Assembly: GCF_932294415.1 (NCBI RefSeq)
Contig: NC_065543.1
Location: 41,438,277-41,502,276, forward strand
Source of the DNA: Quercus robur
Lineage: Eukaryota; Streptophyta; Magnoliopsida; Fagales; Fagaceae
DNA length: 64,000 nt
Direction of reading: 5' to 3'
Shown in pieces: positions 1-64,000 of the stretch. Each line of letters opens with the position of its first letter. The first letter of the stretch is position 1. The translations under genes were made by a program, and so were the position numbers. The notes beneath the pieces were generated by a model that was not told where the DNA came from, did not search any database, and saw only the letters and a list, made by a program, of their open reading frames with translations.

Positions 1-13
1 TTTTTTCTTTTTA

Positions 14-181
14 GAGAAATGATATGTCTATAACATTTTTACAACAAATCATAAATGGCAAGTTGTTATTAGTTGTTATTGTTGGGCAAAAAAGTAATCT
101 TAGCGTTAGTTTGAAATTTGAACCAATAACAACTAACCACTCGTGATTTGTTATAAAAATGTTGTAAACGTAGCATCTCTC
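14..181. mobile_element. MITE with about 38-bp terminal inverted repeats
   Basis: The two ends are imperfect inverted copies built around ACATTTTTACAACAAATCA on the left and its complement on the right. The element is under 200 bp and has no coding capacity. A related, diverged element lies at 19731-19922. The superfamily is not assigned because I could not find a clean target duplication. Confidence 0.55.
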
Positions 182-182
182 T

Positions 183-1466
183 TCTTTTTATGATGACAAG
201 AATTCGTTTTTCTTTTCTTGATTCTTGCACATCTCAATTTAATGCATTGTTCCATCCCAGCAAATTTTTATCCTTATGTAATACTATCTTTATTTCTTTA
301 GCACTGGTTATTTATGAATAATGAATTGAAACACAAATTTTTTGATAACTTAAATTTTGATTGAAGTGGACCTCTCACAAGTTTGTAGACTCCACAAGCA
401 TGGGACCTTAATTCTGTGGAGTGGGTTTAGAAGATGCTTATTTCTCATTTCTTCAGTTTTTGGATGCAAGAAGTGATTTTATCTATGATTTTTGCCTAGT
501 TGGAATCAGGATTTCATCTTGGAGGGATCAAAGTATTAAAAAAATAATAAAAATAATAATAAAAATAAAAATTCACCATCTAAAAGTAAGACATATACTA
601 AGATCCAAAATAAAATTAACATGAAAATCCAAAATTGCATATATTTAGTATTACCAATATATATATATATATATATAATATAGGGCATACAAATAAAATG
701 TTTCTTAATTAATACATTTTTACTCAACCTAAATCCTAAAATACATTTAGGATTAATCAAAGCACAATCCTAATCAAGACCAAAGTCTGTAATATAACTC
801 TAGTTCAACTTAAATCCAAAAATACATTTGGGATTAATCAAAGCTTAATCCTAATCAAGACCAAACTTTGTAATATGACTCTAGTTCAGGGTGTCATTGT
901 ATCTAATCCTATTTGGGGTTAAAGTATTGCAACATTGGTTTGTTTATTGTTAGTAAATGATTTAGCCGTAAATACCATTTAATGAGTTTATTCTAATTTT
1001 ATTTCATTTTTAAAAAATGCTTGATAGTGAAACTGTAGTCTTCAAAATTAAGATTCCCATGGTGGACTCATTCTCTTTTTCTCCCTTTGCCTTCTTGATA
1101 TTTTCTCATACATATATTATCATAAAGTCTATTATATAACTCTAGTCTAGGTCATTAATTGTATCAAATCATACTTGACTCATTTTCTTTTTCTCTATTC
1201 ATCTTCTTTATATCTTCCATAATTATTATCATAATATTATAGCTATGTCATATCTTCCATATATATTATCATAATATTATAGCAATGTCTCTCATTTTAT
1301 ATATGTTAATTAGAATTATGTTTTATATAAACAATGCTAAATTTCTACATGTTTGGATTTCCTGTATGTTGAATTGTTGATCGTTTAACTGCAGAGTTGC
1401 AGCCAAAATGACTACGGATGCTAGTCATTTTCATTCTTTCTTCTTTGGCTAATCGAATGCCAGGGA
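183..1466. other. AT-rich upstream region of the first CTNIP unit; no gene
   Basis: This stretch matches the upstream blocks of the later units (compare 17290-17960 and 18900-20130). It includes two adjacent, near-identical segments around 720-780 and 810-870 with the same AATACATTT.GGATTAATCAAAGC motif, and a short TA repeat near 655-676. No supported coding sequence is seen. Confidence 0.6.
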
Positions 1467-1471
1467 ATTCC

Positions 1472-2585
1472 TGTAACGTCCCAGTCAAAAAAAAAAAAAA
1501 AAAAGAAGAAGAAGAAGAAGAAGAGAAGGGGTAATGGTCAAATTTTATTTGGACCACATGTGCCCACCTACCCCATTTTACCCCCACCACTTATCTCACA
1601 AATATCTCTACTCTCTTTGGCCGGCCATCTCTTGTCTCTCATTTGTTTCTTTTTCTTTTCTTTTCATTTCTACAAACTCCTCTCTATCACTCTCATACTC
1701 TCCCACCGGTTCCTCTATGCCACCATTTCCACCATCATTTTTCCGGCAATGTCACCGGAAAATCCTTGACAACCTAGAAACCCCTTCACATCCTTTTCTT
1801 TGAGGTAAAAATTTATAATATTTTTTAGTGGATTTTACACTTTTGTTTGAGGTTATTTTTATCTAAGTTTTTATAATGATACTCATGTAATTTATGAGCA
1901 TTGGAAGTGATATTTATGTATTTATATTTATGGGTTTTGTATTGGTGGAATTATTTGATGAGTGGGATCATAGTTTATGTTAATGATGACTATCTAAGGT
2001 TTATGTATGATGGAAAATTTAGGGGTTTTGAGTTATAACATATGATGGTTGGTAAATTAAATTTTTCCATTGCTATTAGGTTTATTTGGAGTTAGTTGAA
2101 GTTCTAAATTTCTTATCTTAGAGGATATTTTGATTTTTCTCTTATAGGTCTCTTAATGATTTAGTGTAAATTTTATGGAAACTAGTCATAATGTTGGAAA
2201 TGATATTAAATGGGTTAACTTTATAAATTGGAGTTTATGCCTTGTGAATCAATTTGTTGAGAAACTTTGGAAGTAGAATATATTATTATTAATGAGGTTA
2301 AATACTAGGCTTACCTAATTAAGTGCTTATTTGACAATTCCTAAATTGTAGCTAGATACAATTTCAAGTTCTATACTTATTGTGATAGGGTTGCCTTATA
2401 TTATTTAGGTTCTAGCTAATCTCCTTTAAAACTTGGAGAATTAAGCTTTTGGCAAGTTGCGAGGTAAGTAGCTTTTTAGTGGGATTTTTGAAAAATAACC
2501 ATGTTACATAAATGTTGTTGTTGAGTTAGACATGCCTTTGGAAACTACTTATGGAAACTATATTTTCCTAAAAACTATTGTGTCG

Positions 2586-2639
<54 letters not shown>

Positions 2640-4030
2640 GAAAATGCATCATATTTGGTATTGCATTTGGGAAAATGCATGAATTGTTGATATGGAAAAA
2701 TGAGCATCTTTTATTTAATCTTTGATAAGAAAATCATTGATTTTATTGTATATTGAAAAATTTTAAAGATGCTTATTTTCTCTTATATTATTTGGGAAAT
2801 TAATAGAAAATTTTTTGACAAGAATGAAGTTGAAAACTTTACAAACTTTGTAGAAGTTAGATTATTTAAGGTTTTTCTGAAACTACTTGGATATGAACTA
2901 TGTGTTTCAAAGTAATGTAACTTGTGAGCTTATGTGGTTTTAACATCATGCCATGTGTGATTTTCCGGTGATCACCCAATTTGGTTTCCGTAATCTTTGT
3001 GATAATGGAATCAAATCCAAGTCAGTGCCCTTTTACTTTGGATGACGTGTTCTTCCCTACTGCTCATGGGGGAAAGAGGTTCCTTGATTGTGTGTGAGTA
3101 AGGCTACTGCCCATAGGGCCAAGAGACCACGTGCAAGAGAGGTCTTATTTGATGCGCTCTCTCTGCTGCCCATGGGAGGAGAAAAAAACCTTGAGGGTAT
3201 GGGTGAGGCTGCTATCTATAGGGTCAAGAGTCTGTATACCAGAGAGGACAATATCATGCCAATTTTGAATGGGTGGATCCCCTGATCGGTTTATGTGGTA
3301 GTGTAGTATATTTGTGATAATTTACCTTATGTTAGATATTATGGCTTTGAAAATTATATTGTTATTACTCACAGATTATAGTACATAGTTTCAAGGTATT
3401 CACTTTGAGAAACTTGTTGTTTCATTATTAAATCATTCTTGTCATAGCATATTATCATTATTGAATGAAACTTGTATTTCCCCCACCCCTATTAATTATG
3501 CTACTTACTGGGCATTAGTTCATCCCACCCTCTAACAGCTTTTTAGATTTATTAGCTATACCTTGAGTATGAAGTTACTTCTTTGGTGATGATTAGAGTG
3601 CTATGTTAAATTTAGAGACTTTTGCTATAAATGGTTGGTGACTCAATCTTACTATGTTCAACGAGACCTTAATTAATTCTATTGGAGATGGGTCGCTTGA
3701 GGTTTGTTAGCCTTTGGTGTGGTAGGCCTAGACTCGATGTTAAGGTCCTTATTCCTGATAAGATTTTAACTTTATGTAATTTAATCATAGTTTTCTAATA
3801 TATTCATATATATTGTGGAGGCGCATGATTTTTAGTTATTATTCGTAAATGTGTTATAAAACTCTAACTTGTAATATGGAGATTTTAGTATGGTTATATA
3901 TTCTTATCTTGTGGAAAAGAAAGGAAAATAAAGATCTCTTATAATTTGATTTGCCAAAAAGGAAAAATCCACATGTACCCTTGGGATGTATTTCTCATGC
4001 TTTAGATCCTTTTAGGTTTGGAGTGTGACA
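1472..4030 (+). mobile_element. Solo LTR of a gypsy-type retrotransposon (2.56 kb)
   Basis: The sequence opens with TGTAACGTCCC and closes with GGAGTGTGACA, the TG...CA type of end common in plant chromovirus (Tekay-like) LTRs. It is bounded by a perfect 5-bp duplication, ATTCC, at 1467-1471 and 4031-4035. The flanks join into the block that is continuous in the other CTNIP units (CCAGGG next to ATTCCACCC), so this is a clean insertion. No internal domain, PBS or second LTR is present, as expected after LTR-LTR recombination. Inside are a GAA run near 1503-1525, a TA microsatellite at about 2588-2632, and imperfect repeats with a 'CTGCCCATGGG' theme at 3050-3260. The lineage is inferred only from the ends. 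Confidence 0.8.
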
Positions 4031-4345
4031 ATTCCACCCTTAGAAATTTAGAAGTAGACCTACAAAATGAGAAGTTTAACTAAATTTGATCTTTTCCAAC
4101 TTAATTCAACCTTCAAACCATGGCACAGTCAAGCAAGGGAATCGTAGTAAACCGTTGTTGGCACCAGTCAAAACGTTTATCCAAAGAAACAGCTTTGAGA
4201 ATCGAACTATGTAACTATCTCTCTTCCACCTTTCTGAAGCCATCTTTATAAACTGATTTCCTTTCAAAGTTAGCTCAAAACTCACAAATCAAAACACAGA
4301 ATATAAACACCATTTCCTTCATTTTTTTTATTTGTTTGTATAAAG
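4020..4345 (+). promoter_or_regulatory. Promoter and 5' leader of CTNIP copy 1
   Basis: This block is conserved ahead of every copy in the array. It contains AGTCAA (the complement of the W-box core TTGACT) near 4128 and again near 4167, the class of site bound by WRKY factors. The start codon follows about 200 bp downstream of the second site. The TATA-like sequence present in copy 4 is weak here (AACTATGTAACTATC). Confidence 0.4.
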
Positions 4346-4567
4346 ATGGGGTTCTCTCACATCTGGAAAAATGTTTTGACAGTTCTGCTTTTTGTTACCA
4401 TTATATTTGCTTCTTCACAAGTTGGTGCAATTAGGCCATTATAAGGAGCACAATGGTTGAAGAAAGAAAGCCTTTTGCTTCAGTCTGTTCAACGGGGTCC
4501 TGTCACTGGCTCAGGTCCCAATCCATGCACTTACATCCCTGGTCGGAACAAGGGCAATTGCCACTAG
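4346..4567 (+). pseudogene. CTNIP: CTNIP/SCREW phytocytokine precursor copy 1, nonsense-broken
   Basis: This is a 73-codon gene colinear with the intact copy at 22400. It has a hydrophobic signal peptide (about residues 1-28), the RPL...QWLKKESLLLQSVQRGPV linker, and a C-terminal SGPNPCTYIPGRNKGNCH core with two cysteines. Codon 33 is TAA (4442-4444) where the other copies have GAA, so translation would stop just after the signal peptide. The rest of the reading frame is open, which suggests a recent loss. The mature core reads CTYIP rather than CTNIP. Confidence 0.8.
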
Positions 4568-5148
4568 CGGCTTTCTCTGCCATCAAAACTCTTGAACAAG
4601 ATTAGAGTTCATGACTATATTCACATTTAATATTCAGCAAAATATATAGGAGATAACCATGGTGAACTTAAAGTTCTTGTGGCCTTTTTCTTTATTTATG
4701 TAATTTTTTTTTCTTGCTTGGGAACAACCATATCAAGTAAGTTTGGTTGTGAAGCCACGTAAATAATATAAACCTCATAATATTTTGAAATCTATTGATT
4801 CATTTATTTTTATGTATAATGAAGTTTTTGTTTTCCTTCCTTTTCTGAACAAATGAGGGATTGGGATTTGCCTACTTTTTCCCATATGAAAAATCCAGGC
4901 TCATATATAATTAATTAAGCTGTTTCCAATATTTTATGCACCTATTACTTGAGAGAGAGAGAGAGAGCGAGAGAGAGATTTTATTTATGTAAACAACTTC
5001 CAAGTTTGACAATTTTCGTTACAGCACATTGAAAAGATGGATTGTATTGGCTTCTCTGTTATTGTCAACTTATGACCCACAACACAATTTTATTAGTTGA
5101 TTTGTTTTCTTTCATATCACTAATTTAAAGGCCACATTTGGCACGACT
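4568..5148. other. 3' flank of CTNIP copy 1; no gene
   Basis: This is the downstream block shared with copies at 18300-18700, 20790-21110, 22680-23240 and 25220-25830, including a GA repeat at about 4952-4978. It continues at 16362 on the far side of Tat element 1. Confidence 0.6.
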
Positions 5149-5153
5149 CATAA

Positions 5154-5755
5154 TGATGAGGATAAAATCAGACTTGACAAAACTGACGGTATATACTTGA
5201 CAAAGCTGACGGTACAAACTTGACAAGGGTGATGAGATGTTTTGGCCGTCAGCTTTACTTCAAGGCTGACGGGGACTTGAAGCAAGAGAACACATAAAGC
5301 TGAACATCCTGAAGTTGACGGGATAAACATAGACTGACGGGATAACATAAACTGACGGCGTCAGTCTATGGAATGTTTGCTCTGCACGTTTACGTGTATA
5401 AATATATAACTTGCTCCCCACGTTTCATGAAACCTAAGGACTCCTATATGGAAAGAATCCCGTAAAATACGCCCAAGAAGACTCCTATAAGGAAAAGACT
5501 TCTACTCCAAGGAAAACGGGGGCAGCCCTCGCTACTATAAAAACCCAAGCACCCTCACAAACCAAGGTACGCATAATTTACCTTCTCTAGCACTCTAGAG
5601 CAGTGAGAATAATTCTAACTTAACCTTCGGAGGGTGTTTGGCCGGTACCACACCGGTACTCCCCGCTAGGTTATTCCTTTTCATTGTGCAGGTGCCATTT
5701 GCAAATCGTACGAGGAACGTGTGACTCACTGGTGGTATTATTTCCGGCATCATCA
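5154..5755 (+). repeat. 5' LTR of element 1
   Basis: The LTR begins TGATGAGGATAAAATC and ends TTCCGGCATCATCA. The first 200 bp hold seven TGACGG/CCGTCA hexamers. A TATA box (TATAAAAA, 5536-5543) lies in the 3' half, so transcription probably starts about 25-30 bp further on. Confidence 0.95.
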
Positions 5756-5756
5756 G

Positions 5757-5775
5757 TTGGCGCCGTCTGTGGGAA
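5757..5775 (+). other. Primer binding site of element 1
   Basis: TTGGCGCCGTCTGTGGGAA follows the LTR after one spacer base. The same 19 bases occur in element 2 in the matching place. The TGGCGCC start fits pairing with a tRNA 3'-CCA end; the tRNA species is not assigned. Confidence 0.85.
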
Positions 5776-5815
5776 TCGTTTTAGCACATTTTCGCTTCCC
5801 GGACAGAAGAGTTAC

Positions 5816-8800
5816 ATGGTATTCACTCGCTCAATGGCGACCACCAACGACGTTCAAGAAGAAGAAGCCCCTACGACCGCGCTTGAAAGACAGGTGAGGA
5901 CACTCGCCGCCGCCGTGGAGCGCCTCACCAAACAAAACCACGACCTAGAAGAGCAACTGAGACAAAAAAATGCGGTTCCCAACAACCATGGAGCAGATCA
6001 AGAAGGAACCAGCGCCGACAGAAGAAACCAGGAAGGCCCCCAGGCCAGCAACGCCCCGAGCAAACCAGAACAACAAAACACAAGCATCCCCTCCCTCGCA
6101 GAAACCACTCCGCCGCTTGTTATCGAAGAGATGCAAGCCATGAAGGAACAAATGGAGGTTATGATGAATGCTCTCAAGGGACGAGTATCAAGCGACCTTG
6201 ACGACCTTGTCAACCGAACTGACTCGCCGTTCACCGCCACCGTCAACACCTACCCTTTACCAAGTAAGTTCTGCATGCCACAGATAGACAGTTATGACGG
6301 GGTGAAGGACCCACTGGACCACCTGGAGACCTTCAAGACCCTAATGCACCTTCAAGGAGTTGCGGATGCCATCATGTGTAGGGCCTTCCCTACAACGCTG
6401 AAGGACGCAGCGAGAATTTGGTTCAGCCGACTGACGCCAAACTCCATCAGCACCTTCAAAGAGCTCAGCGCTTAGTTTACCGCACACTTCATTGGAGGCC
6501 ATCGATACAAGAAGTCTACGGCTTGCTTGATGAGTATGAAGCAGCGAGAAGATGAAACTTTAAGAGCCTACATCTCCCGCTTCAACAAAGAGGCACTCTC
6601 GATCGACGAAGCCGACGATAAGATACTTGTTGCAGCATTCACGAATGGCTTGAAGAAGGGTAAGTTTTTGTTTTCCCTATACAAAGTATATGAACGCTGA
6701 AGATGCACTGTTAGCTCGGGAAGAAAGGCCCAGGAAAAGAGAAAGGCAGGAAGACAATCGGCAGGACCAAGGCCGAAAGAAGGCAAGAACAGGAGACCGA
6801 AGGGACGAAAGGCGCCCTAAGCCCCTAGGGGGAAGGTTCACAAGCTTCACTCCGCTAACAGCCCCGATAGATCAAGTCCTTATGCAAATCAAAGATAAAG
6901 AGGCTCTGACGTTCCTGGGAAAACTGAAAAGCGACCCCAACAAACGCTCCCGGGATAAGTATTGCTGATTCCACCGCGACCACGGCCACGACACAGCTGA
7001 CTGCTATGACCTCAAGCAGCAGATTGAAGCCCTTATCAGACAAGGAAAGCTGCAGAGATTCGTTAGCAAGGAGAAAACGGATCCCCCCGAACAAGACCAA
7101 CGTCCCCGACGGGACAATAAGCGTCCGAGACCCCCGATCGGAGATATAAGGATGATTATAGGGGGAATGGCTGCCGCCGGGTCATCCAAGAAGGCCCGCA
7201 AGACCTACCTTCGAATGGTACAAAATGTTCAGTTGACGGGAGTCGTACCGAAGATAGCACGGAGAAAGGGTCCCATAATCGGATTCTCGGAAGAAGACGC
7301 GCGACGCCTTCACCATCCACATGACGACGCACTCGTCGTCAGCTTGCGTGTAGGAGATTACAATATGCACCGGGTGCTGATCGACAATGGCAGCTCAGCA
7401 GATATCTTGTACTACACAGCATTCCAGCAGATGAGGATCAACAAGGAACGACTGATCCCAACAAATGCCCCGCTTGTTGGCTTCGGCGGGAGCCAAGTAT
7501 TCCCATTGGGCGCGGTCACATTATCCGTACTTGTAGGTGATTACCCTCAACAGATAGCCAGGGACGTGACATTCTTGGTAGTTGATTGCTCGTCGGCCTA
7601 CAACGCTATCCTCGGGAGACCCACGTTCAACTCGTGGAAGGCGGTAACCTCCACCTACCACCTGATGATAAAGTTCCCAACTGACTACGGAGTAAGGGAG
7701 CTGCGCGGGAGTCAGATGGCCGCACGCGAATGCTACATAGCTATGATGGAAATGGAGGATCAGGTTCAGGCTTTAAGCATAGAAGAGCACCGGACGGTAA
7801 CGGAGCCGGTTGAGAAGTTAAAAGAGATATCCCTTGACAGTTCCGATCCTGGCCGGACAACCAAAGTTGGAACGCTCGCTAACCCCACGGTACGTCAGGA
7901 GCTCATAACCTTCCTCAGACACAATCAAGACGTATTCGCATGGGGTCATGAAGATATGCCGGGAATAGACCCTTCAGTCATGGTGCACAGGTTAAATGTG
8001 TCGCCCGCCTTTCCACCTATCAGACAGAAGAAAAGGGTGTTTGCCCCCGAGCGAGACCGAGCCATAGCAGAGGAAGTCAGAAAGCTACAGGAAGCGAGCT
8101 TCATTAGGGAAGTATACTATCCCGACTGGTTGGCAAATGTAGTAATGGTCAAAAAGGCGAGTGGGAAATGGCGAATGTGTGTGGACTTCACCGATCTTAA
8201 CAAGGCCTGCCCCAAGGATAGCTACCCCCTCCCGAGGGTTGATGTCCAAGTAGACTCTACAGCCCGACACCAGTTGCTGAGCTTCATGGACGCTTTCTCG
8301 GAGTACAACCAAATCCGAATGCACGAAGCCGACCAGGAGAAAACGTCATTCGTGACTAGCCAAGGCCTCTTCTGTTACAAGGTAATGCCCTTCGGCCTGA
8401 AGAACGCAAGCGCAACGTACCAAAGGCTCATGAACAAAATGTTCGCGCAACAGATTGGGAGGAATGTCCAGGTCTACGTCGACGACATGCTAGTCAAAAG
8501 CCGAAGGGAGGAAGATCATCTAGGAGATCTCAAAGAAACATTCGACACACTTCGCTCCTACAACATGAAGCTCAATCCGGGGAAATGTGCCTTTGGAGTG
8601 ACAGCAGGAAAATTCTTGGGTTTCATGGTATCTCAAAGGGGAATCGAGGCAAACCCGGACAAGATCCGGGCCATTATGGATATGGCACCACCAAGAAATG
8701 TGAAGGAGGTGCAAAGCCTCAATGGAAAGATAGCGGCGCTGAATAGGTTCGTGTCAAGGGCGACGGACAAATGCTTGCCCTTCTTCCGTACATTAAAGAA

Positions 8801-11006
8801 ATCCTTCGAATGGACTGACGAATGCCAGCAAGCCTTTGAAGAACTGAAGGCTTACCTCTCCTCCCCACCACTGCTAAGCCCGTCGCAGCCAGGAGAAGAA
8901 CTTTTCCTCTATCTAGCCGTTTCCCCCGCAGCCGTTAGCGCGGCCTTGGTCAGAGAAGAAGAGAAAGTACAAAAACCCGTGTACTACGCAAGCCGAGCGC
9001 TTCACGGTGCCGAAGAAAGATACCCGCCCATGGAGAAACTTGCCTTCGCATTAGTTACGGCAGCCCGTAAACTCAAACCATACTTCCAAGCTCATACTAT
9101 AAACGTCCTGACTGACAAGCCCTTACGACGGGCAATGAGCAGCCCCGAGGCCGCAAGACGATTGGCGCTATGGGCTATAGAGCTGAGCGAATTTGACATT
9201 CAGTATCGCCCGCGGACCGCCATCAAGGGACAGATCGTCGCCGACTTCATAGCTGAGTTCACTCAGGAAGAGGACAAGGGGGCAACAGAGTCCCCTCAAT
9301 GGAGCATATATACGGACGGATCGTCCAACAGGCAAGCCGCAGGGGCCGGCATTATGCTACTATCGCCAGAAGGAGACACCATCGAATGTATGATCCGTCT
9401 CGACTTCCCTGCCACCAACAATGAATCGGAGTATGAGGCTCTGATAGCGGGGCTTGACCTTGCCAAAGCAGCAGGAGCCGCGAGGGTAGTCATATATTGC
9501 GATTCACAGGTCATCACTAACCAAATAAACGGAGACTACGATTGCAAGGGCGAAAAGATGAAAAGGTACCTTGATGAAGTAAGGACAAGGGTGGGTGACC
9601 TCGAAGCAAAAGTCATCCAGATTCCCAAAGAAGAAAACGAGAGAGCCGACCGTCTCGCGAAGGCCGCTTCAGCTGAACAAATTGTCATCCCTGGTAATGT
9701 ACTCTCTTTCGTACAGCTTTCCCCGCTAATAGATCTCAGCAACATGCAGGAAATATGCTCCGACAGTAGCTGGACGGCGCCGTTAGTTTCGTACCTAAAA
9801 AACGGGATCTTACCAGACGAGAAGGAAGCCGCAAGGAAACTTAAAGTCCAGGCGGCGAGGTTCGTCCTGATAAAAGACGTCCTGTATAAAAGAGGTTTCT
9901 CCCGACCATATCTGAGATGCTTGGGTACGGAAGAGGCAGACTATGTCATGAGAGAGGTACATGAAGGAATCTGCGGAAACCACTCAGGGTCTAGATCGTT
10001 GGTACACAAGCTTGTGCGAGCAGGGTATTATTGGCCCACCATGCAGAAGGACGCCGAAGCCTATGTCAGGGCCTGCGATAAATGCCAAAGGTTCAGCAAT
10101 ATTATTAGACAACCAACCAAAGAGCTGACCCCGATGACAGCCCCATGGCCGTTCGCACAGTGGGGATTAGATATTATGGGACCATTCCCTACAGCCGTAC
10201 GACAGCTAAAATTCCTGGTAGTAGGCATCGACTATTTCACAAAATGGGTGGAAGCTGAAGCTTTGGCAACAATTACAGAAAAGAACGTGCGGAGCTTTGT
10301 TTGGAGATGTATCATATGTAGGTTTGGCATTCCTAGAGTCTTTGTCTCGGACAACGGGAGACAATTCGACAACGACCCCTTCCGGGATTTTTGCTCACAG
10401 TTAGGAATAAAGAACCACTACTCCTCCCCCGCCCACCCTCAAGCTAATGGACAGGTCGAAGTTACAAACCGATCCTTGCTCAAGATTATCAAGACTCGGC
10501 TCGAGGGGGCAAAGGGTATATGGCCCGAAGAATTGCCAAGCATACTATGGGCATACAGGACGACGGCAAGAACACCCACGGGAGAGACACCGTTCCGCCT
10601 GACGTACGGGGGCGAAGCAGTTATCCCAGCCGAAGTTGGACTCACAAGCTACAGGGTGCACAACCATGATGAGAACAAAAACGACGAGGCTATGCGACTA
10701 CAGCTCGACCTAGTGGACGAGATCAGAGCAGCAGCAGAACAAAGGCTCGCCAGGTACCAGGACCGCATGGCCAAACACTACAACTCTCGAGTCCGACATA
10801 GAGACTTCCAAGTTGGAGACCTTGTTCTTAGAAAGGTCATGGGTGCCGCTAGGGACCCTACTCAAGGGAAACTCGGCCCCAATTGGGAAGGACCTTACCG
10901 AGTTACTTCGTGGCAGAGAAAAGGTACTTACCACCTAGAGACATTCGAAGGACAGAAGCTACCACACCCATGGAACGCCGAACACCTACGGAAGTATTAC
11001 CAATAG
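5816..11006 (+). pseudogene. gag-pol of element 1, disrupted
   Basis: Gag starts at 5816 (MVFTRSMATTND), aligned with the gag start of element 2. It has a coiled-coil-prone N-terminus and the retrotransposon Gag core (DPLDHLETFKTLMHLQG). Three lesions break it: TAG at 6473-6475 (CAG in the sister copy), a 44-bp deletion with its junction at about 6683-6686 that shifts the frame, and TGA at 6966-6968 (CGA in the sister copy) inside the zinc knuckle. From 6969 the frame is open to 11006, covered by the separate pol entry. Gag and pol would otherwise be one continuous frame, as in element 2. Confidence 0.9.
7152..11006 (+). CDS. Open pol region of element 1: protease, RT, RNase H, second RNase H, integrase
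   Basis: This is a 1284-codon open frame. The 7152 ATG is internal to the ancestral gag-pol and is not a natural start. Aspartic protease is at about 70-160 (IDNGSSADIL, D78). Reverse transcriptase is at about 300-480 (CVDFTDLN, then YVDD at 442-445), followed by RNase H at about 585-700. A second, archaeal-type RNase H at 715-840 (YTDGS D722, NNESEYEAL, CDSQ D784, RADRLAK D833) is a mark of Tat elements. Integrase has an HHCC finger (H937, H944, C975, C978) and the catalytic triad D1007, D1067, E1103. In the RT motif MDAFSEYNQI a glutamate replaces the glycine seen in element 2, which could weaken the enzyme. Confidence 0.92.
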   Translation: MIIGGMAAAGSSKKARKTYLRMVQNVQLTGVVPKIARRKGPIIGFSEEDARRLHHPHDDALVVSLRVGDYNMHRVLIDNGSSADILYYTAFQQMRINKERLIPTNAPLVGFGGSQVFPLGAVTLSVLVGDYPQQIARDVTFLVVDCSSAYNAILGRPTFNSWKAVTSTYHLMIKFPTDYGVRELRGSQMAARECYIAMMEMEDQVQALSIEEHRTVTEPVEKLKEISLDSSDPGRTTKVGTLANPTVRQELITFLRHNQDVFAWGHEDMPGIDPSVMVHRLNVSPAFPPIRQKKRVFAPERDRAIAEEVRKLQEASFIREVYYPDWLANVVMVKKASGKWRMCVDFTDLNKACPKDSYPLPRVDVQVDSTARHQLLSFMDAFSEYNQIRMHEADQEKTSFVTSQGLFCYKVMPFGLKNASATYQRLMNKMFAQQIGRNVQVYVDDMLVKSRREEDHLGDLKETFDTLRSYNMKLNPGKCAFGVTAGKFLGFMVSQRGIEANPDKIRAIMDMAPPRNVKEVQSLNGKIAALNRFVSRATDKCLPFFRTLKKSFEWTDECQQAFEELKAYLSSPPLLSPSQPGEELFLYLAVSPAAVSAALVREEEKVQKPVYYASRALHGAEERYPPMEKLAFALVTAARKLKPYFQAHTINVLTDKPLRRAMSSPEAARRLALWAIELSEFDIQYRPRTAIKGQIVADFIAEFTQEEDKGATESPQWSIYTDGSSNRQAAGAGIMLLSPEGDTIECMIRLDFPATNNESEYEALIAGLDLAKAAGAARVVIYCDSQVITNQINGDYDCKGEKMKRYLDEVRTRVGDLEAKVIQIPKEENERADRLAKAASAEQIVIPGNVLSFVQLSPLIDLSNMQEICSDSSWTAPLVSYLKNGILPDEKEAARKLKVQAARFVLIKDVLYKRGFSRPYLRCLGTEEADYVMREVHEGICGNHSGSRSLVHKLVRAGYYWPTMQKDAEAYVRACDKCQRFSNIIRQPTKELTPMTAPWPFAQWGLDIMGPFPTAVRQLKFLVVGIDYFTKWVEAEALATITEKNVRSFVWRCIICRFGIPRVFVSDNGRQFDNDPFRDFCSQLGIKNHYSSPAHPQANGQVEVTNRSLLKIIKTRLEGAKGIWPEELPSILWAYRTTARTPTGETPFRLTYGGEAVIPAEVGLTSYRVHNHDENKNDEAMRLQLDLVDEIRAAAEQRLARYQDRMAKHYNSRVRHRDFQVGDLVLRKVMGAARDPTQGKLGPNWEGPYRVTSWQRKGTYHLETFEGQKLPHPWNAEHLRKYYQ

Positions 11007-11886
11007 GAGCGACAGCATGAAGACCGACCTATCTTTTTTTATTATTCCAGCAAACTTTAGTTTTACTCCTCGGATTTATCATTTACTTTAGTTTTTTCTT
11101 TGTTTTGCAACAAACACTTTTTAGCCCGAAGGGCAGGATTCGGTTTTAATTACTTTTATTTAAATGCATGCCAATAAGAGGTGTAAGAACCAAGCACAAG
11201 ACTTCTGGGCCTTAGGTCACTTGGGCTCACAATTTATTTGTAGTGGGCTTAAGGATTTCCTACAGTGGGTCGTTCTCGGCAGAGAGACTCAAAGTAACAC
11301 TCAATTGATACTCTCTCCTTGACTGTTTTCTCTCAATTTTTCTGAACCCCTTTTTCTCCCAACTTTCTTCTATTTATAGCTAAGGTTAGTGGGGAGATTA
11401 TGATTACAGCCACCGTTAGTGCTACTGGAGGTCCAATATTATCTGATTGAAGTGGATGTTTAGGTGAAAGGGCAGTGCAGCATTTATGATCTTGGAACTT
11501 GGCTCCATTTTGACCGACTATGTTCGGCAACTCAGCTCCCTGGGAATATCACAATTTCCCGGGAACAGTTCGTATATTTGACCGGGAACGTTTGTCTGAT
11601 CACCTCTCGGAATTCAATACCCTACGCTTGTTCGCACATGAAGGAAGCTCCAAGAAAGGCGCAGGACAACTGGACCTTTCTGCTGGACCTTTGCCCAAGG
11701 CTGGTATGGGACTCGGCCCAGGGCCTGTGTGGGATTGGGCCCAGGGCCTGTATGGGACAGGGCCCAGGGCCTGTGTGAGCCTAGGGTCTCGATGCCGTAC
11801 AAGAGGAGTTTATTCAGAAATTGCTGGAGTATTTATTCTTTCTACGGTCCACTAATTTCACATCCTAGGACGACTAAGTCCATAAA
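11007..11886. other. Spacer after pol in element 1
   Basis: This is non-coding internal sequence between the pol stop and the tandem repeats. It includes direct repeats of about 18-20 bp around 'GGGCCCAGGGCCTGT' at 11710-11790. Short ORFs here are not supported by any similarity I can see. Confidence 0.5.
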
Positions 11887-12836
11887 ACAAGGTCCTAAAA
11901 ACTGACAGACCAAAAAGGTGTCAAAAGACATCAAGGCCAAGGCCAAGAAGCTGACGGTCCGAAAAAGCTAAAAGCTAAAAGGCTGACGGTCCAATAAGAT
12001 GGCGCAACCATCATGTGGACAAGGTCCTCAAAACTGACGGACCGACAAAGATGTCAAAAGACATCGCCTTAAAACTGACGGACTAAAAAGGTGTCAAAAG
12101 ACATCAAGGCCGAAGCCAAGAAGCTGACGGTCCGAAAAAGCTAAAAGCTAAAAGGCTGACGGTCCAATAAGATGGCGCAACCATCATGTGGACAAGGTCC
12201 TCAAAACTGACGGACCGACAAAGATGTCAAAAGACATCGCCTTAAAACTGACGGACTAAAAAGGTGTCAAAAGACATCAAGGCCGAAGCCAAGAAGCTGA
12301 CGGTCCGAAAAAGCTAAAAGCTAAAAGGCTGACGGTCCAATAAGATGGCGCAACCATCATGTGGACAAGGTCCTCAAAACTGACGGACCGACAAAGATGT
12401 CAAAAGACATCGCCTTAAAACTGACGGACTAAAAAGGTGTCAAAAGACATCAAGGCCGAAGCCAAGAAGCTGACGGTCGGAAAAAGCTAAGAGCTAAAAG
12501 GCTGACGGTCCAATAAGATGGTGCAACCATCATATGGACAAGGTCCTCAAAACTGACGGACCGACAAAGATGTCAAAAGACATCGCCTTAAAACTGACGG
12601 ACTAAAAAGGTGTCAAAAGACATCAAGGCCGAAGCCAAGAAGCTGACGGTCCGAAAAAGCTAAGAGCTAAAAGGCTGACGGTCCAATAAGATGGGGCAAC
12701 CATCATGTGGACAAGGTCCTCAAAACTGACGGACCGACAAAGACGTCAAAAGACATCGACTAAAAACTGACGGATCAAAAAGGTGTCAAGACATCAAAGC
12801 CAAGGCCGAGAAAATGACGGTCCGAAAAGGCTAAAA
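11887..12836. repeat. 173-bp tandem repeat array, about 5.5 copies, in element 1
   Basis: The marker CCATCATGTGGACAAGG recurs at 12008, 12181, 12354, 12527 and 12700, an exact 173-bp period with few mismatches. Each unit contains four TGACGG hexamers, so the array alone has about 20. Tandem repeats behind pol are known for Tat-lineage elements and can seed satellite DNA. The array ends in a poly-A run at about 12838-12859. Confidence 0.95.
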
Positions 12837-13110
12837 CTAAAAAAAAAAAAAAAAAAAAACTGACGTATTCCAACCAAGAGCTGTAAACCGACGATCATAA
12901 AGCTGACGGGGTTTTCAACAGTTGAAAGAACTGACGTATTCCAAGCAGACGGGAATTTTTAAAGGGATAAAAGCTACCGAAATAAAATACATGTGCAACT
13001 GTACATAAAACGACAAAGGCACTTAAACATGGTTTAAAACTACAACTGTTTAAAAATTACAACTGTTTTCCAAAAAAATTAAAAAGCAACAGTTTTATAC
13101 ATAGCTACAA

Positions 13111-15315
13111 TTAAGCAGCAGGAACGTCAGCAGGGTTGCCGTCAGCCTGATGATCTTCAACATCCACGATCACGGCTGGAGAATCAGAAGTTGTAGGGTT
13201 AGCGGCAGGCTGTGCCAGGACTACACTGCCGTCATGCTCCGGAGTAGGGCCAGGCTGAGGAGAGCCGTCGTCTCCATCATCCATTGTAATCCCAGACAAG
13301 TCCAGCTCCGGGAAGGCTGACGCGACCTGTCGAAGGCAATCATCGAACCCAGTGCCGTAATACTGACCACATGAGTCGATAAAAGACTGCGACGCTTTGA
13401 AGTCTCTAATCGCGTCAGTCCCCGCCGTCTGTAACTTCTCCTCCAGAACCGTCACTTCTCCTTGGAGCTTGTCGTTCTGGCCACTGACCGCCGTCAGTTT
13501 TTCCTTAACCTCCTGCAGCTCCTGGTTAAGGAGACGGACGACTTCCTTGTACTGAGCCTGCTGATTCAACAGGTTCCTGTTGTGGCTACGAACTCGGCTG
13601 ACGACCCCCTCCTTCGCCACACAACGGTCACGAAGGGCCTTGACACGAACCAAGGCCTAAAAGAACGCATCCGTCAGTTAAAAAGTACACCAAAACAAGA
13701 TACGGCATGTTCAACCCAAAAATGTGAGAAACCTACCCTGGAGGGATCAAAGAGGGCCGACGCCCCTAAATCCTCCGTCCCCACTTGGTCACAGGGCTCC
13801 ATGTCCGTCGGCTTTATCAGAGATTCAACCTCCCCGACGGCATATTCCTTGTGGGTTAGGAGACGGCACGGACCCTCGTTGACGGGACCAGTGGAAATCA
13901 TCACCCCCTTTCCCACGCCATGGCTAGACTTCGGAGGAGACTTTTCCTTCAATGGTTCGTCTGCAGGAGTGACGGCAGTCTTTTTTGATGGACGGCCGTC
14001 ACTCCCTTCAGGTTTCCTCTTCGCCACTATGGCGACGGCATTGGGGGTTGACGAGGCTTCCCCTCCTGCCTCCTTAGCCTTCCTCTCTTCCTTCTGACGA
14101 GCTGCGGCGGCCCATATCCTTTGCTTCGCGGATTCCATCTCTACAACACAAGGAAGACAATTGGGGAAAGGGACAGAAAAAATAAAACTGACGGGAAAAT
14201 AAAAGTCTACTCACGTCGGCGCGCAAACTCTTCCAACCTATGAGCTTCCGCTGACGGATCTGGACCCCCACAGTATAAATGGAGGGTGTCAAGGGTGATC
14301 AAATCCCTGCACTTGCGATCTTCCAAAGGGATTTCTAGAACCCGTTGGATGAAGCCCTCCTGCTCGTCAGTTATGTGCAGACGGGTATAAGCTGAAAGAA
14401 ATAAGAAGTGTTAGTACCGTCGCCTCAAAAAACACACGAGCCTCATAGTTGACGGGATTAACCTGAATCCCTGACAAAGGCCCAGGTGTTGTCAAAATAA
14501 CCGCGGGGCATCGTCGCCCACTCCTCCTGACGGCAAACCCAATCCGTCCCTTCAACATAAAAATACCTACTCTTCAAGTTCCTATTTGAGTCTGGCATAT
14601 CTGACACTAGCCGTAGCCCTTTCTCCCGGGCATTAAAGTGATATGTCCCCTTAGACGAGGCGATGTGGTGAGGCCTATAACAATAAAAGAATTCTCCTAA
14701 TGAAAGCTGACGGTGTCCTCCACTAAGACTGCCCCATAGGATTTCAGATCCTATAAAAGTCCTCCAGGAATTTGGGGCAACCTGGGTGACGGATATTCCA
14801 AGAAAGTCAGCAAGTTGACGGTGTAGAGCCGTCAACGGTAACCTCAGGCCCGCAGCAAACATGGCATCATACATGCCGACGTCAGCTGTCCTCCCGGAGT
14901 AACACCTCTCACCCTCTCTAGGGAGACGGATGGGGATGTGGTCTGGGATTTGGTAACGAACCCGCAACTCCCTAAAAACTTTACCACTCATCCCAGGCAA
15001 AAATTTGTTGATGGCCCAATCCTCAGGAAGAATGAAGGGACGGTTATCTCCAGGACCCTCCGAGGTTCCTTAACTGGATCTCTCATCCCCGTCACTATCC
15101 TCTCCGTCAACATCCATTCCATCCCCGTCGTTTTCATCCCCTCTTCCCTCATCCTCATCTCCCTCAGCAAAACTCTCATCGCCATCAGGAGATTGGGCTG
15201 ACGACTCTCTCTCTGACGGGAGGGAGAAGTCTGACTCGTTTCCAGAACCAAAGGTTTCGTCGTAGCCCGCTCCTTCGCGGACTGACGACTCGTCACAAGA
15301 CGCGTCACTCGACAT
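13111..15315 (-). pseudogene. Antisense spliced gene of element 1 (aORF), one internal stop
   Basis: Four coding exons run on the minus strand: 15315-14463, 14391-14215, 14140-13737 and 13656-13111. GT-AG junctions and phases (1, 1, 0) are identical to those of the homologous gene in element 2. Spliced length is 660 codons. Exon 1 encodes an acidic Ser/Asp/Glu-rich head and a conserved domain (YQIPDHIPIRLP, FLGISVTQVAPNSWRTF, YHFN). Exon 3 is Lys/Pro-rich. Exon 4 is a coiled coil ending in GFDDCLRQVASAFPELDLS. A TAA at 15070-15072 interrupts exon 1. The conserved domain resembles the plant 'putative gypsy type transposon' family (from memory, PF04195). Molecular function is unknown. Confidence 0.8.
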
Positions 15316-15323
15316 CTGACTAC

Positions 15324-15426
15324 CTACAAATGACGGGCTCAAACTAAGTACCTAGGCTGACGGCCTCACTAATGAGGCAAAAATAAAAAAGAAAAAGAAG
15401 GAAGGAGAGAGGAGATGAAAACTTAC
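15324..15426 (-). other. Intron in the 5' leader of the element 1 antisense gene
   Basis: On the minus strand a GTAAGT donor (15426) and a TTTGTAG acceptor (15324) lie just upstream of the ATG at 15315. Element 2 has a leader intron in the equivalent place. Confidence 0.55.
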
Positions 15427-15561
15427 CAGTACGGAGGCCTTCTGGATGGCTCTAAAGGCAGCAACGAATAAACTGACGGAAGTGAAGCTGACGAAAGGTA
15501 GACGACGGTCTTTCTCTCCAAGATCAGCAAGGTTGGAATAGTGAAAAATGACTGGAAAGTG

Positions 15562-15600
15562 CTGTTTATATATGGAAAAAAATGGCGCGGAAGACGAAGC
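15562..15600 (-). promoter_or_regulatory. TATA box of the element 1 antisense gene
   Basis: On the minus strand CCATATATAAACAG (about 15564-15577) lies roughly 140 bp upstream of the leader donor site. Its position matches the TATA box of the element 2 antisense gene. Confidence 0.55.
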
Positions 15601-15738
15601 GACGTCTCGTCAGAAGCAAAGCCAATAAGAACGAGCCACCTGTCCAAGGTATTAAATGCACAGATCCACGCAAACAATATCCCTGCCTCTTTTGAAAACA
15701 AACTCCATAACCCGTCAGTACATAGTCTGACGGAGGTA

Positions 15739-15754
15739 TGGAGTAGGGGGCAAG
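15739..15754 (+). other. Polypurine tract of element 1
   Basis: GGAGTAGGGGGCAAG directly abuts the 3' LTR, the standard plus-strand priming site of LTR retrotransposons. Confidence 0.8.
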
Positions 15755-16356
15755 TGATGAGGATAAAATCAGACTTGACAAAGCTGACGGTACATACTTG
15801 ACAAAGCTGACGGTACAAACTTGACAAGGGTGATGAGATGTTTTGGCCGTCAGCTTTACTTCAAGGCTGACGGGGACTTGAAGCAAGAGAACACATAAAG
15901 CTGAACATCCTGAAGTTGACGGGATAAACATAGACTGACGGGATAACATAAACTGACGGCGTCAGTCTATGGAATGTTTGCTCTGCACGTTTACGTGTAT
16001 AAATATATAACTTGCTCCCCACATTTCATGAAACCTAAGGACTCCTATATGGAAAGAATCCCGTAAAATACGCCCAAGAAGACTCCTATAAGGAAAAGAC
16101 TTCTACTCCAAGGAAAAGGGGAGCAACCCTCGCTACTATAAAAACCCAAGCACCCTCACAAACCAAGGTACGCATAATTTACCTTCTCTAGCACTCTAGA
16201 GCAGTGAGAATAATTCTAACTTAACCTTCGGAGGGTGTTTGGCCGGTACCACACCGGTACTCCCCGCTAGGTTATTCCTTTTCGTTGTGCAGGTGCCATT
16301 TGCAAATCGTACGAGGAACGTGTGACTCACTGGTGGTATTATTTCCGGCATCATCA
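15755..16356 (+). repeat. 3' LTR of element 1
   Basis: It is 602 bp and differs from the 5' LTR at 7 positions. It keeps the same seven TGACGG/CCGTCA hexamers and the same ends. The CATAA duplication follows at 16357-16361. Confidence 0.95.
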
Positions 16357-16361
16357 CATAA

Positions 16362-18057
16362 CATCTTCATGAAAATGTTTTCCTCGTTTTTGAGTGTGCA
16401 ACAACGTAATATCTTGGTAAAACTAGAAAATATTTTTGGTTGATCAGGAAAATCCCCTTGTGAAAAGCGTAAAATGTTTTACCCTTAAGGTTGGACGTAA
16501 ACCATTTTCCAATACAGTCTCAGATTCCTCACCCTTCGCCTGCCCATGCACCCACCTCAATCGCATTGTGGTCGAGCCACCCACACTATGTGGTCAAGTG
16601 TCTCCAACCATGGTGGTGATGCCCTTGACCATTGATCTGCCAACCCATCTGCCTTTCTCTACTTTTACAGTTCTTTGAAATATTTGGTAGAATTTTATTT
16701 CAAATAGGGTAGAAATGCATAGACAATGTGCGTGAATGTGAAATATTTGTTGGATTTTATTATTTTATATGAAATAGGTGATATTTGTTTGATTTTTTTA
16801 AACGTTATTTGGAATTTGATGTTGGTTTGTTGTATTATTGACAACTTATTACATGTAGTATGATTGATAAGAAAATTAGTAGTTTTTTTTTTATTAACTC
16901 AAAAGCTAGAAAATATTTTTAAAGCATTTCTAAGAACGCAACTAAATACTAAAAAATATTTTAAGTAGTTTATATTCTATAAAAATGTTCAAACAAAATA
17001 TTTTATGCTGAAACAAATGAAGTCTTAATATAGGTTACTCATTCATAATTAAGAGATTAACATGCGTTAAATTTCTTGGACTTTTTACTTTTTTTTTATA
17101 TTATAATAACAAGAATTTCTTTTCTGTTCTTGATTCTTTTAACTTTTGTAGAGCTTTGATGCTTCATATCAATTTGAAGCATCATTCCTTCCAAGTAGAT
17201 TTTTGTCTTTATGTAATCCTATTTCTATTTTTCTAGCAAAATGACTATATATGAATAATATTGAAACATAACTTTTTTAATTATTTAAGTTGTGATTGAA
17301 GTGGACATCTCACAAGTTTATGGACCCCATAGGCATGAGACCTTCATTTTGTGGATTGAGTTTAGGAGATACTATCTATAATTTTTGCAAGGTTGGAATT
17401 AGGATTTCATCTTTTTGGCCTCAGAGAATGAAAAACAAATTTCACCATTAAAAAAAAAAAAAAAGATGCTAGTATTAAAAACTAAATAAATAGTGAAAAT
17501 TCAAACTAGCATATATATATATATATATATATATTTAATATTAACAAAATACATATAAAAGATAGGACTTAAAAATAAATGTTAATAAATTTCTACTCAG
17601 CCTAAATTCCAAAATACATTTATGAATTATGATTGTATCAAGGCTCAATCCCAATCAAGACCAAAATTTGTTATATAACTCTAGTCCAGGTCATTGAATC
17701 TAATTCTACTTAACGTACAAGCAAAGTAATTTTAGTTCTATACGTAGTTCAAGTATATATTGTAACATTAGTTTATTTATTGTTAGTCAATGATTTCATG
17801 GGTTCATTCTAAATTTCTACATGTTCGGATTTCTTGTATATTCATCGTTTTAGTTACAAAATTGGCCTCAAAACTACGGATGGCGAGCTAGTCATTTTCA
17901 TTTTTTCTTTGTTGGCTAATCGTATGCCAGGGGATTCCACCCTTTGAAATTTAGAAGTAAACCTACAAAAGGAGACGTTTTACTGAATTTGATCCTTTCC
18001 AACTCAGTTCAACCTTGAACCTTCAAACCATGGCTCAGTCAAGCAAGCGAATCGTAG
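16362..18057. other. Intergenic CTNIP-unit sequence between copies 1 and 2
   Basis: This continues the copy 1 downstream flank (compare 23250-23400 and 25840-25930) and then runs into the upstream block of copy 2 from about 17280. A TA microsatellite lies near 17511-17535. No gene is seen. Confidence 0.6.
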
Positions 18058-18220
18058 TACCATTTTATTTGCTTCTTCAGAAGTTGGTGCAATGAGACCA
18101 TTGGAAGGAGATCAATGGCTGAAGAAAGAAAGTCTTTTACGTAAGTCTGTTCAACGGGCCGGGGTTGGTCCAAATCCATGCACTTACATCCCTGGTCACA
18201 GCAAGGGCACGTGCGACTAG
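18058..18220 (+). pseudogene. CTNIP: CTNIP precursor copy 2, 5'-truncated
   Basis: The conserved promoter (GAATCGTAGTA) is joined directly to the middle of the signal-peptide coding sequence (ACCATTTTATTTGC). The TATA region, leader, ATG and about 17 codons are missing. The rest is open: RPLEGDQWLKKESLL, then a shortened core GPNPCTYIPGHSKGTCD. The C-terminal His is replaced by Asp and the SGP serine is lost. It is a non-functional remnant. Confidence 0.8.
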
Positions 18221-20457
18221 TGTGCCATGTAGCCATGCACAACCTACATAATTTCCTAACTCTGTTGCTGTGGCTTCCTCTGCCATTAAAGCTTCTGACC
18301 AAGATTAGAGCACGATCATGACTGTGTTCACATTTAATTAATGTTCAGCAAAATATATAGGAGACCATGTTGATCAACTTAAAGTTCATGTGGCCTTTAC
18401 TTTATCTAAAATTTTCTTTTTCTTGCTTGGGGACAACTGTATCAAGTAAGTTTGGTTGTGAACCAATGTAGCTGATGTAAGCTTCAAAATACTTAAAAAT
18501 ATATTGATTCATTATTATTATTATTATTATATCATTAAGGTTATTTTTTATTTTTATCTTTTTTGAACAAGTGGAGGATGGAGAATTCCTAGCTCTTCCC
18601 AAATTAATGAAGAATCCAGGTTCATTTATAAAATTAATTTTTCCAATTAATATTTTATGCGTTGCGTACATTGTTACTTTTGAGATAGAGAGAGTACATA
18701 ATTATTATTTTTTCTTTTGTTGACTCTTTTAATTTTTGTAGAGCTTTAACGCTTGATGTCGAATCAATCTGAAGCATCGTTCCATCTAAAGTATATTTTT
18801 CCCTTATATAATCCTATCACAAGTTTTGCAATTTGAGTAATGTTGAAACATAACTTCTTTTTTTTCACAACCTTTTCATTACCTTAAGTTGTGAATCTTG
18901 TGATTGAGGCAGAACTCTCATAAATTTATGGACCCCGAAAGCATGAGATCTTCATTCCTTGGAGCGGATTTAAGACATACTTTCTCATCTCATCTCATTT
19001 GTTGTTGGATGCATGATGTGATTGTATCTATGGTTCTTGTAGGGTGAATCAAGATTTCATCTTGGGGTGGTCAAAGTATGGAAAACTTATTTCACCATTT
19101 AAAAATAATACATATACCAATTGGTGTATGTATAATACATATACCAATTGGTATATGTATTAATACATGAGAATTCAAACTAGCATATATTTAGTATTAA
19201 CTATATATATATATATATAAAAGATAGGACATAAATATAAATGTTTCTTAATTAATACATTTCTACTCAATCTACTTGTAGTTTAAATATTGGAATACAA
19301 ATCAGATACAGGGCACATCATGAGTGGTAGAGCATATATAAAAATGGTACATAAAAAATGGGAATTGAGAATTTGTATTTATAAGCTAGAACATAAAAAG
19401 TGAGACAAAGGATTTCTATTCCAAATATTATAACATTGGTTTGTTTATTGTCCATCAATGATTTAGCTCACTAAATATACCATTTAATGGGTTTATTCTA
19501 AATTTTTTTTTTATTAAAAAAGCTTAATATTAAGGCTGTTGTTAATATCAAAAGATTCCCGTTGTGATTTCCATTGTAGGTCTAATTTCTTATGTTTTGA
19601 CTCATTCTCTTTTTCTATCCTTGTCTTTCTTTTCTTCTTCCTTATATTTTTCCATATATATTATCATAATATCATAGTTATGTCTCACATTTTTTCTTAT
19701 TATTAGAGTTATGTTATATATTTTCTAATAAGTAATGCTACAAACACAAATTATTTTACAACATTTTTACAAATTGTTAATGTGGTTTTAGTAATTTTCA
19801 AATAATTTTTGATAAATATAAATGTGATGTTAGTGATGAACCCATATTAGAATTAACAATAAATTGTCACATCAATAGTTTGTAAAAATATTATAAAATA
19901 GTTTATGACTATAGCATTACTCTTTTCTAATAGCTGATTTGTTGTAAATGTAGGATATTATTTAGCGTTACAACTACTATAGCCGAACTCAGTTATCAGT
20001 CAATTTCCAAGGCCTATTAAAGTTCTAATTATTATGTTAGATTTCCCGTATAATGATTGTTTAGCCACAAAATTTCAAAACTACAAATAGTCATTTTCTT
20101 TTTCTTTTCTGGCTAAACGTATGTCAGGGCCAGGGGATTCCACCCTAAGAAATTTAGAAGTAAACCCACGAAAGGAGACGTTTAACTGAATTTAATCCTT
20201 TCCGAATCAGTTCAACCTTCAAACCATGGCTCAGTCAAGCAAGGGAATCGGAGTAAACCGTTGTAGGCAACAATCAAAACGTTTACACAAAGAAAAAACA
20301 TTGAGACTCAAACTATATAACTAGCTCTCTTCCACTCTTTGAAACCATCTTAAAAAACTGATTTCTCTCCAAAGTAACTCAGCTTAAAACTCACAAAACA
20401 AAACGCAGAATATAAGCACAATTTCCTTCATTTTTTTGTTTGTTTGTACAATTAAAG
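18221..20457. other. Intergenic region between CTNIP copies 2 and 3
   Basis: This is the downstream block of copy 2 to about 18700 and the upstream block of copy 3 from about 18720. A palindromic TATACCAATTGGTATA repeat lies at 19110-19165, and a MITE at 19731-19922. The promoter block of copy 3 is at 20130-20457, with AGTCAA at about 20233 and ACTATATAACTAG near 20308. No other gene is seen. Confidence 0.6.
19731..19922. mobile_element. MITE with about 50-bp imperfect inverted ends
   Basis: The ends read AGTAATGCTACAAACACAAA and, on the other strand, AGTAATGCTATAGTCATAAA. Both continue into ATTTTTACAAA. There is no coding potential. It lies only in the copy 3 upstream region, so it inserted after the tandem duplication or was lost elsewhere. 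Confidence 0.6.
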
Positions 20458-20684
20458 ATGGGTTTCTCTCACATCCGGAAAAATGTTTTGATAGTGCTGC
20501 TTTTTGTTACCATTTTATTTGCTTCTTCTCAAGTTGGTGCAATGAGGTCAGGCCATTGGAAGGAGAACAATGGGTGAAGAAAGAAAGCTTTTTGCTTCAG
20601 TCTGTTCAACGGGGTCCTGTCACTCCCTCAGGCCCCAATCCATGCACTTACATCCCTGGTCGGAGCAAGGGCATTTGCCACTAG
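20458..20684 (+). pseudogene. CTNIP: CTNIP precursor copy 3, 5-bp insertion frameshift
   Basis: The ATG at 20458 starts an MGFSHIRKNVLIVLLFVTILF signal peptide. At about 20545-20553 the sequence reads ATGAGGTCAGGCCATTGG where the other copies have ATGAGGCCATTGG, so five extra bases shift the frame. The downstream frame is intact and encodes RPLEGEQWVKKESFLL and the core SGPNPCTYIPGRSKGICH. Signal peptide and mature peptide can therefore not be made together unless the copy is spliced or frameshifted, for which I see no signal. Confidence 0.8.
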
Positions 20685-22140
20685 CAACTAGCAAGCCATG
20701 TTTCCATGCACACTCTTAACTCTGTTGTGGGTGTTGCTGTGGCTTTCTCTGCTATTAAAGCACTTACCAAGATTAGAGCTCATGACTGTATTCAAATTTA
20801 ATGTTTAGCAAAATATATAGGAGACCATGATAAATTTAAAGACTAAAGTTCTTGTGGCCTTTGCGTTATTTATGTAAATTTTTCTTTTTATTGCTTGGGG
20901 AACAACCGTATCAAGTAAGTTTGGTTGTCAACCAATGTAACTAATGTAAACTTCTAAATAATTTGAAATATATTGATTCATGATTTTATATACAATTAAT
21001 GTTTATTGAATTATTAGTATTATTATTATTATTATTATTTAAAATTTTGAACGTACAAGTGGGGGATAGAGATTGCCTAGTTCTTCCCATGTGAAGATAC
21101 TTTAACATTTCATTTGTTGTTGGATGCATGATGTGATTTTATCTTTGATTCTTGTAGCGTTGGAATCCGGCTTTTATGTTGGGGGTGTCAGATGTATGAT
21201 AACCAATTTCACTATTTAAAAGTAAGACATATGCCAAGATTAAAAATTAAGTTAATACATGTAAATTGGAACTAGCATATATTTAGTATTAACAATATTA
21301 TATATAAAAGATAAGACAAAAAAATAAATCCCAAACTTAATTAATTCATTTCTACTCAGCTTAAATCCCAAAATACATTTATGATTGTATCAAGGCTCAA
21401 ATACTAGCTAGTCAGGAATCAAGATCAAAGTCTGTAATATAACTCTAGTCAAGAGTCTTTGTATCTAATATTACTTAGAGAAATTGTAATCCTACTTGTA
21501 GTTCAAATATTGAAATACAAAATAAACATATAACATATTGTAATTGATAAAGTATAAAGTCGTACATAAAAAAATAGAATAAAAAATTTGTATTAAAAGT
21601 TGAACACAAAAAGCAAGACAAAAGATTTCTATTCCAAATATTGTAACATTGGTTTATTTATTGATAGTCAATGATTTAGCGAATTATTTATATACCATTT
21701 AAAGGGTTTATTGTAATATTTTAAAAAATGCTAATAATGAAGTTGTAGCCATCAAAAGATTTTCATTAGATGTAAGTCTAATTTCTTGTGTTTTGACTTA
21801 TTCTCTTTTTCTCTGCTCCTTCTTTATTTATTTATTTTTCTTTATATTTTTCCATAAATATTATCATAATATCATGGCTATGTCTCACATTTTCTATTTC
21901 TTATTAGAGTTAAGTTTTATCTTTTCTGATAGCCAAATTGCTGTAAATGTGGGATATTATTTGGCTTCGCAAATACTTTAGCCGAACTCAATTATCAGTC
22001 AATTTCTTTTTCTTATTTTTGCTAATCGTATGCGAGGGGTTTAATTTCAACACGTATACGTAGAAATACGAAAGGAAACCTACGAAAGAGGGCATTTACT
22101 GAATTTGATCCATTCCAACTCAGTTCAACCTTCAAACCAT
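20685..22140. other. Intergenic region between CTNIP copies 3 and 4
   Basis: Shared unit blocks fill this stretch, with an ATT microsatellite near 21016-21040. Short ORFs (for example 21793-21981) are low-complexity and unsupported. Confidence 0.55.
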
Positions 22141-22346
22141 GGCTCAGTCAAATAAAGGAAACCATAGTAAACCGTTGTGGCCATTATAGTCAATGTTTAC
22201 CCAAAGGAAAAACATAAAGAGACAAACTATATATATATGTAGCTCTCCTCCACCTTTCTGAAACCATCTTAAAAAACTTATCTCTTTCCAAAGTACCTTA
22301 ATTAGCTCAAAACAAAGAATATAGACACACTTTCCTTCATAATATT

Positions 22347-22384
<38 letters not shown>

Positions 22385-22399
22385 GCTGTTTTTACAAAG
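22141..22399 (+). promoter_or_regulatory. Promoter and leader of the intact CTNIP gene
   Basis: Two W-box cores occur in reverse orientation (AGTCAA at 22146-22151 and 22188-22193). A strong TATA element (CTATATATATATG, about 22228-22240) lies 160-170 bp before the ATG. The leader contains a (GTT)n microsatellite (about 22349-22385) absent from the other copies. W-boxes fit a defence-inducible gene, the known behaviour of phytocytokine precursors; induction here is an inference. Confidence 0.5.
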
Positions 22400-22621
22400 A
22401 TGGGTTTCTCTCACGTCTGGAAAATTTTTTTGACAGTTCTGCTTATTGTTACCATTTTATTTGCTTCTCCACAACTTGGTGCAACGAGGCCATTGGAAGG
22501 AGAACAATGGTTGAAGAAAGAAAGCCTTTTGCTTCAGTCTTTGCAACGGGCTCCTGTCACTCCCTCTGGTCCCGATCCATGCACTAACATCCCTGGTCGG
22601 AACGAGGGCATTTGCCACTAG
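22400..22621 (+). CDS. CTNIP: CTNIP/SCREW-type secreted phytocytokine precursor, intact copy 4
   Basis: This is a 73-aa prepropeptide. Residues 1-28 form a signal peptide (MGFSHVWK, then a hydrophobic stretch ending QLGA). Next come TRPLEGEQWLKKESLLLQS and a C-terminal conserved segment SGPDPCTNIPGRNEGICH with the family hallmark CTNIP at 61-65 and cysteines 61 and 72. CTNIP peptides are secreted, perceived by the receptor kinase HSL3 (NUT) and modulate immune responses and water loss in Arabidopsis. The ATG is supported by the signal peptide and by conservation in all copies. It is the only undamaged gene of the array. It differs from copies 1-3 in having N rather than Y in CT[N/Y]IP. Confidence 0.85.
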   Translation: MGFSHVWKIFLTVLLIVTILFASPQLGATRPLEGEQWLKKESLLLQSLQRAPVTPSGPDPCTNIPGRNEGICH

Positions 22622-23906
22622 CGGCTTTCTCTGCCATCAAAACTCTTGACCAAGATTGGAGTTCATGACTATATTCACATTTAATGTTCAGCAAAATATA
22701 TAGGAGATAACCATGGTGAACTTAAAGTTCATGTGGCCTTCGCTTAATTAATTTATTTATGTAAATTTTCCTTTTCATTGCTTGGGGAACAACCATATCA
22801 AGTAAGTTTGGTTGTGAACCCCCATGTAACTTCACAATACTTTGAATAATATTGATTCATTATTTTATTTTATAATTAAGGTTTTTTTTTTTTTTTTTTT
22901 GAACAAGTGGGGGATGGGGATTGCCTAGTTCTTCAAATATGAAGAATCGGTTCATATATATAAAATTATTCTATTTCCAATATTTTATGCATCAGTTGAA
23001 TACATAACCATTACTTTGGAGAAAGAGAGAGAGAGAAAGAGAGAGAGAAAGAGATTTTATGTAAATAACTAGCAAGTTTAATAATTTTCGTTAGAAAAGA
23101 ATACATACTTCACGTTGAAATGAATTAATTAATAATAACAAAGCAAAGAAAAGGTGGCTTGTATTGTCCCATGTTATTGTCAAACTACCCACAACAAAAT
23201 TTTTCAGTTGAAATGCTTTCTTAAAATCACAAATTTCAAGGCTGTTTGGCATGACGTAAAACATCCTCAAGACAAATATTTTCCTTGTTTTTGAGCGGGC
23301 AACAATGTAAAATCTTGGTCAAACCAAAAAATTATCAAGAAATATATTTTATGCTGAAACAAATGGAGCCTTAATTAATTGGCTTAATAGGCTTTGCAGT
23401 AACTCATTCATAATTAGGAGAATGACAAACTTCATATTTCTTGCACATACTTCTTTTTTATTATGATAATAATTTTTTAGTTTTTTTTCTTCTTAATTCT
23501 TGTAAATTTGGTACAACTTTGAAGATTGATGTCATATCAATTTGACGCATTGATCCATCTAATTAGAGCTTATAAGCGGATTTTTGGTAGAGCTTCTAAG
23601 CAGATTTTGTTCCTAAATGTATAAAATCAATCGTAAATGTATTTTGGGATTTAAGATGAGTAGAAATTTATTAAGAAACATTTATTTTTATGTCTTATCT
23701 TTACACACACAAAATCTCTGCTAGTTTGGATTAATTCATGTACTAAATTAGTTTTGGATCTTAGTATACGTCTTATTGTTAAATGGTAAAAAAAATTTGC
23801 AAACCGTGAACAAAATATGAGTCTTGCATGTTGATCCTTATCTGTATTTTCAAAGGCTTTTTGATAGGTCCATCATCTACTCGCTATATACGTTGGTGAA
23901 ATGTTG
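22622..23906. other. 3' flank of CTNIP copy 4; no gene
   Basis: This is the shared downstream block with GA repeats at about 23022-23053. AT-rich DNA follows up to the hAT insertion. Part of 23630-23780 reads as an inverted copy of the AAATACATTTATGATT-type upstream block (compare 17600-17660 and 21355-21380). Confidence 0.55.
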
Positions 23907-23914
23907 GTTACATG

Positions 23915-24969
23915 TAGGCCTCGTCAATGGGCCGGGCCGGCCCGACCCATTTTTACTTGGCCCATGGGTTTAATGGGCTGGGCTTAACGGGCTGTTGACT
24001 AGTCAATGGGCTGGGTCGGGTCGGGCTGGATGGAAAAACCCTAGCCCATGGCCCTACCCATGGGCAATGCCCATTTAGGCTTTAGCGGGCTGGGCTAGTG
24101 AGGTGGGTTTAATGGGCTACACATGGGCATTTTTAACAGGTCTTCAATGGGGTTATAAAAATTTAACCAAAAAAATTATAATTATATATTATTACAAACT
24201 ATCAAATTGAACAATTAAATCTACTAAAAATATTCTATTAAAAAAAATACTAAGCCATACCTCTTAAAAAGGTACTAAAATAAGATTAATTAACTTTTAT
24301 TGATAAGAATAAATAAGTACATTGAATTAAATATCAACTCTTAAAGGAAATATTTGAAAAATAAAATATCAATTCTTAAAGGAAATATATGAAGAATCAA
24401 ATATCAACTCATTAAGGAAAGAATTTCTTCCAACCAATGGTAAGCTTTTTTTTTTTCTTTTTTTAAAGGAATTTCTTCTATAATTGTAACTTGTAAGGAA
24501 AGAATTGGAATTTATCAAAGGAAAGAATGACTTTCTTTCTAGAGGCACAGAGGTAGGGCAACAGTTATCTTAGTAACTTTGTTTTAAAAATCAAAATTAC
24601 TAGACTAATACCAAAATATATATTTATTATGCATATTGTATCACAATCATTCCAAGTATTTAGTGGTTAAGTGTGTGGTCTTAAAGTTTTTATAATGTCT
24701 AAAGTTCAATCCCTCAACCACCCAACCCCCAAATTATTTTGTTATAAATTTTGGACAATGAGTCAGGCTAACAGGTCGGGCTATTGGGTTGGGCTAACGG
24801 GCCGGCCCACCGAACGCCCATGGGTAAAGAAACCAACCCATAGCCTGTCCCATTGGGCAATTGGGCTGCCCACGGGCTTCAATATTACCAGGCTGGGCTA
24901 CCCATTAGCCTGGTGGGCTAGCGGGCTACTGGGCCAGCCCATGGGTCATGGGCTATTTGATGACCCTTA
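23915..24969. mobile_element. Non-autonomous hAT-type transposon rich in GGGC/GCCC
   Basis: An 8-bp target duplication, GTTACATG, lies at 23907-23914 and 24970-24977. The imperfect terminal inverted repeats read TAGGCCTCGTCAA on the left and TAAGGGTCATCAA as the complement of the right end. Next to both ends are arrays of GGGCTGGGC, GGCCCATGGG and related words, which are sub-terminal and partly inverted to each other. The 1055-bp interior is AT-rich with no transposase. An 8-bp duplication plus short TIRs is the hAT pattern. Confidence 0.8.
24655..24745 (+). repeat. Possible SINE-like fragment inside the hAT element
   Basis: TTTAGTGGTTAAG and GTTCAATCCC, about 40 bp apart, resemble tRNA-type A and B boxes. 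No complete SINE body or tail is visible. Confidence 0.25.
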
Positions 24970-25006
24970 GTTACATGTAAAAAAAATAAAAATAAAAAAA
25001 GAAGGA

Positions 25007-25110
25007 AGGTTGAAGAAAGAAAGCCTTTTGATTCAGTCTATTCAACGGGGTCCTGCTGTCACTCCGTCTGGTCCCAATCCCTAGTCACAGCAAGGGCACG
25101 TGCAACTAGC
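25007..25110 (+). pseudogene. CTNIP: CTNIP precursor copy 5, remnant
   Basis: Only the region from GGTTGAAGAAAGAAAGCC onward remains. There is no signal peptide or start. Within the core an insertion (CCTGCTGTCAC) and a deletion remove the CT.IP coding segment (CCCAATCCC joined to TAGTCACAGC). It is preceded by an A-rich stretch where the hAT element is inserted. Confidence 0.75.
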
Positions 25111-25336
25111 GTGCCTTGTTGACATACACACCCTGCCTTGATTTTCTAACTCTGTTGTGGGTGTTTCTGTAGCTTTCTCGGCTATTAAGCTCTTGACTGT
25201 ATTCACATTTAATGTTCAGCAAAATATATAGGGACCGTGTTGAACTTAAAGTGCTTTATTTATGTAAAATTTTCTTTTCCTTGCTTGGTAACAACCATAT
25301 CAAGTAAGTTTGGTTGTGAGCCAATGTAATACTTAG

Positions 25337-25383
<47 letters not shown>

Positions 25384-26383
25384 TTATCAAAAAAGTCAGT
25401 AACTTTTTCATTTTTTCATAAAAAATTTTTAATGGTCTATATTAGTAAAACCTTATATAAAATTAAGGTTTAAAAAAAAAAAAAACAAGTGGGGGATGGG
25501 GATTGGCTGGTTCTTTCAATATGAAGAATCCAGGGTTTATATGTAAAATTAATCTTATTTCCTATATTTAATGCATCAGTTGAGTACATAGCTATTACTT
25601 GAAGAGAGAGAGAGAGAGAGAGAGATTTCATATAAACAACTTTCAAGTTTAATCATTTTCGTTAGAAAAGAATACGTACTTTAAATTTGAGTTTACGTTG
25701 AAAAGAATTAATAACAAAGTAAAGAAAAGGTGGCTCTTGTATTGTCCCATGTTATTGTCAAACTTTTGACCCATAACAAAATTTATTAGTTGAAATCATA
25801 TTTCTTTAAAATCACAAATTTCAAAGCTATGTTTAGCACGACTTAAAACATCCTCAAGAAAAATATTTTCCTTATTTTCGAGTGGGCAATGACGTAAAAT
25901 CTTGGTCAAACTAAAATATTTTGGTTGAACAGAAAAATCCCTTTGTGGTTAATTGAGTTATTATTGGCTCTTAAGGAGTGCTAGAGTTACCTAATAAAAT
26001 TTCTCTACTCTTTATTATTTGTGAGAGACGGTGCTTTAGGTCTCTATTTGAGTTTATATGCTTGTGAAAGTGTTTTTTCGCCACTGTTATAATCTGTCTA
26101 AAGAGATTTTTTTGTTTGGGGTCAGTGTTCAAATCGCATAATTCCTTTGTGTGGTTCTGTCTCTTTGTTTTTTAGTGTTTTTTTTTTCTTTTGTTTGTTT
26201 GTGAGATCTTGCACAAGAACATTATAGTATTCACAATTAATTTTGTGTGTGACAGTGTGAGTACTATCCGGAAGCAATTTGAATGAAGAACAATTTTTTG
26301 TTTGTGTTTTTTTTTTTTTTTTTAAATGAAGAACAATTTGAATCCAACTTATCAAGTGGAAACTTGTCAAAAGAAGTTAGATA
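25111..26383. other. 3' flank of CTNIP copy 5 and AT-rich DNA; no gene
   Basis: The downstream block of the array ends near 25930. A TA microsatellite lies at about 25339-25377 and a GA repeat at 25603-25625. Beyond 25950 the sequence leaves the array; nothing codes. Confidence 0.55.
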
Positions 26384-26818
26384 GAGCATTCCTATCATGT
26401 GTGCCAAATGTCAAATATTTAGCATTTGACACACCAAACACCAAAAAACAAGATTCATGAGATGTTTTATATGTTAAAAGTTTTAGCATTTTTAGCAAAC
26501 TTGCTACAGTACAATTGTATTGATAGAATGGTATTGTAGCATGTATAATTAAATAACAATTTTTTAATTATCTATTAAATAACAATTGTATTGTAGCATG
26601 AGGTGTTTCAAATTAAATAACAATTTGTACTAGTAGAATTGTACTGTAAAATTGCTACGGTACAATAGTTGGGATTTTAAAATTATTATTTTAATATAGT
26701 GTAATGTTAAGATAGAATATCTGATATGTAACATATTGTAAAATGATGTGCTAAAATTGATAAAATAGGTTTTGATACGATAAAATGGCATTTGGCATAG
26801 CACACCTGATGAGAATAC
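26384..26818. mobile_element. MITE, GAGCATTC.TATCA family
   Basis: The left end GAGCATTCCTATCATGTGTG and the complement of the right end (ATTCTCATCAGGTGTGC) are imperfect inverted repeats, both running into GCCAAATG. The 435-bp interior has several TGCTACAGTA-type words and no ORF. Confidence 0.55.
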
Positions 26819-27147
26819 GTGAAAGGATGCAAAAACGTACTGCCCAAACAGTATGTACACATCGGATCCCAAGGTTTGGTGGAGAAGGAGATCAGTCACT
26901 TAATGGCAGCTATAGGTACTTAAGAGAAAAAACAAGAAGTTGAGTACAGATGAATAAAACCATTATTGGATCCTTTCATTAATTGAAGGTGATAGCAGCT
27001 TTTCAAAATGAAGAAGTTGTACAGATCAAAGGGGTACAGTGGTTGTGTATGGCTCATAATTTCACAATGAATGAAGGAGAAGAGGTGTACGTGTAACTCA
27101 TTTATATGCAAACAATACAATCGCTACATGTATACTGTGCAGACTTA

Positions 27148-28063
27148 GAGCAATTACATCAGTTTGTACAAAATTGTGAAAAATTAAAAAACTAACTGAT
27201 TTTACACATTTTGAGTAAAAAAACACCTACATCAGTGGGTGCAAAATTATGCATAAATGCATAATTGCTACAATAACCGTGCACGGCTACTGTAGCATGT
27301 GCATTTAATATTTTAATAATTTCTGATTCGCTCCTTTTTCTCTCTCTTTTCTTCATTTGCAAAACTAACCCTCCCTCTCATGTTCTTTCTTCCTCTGATA
27401 CCACACACTCCCACAGACACAAAATCAAAAATCAACTACAAAAATCAAAAATCAACCACAAAATCAACAAAAAAAATCAACCACTGGAACAAAATCGTTG
27501 GATCGGTGTTGATGGAGATCGGTTTTGATGGAGATCGGTGATGGGTTGACGGAGATCAGTGTTGATGGAGTGCTTGTAATGGGTTGACGGAGAAGAGGAA
27601 AGAAAAGATTCTCAAAAAAAAAAAAAAAAAAAAAAAAGAAGGAGAAGAAAGAGAGGCAAAGATAGAGATAAGGATGGTGTGAAGAAGGGGTTATTCAGAG
27701 GAAAAAGAAGGGTGTTGATGGAGTGCTTGTGATGGGTTGACGGAGAAGAGGAAGGAAAAAGATTATCCAAAAAAAAAAAAAAAAAAAAAAAAAGATGGAG
27801 AAGAAAGAGAGGCGGAGATAGAGAGGAGATAGAGATAAGGATGATGTGAAGAAGAAGAAGGGGTTATTTAGAGAAAAAATAAGGGTTAGGTGGGTGTAAG
27901 TGGGAAATAATAAAAAAAGTGAGAGAAAATATTATTTTAATAAAAAAGTGTGTATAATAGATAAACTGATGTGGGTGTTTTGTAAAAGTGATAGTGTAAA
28001 ATAGAAAAAGTAGGTTTTTTGTGTAAAATAGACGGAATCTTTTGCACAGACTGATGTAATTGC
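27148..28063. mobile_element. TIR element with GAGCAATTACATCAG ends
   Basis: Left AGAGCAATTACATCAGT and right ACTGATGTAATTGCTCC are near-perfect inverted repeats. A second, internal pair (ACACCTACATCAGTGGGTG and AACTGATGTGGGTGTT) is also inverted. The interior contains a duplicated segment of about 160 bp (27551 and 27713 onward), each with GATGGAGTGCTTGT, a poly-A tract and AGGAGAAGAAAGAGAGGC. No transposase is visible. Confidence 0.6.
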
Positions 28064-28790
28064 TCCTATTTACTTTTTTTTTTTTTTTTAAACGAACTTA
28101 TTGCAGCTTTTTTGATAACTAAATTAAATAAAAAAAAAAAAAAAAAGAAGAAGTAAGGGACCATCTAAATTGGCGTTTTTAGTTAGGCGTAACTATAGTA
28201 GCACCTTATTCTCTGAGCTTGCAAGAACAGGAGATTTGGATAACCTATAGTTGTAAACCCCATCAAATGCTAATGAGCATGAGCCGAAAACATTAACTTA
28301 TTGCAGCTTTACTGAACATTTATGGTTAGGTAATTGAGGAACAACCAACCTTTTTTTCCTTTTAGTTAGTTTGAAACTTTGGATATGTTGATTTGCTTGT
28401 TTTAAATGGAAAGCAGGAACAGTTTATTTTATAAGCCTATTTGGCTTTCACTTTTCAAACCGTTATCTTATACCTTTCTAACTCTAACAAATACCCCTTC
28501 CATGAATTCAATTATTAAGTTTAGTAGCTTACTAGCCTTCTTTCTCACTTGTCTTGGTTTCTGTCCTAATAATTGAATGATCAAAAAATTGGTTAATCTA
28601 GGTATATAATATGCTTTTTTTTTTTTAATAGCTACTATATATTCACCATTGATCGATAATGTTGGACAAAAACATACATATTTTGTCGGAGGATGACTAG
28701 CATATTGACAAGATCAGTAAACAAAAACATCGAACATACATATTTATTTATTCAAAATTACATGAGAGAGAGAGAGAGAGAGAGATGCTT

Positions 28791-29728
28791 TTATTGTTGC
28801 AATAGTGTTCTAATAAGTTCTACGTCAACACCAGTGGTGTCCACAGAATCCAGCAGTTGAGAGAGTCTTTCACTCAGTTCATCAGCCTCTTTTTGTAACC
28901 TCTTGATGTAAGTGCAGGTTTCATTTAAAACCATAGATGCTGATAGCTACACCAAACGACAGAAAATTGGTTAGCAATATTAAAGGATTCCAATTATTAT
29001 TTTCTACTCACAACTCACAGCTGGGATTCTCTCTATATCTATCAATTGTATCTAAGCATATTGTGTATGTGATAGAAATCTTATTAATAAACCCTGGCTG
29101 GTTGATATATATGTTCATATTTCTAGCTCCTCAAACCCCCCCCCCCCCCCCCCCCTCCCTAAAAACATTAGTGATTGCTGTAGGCTATGGATAGCTTCTA
29201 TCCATCATCAAGTACGTTCCCTAATGTTAAAATTGTTCATTATATTTGACGAACTCAAAACTATTTATTATAATACTATGATAAATTCTCATTTGTTTAA
29301 TATATAAAAGTTTAAATTGTTAGAAAATAATGAATTTATCAAAACTTTCGTAACTAAACTAACTCTTTTTGCTATTTTAAATAAAAAATTACAGGACTCA
29401 AATACTCCACCTTCTATCATATCATTTAATTATAATTCTAATAGTTATCTTACACCCTTTTGTAAGTAAGATAGGAGAACGACCTTATATATATGATCAT
29501 ATTCATGATCATAATTTACAAAAGGGCTGTGAAAACTTTGAAGAAGTAGTGAAAGTTAGACAAATAATAGTAACAAAAAGTAGAAAGGAAAAAAAAAAAA
29601 AAAAGATCAACCCTAGCCTATACCGTTTGGTTGAGCCTTTGATTAGGTTGTGGAAGCAATGATTGTAGTTTCAAAACCAGATCTTTAATCTCTTCATTTG
29701 TGAAGTTTCTTGATCTTCGGCTAGACAT
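28791..29728 (-). CDS. PRE: PRE/KIDARI-type short atypical HLH protein
   Basis: Two exons, 29728-29624 (35 codons) and 28946-28791 (51 codons plus TAA), are joined across a 677-bp intron with GT and GTAG borders in phase 0. The 86-aa product starts MSSRRSRNFTNEEIKDLVLKLQ, keeps a helix-loop-helix (LQSLLPQPNQR, then SASMVLNETCTYIKRL, then SERLSQLLDSVD) and lacks a basic DNA-binding region. Members act in the nucleus by sequestering inhibitory bHLH proteins and promote cell elongation under brassinosteroid, gibberellin and light control. Length and exon split match the family. The intron contains a run of about 18 C at 29138-29155. Confidence 0.85.
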
Positions 29729-30943
29729 GACTGAAGCTCGATTGGTACTAGTTTTTTTCTTGAACTCCCTTTTAACAAGGAGTAGAGTGGAAGCTGAACG
29801 AGGAGGTAGAGGCAGTTTAAAAAGAGAATGGAGGTCGGGTTTTAGGACAAAAAAAAATTAATATGTTGGAAAAAGACCTTTGCAAAAGACATTAGTGATC
29901 GATTTTGATATGAAAATTAGGGCCCATCTTGTCCCACATTACTGCACTACAAGGACCAACAATCAAGTGGGACTTGGCTAATAAGTCTTTGAAAACAGCC
30001 TCTCAACTTTTGCAATGTCATAAAAATAATTTTAACACATCTATCACTACATGAGAACACGTTTCTAGGTTTAGATTGGTACTTGCTAATTGCTATGAAT
30101 TTGTCAGAACTCACAAGTATTGTTAATATGCTACCAAAAGATACAGTTTCCATTGTTTGTTTAATAGGGAGCTTAGGCTGGGAGACCTTGTCCTCTTTGT
30201 GTCTAATTGGAAAGCAGAACCATTCTTTCCTAGAACCATGTTTTTTCTTTGTTCTTTTTTTTTTTCTTTATTTTCTTGGCAGATCTAACATGGAGAGTTC
30301 ACACTTCACACCCCACACCTGTAATTTAGGGCATGGTGCCATTTCTTGTTGGCCCATAAGTGTTCCATTCCAAGTTTGGATATTATGATTCGTATGACAT
30401 GATTTAAAGAACTCTGTTGATTAAAGAATTTATGCCTTATAAACCCCATTAATATATAAATTGTTCTAATCTTCAACAATTTTCTTTCTTTATTATGTTT
30501 TGTTTTGTTTTGTAATTTTGTCCTTATTGGCTTTAAACTATAGATTTGTAACAAATGCTCACCTAAACAAGGTCGTACCTATTTCACCTAAAATGTTCTC
30601 CTCAATCAAAAAACTAAAAATAAAACTTTTAAATCTATAATGCAAAAGTAGAGACATTTAGTGATTGAGTCTTGCAATTAATAGAATAAAGTTGAGGAAA
30701 AGATGAAAAGTTCTATACGCTTCCGCCTCATATATTGTACATACTTCATTGACAAGAAAAAACATTTTGAACTAAATTTTTCCTTCTTTATCTGCATAAA
30801 TAATAGCCGAATGGATTCTTGCTTAAATCTAGCATGAAGCAAGAAAATTCAGAGTCTGATCTATGTTAACCCCCACCCTAGCTAGCCCCCCTTCTAGTTT
30901 GTTTCCTAAACTCAGATATCAAAATCAATGAAAATGTATAATC
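29729..30943. other. Upstream region of the PRE-like gene; no other gene seen
   Basis: This should contain the promoter of the minus-strand gene, but I see no decisive element. Short ORFs at 29947-30554 look spurious. Confidence 0.5.
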
Positions 30944-30948
30944 TCCAA

Positions 30949-31437
30949 TGATGACGTCGAAAATTGTCACCAATGGGTCACACCGTACTCGCGACTCGAA
31001 TCGAACCTGCACGACAGAAGAAATCGAAAGAATCCTTCAGAGAGCACCGGTGTGGGGCCGGCCAAAGGCTCTCCGACGGTCAAGTTAGAATTCTTCTACT
31101 TTACTTAGAGCGTTAGAGAGGGTCAATTAAAGCGTACCTCGATTTCTGAGGGTGGCAGGCCTTTTATAGTGGCAAAGGGTTGACTTTTCTTCTTGGTTTC
31201 CAAATCTTTTCCATGTGGGACTCTAATACAAATTCCTCTGAGCGTGGTGAGCGAGGATTTCCATTTTGGCTCTTAAGGCTTTTCTAGGCGATATGGACCT
31301 CGGATCATGGGCCCTTACTACGTCTGTCAGCAATGGGCCTTTAAAGTGCAGGGGATCATCTTTATACAGGCCCACCAGTTCCGATCCGTCAGGCCCATTA
31401 AGGTAGGCCCATCAGGCTCTATATTTTACCATCTTCA
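30949..31437 (-). repeat. 3' LTR of element 2
   Basis: On the minus strand it begins TGAAGATGGTAAAATA and ends TTTTCGACGTCATCA. It is 489 bp and shares terminal words with the LTR of element 1. Confidence 0.95.
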
Positions 31438-31454
31438 GTTGCCTCCTTCGCCCC
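31438..31454 (-). other. Polypurine tract of element 2
   Basis: On the minus strand GGGGCGAAGGAGGCAAC abuts the 3' LTR. Confidence 0.75.
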
Positions 31455-31879
31455 AATGGTCCGTCACCTTTTAGGTCAAAGGATCAATGGGGTGACGATC
31501 CTTACGTATGGTATGACGGTCATTTTATGACGGATTCATCAAGATAGGACGACGGTTCCAGATGGATCAACCCGTCAGAGGAAGATTCATCAAGTTGACG
31601 GTTACATGAGGAACACAAACCTGTTGGTACGTACTGACAGGTTGTCAGCATTTATTAAGCATGCCACGTGTCACTCTCTGAATGGTCGTTGTATAGGATC
31701 GAAGCGTCGCTTCGTCTTCCGTGCACCTCCTATATATATAAGGCGCCTCACTCTCTCATTTTTCAATTTTCACTCAGAAATCATTTGTCAGAGCGAAGCC
31801 GTCAACCTTGTCAGAGTAATCCGTCAAGGACGAGCATCTACTGATTACACCAACCGTCACCTCTCCTCTGCTAAGTTTG
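31455..31879 (+). promoter_or_regulatory. Promoter and leader exon of the element 2 antisense gene
   Basis: A clear TATA box (CCTATATATATAAGGC, about 31728-31743) is followed by a pyrimidine-rich leader. At least eight TGACGG/CCGTCA hexamers lie within about 420 bp. The leader ends at a GGTAAGTG donor at 31880, and a leader intron runs to TTGTAG at 31998, just before the ATG. The promoter points away from the LTR and against pol. Confidence 0.65.
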
Positions 31880-32001
31880 GTAAGTGCTTCTAATATACTA
31901 TAGTCAAGTTACATTTCCGTCCATGCATTGTTGTTAGGCTTTCCATACCCGTCAATACTTTCAAACCCGTCGGTCTTAGGTTTCATTGCCAATTGTAGGA
32001 A

Positions 32002-34140
32002 ATGTCTAGTGCGTCAAGTAACCAGTCGGTGGTTCGTGATGGGACGGAATACGAGGATGTATACCCGTCCGGTCATAAAGACCAAGAGAGCCCCGGCGAA
32101 GATAGGAGTCCGTTTGCCTCCTCTTCATCCTCAACAAATGAGGATGTGGAGATAGTTGAAATAGAGGGTTCTGATGACGACGGGGATCAAGCACTGGAGT
32201 CCGTCGTAGGTGCTGATGGACTAAGGCAGTTCATCATGTTGCCAGAGTGGACGGTGCATAGGTTTACATCCGTCATCAGGGAGAAACATTTCAGCACCTT
32301 CAGAACCAACTTCCAAATCCCTGACTATGTTTCCATCCGTCTACCATACGCGTCGGAGAAGTGTTACTATGAAGGGGTAGACGGTGTCGGAGTGTACGAG
32401 CAGGCGTTGAAGGCTGGACTTCGATTCCCGCTTTCTACACTTCATAGGGAACTTTTACAGTATCTGGGGTTGTCCGTCACCCAGATATCCCCTAACGCCT
32501 GGAGGGTCTTCATAGCCATGGAGATTCTTTACGGTGCAATGTCAGATGGGGAAAGGAAACTGACGGTCCGTGAATTTCTTCACTGTTACCGTCCAGACGA
32601 GATTTCTGGATCAAGGGGGATGTATAGTTTTGCTAGTCGGAGCCCCTTGTTGAAGGTGATCTTTGAGACCCCAGACTCAAATAGAGACTGGAAGAGTCGC
32701 TACTTCTTCCTGGAGGGTGACAGATGGATGAACCATCCAGGGGAGACGGATTACATGCCCGTCGACACAACTTGGGCAGTGATAAATCAATCATGTATGC
32801 ATCCGTCTTAATTTTGTAAAGCTTTTCATATCCGTCCATTTTTATGTGTATATCTTGATCGTCTCTCTCTGCAGGTAGACGGCGCCCACAAGTCAGCCTT
32901 GAGGAGTTTAGTTTCCTTGAAAAGATTTACAGGAAAACTACGCCGGAGGAAAGGACTTGGGCTAAGTTGGTGAACCCGAGGACCATACATTGGTACTGCG
33001 ACGGTCCTGAGCCCACCCAAGAGGCAATTAGATACGATGAACGAGTTCATAGACGTAAGCCCGTCAACTTTACTTTGCCATTTAACTGACCTTACTTAGT
33101 TTTAATTTCATCTGTCATTATTTGCAGAGATGGAGGACGCAAAAAGGAGAGCTTTGATCAAATCCCAAGCCGTCAAGAAGAGGGAATCCGGCGAGGTGGT
33201 GCCTAAGGTGTCGGCTTCAGCCCCTAAGAGGAAACCGACATCAAAATCCGACCGTCCATTTAAGCAACCAAAGGTCTCTCTTGAACCTGTGGTCGGTTTA
33301 ATGGCTGAGGGTAACAAAACCGTCACCCCAGCGAAGCAGGGGACGGGTAAAGGATTGATGACGGCCCCAGACAGTAAGCAAGAGAGACCTCCTTCCCTTC
33401 TCCGCGACGACTCCAAGTATGCATTGGAGAAGCTGTCGTCCATCATCACGGCGGAAGACTATGAAGATCTGGGAAACCATTCGACGGAGGCCATGGGGGA
33501 GACGGGCCTCTTTGCCGTCGCTCAGGTTGGTTATGTCCGTCAAATAAGTTTATTTTTCTTTTTCGTTGTTATTTACATTATGTGACGGTCTCTTTTCTAT
33601 TCGCAGTCCTTGGTTATGATGAAGGGACTACTGGATCGGTGTCTCAACCGTGAGAGTACCTTGGACCGGGTGCGCGCGAAGGCGGAGCAGACGGAGGAAG
33701 AGCTCGGACAACTCCATAAATGGAGGTCCAAGATGGAGAAGAAGCTGGAGCTTTCTGAGAAGGCAAGGAAGGAGCTGGAGGAGAAGACGGCCTCTGCGCT
33801 GACGGTCATAGAGAAAAAGGAGGCGGAGATCAAAGAACTCAAGGAGGAGATCCGTCATGTGAAAGAGGTAGCCGTCGAGGAGTACCGATGCTCTGAGTCC
33901 TGCTTGGGCAAGCTGTCAGATTCTTTCCTTCAAGGCTTCGATGATTCTCTCCGTCAAGTCAAGAAGGCCTATCCAGAGCTGGATTTGTCAATGGTCAAAC
34001 TTGAGGACCAAGCCCAGACTTCTGCCCTCCCCGTCGCCTCCGAAAATACGGAGGACCTCTTTGGCGAAGGCGCTGCTCAAGGAGACGGAGAGTCCGCCCC
34101 GTCGAAGGATGTCCAAGTCGCTGAACAAAAGCAAGATTAA
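32002..34140 (+). CDS. Intact spliced antisense gene (aORF) of element 2, 634 aa
   Basis: The coding exons are 32002-32794, 32875-33054, 33128-33525 and 33607-34140, with introns of 73-81 bp, all GT-AG. They join in one open frame (phases 1, 1, 0) ending in TAA. Exon 1 has an acidic Ser-rich head and the conserved domain (FQIPDYVSIRLP, YLGLSVTQISPNAWRVF, CYRPDEI). Exon 2 carries TIHWYCDGPEPTQEA. Exon 3 is Lys/Arg-rich, possibly a nuclear localisation region. Exon 4 is a long coiled coil ending GFDDSLRQVKKAYPELDLS. The homologue in element 1 shares exon borders. Function is unknown; the architecture suggests a nuclear, self-associating factor. Confidence 0.85.
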
Positions 34141-34539
34141 TGTCTATGTAATTTATTTTAAGAACAATCCGTCCTTTCTTTTTTTTTTTTTTTATTGACA
34201 TTTCAGAACAATCCGTCCTCTTTAATTGTACTAAACACTTGCCTTTGGGGCTTTTGGCTTAATGTTCATATATGTTTTCTATCATTGTTTGGTATTTTGT
34301 TTAAAGGTCCGTCCTCCTTCTTGAGGAAGGATTTTTGTGAGAATATTTGTTTCTGTGATACTCCGTCCACATTGCAGACTTGTTATCTTGTGTTGATTGA
34401 GCATTTACATCCGTGAGGATTTTCCTTTGCCGTCTATTTTTAGAGGTTCATGATGAGGAACCGTCCACTTTGTGACGTTGTACATCACTTTTTAAATGTA
34501 ATGCCTATTTAATGGACTTGTAAAAAATTTTAACGTAGT
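34141..34539. other. Spacer between the antisense gene stop and the repeat block in element 2
   Basis: This is probably the 3' UTR of the antisense gene. CCGTCC words begin here (34169, 34211, 34311, 34362). No coding sequence is seen. Confidence 0.5.
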
Positions 34540-35250
34540 CAGTGGTCCGTCCACTTCGCTTGTATGTTCTTCCATTATTTCCGTCCACCTTGTGGACTTG
34601 AGTTATCATCCCTGTAGGATGTCATCATCCCTGTGGGATGGCCCGTCGGCCTTGTGGACTTTATTTTATGTCCGTCCGTTTAAGGACTCACGGTGATCGC
34701 CCTTGTAGGATGATCCGTCCGTCTTGTGGACTTTCGATTGTATCCGTCCACCTTGTGGACTTGAGTCATCATCCCTGTTGGATGGTCCGTCCATCTTGTG
34801 GACTTTATTTTATGTCCGTCTATTTAAGGACTCACAGTGATCGTCCTTGTAGGACGATCCGTCCGTCTTGTGGACTTTCGATTGTATCCGTCCACCTTGT
34901 GGACTTGAGTCATCATCCCTGTGGGATGGTCCGTCCATCTTGTGGACTTTGGCTACTATCCTTGTAGTATGATCCGTCCATCTTGTGGACTTTATTTTGG
35001 GTCTGTCCATTTTATGGACTGACAGTGATCGTCCTTGTAGGGTAATCCGTCCATCTTGTGGACATTTTGTGTCCGTCAATTTTGTGGATTGAGGGCGATC
35101 GTCCATGTAGGGCGATCCGTCCACCTTGTGGACTGCATTTATATCCGTCCATCTTGTGGACTTGAATGATTATTCCTGTAGTGTCTTATCATCCCCGTAG
35201 AATGATCCGTCCATCTTGTGGACTTTACTTAGTTTCCGTTAATTTTGTAG
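34540..35250. repeat. Minisatellite of CCGTCCATCTTGTGGAC units in element 2
   Basis: The motif CCGTCC[A/G][T/C]CTTGTGGAC recurs about a dozen times at 33-72 bp spacing, separated by words such as ATCATCCCTGTGGGATG and GATCGTCCTTGTAGG. A higher-order copy of about 144 bp is visible (34657 and 34801). It occupies the same place after pol as the 173-bp array of element 1 but is unrelated in unit length. Open frames crossing it are repeat artefacts. Confidence 0.9.
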
Positions 35251-35428
35251 ACAATTATAATGACATCCAAGTAGAAGATCAAAGTAATATCTGATTATAG
35301 AAATGCGTAAAGGAAAAAAGTGCCTGCCCCCTTTGGGCTTAAAAAGGGCACAACAAAATTGTAGCAAAAAGACAGTTAAAAGAGAAACTTATAAAAAGCA
35401 TAAACAAAAACTGGTTGCCGTGTCACTA

Positions 35429-38400
35429 CTACTGGTAGTATTTCCTCAAATGCTCGGCATTCCATGGATGTGGCAGCTTCTCTCCCTCTGTTGTCTCCAG
35501 GTGGTACGTTCCTTTCCTTTTCCATGACGTAACTCTATAAGGTCCTTCCCAGTTGGGGCCGAGTTTTCCCTGTGCAGGGTCTTTAGTTGCACCCATGACC
35601 TTCCTGAGCACGAGATCTCCAACTTGGAAGTTTCTATGTCGGACCCGGGTGTTGTAATGTCTGGACATGCGATCCTTGTACCTAGCGATTCTTTGCTCCG
35701 CCACCGACCTAACCTCATCTATCAGGTCCAGCTGTAGCCTCAGGGATTCGTCATTCCTGCATTCGTCATGGTTGTGAACCCTGTAACTTGTGAGTCCAAC
35801 TTCTGCTGGGATGACCGCCTCGCTCCCGTATGTCAGTCGAAATGGCGTCTCTCCTGTCGGAGTCCTCGCCGTTGTCCTGTATGCCCATAATATGCTCGGC
35901 AATTCTTCGGGCCATATGCCCTTTGCCCCCTCGAGCCGAGTCTTGATAATCTTTAACAGGGATCGGTTCGTGACTTCAACCTGGCCATTAGCCTGAGGAT
36001 GGGCGGGTGATGAGTAGTGGTTTTTTATTCCTAGCTGAGTGCAGAAATCCCGGAAGTGGCCGTTGTCGAACTGCCTCCCGTTATCTGAGACAAGAACTCT
36101 TGGAATACCGAACCTGCATACGATGCACCGCCAGACAAAACTTCTAATGTTTTTTTCTGTAATGGTGGCCAAGGCTTCCGCCTCTACCCATTTTGTGAAG
36201 TAGTCGATACCCACTACCAAGAACTTCAGCTGCCTTACCGCCGTTGGGAAAGGTCCCATGATATCTAGTCCCCACTGAGCGAACGGCCATGGAGCCGTTA
36301 TAGGGGTTAGCTCCTCAGCTGGTTGTCCGATGAAATTGCTGAACCTTTGGCATTTGTCGCAGCTTTTAACGTAAGACTCGGCATCCTTCTGCATGGTTGG
36401 CCAGTAATACCCAGCTCGTACCAGTTTGTGCACTAACGAGCGCGATCCGGAATGGTTCCCGCATATTCCTTCGTGTACTTCCCTCATTACGTAGTCTGCC
36501 TCTTCAACCCCGAGACATCTTAAATAAGGACGGGAGAAACCTCTCTTGTAAAGAATGTCTTTTATCAAGACGAACCTTGCCGCTTGGACTTTTAGCTTTC
36601 TCGCTGCCTCCTTCTCTTCTGGCAGTATCCCGTCCTTTAAGTATGAAGTTATCTGCGTAGTCCAGTTTCGTTCGGAGCGTATCTCCTGCATGTTGTCGGG
36701 GTCTATTAGCGGAAAGATTTGAACAAAGGAAAGTACATTACCCGGTGTCATCATATGTTCTGCTGAAGCGGCTTTGGCTAGCCGATCGGCGAGCTCATTT
36801 TCTCCCCTGGGGATCTGGACGAACATTGCTTTTAGCCCGTCGACTCTCGCCCTTACTTGATCAAGATATATCTTCAACCTTTCCCCTTTGCATTCATAAT
36901 CTCCGTTTACTTGATTGGTCACGACTTGAGAGTCGCAATGCACGACCACACTTTCAGCTCCGGCGGCTTTGGCTAGGTCGAGTCCTGCTGCCACCGCTTC
37001 GTATTCTGCTTCATTGTTGGTAATGGGGAAGTCGAGACGGACCATACATTCAATATTGTCTCCTTCAGGCGACAGCAATACTATGCCGGCTCCTCCAACT
37101 CGCTTATTGGATGATCCGTCGGTGTAGATGTTCCACTGGGGGGGTTCTTCTGCCCCCTTGTCCGCGTCACGCGTAAACTCTGCTATGAAGTCGGCTACAG
37201 CTTGTCCTTTAATGGCCACACGTGGACGGTACTTGATTTCAAACTCACTCAATTCTATTGCCCACAGCGTCAGTCGACCCGCGGCTTCAGGACTACTCAG
37301 TGCCCTTCGCAAGGGCTTGTCGGTCATTACGTTCACAGTATGGGCTTGAAAGTAGGGTTTGAGCTTGCGAGCCGCCGTGACCAACGCAAAAGCGAGTTTC
37401 TCCATAGGTTGGTATCTTTCCTCGGCACCGCGGAGCGCCCGGCTGGCGTAGTACACGGGCTTCTATGCCCTGTCCTCCTCTCTGATTAAGGCCGCGCTGA
37501 CGGCCACCGGGGAGACAGCCAAATAGAGGAAGAGTTCTTCACCTGGTTGCGAGGGGCTCAGTAGAGGAGGTGAAGATAGATAGGTTTTCAACTCCTCGAA
37601 GGCTCGCTGACACTCGTCCGTCCACTCGAATGACTTCTTCAATGTTCGAAAGAAGGGTAAACACTTGTCCGTCGCTCTCGACACGAATCTATTCAATGCC
37701 GCTACCTTGCCGTTAAGGCTCTGTACTTCCTTCACGCTTCTCGGGGGGGCCATCTCCATTATGGCTCGGATTTTGTCCGGGTTAGCTTCAATCCCCTTTT
37801 GAGATACCATGAATCCTAGGAATTTGCCTGCCGTTACACCGAATGCGCACTTTCCCGGATTGAGTTTCATGTTGTAGGATCGAAGTGTGCCGAATGTTTC
37901 CTTAAGATCTTCCAAGTGGTCTTCCTCCTTCCGGCTCTTCACCAGCGTGTCGTCGACATAGACTTGGACATTCCTCCCGATTTGCTGTGCGAACATCTTG
38001 TTCATTAGTCTCTGGTATGTTTCCCCTGCATTCTTCAGTCCGAATGGCATTACTTTATAACAGAAGAGTCCTTGACTGGTTACAAACGAAGTTTTCTCCT
38101 GATTGTCCTCGTGCATGCGGATCTGGTTATAACCCGAGAAAGCATCCATGAAGCTTAGCAATTGGTGTTGAGCCGTCGAGTCTACTAGGATGTCGACCCT
38201 TGGAAGGGGATAGCTATCTTTGGGGCATGCTTTGTTAAGATCGGTGAAGTCCACACACATCCGCCATTTGCCGCTCGTTTTCTTCACCATTACCACATTC
38301 GCCAGCCAATCGGGGTAGTAGACTTCCCTGATGAAGCTTGCCTCTTGGAGTTTGCGAACCTCTTCCGCTATTGCTTGGTCTCGTTCCGGGGCGAATACTC

Positions 38401-40663
38401 TCTTCTTTTGTCGGACGGGTGGATACGAGGGCAACACATTCAACTTATGTACTATGACCGAGGGATCGATTCCTGGCATATCGTCATGGCTCCAGGCGAA
38501 CACATCCTTATTGCTTCTCAAGAAAGCTACGAGCTCTTGACGGATTGCAGGTTTGGCAAGCGTTCCGATCTTGGTGGTTCGATCTGGATTGGAACTATCG
38601 AGAGTTATCTCCTCTAGCTTCTCTGTAGGTTCTGCCGTCGTTCGGTGTTCTTCTATGTTCAAGGCCTGTATCTGGTCTTCCACCTCCATCATAGCTACGT
38701 AGCATTCTCGTGCGGCAATTTGACTTCCGCGTAGCTCTCCTACCCCATACTCCGTTGGGAACTTGATCATCAGGTGGTAAGTTGATGTTGCCGCCTTCCA
38801 CGAGTTGAGCGTGGGTCGTCCAATAATAGCATTGTAGGCTGACGAGCAATCGACCACCAAGAATGTTACGTCCTTGGTGATTTGTTGGGGGTAATCTCCT
38901 ACTGTCACCGATAACGTGACTGCGCCCAAAGGAAATATTCTACTCCCTCCGAAACCAACGAGCGGGGCGTTTGTCGGTATTAGCTGCTCCCTGTCAATCC
39001 TCATTTGTTGGAACGCCGGATAATACAAGATGTCGGCCGAACTACCGTTGTCGACCAACACTCGGTGGATATTGTAGTCGCCTACCCGCAAGGTGACGAC
39101 GAGGGCATCGTCGTGTGGATGGTGTAGGCGTCTTGCATCCTCTTCCGAGAACCCGATGATGGGGCCTTCCCTTCTTGCCATCTTTGGCACTGTACCCGCC
39201 AACTGGACATTCTGTACCATCCGAAGGTATGTTTTGCGAGCCTTTTTCGACGATCCGGTCGCGGCTGTTCCTCCAATTATCATCCTTATGTCCCCTAATG
39301 GGGGTCTTGGTCGTTCGTTTTCTCGACGGGGGTGTTGTTCTTGTGGGGGTTGATCCGTTCTCTCCTTGCTGACGAACTTCTTCAGCTTCCCTTGTCGGGT
39401 AAGGGCTTCGATTTGTTGCTTCAAGTCGTAGCAATCGGCCGTATCGTGACCATGGTCACGATGGAAGCGGCAATATTTGTCTCTGGACCTTTTGTTGGGA
39501 TCACTCTTCAGCTTTCCCGGAAACGTCAGGGATCCCTCGTCCTTAATCTGCATTAGGACTTGGTCTATCGGAGCGGTCAACGGGGTGAAACTTGTGAACC
39601 TTGCGCCCATGGGTTTTGGACGTCTCTCCTCCCTCCGATCTCCCATTCTTCCTTTCTTCCGCCCCTGGTCCTATCGGGGATCCTCTTGTCTGTCTCTTTT
39701 CTTGGGTCTATCTTCTCGGGCTAATAGTGCGTCTTCAGCGTTCATATACTTGGTGGCCCTGTAAAGTACCTCCGACATGGTCTTTGGGTCGTTTTTGTAT
39801 AGGGAAAACAAAAACTTACCCCCCTTCAGTCCGTTCGTGAACGCTGCCACCAGTATCTTGTCGTCGGCTTCGTCGATCGAGAGCGCTTCTTTATTGAAGC
39901 GTGATATGTAGGCCCGTAACGTCTCCTCCTCTCTCTGCTTGATATTCATTAAACAAACCGTGGATTTCTTATACCGATGTCCTCCGATGAAGTGCATAGT
40001 GAATTGAGCGCTCAGCTCCTTGAAGGTGCCGATGGAGTTTAGTGTTAGCCGGTTGAACCAAATCCTTGCTGCGCCCTTTAGGGTTGTAGGGAACGCCCTG
40101 CACATAATTGCGTCTGCCACTCCCTGAAGGTGCATCAGGGTCTTGAAGGTCTCTAGGTGATCGAGAGGGTCCTTGATTCCGTCATAACTATCCATACTTG
40201 GCATGCGGAATTTACTTGGCAGGGGGAAGGAATTGACGGATGCCGTAAATGGCGAGTCAGTCCGGTTGACAAGGTCGTCAAGATCACTGGACACTCGCCC
40301 CTTGAGAGCGTTCATCAGTACTTCCATCTGTTCCTTCATCGCCTGCATCTCCGCGATGATGGGTTGTGGAGCTGTATCCGTCACTGAAGGGATGCTAGCG
40401 TCCCGTCGCACTTATTTGCTTGGGGCGTTACTCTCCTGTGGTCCGTCATGATTCCTCCTTTCAGCGCTGGTTCCTTCTTGATCCGCTCCTTGGTTATTGA
40501 CGGCCGCACTCTTTTGGTTCAGCTGCTCTTCTAGGTCGTGGTTTTGTTTTGTGAGGCACTCCACGGCTGCGGCGAGCGTCCTGACCTGTCTCTCAAGGGC
40601 AATCGTAGGGGCTTTCCCTTCCTGAACGTCGTTAGTGGTTGCCATCGAGCGTGTGAGTACCAT
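35429..40663 (-). pseudogene. gag-pol of element 2, one frame with three stop codons
   Basis: Reading from 40663 (MVLTRSMATTND) to 35429 gives 1745 codons in a single frame. It is interrupted only by TAA at 40414-40412 (codon 84), TAG at 39673-39671 (codon 331) and TAG at 37465-37463 (codon 1067). Domains are Gag, a CX2HX4HX4C zinc knuckle (CRFHRDHGHDTADC), protease (VDNGSSADIL), RT (FSGYNQI, YVDD), RNase H, second RNase H (YTDGS, NNEAEYEA, CDSQ, LADRLAK) and integrase (HHCC, GLDIMG, VSDNGRQF, NGQVEV). All catalytic residues I checked are present. Stop codons replace CAG, CAG and probably CAA. There are no frameshifts, so gag-pol appears to be a true single ORF in this lineage. Confidence 0.92.
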
Positions 40664-40696
40664 GTAACTCCTTTGTCTAGGAAGCGATAGTTTGAT

Positions 40697-40715
40697 TTCC
40701 CACAGACGGCGCCAA
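40697..40715 (-). other. Primer binding site of element 2
   Basis: On the minus strand TTGGCGCCGTCTGTGGGAA lies one base from the 5' LTR, identical to element 1. Confidence 0.85.
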
Positions 40716-40716
40716 C

Positions 40717-41205
40717 TGATGACGTCGAAAATTGTCACCAATGGGTCACACCGTACTCGCGACTCGAATCGAACCTGCACGACAGAAGAAATCGAAAGAA
40801 TCCTTCAGAGAGCACCGGTGTGGGGCCGGCCAAAGGCTCTCTGACGGTCAAGTTAGAATTCTTCTACTTTACTTAGAGCGTTAGAGAGGGTCAATTAAAG
40901 CGTACCTCGATTTCTGAGGGTGGCAAGCCTTTTATAGTGGCAAAGGGTTGACTTTTCTTCTTGGTTTCCAAATCTTTTCCATGTGGGACTCTAATACAAA
41001 TTCCTCTGAGCGTGGTGAGCGAGGATTTCCATTTTGGCTCTTAAGGCTTTTCTAGGCGATATGGACCTCGGATCATGGGCCCTTACTACGTCTGTCAGCA
41101 ATGGGCCTTCAAAGTGCAGGGGATCATCTTTATACAGGCCCACCAATTCCGATCCGTCAGGCCCATTAAGGTAGGCCCATCAGGCTCTATATTTTACCAT
41201 CTTCA
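40717..41205 (-). repeat. 5' LTR of element 2
   Basis: It is 489 bp, with a minus-strand TATA box (CACTATAAAAGG, about 40932-40943) that would drive gag-pol. The TCCAA duplication follows at 41206-41210. Confidence 0.95.
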
Positions 41206-41210
41206 TCCAA

Positions 41211-41471
41211 AAATGAAAAGCATGTCAAGCCTGAAAACTGAAAAGAGAAAGACTACAATCTAGTTCATATGTGGTTTGGGAAATTTGCACTACCACATCC
41301 TTCCTGCAAAATTTCGTTTCCAATTCCCTGACAAGCTGCCTCTGAATTGTTTTTGATTGTCAAATCTTAAAAAAAAATAAATAAATAAAATTCTTCTGTC
41401 AAAATCACATATGAACTATATTTATAGAAGAGAGCAAAAAGAAAACCTTTATATGGATTTCTGTCACTGGG

Positions 41472-41505
<34 letters not shown>

Positions 41506-42002
41506 GAATGAGGTTTCCGTAATTAAGTTTCAAAATCCAAAATAAGATCCCGTTTTGAGTCTAACTTACAGATTAAGGTAAACACTTTAGGCTAGAAATT
41601 TATTTGTTTATATATACTTTTTCTTTTTACGTTATTTTTGTGAAGAAACTAAAGAGAAATGAATAAATGTGGTAGTTATATCAATATTGACACATAGCAA
41701 ATATTTGATACATATGAATTCAGTGCTCCTATACACTGGACTCAATCAGGTTTCATATATATAGAGATAAAACCTAGTACAAGTGTTACATTTTGTTAAT
41801 GTCACACCACTCAACATTTTTTATTAGTTTAATATATGGACAAAATTTAGTTACAAAACTAGTTGACACAAAATTTAACGTGTATTAAGAACGTAAAGAA
41901 CATGCAATTCAATTGTTATATTTTCAAAATATGTAGTATTATTTATTTTATTGAGTAAGGTTGTAGTTTTAGGTTACAACTAATTTTGTAACTAAATTTT
42001 GC

Positions 42003-42037
<35 letters not shown>

Positions 42038-42644
42038 AATCGCATTGTTGAATTACACACTTTCATTGTCCTTAACACAAATGTCTTAATTGGTGTTAAT
42101 CTGATGTTATTTATTATTTGATTAAATATTTTACAAATAAATAGTTATTGATTTCTATATAATTATCTTAATATTTTACAAGTATGGAGAATATAAAGAG
42201 GCAATGTAATATCTTACCAATAATTTCTATTTTTAACTCATTATAATGACATATAATATGAATGGAAATTAATTTTTCAAATATTATAACAACATAATGA
42301 ATATTAAACATGAACCATGAAAAACATAATTTCTTATTAAAGTTTTCAAAATGAACCTCAAAATGAACAAATAGCGTACACATGAAGCACGGGCATTGGT
42401 TAGTTTAAGATAAAAGATTAAACTTACTTTAAATTTATTGTTAATTTTTTTTAAGAACATTGGTAATGATCATAAAACAAATTATCTTAATAAATTTAAT
42501 ATAGTTATGATAAACCATATAAGCATATTATTCGACATGTAGAGCTTATATTCATGGGTTACTTAAAAATCATGTACAAAATATAAATTACATGAAAATT
42601 CACTAATATTATTCCTAATTAAAAAAAAAAATTGTAATAGAGAC
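41211..42644. other. AT-rich intergenic DNA; contains a MITE and microsatellites
   Basis: A poly-T run lies at about 41470-41501 and a TA repeat at about 42006-42033. No gene is recognised. Short ORFs are AT-rich and unsupported. Confidence 0.5.
41838..42006. mobile_element. Short TIR element (MITE)
   Basis: The left end GGACAAAATTTAGTTACAAA and the complement of the right end (GGCAAAATTTAGTTACAAA) are nearly identical and both continue toward ACTAGTTG or ATTAGTTG. A diverged relative with matching ends appears to span 47650-48530. Confidence 0.6.
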
Positions 42645-43479
42645 TGTGGGGGCCAATTAATTAGGAAGTACTTGTAAGGTTGAGTTTTTGAACTTTCAGT
42701 ACTGTTAAAACATTGTTAACTAGGCCTATGACCCAATCCGAGAACGTTAAACCATCCGAAAAGGTCCAAATAAAATTATAAAGGAGAATGGAATGAAGAG
42801 AGGAGTAAAGGCAGTATGAGATAGGTCAAACAAGTATCAAAGGACAAAAGCCCTCTCGGCAACATGTGTCCGAGGTTGATCTGAGTGTCATATCATCACG
42901 GACTTACTTCAGATTTACATCATCACTAAGTGTTAGACGTCGGACAAAAGATAAGAAAGAAGAAGGGCAACAAATATCTTCAAAAAGCTGCTACCTCCGC
43001 ATTAAATGATTCCCAACCAACTCTCTGGTCGCATTAATGTAGAAGTGAAACCTAAACAGTGACCAAGCAGTCTTACAGCTACTAGTTGATGGTTCTGGGA
43101 AGTGTTAGATGGGACAGGAACGAGTTCTCCGAATCTAACCTACACGTATATGGTAGGGATAGCACCAAAGCTGGAATATATAACATGAAAAGATGTACTA
43201 AAACGAGGTGGGGGGGGGGGGGGGGAATCAAAGAGAAGGACTGGAACTCTTGTACAATTTTATTATTCAACAAAACCATATGATACAAACTACTTAATCG
43301 ATTCCGATGATTGATTTTCGAATCTTACTTGAGTCTAACCGTCTTGAACCGTTAAATCTAATCGTTTTTCTTCTGGAATATATCTAGTTCTTCTATCCAT
43401 GCTCTACAAATTTATTGTTTGGGCCGCTGGGGCTTGAGTCAAATCTAGTTTTGGGACCAATCTACTTTCAATCCTTACA
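42645..43479. mobile_element. Probable solo LTR, 835 bp
   Basis: It begins TGTGGGGGCCAATTAATT and ends ATCCTTACA. The flanks GAGAC and AAGAC match at four of five bases, consistent with an aged target duplication. GC content is locally higher than in the surroundings. A run of about 17 G lies at 43210-43226. No coding domain is present. The boundary call is tentative. Confidence 0.45.
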
Positions 43480-43484
43480 AAGAC

Positions 43485-44665
43485 TAATCGGAATAGTTTT
43501 GTAACTTTTACAACTTTTTCATTAGAATTTACCTATAACAAATAAATGTACTTATAGTAAACCATATGGTTAAAACACAATGTATGAGTATAATACTTAC
43601 ATTAAATCATATAACATGTATCCAATATACAGATATTGGCATTAAAAAAAAAATATGCAATTTAGCTATTAGAATTTAGTACTATTTTGAAATACCAAGA
43701 TGTAATAACCAGTTGAGCTATAAAACTGTGAACACAGTTTAGTAAAATATTAAACACTCAAAAAAGTTTAGTGAAGTATTAACTAATTGAGGTATAAGTA
43801 CTGTTGACACGGTTTAGTAGTAGTTGTCGGTGCAGAGCAAGCAAATTAAAGAACTTAAAGCCTGATGTGACAATGCATGCACAAGAAGTTAAATGACTGA
43901 ACTACACAGTCATGCGGGGGAGAGAAAGTCACCACCTGATGGGGAGAGGCGGAGGGGGACCTGAATGAAAAGCAAATAATTGGGTCTTTGGCCTTATTTA
44001 CCAACCTTCTATTCTCTGTGTTTGTTTGTAATTTTTTCTTAGGAGTTAGGACGAACCCTCTCAATTTGGACCCTAAATTTCCGGTAGCAAAGCTATTATA
44101 TCCCATAAATGACGTCCTATGCTATAATATTGGTACCTTGCCTTGTGATGTGGACGCCCTCACAAAATTTCATAAAGGACTGTCTTTAACATTGGAACCC
44201 AACTTCCCAAAGTTAGACCCATATGAAAATAAAGTTTGCTTGTTTGTTAGCTTAAACTTTTAAATGTGACCATTAACAAGTAGTTAGGGGTTGTAATTCG
44301 TGTTTATGTCATATTTTGACAAGAGTATCCAAATTCATGGCTTAACTCTAACTCAACCTATTTAGTAATTGTGTCAAAACATTTCAACCTAAACACAATC
44401 AATTTATTAGAGAGGGTTAACACAACACAATTCATTTTAACTTGTTTGATACACAATTTAAGAAAAATAAAGTGAAAAAAATATTAATTTTTACTTTGTT
44501 TTGAATAAAAGAAATAGGGATTTTAGAGTTTCAATAAAATTTTTATCAATATAACACTCTGTTTGTTTCAATGAAAAACTTTGTATAAAGATAGTTGGTA
44601 ACATTAGAAAAAATGAGTCAAAGAAAGATTATCTTCAGTCAACAAAAAAAGTATGACTTATTTTT
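43485..44665. other. Intergenic AT-rich DNA; no gene supported
   Basis: The 91-codon ORF at 43988-44263 begins with a hydrophobic segment but has no recognised family, homologue in the window or splice context. I do not call it a gene. Confidence 0.4.
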
Positions 44666-44681
44666 AGAGATTGTTTTCCAC

Positions 44682-44728
<47 letters not shown>

Positions 44729-45292
44729 CTATCTCACAGCAAGCTAAATAAAGGGAGTTAGGAGATAGTTTTTCAACTCATTTAAGGTTACTACCAAACA
44801 TAATAAATAAAATAAAAAAAGATAGTTTATAAAAAATACTTTTTAGAAAATGACTCTTTTTTTACTCAATTATATTTAGAATTCTAATTTATATTAGATA
44901 AAAATGAAATTGCCAAGAGCTTTGTAGCTCAATAACTAGCACATCCAAATATTTACGATAGAGACATCTAGGATTTGTATTACCTCACCCCCAACTATTA
45001 AATTTTTTGTTAGGTTCTAAAGACTTAGGTATTTATGTATTTACAACTCTAATGTGAATTGTTGGCAAACCATGATCAAAACAATGTGTTTAGAAGTGTT
45101 TTAGTCTTGCTCAAAGTTGTGTATTTTACGTAAAGTTGGAATCGAGCTAATGCTGAAATAATTATGCATTTCGGCCTGACTCGATCGATCGAAGCTTAGG
45201 CTCGATCGATCAAATCTCGGGCAGAATGTTTTTTTCTGCAGATTTCCAACTCAGTCCTAGTTGTTTAAAACGTTTTAGAGATTGTTTTCCAC

Positions 45293-45345
<53 letters not shown>

Positions 45346-45887
45346 ATCTCATAGCAAGCTAAATAAAGGAAGTTAGGAGATAGTTTTTCAACTCATTTAA
45401 GATTACTACCAAACATAATAAATAAAATAAAAAAAGATAGTTTATAGAAAATACTTTTTAGAAAATGACTCTTTTTTTACTCAATTATATTTAGAATTCT
45501 AATTTATATTAGATAAAAATGAAATTGCCAAGAGCTTTGTAGCTCAATAACTAGCGCATCCAAATATTTACGATAGAGACATCTAGGATTCGTATTACCT
45601 CACCCCCAACTATTAAATTTTTTGTTAGGTTCTAAAGACTTAGGTATTTATGTATTTACAACTCTAATGTGTATTGTTGGCAAACCATGATCAAAACAAT
45701 GTGTTTAGAAGTGTTTTAGTCTTGCTCAAAGTTCTGTATTTTACGTAAAGTTGGAATCGAGCTAATGCCGAAATAATTATGCATTTCGGCCTGGCTCGAT
45801 CGATCGAAGCTTAGGCTCGATCGATCGAATCTCAGGCAGAATGTTTTTTTCTGCAGATTTCCAACTCAGTCCTAGTTGTTTAAAACG
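44666..45887. repeat. 611-bp tandem duplication, two near-identical copies
   Basis: Copy 1 spans 44666-45276 and copy 2 45277-45887, both opening AGAGATTGTTTTCCACTAA and sharing a long poly-A tract (about 44690-44725 and 45299-45340). Only a handful of substitutions separate them. Both end with GTTTAAAACGTTTTAG, which suggests unequal exchange or slippage at that word. Each copy holds a TCGATCGATCGAAGC word pair and a SINE-like segment. Confidence 0.9.
44918..45020 (+). repeat. SINE-like segment in copy 1 of the duplication (second copy near 45529-45631)
   Basis: AAGAGCTTTGTAGCTCAATAACTAGCAC resembles a tRNA-type A-box region. About 50 bp later ATCTAGGATTTGTATTACCTC looks like a decayed B box, followed by CACCCCCAACTATTAAATTTTTTG. 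The assignment rests on layout only. Confidence 0.4.
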
Positions 45888-47640
45888 TTTTAGGATTTTC
45901 TAATTTGTCCTAAATATAAAAGGCAAACCCTAGCCACGTTTTAGTGTTGCTCATATTGCTGTTTGTGTAAATCTTTTGTCAGATCTAGAGGAGCTTTCCT
46001 TTACACAAACTTAGGGTTTTCAAGGAAAAGATATTTTCTACACCTTGATAATCAACTCGGTTGCTGCCATTGAAGTTTAAAGAAAACAAAAACAAGTGTG
46101 CTTGTATTTGGTGGTGAATCCAAGAAAGAAGGAGTCCGTGGATTCGGAGCTTGCACGTGGTCGTGTCAATAAGTTCTACTAGTTGGTAACAATAAGAAGT
46201 CGAGCGTGAGGGCTTATAAGTCTTATTGTATGAATTTCGATTCTTTCAAAATAGTGGATTCAAATTTACCTTGAGGATAGTTAGGTCAAATCCTCTCCAG
46301 GTTTTTATCGGTTTGGTTTCCTGGGGGATCATATCTTGTGTTATTTATCTTTCCGCTGCTTTGCATGATATGAACTTTGTAATTGTGATAACCTAGATTT
46401 GTTAAATTAGACTAAGTAACAACTTGGCTAATTACCTAGGTTAAATCAATTGTGTTTTAAGGGGTCTAAAAACTATCATTTTTTTTAGTGACATTTATTT
46501 ATATGAATTGGGCTATTTCAAGTTGATTGTGAGTTAAGCAAGTAAACACGAAATTGACCAATTTATTAATTGTGTTAAAGCATGTTGACCTCTTTTGACA
46601 CAAACCTATTTTCTCTAAACACCAAGCGTGTTGTGTTTTCTAGTCATGTCAAACATTGCCACCCTTATGACTAGGTCACTCATTGGTGTTAATCGATTTT
46701 TTTTAACCTAGATAAAAAAAATTTAAGAAAAGAATAATGATGTGTATTTAGATAAAATCATATTGCAAAGTCCATATTTAGATTGCCAACCATGAACAAA
46801 TATAACAGTTTAAAACTTTGTTTGTCTAGATAGAATTACATTGGATTATATTTGATCAAGACAAATTAGGTTCAAAATAGTGGAAGATTCAAAGAAGTAG
46901 AAAATAGACCGTTGAAATGCTGCATTTTGGCTGCAGCTTGACAAGTCAAAATCCATTTATCTCAACTTGTCTAACTACACATCTCGACTAATCAAGATTC
47001 ATACATATTGGAAATTTAGTTTATTTTTACAACCGTTTGATCTAGGGTTTTGGTGCAACTCAAGTACATATAAATACAAATTCTAGAGCACGTTTTTACA
47101 TACACAAGAGGGCAATGTTTCTATACAAAGATCTAAAATTTTCCAAGTCCTCTTAAAGCATCAACAGGAGCCTACGTGCATACAAAAGATCCAGTGATCA
47201 GTGAAGTTGCTACAACCAATTGACTATAGTTACTAGTTAAAACTTTGAGAGTGGATCTTGAAGTCACGAATGAGTAGTTCATGTGCAACCGTTCAAAATA
47301 GAAGAGTTTGTGAATCTCAACGCTACGTGCGGTCACTAGTCACATGAGTAAGTACTACATGAGGTAGTAGTAGATTTAGGGTTAAATAAATTGTACAAAA
47401 TTCCATTATATTCTAGTGGGTTTGTTGTCTTGAGGATTGTTAAGTTAAATCCTCCCAAGTTTTTTTTACTATGAAACGGTTATTTCCACTAGTAGCTCTA
47501 AGTAAGAGTCAGGGTGGTCACAAGACCACCCTGGCCTGGGAAAAAAAAAAAAAAAGTCATTATTATATATAAAATTTAAAAATTTATGATTTTTTTACCT
47601 TAAAGAAAATGTGTGACCACTCTAAATTTTTTTAGGTCCA
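45888..47640. other. LTR-like repeat remnants, no coding sequence
   Basis: Two related stretches (about 45671-46330 and 46785-47460) share an order of words: GGCAAACCATGATC or GCCAACCATGAAC at the start, then TTCCAACTCAG, AACCCTAG, ACACAA, and a TTGAGGAT.GTTA.GT.AAATCCTC end. They look like two diverged LTRs or solo LTRs of one family, in the same orientation. No internal domain lies between them. Confidence 0.35.
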
Positions 47641-50600
47641 ATATAATTAAACTTTGGACAAAGTTTAGTAACAAACTTGGTTGTAGATTAAGGCTACAAC
47701 TCCACTCAATATTTTTTTATTAGGTATGAATTTTAACAATTCCACAATTAGATTACATTTTTTTTTCTTATATCCTCCATACTTGCAAAACTTCAAGAAA
47801 ATTAAAGATAAATAGCTTATGTCATCAATCAAATGTTTAATTTTCAAATTTTTGTAGTCTAAAATTATACGCAAAAAATAAATTTATGGATCAAATAGTA
47901 AATAACATCCGATATCCAAATTTACCATGTTTACCTAAGTGTGACCTTTTACAATACTCATAATAAATAGATCCAGCACTATCGAATTTTCTTGAATGAA
48001 AAAACTATTATGGTTTAAGCCCTAATATCCAATTTATTGGGATGTTATAAATAATTAGATTGTTTAATTATATGAGACTATTTGTAAATGAACTAATTGG
48101 ATATTATCATAGTCTGTGAGATGCATTGTATGCAATTTATGTGATTTAGTTATAAAAGATATAAATCAAAAGTTCCTTGTAAACTCAAAATGTAGTTCGT
48201 AGTCGGTGATGAAATTGAGCATTTCATTTGCAAAGACTATAACACATCAACAAAGATGGTCTGTCTTGATCATGGAAATGGAGATTTCTAGTTGATGTGT
48301 TAATGTGTCTTAAGTGTGTAAGACATATTGAACTAGACTGCTGTGAGATTAATTATTTAATTAACAACTATTATCTGAATAATAAATCTCACGACTTCTA
48401 ATTTCATAGACTCTCAATCTTGAGAGGATAGTGAACCTGATCATGAATATGTAGTCATGTTAATTTGTTTAGTGAAAATTGTAGTTTTAGGTTACAACTG
48501 AGTTTGTAGTCAAACTTTGGTCCTTTTAACAATATATTGTGTCTTTACAAACAAAAGAAAAATCCAAGAAAAAATTTATTTAACTAAAATTTTGAAAGAG
48601 ATATTACTTGTAGCATTGATAATGAGATATAACTATATTTTTTTATTAAATATTGTATAATTTACATTTTTTAATGACCATCCTGAAAAGAATTCTTGAA
48701 ACCGTCACTGGTTATTTCATCGGTTTTCCTAGGTTATCATTTTGGTGTCTTATGTGATCTATGTTTGTGATGATATTCAATTGAAATCTAAAGCATAATT
48801 AATCTAATTAATTATTTGACTAAGAATTGATTAATTTTGTGACAACCTAAAACCCTAACACATATATATGTCTAGAAAGAAATCTGTGAAGTGTTGGTGT
48901 TCAATTTCAGGCTATCCATTGTACTTCATGCACTCTGCAAAAACCTAAACAGTTATAAATCTTCTGCTTCCAGCAGTAATTGCATGCAGCCACTGTTGCT
49001 CAAATTGGTCTGTCCTAATTGTAGCAGAGAGAGAGAGAGAGAGGAGAGGTACAAGTGAAACCAGTGTTGCAGTGATTAGTTTCGAGTAAAAGAGCCAAAG
49101 GATAAGGAAAAATAAGGACTACTTTAACATTATTGACCTTGAAGGTATTGCCTTCCTCAAAATCTGTCGTCCCTTCTTCCAGCCACGTCTCCTATACTAT
49201 ACACTTCCCTTCAATTATGATCTTCTGATAGTATTGTTCTTAATTAGACCGGTTCCACAAACAGATTATATATGCGGCTACACATCATGAATACCATGCA
49301 TGAAAAATTTGAACTTCAAACTCACAGCGAAGTCCATTTTGACCCCACCATTTATCAGACTTGTATGTGAGATCTCTTTCAAATTAACATTCTACAGTGA
49401 CCTATATACGGTTGTGTGCCCTGCCTATAGGATGGCATTCTACAGTGACACTTAAATATTGCCTGTCCTATTTTAGCAACATCAACCAATGCCAGTATGT
49501 CAACTGTCAAGCTAAGGAAAGACCTTTGAAAGTTCACGTGGTACGCATGGTGTGGGGGAACCCACTTTTTTATTAAGCAAAGAAAAAAACAAAAGGGAGA
49601 GATCTTTGATAGGTCACGCAATGCAAGCAAAGCAATAATATAAAAACGATAAGAAACAAGTTACTTGATAGATCTTACAGTTTATAGGTTAGCCCCTACA
49701 AGCTTTGTAGAGTCCAGGACAAGAACCAGTACTCACAGCACACGCCATTGTGGTCCTTCTTTGGCATTGTTTTCGTCCACTGTAGGGGACATGTGAGACC
49801 AACGGCCAAGCTGCCCTGTCAGTGAGCAACAGTGTCTCCTTTATACGTTACACCTAGCTATATGCTTCTAGCATGTCCGTACATTATGTTTTGTTGCTGT
49901 CAAACTTTAGTACTAAATTCAAATATTTTTTGCTATCTGTTTTTTACCGTATGGCTAATAAATAACTAGATACCATCTTGAAGGGCAGACTAAATTAAGA
50001 CCGTCAAATATTTGGGCTTAGAAAAGGATGGAATCGCGTGAAATATAGGGAAGAAAATGCCATTAGAATAGAATAGGAAAGTTATTTATCAAACCATGTA
50101 CCGGTTTGGATTTACCGTTTTCCACTAAATCTTGGATTGCGTTTTCTGTTTTTTTTTTTTTTTTTTTTCCAGCCGTACTATTTGACCAAGTCAATTGTGA
50201 ACAATGTACTGTTTACGGACTCATAAATTTCACTTTTCAGCAACTTTTTCATTAAAAATGGGTCTCACGACACTATTTACATATTTAAAAATTATTTTAC
50301 TACAGTGTTTTCAGTTTCAGTTTTCAGTTTCAGTAAAAATAAACTCAATCCAAACAGATCCCATATATACAAACTAATAAATTTAATGACAACATTAAAT
50401 TTTTTCCACAATTATCAAGGTAGGTAGTAGGTTATGATTGATGTATAATAAAAATGATTATAGTAGTAGTCTAATGTAAAATTAATATTGTACTAATGAT
50501 CATAACTTATCGTTTCAACAATTTGTAAAATTTGTTGCGTATGTAATATTATATTGTTGTTACACAATCGTTTGCGTCAACAAGCACACATGAGCCGCAT

Positions 50601-52099
50601 ATATTAAGATAGACCTATCTTATTATACCTTCAGCTCTTACGAAGTTCATTCTCAAAATAAAAAAAATTAAAAAAAATAAAAAAGCTCTTACGAAGTTAA
50701 GCATAGTTGGATACTCTGACACTTCCTACTTCTTGCAATCACTTGATTTTATCCAAGTCCATCATGAGTGACAGCCATCATTATATTCACCACTCATATG
50801 CAAGTAAAGGCAAGGCTTTTTGTTTTTTGTTTTTTCCCAAAAAATAAATAAATAATAATAAAAATAAAATATAAAATATAAAATAAAATAACCCTTGAAG
50901 GGGATGCAGGTAAGTGAACCCAATTTCCTGTCAATATTCCTAATTTTAGAGATTTTATCCTCTAATTTCTTGCCATCAAATAAAGGGATCTTTAAATAGT
51001 AGTAAAATATGTGCTTACTACTTTCTGTTTCAAAATTCTTCACACAAATCATCGACTCAACTAATTTGTTTTCCATTTTGATGAGGTCTTGGGTTTATCT
51101 CATTGCAAGTATGGGACTTGTTAAGGAATCTATCTTGTCACTTGGTACAAAAAGAAAACTTTGGAGCTCTAATAAAATTTCTCTACAAACCCAGTCCTTG
51201 CACACTATAATTCACATGTCCCACGCCCTACATCATCAGCCAGTGCCGACCATACTTGAGCAGTTGCCTAGCTAGAGTAGCCATGATTCGCTTTAAATGA
51301 ATCGAACCTAGATTCAGGACAGTTTTTAACTATCTTGATTCGTAGGGCCTACAAAAGATATAAGATAAAATTTCCCTTGATGTTTACAGGAGTAAATCGC
51401 AGTAGGTTCTCAAAGTTCCAAATTTCACATGTATTTTGAGTCATAGAATCAGGAATTTTGTTAAAAATTTGAAGGAAACACCATTACTACCATTATTCCC
51501 TTCTGAGAGATCCATTCAATGACTTAGGAGCCTGGAGATTGTTCAACTCTTCTCACCCAAAATGGTCCTAAGAAACACAAAAGTAAAAAAGAAAGCAGAT
51601 CAAGAAACAAATGCAAGTATACACCTTGAAAAATGTCTTCATTATTTTATTTTAAATTTTTTCTTTGGCCAGAAGCTTGAAAGATTTCATCATCCCTCTT
51701 ATTGGCAGACCTATGGCACTTCACACATAGATGTCCAGACATTTACTTTCACACTATAATGTCATGAAACCACAAAAAGATGTAAATTGTATATCCATTT
51801 CAATTGCTAAAACAAATAGTAATTATAATTTAATAACGAATGGAGTGGTTTTCCTTGAACCACATTTACAATTTATTAAGCACACCTGCCACATAGGCAG
51901 TAGATACATCATACCTGGCTGAAATTTAAGAACAGGAGATGTTCTAGGGTGTAAGCAGTGGTTGACCGTTGTAAGAAGTGGGTTGAGGGAAACTGGAAAT
52001 TACTGGTACTGTTAAAATGAATTGATCAGTTCAGGAAGTCCAGAGCCATGTACACAAAATGGTAACCACTGCTTCAATAAACCTGAGCTAACCTCCTGG
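47641..52099. other. Long AT-rich intergenic region, no gene recognised
   Basis: The region includes inverted-repeat ends at about 47650-47700 and 48480-48530 (TIR family of 41838-42006), a GA repeat near 49026-49042, and no ORF with a recognisable domain. The last few hundred bases before 52170 are probably 3' flank of MAG2. Confidence 0.5.
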
Positions 52100-52170
52100 T
52101 TGTTCCTTTAAGTTGCAGTGTCTTCTTGGGACAACGATACACAAATGGGAAAAGTTTGCTTCTAAAGCCT

Positions 52171-55100
52171 TTAACTTTTGAATACTCTACTCCTTACTAT
52201 CTTTTCCGTCTCAGTTACACTCAAATGCCTAATCCCATTATCCTTCATCCATTTCTCACCTCCTGCCAGACTATCTTGAAGCTGCTTCTCACCCATTTTC
52301 AACAACTTCAAGCCCTCACTTGCTTTTGGAAAGAATCCTTCTGGCCTCAAACACCAAGCCCCGAACACCCCAAATAAAACCTGCAAATCACTGTCAAACC
52401 TCTCAACACCACCATCATAAAACTTCACATTGCTCATAAGAATATTCTGAAAAACCAACCTATCTACCCCAGCTGCCAAACTTCTCCAGACCCTAACAAA
52501 GTCTATCCTGTTCAAACTTTCTTCAACTACCAAAACTTTTCCTTGCAAATAATCTAAAGCTACAACTAAAGACTTGGAAACTGTCCAACCTTCTTCGCCC
52601 TTTTCCTGCCACTGCCTTCTGTTCTTCATATAATCTCGAGATTGAGCATCAAATCCCCTCAAGATAACAACAGATATCTTCTCAACCCACTGAGCTCTAA
52701 ACTCCCCCAACTTTCCAATCTCCTCATCAAAAATACCTCCTTCAGATCCTTTAATTGGCTCTTCACGACTGCCATACTCACTAACAGATAATCCCAGTTG
52801 GTCACCTTGATTCAATTCCATTTCCAGAAAGAAGACATCCTCACACCATTCCTTTATCACAGATTCAAAGTAATGAGCAGCATTAATGGAATTTGCAACT
52901 TTAATAATGGCATCATCATCTGTTAACGCAGTCAGTCCTTCAGCTTCTTGGCACCTCTGAAGTATGCAATCCAAAAATTTTCGGGTAATAGGTGCACCAC
53001 CTAATCTGAGAAACCTTGATCTCAACGATATGCTAGGCAATGATCGACAACGATCAATCATAGATGATAGATGCCGAAGAAAAGCACTGGAAACGGCTGG
53101 AGACTTGAAATCCTCAGGAACAGATGAAAGAACTGCCCCCTGAACTTTCATTCTCCAATTTCTCTCATCATCCATCTCAGGCTTCAACTTATCTAGTGCT
53201 TCACTAAGTTCTATTTCTGCCCATAAATCTAGCCAGTCAGGTCGGTCACAAAAGACAGAGAGAGATGAAATCTTCTGCAGATTCCCATCTTCCTGAAAGG
53301 AAAGCAAGATTCCAGAATGTTCTACCAGAGACCTAACTCGTTTATCAAAAGATATCATCAAGTCAACAAGATGGAGCCATGAAATCCTTGCCTGTGACCG
53401 AATACCAGTGGCACTCTCTTCATCCAGTTGACCAACATAAACAGGGAATATCTCTTTTGCCAAGTATGTTGATAAGGAGGATACCATTGCTGAAATCCAT
53501 TCTTCTCTGCAACTGTACCCTACTAGCATTGCTTCATCAACCAGTGGTTGCAATAACTCATCCATAGAGTCAACATAGTCCTTAGTGATCTTATATACAA
53601 GAGCAAAAATGAATTCTGGCTTATCAACCCACTTTGAGAAATGGAGTTGGGATGCCAGTGATATGGGATTTACAAGCTCTTCAATAGCCCAGAGAGGCTG
53701 GCGCAAAGCAACTTTCCGGTTAAAGCCCTCTAGTTGCCGGGATTTCCTTTGACTCTGCAACTCCTGCAGTCTGCACAAGGCGAGAAAGTTTTCACAGTAC
53801 TGGTGTTTGAGGTCCCCTTGCATTGTGAAAAGTGGATTTGGGACTTCAGCTGATTTTCTATCTGGGTTTGAGGAAGTCAAGGTAGAAAGGGGAGGAGGCC
53901 ATCCAAGGGATGCAAGAAGGGCCCGATGATCTGCAATTGCCTGTGGTCGTAAAACGGCTAGAGCTCGATCTACTCTGTGATCTACTGCTGACACAAGACG
54001 TGCCCATTTAGGGCGTGTCTTTGTAACTGATGTTAAAACTTCTTCTGTCATTTTAAGGGTGTTGATAGCAAGCAGACGCATTTCCTACAACAATTGAGAT
54101 TGAAGAAATGTAATAATAATAACTTAAGAAAACTATATTTGTAAAACAATCGGTTCACAGTCAACACCCCCCCCCCCCCCAAAAAAAAAGAAGGAAAAAA
54201 GGGATACTCACATCTGAATTCTGTGTGGAAGAATGCTTCTTTAGGTTTTTGTTCATAACAGAAGATACAGCGTCTTCAATATCACCAACCAAAGTGTCAA
54301 GCTTTAGTGCCGTCTCTGAAAGATAAAAGAGAATTTTTATCACACAAATTAAACATAGTAGGTGTTACAAAAGATATTGTTCGCCTTCAAAAAGGAAAAC
54401 TAGAGTGAAATGCAGGTAGGGGGATAGGGTAAAACACCCACATGATTATAACTATAATCCTATGTTAATGGAGTTGGGCATGTTTGACAGGTGAATGTGG
54501 AAGAGTCACAAGCATTTAATCCCCACGATTTTGGACAGATTGATATGGCTAAATTGATTAAGTTTCTTAGTCATGCGTGTTGCTTGCATCCATGCAGATC
54601 CCAACATTAATACTATGTGATATCCAATGTGAGAATTATGTCCATATGAAAGTATTGCATAGGTACGAGAAAAACAAAATAGGCTCTAGAAACATTTATA
54701 AACTGAAACTTGTCCACCCAACACCAAAATGAGCAAATAAAAATGTAAACTCAAGGATACATTATTTTTACAATGACAGATGTTGAAACACGAACAAGAT
54801 GAATCCGGAAAACACAACGTATGTTCCTATAGGGAGAAGAAAAGGTAGGCAAATGCTGTGACAAATCTAGAAAGAAGTGTAAGGAAACTCAAGATTGCAA
54901 GGACCTCACAGTGCTGAGCTTTCCACATATAACCTAGGAGAAAATGCAAAAACATCCACTAAATCTTGAGTTAAAATCAAACTTATCCCATGATCTTTTA
55001 AATTGATTTTTTTTTTATATAGGTAAATAAGAAATTTTATTAGAATCAAAAAAAGTGAAGCTCAAGTACGGGGTGTTACAGCCATCCAGTCAAACAAAGA

Positions 55101-58100
55101 TTTTAATACAATCATCTTAAGCTCTGTTGTTGTGTGCTCTATTCCTTCAAAAGCCCAATTATTCCATTCACGCCAAATGATCCACATAAGGCACAAAGGA
55201 ATGGCCTTCCAGCTGTTGCCACCCCTACGTTTGCCAAACTGACCCATCAAACAATCCAACAAGTCCACCACACAGCAGGGCATAAACCATTGTATTGTAC
55301 ATCAAATAGGCACAAAACCAAAGACCATAATTCCCTAGAATACTCCCAATGCAGCATAATATGATCCACATACTCTACATTCTTCTTAAACAAAAAACAT
55401 CAGTCCACAATAATAATCCCAGGCCTCTGAAGGTTATCTAAAGTCAGAATTAACCTTAGGAGTTTAATTTGAAATTGTAAACTCCTAAGGTTAGGGAAAT
55501 GATCAAATTGGCCCTCCTGACATACTTCCATTGGCTCAGTACACAAAAAATGTTATTATGTGCACCACACATGATTTATTTTACTAAATAATACATGTTA
55601 AAATAAAATTTAATAAAAAAAATTCTAAAATTCATTGGATTTTTTCTTTATCTTCTCTCTCCATGATCTTCTTTTTCTTTTTCCTTTCTTTCTCCTATCC
55701 CTTAGGAATTCAGAAGTTGGCAATTGAACAATCACTCTAGCAAAGAGAAACAACAACAACAATTAGTTCCTTTGATGTTGGTCAGCATCAAAATTGCTCC
55801 ATAACTTGACCCATCTATACATTCTCACTCCAAACCCAACAACAGAGGAGCCAGTAGGGGCATAATTTCCTAGATTTCTTTAGAGATGTGTGGGGGGTCA
55901 TGGTGTTGGTGTTGGTGTTGGTTGTGTGTGGTGGGTTTGGGTTGGAAGTGGCGGTGAGAGGTATGACAGCTATGCGTCCACAAATGCGGCATTGTTTACT
56001 GGGTTGCGGATTTTGGGTTGTGGACAGACTTTAATTCGATTGTCAGGCTTTGACTGGGTTCTCTAGATTGAGGGAGCTTTGATTGTGTCAGTTGCGGCGC
56101 CATGTTTGAGGATTTTTTATAGGCGATCTGGTGTACTTTTGGGAAGAGGATTTTGGGCATTAGAGTGGTGGGGGTGCTGTGGATTATGGCTGTCTGCAGC
56201 CTATTCAAGGATTGTTTTGGTGTACTTTGGGGAGAGGATTTGGGTACAAGAGTGGTGCTGCTGCTGTAAAGTGGCAGTTCGTGGATTTTGAGTGGCCAGC
56301 TTGGGTTGTTTGGCCATGGGTGAGAGATTCTGGATGGCTGGCTTCAGGTTTTGGCATGAGTAAACACACTCAAGCCCCCGGCGGAGGAAGAAGAAGATGT
56401 GGGGGAAGACAATTCAAGAATTCTATACTATATTCTAATTAAACTTATACTTTCAAAAGAAATTTTTATTAAAATGACGTACTCCACATATGATAGCATT
56501 CTGCCCACTAATCCAAAGGAAATATGACAGAAGCAATAGAAAACACAAACAGACAGATCCAAAGACAGTGTTTGGCAATATAGGGTTGCAATTTAATCAA
56601 ACTAGATTCCTCACTAATTGAATTTCCACGATAAGGGCTTTAATTTCAATTCCAAGCCCAATTCCACACTGCCAAACACAGCATGTAAAGAATAAAATCC
56701 TCATTTCCAAACAACAGAATTAGTCAAAAAATTAATAATAATTTTTTTATTTTGATAAATAAGAAATGACTATATTGATAAAGCTACTTTATGCAAAAAG
56801 AGCACAAAGAAGGCAAAATGCACAAAGAAGAAAAGAGGAAAGAACAAAAAAGAAAAATAAATACAAGAAAGAAGAGAACTATAAAACAGAGGGAGGGAAT
56901 CACTAGATGTGAGTCCCCAAGCCCAAGACCAGTCAAACAAAGAACTCACTAAAAGAAGCAAGCAGCTGGTCTTCCGAACTATCCACATCCTCAAACATTC
57001 ACCTATTACACTCCCTCCATATACACCACGTTAAAGAAAAATTTTTCTTTTTGATGAATGAGCAAAAATTGTTACAAAGAAGAAACAATACATCAACAAT
57101 AGTGCACAGAACACTTATCTACGGAGCTGAATTACATCAGCAACAGCACACACTAGCTCATGACAATTCCCCAAATCAGAATACATTGCTCCCGAGGCAC
57201 ACATTGTCCTTCCACACTTATATGTGACACAACAAACTAAAAGGCCAGCTTACATACGACAGAACTCAAACTCTTTCTTTTTATTATTCATAAACTACAC
57301 AAGTACCTGATGGGTCTTGAACCGACAACCTCACCCTCTACCTAGAACTTATAAGGGAAGGGGATGCCACTAGAGCTAAAGCTTACTGGCACTACAGACC
57401 TCAAAACCTTCAATTCAGAATCTCCCCATGCCATGATTACTGAAAAACTATGAAATCCTTTCCACTACTATTTACTCTACAATATCAAGAATACACACAC
57501 TATCTAAAGAGAAAAACATTCCACATTTTACACTTTCATGAACCTTCTACAATGCATTTTCGAATGTTACAAACACAAACATACATATTCCCACTCACTA
57601 TTCTCATTTTTGAATAATTCCATAACTCAAAATCACCAAAACACTTTTCTTACCACTGCATTCACACTCTACATTCTTCAATTTCCATATCTCAAAGCAA
57701 TTTTTCAAAAGAAAAAAAAGAAACTAACCTGCGTAGATTCGAACCGTCTCCACCCTTGCCACCTCCTTCGCCAATGCTGGCAGCTCCTCCCCCAATATCT
57801 TCTCCGCCTTCCCATTTCCCTCTCCTCCTCCATCTATATGCAAATTTCACAAGAAAATTATCAACAAAATTTCAAAAATTTCACCAAAGCCCTCCAAATT
57901 AAAGTACTCATCCCCTCCCCTCATTATAAAAGCTCAAAATTTTATGATAATAATTGGGTTTTCTTTTCTTTAAAAAAAAAAAAAAAAAATGCTAATACAC
58001 TATTTTTCCCACTCTAACAAGGTCTCCAAAATATTAGACCAATAGAAACTAGGAATCATGAACACGGTACAGGTACGACACAGAGGTTTTGACAATAGTA

Positions 58101-59215
58101 CAATGCGGATACGGCACTCCAAATGAAGTGTCCGTGCTTCATAGAATTAAAACCCTAAACTATTTGGGGGAAAAAATGTCTTAGATGTGTCGAATCATCA
58201 ATAATGATTAATTTTTCCTAACAACTTTGAGACTATTATTTTTGTAGCCTAATATCCTACATACTATATTGTTAACATTAATCACCTAATCTCTTGCATG
58301 AACACATGCCAAACAATCTCTCTCTCTCTTTTTGATATGTAAAACAATCTCTATCTCTGTTAACCCAAAAATCAAAATTGAAAATTATATTACAACTTTA
58401 CTTAACCACTCATTGCCTTATATCCAACAAGATAAAGTAAATTTTAAAAACAATAAAAATTTTGGCTAAAATGCAAATGGCACCTTTCTCTAACTATACT
58501 TTCATACAATTGAATTTAAGTTTCAAATATATTCAATTCAGGCATTCTGATTGCCATTAAAAATTTATTATTTTCACATGAAAAAAAAATTTTATAAATT
58601 TTTTATGTGAGAATTTTTTTTTTTTTTTCATTAGTTTATTGCATACTTAACCCAAATTGTTTTTAATGGAATTTGATAGAAGGCCTAAATTGAATAAAAT
58701 TTGAAACTTTGAGTCAAACTTATAGGGTGCAATTTGCATTTTAGCCTAAAATTTTTAATTTCTTGTTTGTTAAATTTTATGCTTTTTAAACTAAGATATT
58801 TGATTTAACCACTGATTAATTAGCAAATTCACCAAGTTAATATTCAATTCATCAAAATTTGAAATTCAATTGCAGAAATTTCACATATAAGAGAAATGCA
58901 CGTAGAACCTGAAAAGGAAGAGGTAGGAGAGCAAGTAGAGGATCGGAGTCGGATCAATTTGGCGCTGAGATCGTCGAAAACGGCGTCGAATCGATCGGAG
59001 AAGGAAGCGTAGGCGACGAGGCTAGCTCCGAGGCTCCGGTTGAGGTCGGTTAGGGTCCGATCCAAGTCGGAGCACCGGGTGCGGAGCTCCGAGACGAGAG
59101 CCGGAGCTCCGGCGAGGTCGGCCCTGGCGCGAAACTTGTCGTTGAGGAATGAGAGCACCGAGGAAGAGAGCGTGTTCGATACTGGAAGCGTCTGGAACGA
59201 GTGTTCGTAATCCAT
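52171..59215 (-). CDS. MAG2: MAG2 (RINT1/TIP20 family) ER-Golgi tethering factor
   Basis: Four coding exons, 59215-58909, 57833-57729, 54315-54212 and 54084-52171, join at GT-AG sites in phases 1, 1, 0 to give 809 aa, the usual length for plant MAG2. The N-terminus (LVSELRTRCSDLDRTLTDLN) is coiled-coil. Exons 2-3 encode ELPALAKEVARVETVRIYA and ETALKLDTLVGDIEDAV. The large last exon carries the RINT1/TIP20 domain (RPKWARLVSAVDHRVDRALA, QPLWAIEELVNP, DYVDSMDELLQPLVDEA, WLDLWAEIEL, VILRGFD). MAG2 acts with ZW10 and MIP proteins at the ER in Golgi-to-ER traffic and storage-protein export. All exons are open, so the gene looks functional. Introns 1 and 2 hold transposon debris. Confidence 0.93.
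55005..55440 (-). mobile_element. 5'-truncated LINE fragment
   Basis: On the minus strand the translation contains WKAIPLCLMWIIWREWNNWAFEGIE, which resembles the C-terminal end of plant L1-type reverse transcriptase ORF2. It is followed by a short 3' end and a poly-A (the T-run at about 55007-55016). The 5' part is missing, as usual for LINE insertions. Confidence 0.7.
55517..56515. mobile_element. Possible long-TIR (Mutator-like) element with GT-rich interior
   Basis: The left stretch from CCATTGGCTCAGTACAC and the complement of the right stretch (CCTTTGGATTAGTGGGC) share an imperfect inverted repeat of over 100 bp, both running through ATGTG and into AGAATTC or AAATTC and TCTTC-rich sequence. 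Between them is a G/T-rich segment (55885-56380) unlike the AT-rich intron. No clear target duplication is visible. Confidence 0.35.
56735..57040 (-). mobile_element. Second LINE 3' fragment
   Basis: On the minus strand a frame with two stops still reads WCIWRECNR, then MFEDVDSSEDQLLASFSEFF, the same LINE C-terminal pattern (W.IW.ERN.R.FE). It is decayed and older than the fragment at 55005-55440. Confidence 0.6.
57280..57393 (-). repeat. tRNA-derived SINE
   Basis: On the minus strand TTTAGCTCTAGTGGCAT (A-box-like) and GGTTCAAGACCC (B box) are spaced about 45 bp apart, followed by a short body and an A/T-rich tail. This is the promoter layout of a pol III SINE. Confidence 0.65.
58463..58746. 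mobile_element. Fold-back MITE in MAG2 intron 1
   Basis: GGCTAAAATGCAAATGGCACC at the left end and AGGCTAAAATGCAAATTGCA as the complement of the right end are inverted repeats extending for at least 80 bp (both continue to TTCAAAT and ATTCAATT). The flanks AAAAATTTT and TAAAATTTT are similar over 9 bp, hinting at a Mutator-type target duplication. Confidence 0.6.
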
Positions 59216-59523
59216 AAGGCATTTACGGATTTGGGTTGCGGGTGGGAAATTTGAACGGTGAGTGAGGGTATTTTGGGAAGTTTACATACGATCGTATGAG
59301 AGAGAAAGCGAGTGTAATGCAATGGTGCTTTTGCTTTATGGAGGGAGGGGCAGAGTGAGTATTTGAGTCCGAAGACTTGGTTTTGACTCAGATTTGGGCT
59401 TTGATTAAAAAAAAAAAAAACTAAGCCCAAAACAAGTTGGGTCTATAAAAAACAATGGTTGTCTCTCTCTCTCTCTCTCAATCACTCAATTTCTAGGGTT
59501 AGGGTTTATCTCATTCTTCTTCA
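59216..59523. promoter_or_regulatory. Shared head-to-head promoter region of MAG2 and the HSP70 pseudogene
   Basis: Only 308 bp separate the two divergent start codons. A TC repeat (59463-59480) lies in the leader of the HSP70 side. I see no clear TATA box for MAG2. The region probably served as a bidirectional promoter. Confidence 0.45.
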
Positions 59524-60970
59524 ATGGCGTCTTCAACCTCCGCCCAATTTCGAATTACCCCTCCTCCTCCTCCTCCTCCTCCTCCTGCTGGGTATTCCGG
59601 GAAGCTCAATTTGGCTTCTGTTTCCTCCAAAGCGTTTTTCTTTGGACACAAAACGACAGCGTTTTACCCGAACCTAAGAGCGAAGAGCGTGGTGTTGAGA
59701 GTAGTAAACGAGAAAGTGGATGGGTTCGTTTTGGAGACGACGAATTCGGCGAGGGGAGCCGAGTTTCTGCGTGCGTTGACTATGAAGATGGGTCCGCATG
59801 GTGAGCAGATTCCTCTGGTATGAAGGAATTGGTATTATGGGTTTTGTATTTGTTTTGCGTTTTTTGGTAATGGGTTTGTCAAATTTTTTGTTTTTTGTTT
59901 TTTGTTTTTTGTTTTTTTTTTTTTTTTTTGGAAATTGTGATTTGTGACTTTGAAAGTTGAAATTGTGTTGAGAGTGGAAGGAAATTAGAAATGGGGTTCT
60001 CGGTTGGGTTTTGGTTTTGTGTTTTGGGTAATGGGTTTGTAAAAGTTTTTTCCTTTTGGAAATGGTGACATTGAAATGGTGTTTAAGAGAAAGGGAATTA
60101 GAATTTAGAAATGGGGTGATGGGTTTTGTGTTTTTGGTAATGGGTTTGTTAAAAGTTTTTGTCTTTGTTTAAGCGAGGGCTTTATTAATTAATTAATTTT
60201 TATTGGTTTAATATGACAGTATTTGGTTTGTGAATGCGGTATTTGTGCTTTGGTTAGGTGTGGGTTGGATTGTTAAATTCTAGTTGATATTGTGTAAATA
60301 ACTCTGTTGTTTGTTTGATTCATGTGTGACAATTTATTTTCAGTGCCATGGGTTCGATGTTTCACCATTGTCACTAGGTCTTGAAACACTAGGTGGTGTA
60401 ATGACAAAGATCATCCCAAGATATACTACTCTGCCGACCTCCAAGTCAGAGGTGTTCTCCACAGCCGTAGATGGGCAGACTAATGTTAAAATTAATGTTT
60501 TCATAGGAGAGAGAGAATTCGCTTGGGACAACAGATATGTTTGCAGCTTCATTTTGAATATCCCACCTGCACCTCGTGGGGTTCCTCAAATTGAAGTGAA
60601 GTTTTGCATTAATTCGGATGGTATTCTTTCGGTTACTGCGGTTGACAAGGGCACAGGGGAGAAGCGGGGCATTGGCATTATAAATTTGCCCGACAGGAAA
60701 TCGGTATGTTAAAATATATAGGGTTTGGATAAATGTTTGATCTTTATTTCAGTTTGTAGCATGAGGTCAAAAGATGAAAAGGAACAAAGCTAAATGTGTC
60801 AAAATATGCAGATGCGAAGGATGGTTAATGAAGCAGAGAGGTTTGCAAAGGATAACAAGGAGAAGAGAGATGCCATTGACTTTCTCTGTCTACCAGACAG
60901 AGAAACAGCTCAAGGAACATGGAGAGACAAGGTTCTTGCCCCAGAAAACAATTTAATGGACGGGTTTTAG
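59524..60970 (+). pseudogene. HSP70: Chloroplast HSP70 pseudogene, 5' and central part
   Basis: Exon-like piece 59524-59817 encodes a plastid-transit-like N-terminus (MASSTSAQF, then a proline run) and VNEKVDGFVLETTNSA, the degenerate start of the HSP70 ATPase domain. The piece then becomes unrelated. Piece 60344-60703 encodes the substrate-binding domain ([20 protein letters not shown], then [14 protein letters not shown], then [13 protein letters not shown]). Piece 60812-60970 encodes RMVNEAERFAKDNKEKRDAID, then shifts frame. GT-AG borders remain in phase 0. Almost all of the ATPase domain is deleted, so no working chaperone is possible. The copy belongs to the chloroplast stromal Hsc70 type. 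Confidence 0.85.
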
Positions 60971-61339
60971 CCGCCCCCTAAACAAATGGGACGGGGATGG
61001 GGTTAACATTTTCCCCTGCACCCGGCCTGTTTTTATTTAAATAATTTAAAAAAATATTTTTATAAGTTTTTAGTAAGACATTCATATGTGTTTTTAGCCT
61101 TTTTTTACTTTAAATTTATAATTTTTTTTATATATCGTATTATTAAATTTATACTTTTATGTTTTAATATGTACGTTTTTTATACTTTTTAATTGTTGTG
61201 TTGCTATGTTTGAATTGTTTTTGTACTTCTTATTATTTGAATTCTTGTATTGTTATACTTTTAAAAGGTTTTGTAGTGTTAGAACTTTTTTTTTATAAAT
61301 GTTTTATGAGTTTTAATCTAATGCATTCAAAATAGACTT

Positions 61340-62567
61340 TCAGGAAAAATTACATTTTATACCCTAAACTATTTGAATGTACATTTTATAACCTAAACTA
61401 TCACACTACCCTCCATTACTTTTACTATTAAATTAAATAGAAATTAATATCACATGTCTTGCACATTATTTTCGCTTAGGTGTCACATTTTTAAAGTCCA
61501 TAACACGTTTTTCACAAACAATTAAAAACAAAATGTTTTTTCCTATCAAAAAAAAAAAAAAAACAAAACAAAACAAAATGTTTTTTCTTTTTTCTTTTTT
61601 TCTAGTCTTTCTCTCTCTGCGTACAGCCCTTCCCCTCTCTCCTGCCCAGCAGCTCTTCCCCTGTATGATTGACTGTATTTCTTTTCCGAGAACATCAAAG
61701 GTCAAAGCTGGCACCGTATGACTGACTATATTGTATTTTATAAAGCCCTGAAGGACATTGCAATGAGTTTTAATTTTCAAAGAACTACGTAATATTGCTA
61801 GTCCTTTAATTCCATTAAACAAGAGCCAATTCAACACCATCTTTGTGTTGCTTGTAAAAACTAATGAGCTAATCTTGGAAATGAATAGCAAAACAAGACT
61901 AAAATGTTTTAATCTATTTCCCTCTATTTGGAAAACCGAACATAAAGTCAAATAATGGGTCATTTGATATAGGAGTTTAAACAAATGTTTTTAGTTTTTA
62001 AATAATATTACACGTATTTTAACACACGTTTTCACCTAGACATATTTCCAAAAAATACAAATAATATTACTAGAACAACAGTACCAAACAACCCCATAAT
62101 TCCCAGAAAACAACGGTGGTATGTTTAGGCAAGCCCAAAAGTAGGGAAGCTACCAATCACTTCATTTGACCTTAGGAGGACTTGTACTTATCAATAATTG
62201 ATTAGGGGAGAAGAGAAACTGAATAATGGTAAAGAGAAGAAGAGTTGCCATGGACAAGAGAGAGGGGAAGAGTTGTACCTGTACGTACAAGAGAGAGACA
62301 TGGAAAAAAAAATGAGAAAAGAAATAAGCATTTGATTTTAATTATTAGTGAAAAGGGTGTTTTGGTCATTAAACAATGTGTCACCTAAGTAAAAATCATG
62401 TGCAAGTCATGTGATATTAATTTCAGTTTAACTTAATAATAAAAGTAATGTGGCGATGCAAAGTGTGATAATTGTGATAGTTTAGGATGCAAAGTGTGCA
62501 TTCGAATAATTTAAGGTATAAAATGTAATGTAGTGTATAGTTTAGGGTAGTAAAGTTTAATTTCCGC
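61340..62567. mobile_element. Long-TIR (Mutator-like) non-autonomous transposon in the HSP70 pseudogene
   Basis: The left end contains ATTACATTTTATACCCTAAACTAT and ATATCACATGTCTTGCACAT. The right end contains their complements in mirrored order (ATGTGCAAGTCATGTGATAT, then ATAGTTTAGGGTAG). The inverted repeats run over about 180 bp and, more loosely, to about 300 bp (the CT-rich blocks at 61590-61650 and 62255-62335). The interior ORFs are low-complexity. The element separates the HSP70 central part from its C-terminus. Confidence 0.75.
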
Positions 62568-62579
62568 AAACTTTTAATA

Positions 62580-62586
<7 letters not shown>

Positions 62587-62631
<45 letters not shown>
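62587..62631. repeat. TA microsatellite
   Basis: A perfect TA run of about 44 bp sits next to the transposon end. Comparable TA runs lie at 2588-2632, 25339-25377 and 42006-42033. Confidence 0.9.
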
Positions 62632-62634
<3 letters not shown>

Positions 62635-62668
62635 GGGTGTGGAGGGATAGGCACCCGTAGGACCCGCT

Positions 62669-62872
62669 AGAAGTTCAACACAAGCCATCAAGGATGCCAT
62701 TGCAACTCTCAATCAAGAAGTCATGCAACTAGGTCAGTCCCTTTACAACCAACCAGGTGCTCCTGGTACTAGGCCTAGACCTACTCTTGGCAATGAATCC
62801 AAGCCTTCAGAATCATCAGGCAAGGAGCTTGAAGGAGATCTTATAGAAGCAGATTTCACCAAGAGCAATTGA
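62669..62872 (+). pseudogene. HSP70: Chloroplast HSP70 pseudogene, C-terminal exon remnant
   Basis: An open stretch encodes STQAIKDAIATLNQEVMQ, then LGQSLYNQPGAPG, and ends GDLIEADFTKSN before TGA at 62870-62872. This is the C-terminal tail of the plastid HSP70 whose middle lies at 60344-60970. It has been cut off by the inserted transposon and the TA repeat. Confidence 0.85.
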
Positions 62873-64000
62873 GATAGCAAAATTTTGATATTTTTTGCCA
62901 TCCTTTTCTTCCTTTCTAATGTGTGTAAGAATTGATTTTGTAGGATCAGATTTGGTTGCTATTTGGTTAACAGCTCCAGCCATTTTTAGTTGTGGAAAAG
63001 AATGCTATTAGAAATAAAGTTGAAACCACTATAATAGTTTCCATTGATATCAAAACCTCTGGGTGACTATAGTCCCATGTACTTTGTAAGGGTCATTCTA
63101 CAGTACCCCCTATTTGTTTTGGGGGGTACGGTACCCTCCCAAATCTTAACCATTAATTTATCATTGTTTCAATCCTAGCCATTCATTTAATTTTAATGGA
63201 AACCGGTTATTGGTAAAGTAGGTCAGTGTATATAAACTAAAAAAACTTCAGATTAATCCTATCTCTGCTTTTTCTCTTGCATTCTCTGCTCCTTCTTCCT
63301 CTAATTATTCGATTCTTTCTTCTTCCTCTGGTTCTCAAATTCTTCCTCTCTATTTATCTCTTCCTCGACTCGTGACAAGCTTCTTCTTCTTCTCCTCTCT
63401 CTTTTTGGTAGCCACACTATTCAAGTTTGTTTCTCTCAACTCTTCTCTTCCTCTTTAATCTCTCCATTTCTCAATTGTTCAGGTTTTTCTGTGGGTATTT
63501 GGGTTTCATTTGATTTTTTTTTTTTTTTTTTTTTTGGTTTGGGTTTTGTTTTATAGTATTTTCTGTGATTTGTATATGGGTTTGTCTTTATTTTATATTT
63601 ATGTTTTCATTTGTTGGTTTTAAATGCAAATTACTTGTTTTGAAAAGATGTCAAAAATCACCAAGTTGTCTTGAAAACATCTAACATGACCAAAATATCT
63701 TTCCAATCACTTAAAAAAATCCAAGATATCTAACATGACCAATTGAGTGGTTTTGATGCTATTATGGTAATTTTCAAAATATTTAGTATTTTAATCATTC
63801 TAGGTATTTTTAGCGCTACTTTGTTCATTTTCAGTATCTTTTTATTATTAATTTTGAAAGTTTAAAAATGCATTTTAGTCATTTTATAGGTTAATGAAGG
63901 TTTTTTGGTCATATTTGAGGCATTGGGTTATTTTAGTTGATAGGCCAAAAAGGTATTAACCCCTTATGATGAATTAATTGATTAATTAGCCAAGTTTATT
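62873..64000. other. 3' flank of the HSP70 pseudogene and a possible promoter of a gene beyond the window
   Basis: To about 63060 the sequence looks like a 3' UTR. A TATA-like TGTATATAAAC at 63228-63238 is followed by a long CT-rich leader (63250-63480) and an intron-like T-rich stretch, a plant 5'-UTR layout on the plus strand. No coding sequence is reached before 64000. Confidence 0.35.

Follow-up and report, generated by a model that had tools for sequence, protein, structure and literature searches.

The two Retand-type LTR retrotransposons in the window, by which we mean the whole analysed stretch of 64,000 nucleotides of Quercus robur, accumulate the pentamer GACGG, and among related elements of the same genome the lean to GACGG or to GACGA follows the clade of the antisense TRP28 gene. 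This lean is a new observation; the antisense TRP28 gene itself was already known. We give a probability of roughly 0.55 to the reading that GACGR is a double-stranded DNA site read by the family's own TRP28 protein, which would activate or un-silence matching copies. The parts of the two elements are the following:

5154..5755, forward strand: element 1 5' LTR, with 7 GACGG at 5185-5354 against 0.75 expected
5756..11006, forward strand: element 1 gag-pol region, of low GACGG density (14 against 10.0 expected)
11894..12842, forward strand: element 1 tandem array, 173-bp unit in 5.5 copies, 21 GACGG, all sense
13111..15315, reverse strand: element 1 antisense TRP28 gene, a gene model of four exons (15315-14463, 14391-14215, 14140-13737, 13656-13111) with 30 exon GACGG
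15316..15754, no strand assigned: element 1 from antisense ATG to 3' LTR, with 6 GACGG and, 257 bp ahead of the ATG, a TATA-like box
15755..16356, forward strand: element 1 3' LTR, its U3 carrying the 7 sites also present in the 5' LTR
30949..31437, reverse strand: element 2 3' LTR, 2 GACGG, not enriched
31438..32001, no strand assigned: element 2 from 3' LTR to antisense ATG, with 12 GACGG and, about 271 bp ahead of the ATG, a TATA-like box
32002..34140, forward strand: element 2 antisense TRP28 gene, an open gene model (exons 32002-32794, 32875-33054, 33128-33525, 33607-34140) with 32 exon GACGG
34141..34620, no strand assigned: element 2 spacer from gene to array, where all 8 GACGG are in sense orientation
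34621..35260, reverse strand: element 2 tandem array, built of a 72/144-bp unit and holding 17 GACGG, each in sense orientation
35429..40711, reverse strand: element 2 gag-pol region, 21 GACGG against 11.5 expected
40717..41205, reverse strand: element 2 5' LTR

Judged by sequence, both elements follow the Retand Ty3/gypsy plan, including the antisense gene for TRP28 (PF04195) already described for it. The frame 6969-11006 of element 1 has Pfam matches to RVT_1, RT_RNaseH, rve and H2C2 (RT, RNase H, integrase), and the pol of element 2 is recognised by the identity of its frames, 85-87% to those of element 1, the two gag-pol regions being connected by inverted matches of 4334 nt and 901 nt. 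The LTR pairs are 98.8% identical in element 1 (TSD CATAA) and 99.0% in element 2 (TSD TTGGA). The region from pol to the 3' LTR measures about 4.7 kb in element 1 and about 4.0 kb in element 2, within the 2.9-6.6 kb of Retand, and both antisense genes have four exons, exon 1 of element 1 carrying an in-frame TAA near 15070. The antisense proteins score below the PF04195 cut-off of 26.2 (element 1, 22.5 bits, E 1.4e-4; element 2, 25.3 bits, E 1.8e-5), but both are related to exons of the TRP28 clades A and B which pass it. Retand (Tat) elements likewise combine gag-pol, a long pol-3'LTR region, tandem arrays and an antisense TRP28 gene, the latter in 97% of the surveyed recently active clusters; TRP28 is predicted to bind DNA and the role of gene and arrays is called unknown (PMC11963269). 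The antisense protein of maize Grande was reported to be nuclear (PMC7264820). The passages of PMC11963269 drawn on here give no target motif; GACGG is a candidate for one in our elements.

The first-pass annotation had proposed the hexamer TGACGG/CCGTCA as the unit common to both elements. The excess is real; the shared unit is GACGG, and TGACGG is the usual form in element 1. Over the pol-3'LTR parts GACGG is the most enriched pentamer of both elements taken together (45 against 5.8 and 62 against 6.3 expected) and ranks first among the 490 pentamers common to both regions. TGACGG was dropped as basic unit. The array of element 2 contains it once among 17 GACGG; there A comes next after 16 of the 17, and 12 are GGACGG. 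GACGG and its extensions are asymmetric. Recounting returned the earlier hexamer figures for the first 200 bp or so of each element 1 LTR (7), for 13093-15754 (24) and for 31438-34140 (21), and the chance expectation of about 2.6 per gag-pol (computed 2.4-2.7). Four copies per 173-bp unit hold for all units except the first, which has three (array total 21), and the gag-pol counts are 3 as given for element 1 and 7, not about 6, for element 2.

A host transcription factor could read the sites, the elements using them as enhancer. Sites of the as-1 type, bound by TGA bZIP factors, have the core TGACG and are typically TGACGT. That core is contained in the form usual in element 1 (35/52 GACGG). 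However, TGACGT makes up only 4/52 of the TGACGN of element 1 and 1/25 of those of element 2, G completing 35/52 and 21/25, and the element 2 array has one TGACG for its 17 GACGG; the sites are thus not of the as-1 type, and the TGA alternative offered in the first-pass annotation is disfavoured. Host factor sites do occur in LTR retrotransposons (PMC2829016), but the last base preferred here differs between families of the same genome and the motif is as dense in exons as in noncoding DNA, so that a host reader, TGA or unnamed, is unlikely.

GACGG reaches 11.6-26.6 per kb in most parts of both elements other than gag-pol, 7.5 per kb between array and gene of element 1 and 4.1 per kb in the element 2 LTR; it is absent from the spacers adjoining pol. 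Host flanks have 0.3 per kb, and TGACGG is not in excess there (5 in 42.5 kb, 4.2 expected). The claim that the motif lies outside gag-pol stands for most other parts, which are dense; gag-pol is not free of it (2.7 and 4.0 per kb), and the LTR of element 2 is not enriched (2 GACGG in 493 bp, a count reached by 43/300 shuffles), which counts against self-recognition. The gag-pol totals of GACGG were reached in 38/300 (element 1) and 1/300 (element 2) shuffles, and the 7 TGACGG of element 2 gag-pol (2.6 expected) in 6/300. Under synonymous shuffling the three pol frames gave 11 GACGG against 5.5 (7/1000), 8 against 3.4 (14/1000) and 6 against 4.0 (147/1000).

In exons, introns and 5' flanks of the antisense genes the TGACGG and GACGG counts of either element exceeded those of all 300 dinucleotide shuffles; the enrichment does run through introns and exons, as had been noted from the sequence by eye. 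The introns of element 2 carry 5 GACGG against 0.14 expected. The exon counts compare with 9.9 under synonymous-codon shuffling (0/1000), which excludes codon or amino-acid bias as their source in elements 1 and 2.

The orientation of the sites differs between coding and noncoding DNA. Exon sites are split 16:14 and 16:16 between the strands, without bias, and each strand alone exceeds synonymous shuffles (0/2000). Noncoding GACGG outside the arrays and the element 2 LTR lies on the element's sense strand in 35/44 cases (p 1e-4), and both arrays are wholly sense. Simple DNA binding leaves this noncoding bias unexplained. It would suit recognition of the motif within the genomic RNA, whether by Gag or by the splicing or export machinery, the region belonging to the 3' portion of the gag-pol transcript. 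Selection on a single RNA strand would not account for an excess on each exon strand; a role at the RNA level or for another self-protein has accordingly little probability, and a reading by RNA only is disfavoured.

Motif sites turn over in position at equal density: only 5/29 alignable exon sites coincide between elements 1 and 2, which are 78.6% identical in gag-pol and 49.5% in the antisense gene, other noncoding parts being at or slightly over the shuffled level. Among 29 family copies the motif core is conserved more than other CpGs, with 59/2835 (2.1%) of the CpG bases within GACGG changed against 247/4520 (5.5%) of the others. A neutral origin, by short-repeat spread or by mutation bias with methylated-C loss turning GACGG into GACGA, fits the copying of the motif by arrays, and this change amounts to a single C-to-T on the opposite strand, in a CHG context. 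The core conservation and the dispersal of sites, in both orientations and through open coding exons, speak against such an origin; in 12 A/B loci the products of CpG decay are not raised like GACGA (GATGG 0.7-1.8, GACAG 0.2-0.9 times expected), which disfavours decay as its source. We attribute very little probability to this origin.

The lean to GACGG or GACGA follows the TRP28 clade. The A and B clades, 29-38% identical to elements 1 and 2, lean to GACGA, its enrichment exceeding that of GACGG at 38/38 loci; GACGG enrichment is the higher in 36/37 rows of elements 1 and 2, and one element 1 relative (L085) leans to GACGA. Upstream DNA of A and B was counted apart because GACGA can encode Asp-Glu, and the lean is clearest there: 901-1500 nt upstream of TRP28, 21 A loci have 115 GACGA against 19.4 expected and 6 GACGG against 14. 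Two of the 38 loci (L009, L021) are absent from the upstream and frame sets. Coding counts were made in the Pfam frame for frames reaching 450 nt (10/21 A, 4/7 B). The A frames are enriched in GACGG (32 against 12.1) at least as much as in GACGA (38 against 18.5), which speaks against the proposal, and codon or amino-acid bias is excluded only partly in A and B. In two A copies the spacer on the pol side holds 8 and 6 GACGG against 5 and 5 GACGA, the B clade shows a secondary GACGG excess upstream (16 against 5.8), and A and B pol frames are also enriched. Triple clusters exceed the reversed control genome-wide. Because the loci within a clade are copies related to each other, the independent motif changes number only about two or three. 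The motif tracks the whole-element lineage, a point against the proposal: every other factor inherited along with the element would show the same association.

The self-recognition first suggested for this DNA is in agreement with the excess over shuffled and synonymous controls, both exon orientations, position turnover, core conservation and clade-linked last base; the objections named above remain beside these. Under such a system each Retand family would accumulate GACGG or GACGA from pol to the 3' LTR, in some also in U3, where in element 1 the sites lie upstream of a TATA-like box near 5536. The most likely reader would be the family's own antisense TRP28 protein, with its acidic N-terminus, TRP28 domain, basic KRKP-type stretch and a part that resembles a coiled coil and would suit dimer formation. 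By occupying many sites around the antisense promoter, and in U3 where present, it may activate or un-silence copies of the matching variant. A family-specific tag, together with an antisense gene whose product may read it, would mean that elements may recognise themselves by sequence. The same binding could have the opposite sign, TRP28 repressing its own element or gene as copy-number or dose control. Sites on both sides of the antisense TATA-like box would fit autorepression too, but the element 2 family, in which at least 150 TRP28 exons share 95-100% identity, gives no sign of tight limitation, and we regard repression as quite improbable.

Activation by TRP28 would resemble, with an unrelated protein, the anti-silencing mode of VANC in the VANDAL transposons of Arabidopsis, where the encoded protein binds the element's motif and brings about a loss of DNA methylation. 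VANDALs also accumulate a short motif in their own noncoding DNA and arrays and encode a nuclear protein, for which TRP28 is the candidate counterpart, and related families differ in motif (YAGTATTAY for VANC21, AGTTGTMC for VANC6) (PMC5735166, PMC10398659); here too the motif varies among families of one genome, with mixed A/B results. Unlike our LTR retrotransposons, VANDALs belong to the Mutator-like DNA transposons, and the motif they carry lies in noncoding DNA, whereas ours contains CpG and extends into exons. The TnpA of Spm is likewise encoded by a transposon and linked to that element's activation and demethylation (PMC10398659), though Spm is a DNA transposon. Among plant LTR retrotransposons, Sireviruses carry element-specific, high-copy, CpG-bearing short motifs, located upstream both of the LTR's TATA and of an additional gene (PMC2829016). 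They are Ty1/copia with symmetric motifs of CGG-CCG signature, in contrast to the asymmetric GACGR running through exons of Ty3/gypsy elements, and the passages used of that paper propose no element protein reading them. In the open-access literature, by titles and abstract starts among the matches listed, there was no report of a GACGG/GACGA code; one mention of TGACGG, in a paper on Allium, referred to a PCR primer. No relatives were confirmed in viral or genome contigs; plasmids gave three records with distant RT matches, and the PDB sequence search two matches (E 0.6 and 0.78).

It is possible, at somewhat less than even odds, that the TRP28s of Retand families each read their own GACG-R version, spread by the family over its pol-3'LTR DNA and even its exons, and that many families so coexist within a single nucleus with separate activation or anti-silencing circuits, invented independently of VANC. 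If this is true, VANDAL-like self-recognition arose in a retrotransposon lineage by way of another protein. A family-leaning DNA code would offer a testable function for the antisense TRP28 genes and tandem arrays, and the GACGG and GACGA clades would serve as natural exchanges by which specificity could be mapped, and perhaps as a source of new sequence-specific epigenome tools.

The window (G000:C39:41438277-41502276) comes from a 786 Mb genome, that of a flowering plant to judge by the elements, and contains two young Ty3/gypsy LTR retrotransposons:

LTRs 5154-5755 and 15755-16356, + strand: element 1 (LTR pair 98.8% identical, target-site duplication CATAA)
LTRs 30949-31437 and 40717-41205, - strand: element 2 (LTR pair 99.0% identical, target-site duplication TTGGA)

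Downstream of gag-pol, about 4.7 kb in element 1 and 4.0 kb in element 2 carry a tandem array and an antisense gene, the plan given in an account of the Retand lineage (PMC11963269). A common four-exon structure fits both gene models. The predicted proteins are acidic at the N-terminus and match PF04195 (TRP28) with 22.5 bits in element 1 and 25.3 bits in element 2, below the curated cut-off of 26.2; both also have a basic stretch of KRKP type and a segment that matches coiled coils weakly. TATA-like boxes precede the ATGs by about 257 and 271 bp, respectively. Exon 1 of element 1 contains an in-frame TAA which looks private to this copy, since the frame has 203 aa here and about 297-316 aa in many relatives among the matches listed.

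The first-pass annotation had proposed TGACGG as the motif packed into both elements; its counts were correct on recount, but the unit common to the two is the pentamer GACGG. When both elements were required, GACGG ranked first among 490 pentamers common to the two 3' regions (45 vs 5.8 and 62 vs 6.3 expected; -log10 P 21.9 and 35.7); the overlapping CGTCA ranked slightly higher when element 1 was taken by itself. The top pentamer other than simple repeats reached 4.9 in four gag-pol windows and 10.7 in thirteen host windows of 3.1 kb, two of them overlapping. Density per kb in elements 1 and 2 was 15.2 and 16.8 in exons, 17.8 and 21.4 in introns, 13.7 and 21.3 in the antisense 5' flanks, 26.6 in the element 2 array, 2.7 and 4.0 in the mildly enriched gag-pol, and 0.3 in host flanks. 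Along each element the density holds at a plateau between array and 3' LTR, extending into U3 in element 1 only. The densest part of gag-pol in element 2 is the gag end and LTR edge (40179-40850), with five TGACGG at 40179-40498 and one at 40842.

Other repeats of the window include a host repeat in four to five diverged copies flanking element 1 on both sides (4.0-5.1, 17.9-18.5, 20.1-21.0, 22.4-22.8 and 25.0-25.9 kb), three GTTGACGG within a tract that is purine-rich, resembles a minisatellite and lies outside both elements (27501-27755), and a 98% direct repeat (44688-44987 and 45303-45602, 615 bp apart, poly-A starting both copies). GCCCA is frequent in 22600-25699 (22 vs 4.8 expected), as is CGATC in 44400-47499 (15 vs 1.4), which includes the 21-bp tandem repeat GGCTCGATCGATCGAAGCTCA at 45793-45837.

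Codon use could be rejected as the source of the exon sites, which number 30 and 32 vs 9.9 each when amino acids and codon counts are fixed (0/1000 shuffles); GACGG is the top pentamer of both genes in these synonymous shuffles. Selection on one RNA strand fails likewise, as the sites on either strand, taken separately, exceed the shuffles (14 vs 6.5 and 16 vs 3.4 in element 1, 16 vs 6.8 and 16 vs 3.0 in element 2; 0/2000 each). Outside arrays, 35 of 44 noncoding sites have GACGG on the sense strand, a bias not seen in exons. A-rich DNA tends to precede noncoding cores; T precedes the core in 16/19 in element 1 vs 12/25 in element 2, and A follows it in 13/25 in element 2 vs 3/19 in element 1 (Fisher 0.025 each; 0.07 and 0.59 for the same comparisons in exons).

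Between the two elements identity is 78.6% in gag-pol and 49.5% in the antisense gene (whose proteins match at 221/621 aligned residues), and at or slightly above the shuffled level in U3 and other noncoding parts; the sole stretch common to the array units is a 12-base match (E 0.49). Of the 29 element 1 exon sites that can be aligned, five fall on an element 2 site, vs 0.35 in shuffles, so a few sites are old or protein-held and most are not. Descent alone was discarded as the source of the shared density, which was kept while the surrounding sequence diverged; by this comparison GACGG density has outlasted sequence likeness.

TRP28 exons of the element 2 type, 95-100% identical, number at least 150 in the genome. 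Against 29 copies (L040-L068), CpG bases of element 2 had changed in 59/2835 cases (2.1%) within GACGG and 247/4520 (5.5%) elsewhere (p 1.8e-13), and in noncoding DNA in 26/986 vs 63/1015 (p 1.2e-4), p values which assume independence among copies with a common history. GACGG sites and control CpGs were alike picked as intact in the window copy. Non-CpG core bases in noncoding DNA had changed in 24/1478 cases vs 924/19630 for other bases, and CpG bases of element 1, against three copies, in 16/240 vs 87/543. This conservation could come from selection or from lower methylation-driven mutation where sites are bound.

A PF04195 search of the genome gave 150 places among the matches listed, of which 30 (L009-L038) were taken with 8 hand-picked loci (L074-L081). 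By best TRP28 match these sort into two clades, A and B, whose TRP28 exons are 29-38% identical to those of elements 1 and 2 (at least 80 residues aligned) and whose pol is 51-76% identical to that of element 1 (five stretches). In this check of other copies with an antisense gene, as proposed in the first-pass annotation, the more enriched word is GACGA and not GACGG at all 38 loci (26/26 A, 12/12 B), with 11-36 GACGA per locus vs 2.2-5.9 expected and 1-13 GACGG vs 1.9-4.7. GACGG leads in 32/32 element 2 rows (E2w and L039 being the same window copy) and 4/5 element 1 rows. L085, the one exception, is an old copy whose TRP28 is 79% identical to that of element 1 (GACGA 22 vs 4.4, GACGG 10 vs 3.6). 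Another element 1 relative (G000:C1:8905706-8906314, TRP28 81% identical) has GACGA triple clusters 2-3 kb off and no GACGG clusters among the matches listed, and is perhaps a second switched copy. The element 2 relative L086 (G000:C1:5434100-5437400, TRP28 77% identical) has 54 GACGG vs 6.9; GACGG clusters near C1:5434255 and near C1:5444138 resemble LTR arrays, a feature absent from element 2.

In the stretch 901-1500 nt before TRP28, GACGA stands at 115 vs 19.4 and GACGG at 6 vs 14 over 21 A loci; over seven B loci the counts are 38 vs 7.2 for GACGA and 16 vs 5.8 for GACGG. The base before GACGA is T in 42% in clade A and G in 65% in clade B. On a tree of 22 chosen TRP28 rows the GACGG/GACGA label needs two changes (0/500 shuffles as low, helped by near-copies); the deep split is supported at 100/100, and the tree program issued a warning of long branches. 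Independent motif changes are only about two or three.

Genome-wide, triple clusters number 6227 for GACGG vs 1519 for the reversed pattern and 8277 vs 3630 for GACGA, totals which include overlapping matches and every kind of sequence. Several among the matches listed are paired 9-10 kb apart, the spacing expected of LTR pairs. Similar tandem-array units with AAGTCCACAAAGTGGACG, in G-ended and A-ended forms, occur at G000:C1:2106682-2107326 and G000:C1:1163916-1164037, and CGATCG-rich GACGA clusters at G000:C1:2117935-2118175.

The family difference is not a clean code. In synonymous shuffles, ten A frames of TRP28 have GACGA 38 vs 18.5 and GACGG 32 vs 12.1, so the GACGG excess within A exons is no smaller than that of GACGA; four B frames have 26 vs 10.3 and 17 vs 7.9. 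The pol-side spacer has 8 and 6 GACGG with 5 and 5 GACGA in two A copies, and 0 and 1 with 15 and 16 in two B copies. A and B pol frames are also enriched (GACGA 24 vs 13.3 and 21 vs 7.8; GACGG 14 vs 5.7 in one B frame). These mixed counts make putative recognition of GACGR with a family bias probably the better description.

A single host factor reading all these sites would not easily account for the different last bases preferred by families that share a nucleus; self-encoded readers would diverge together with their own sites and so fit better. TRP28, for which DNA binding has been predicted (PMC11963269), may be the reader of GACGR, with activation or anti-silencing as its effect. The model is VANC21 and VANC6, related proteins described as binding distinct short motifs that have built up in the elements encoding them, and as causing demethylation (PMC5735166). 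High-copy family-specific short motifs are also known from Sirevirus LTRs, where the sections cited propose no element-encoded reader (PMC2829016).
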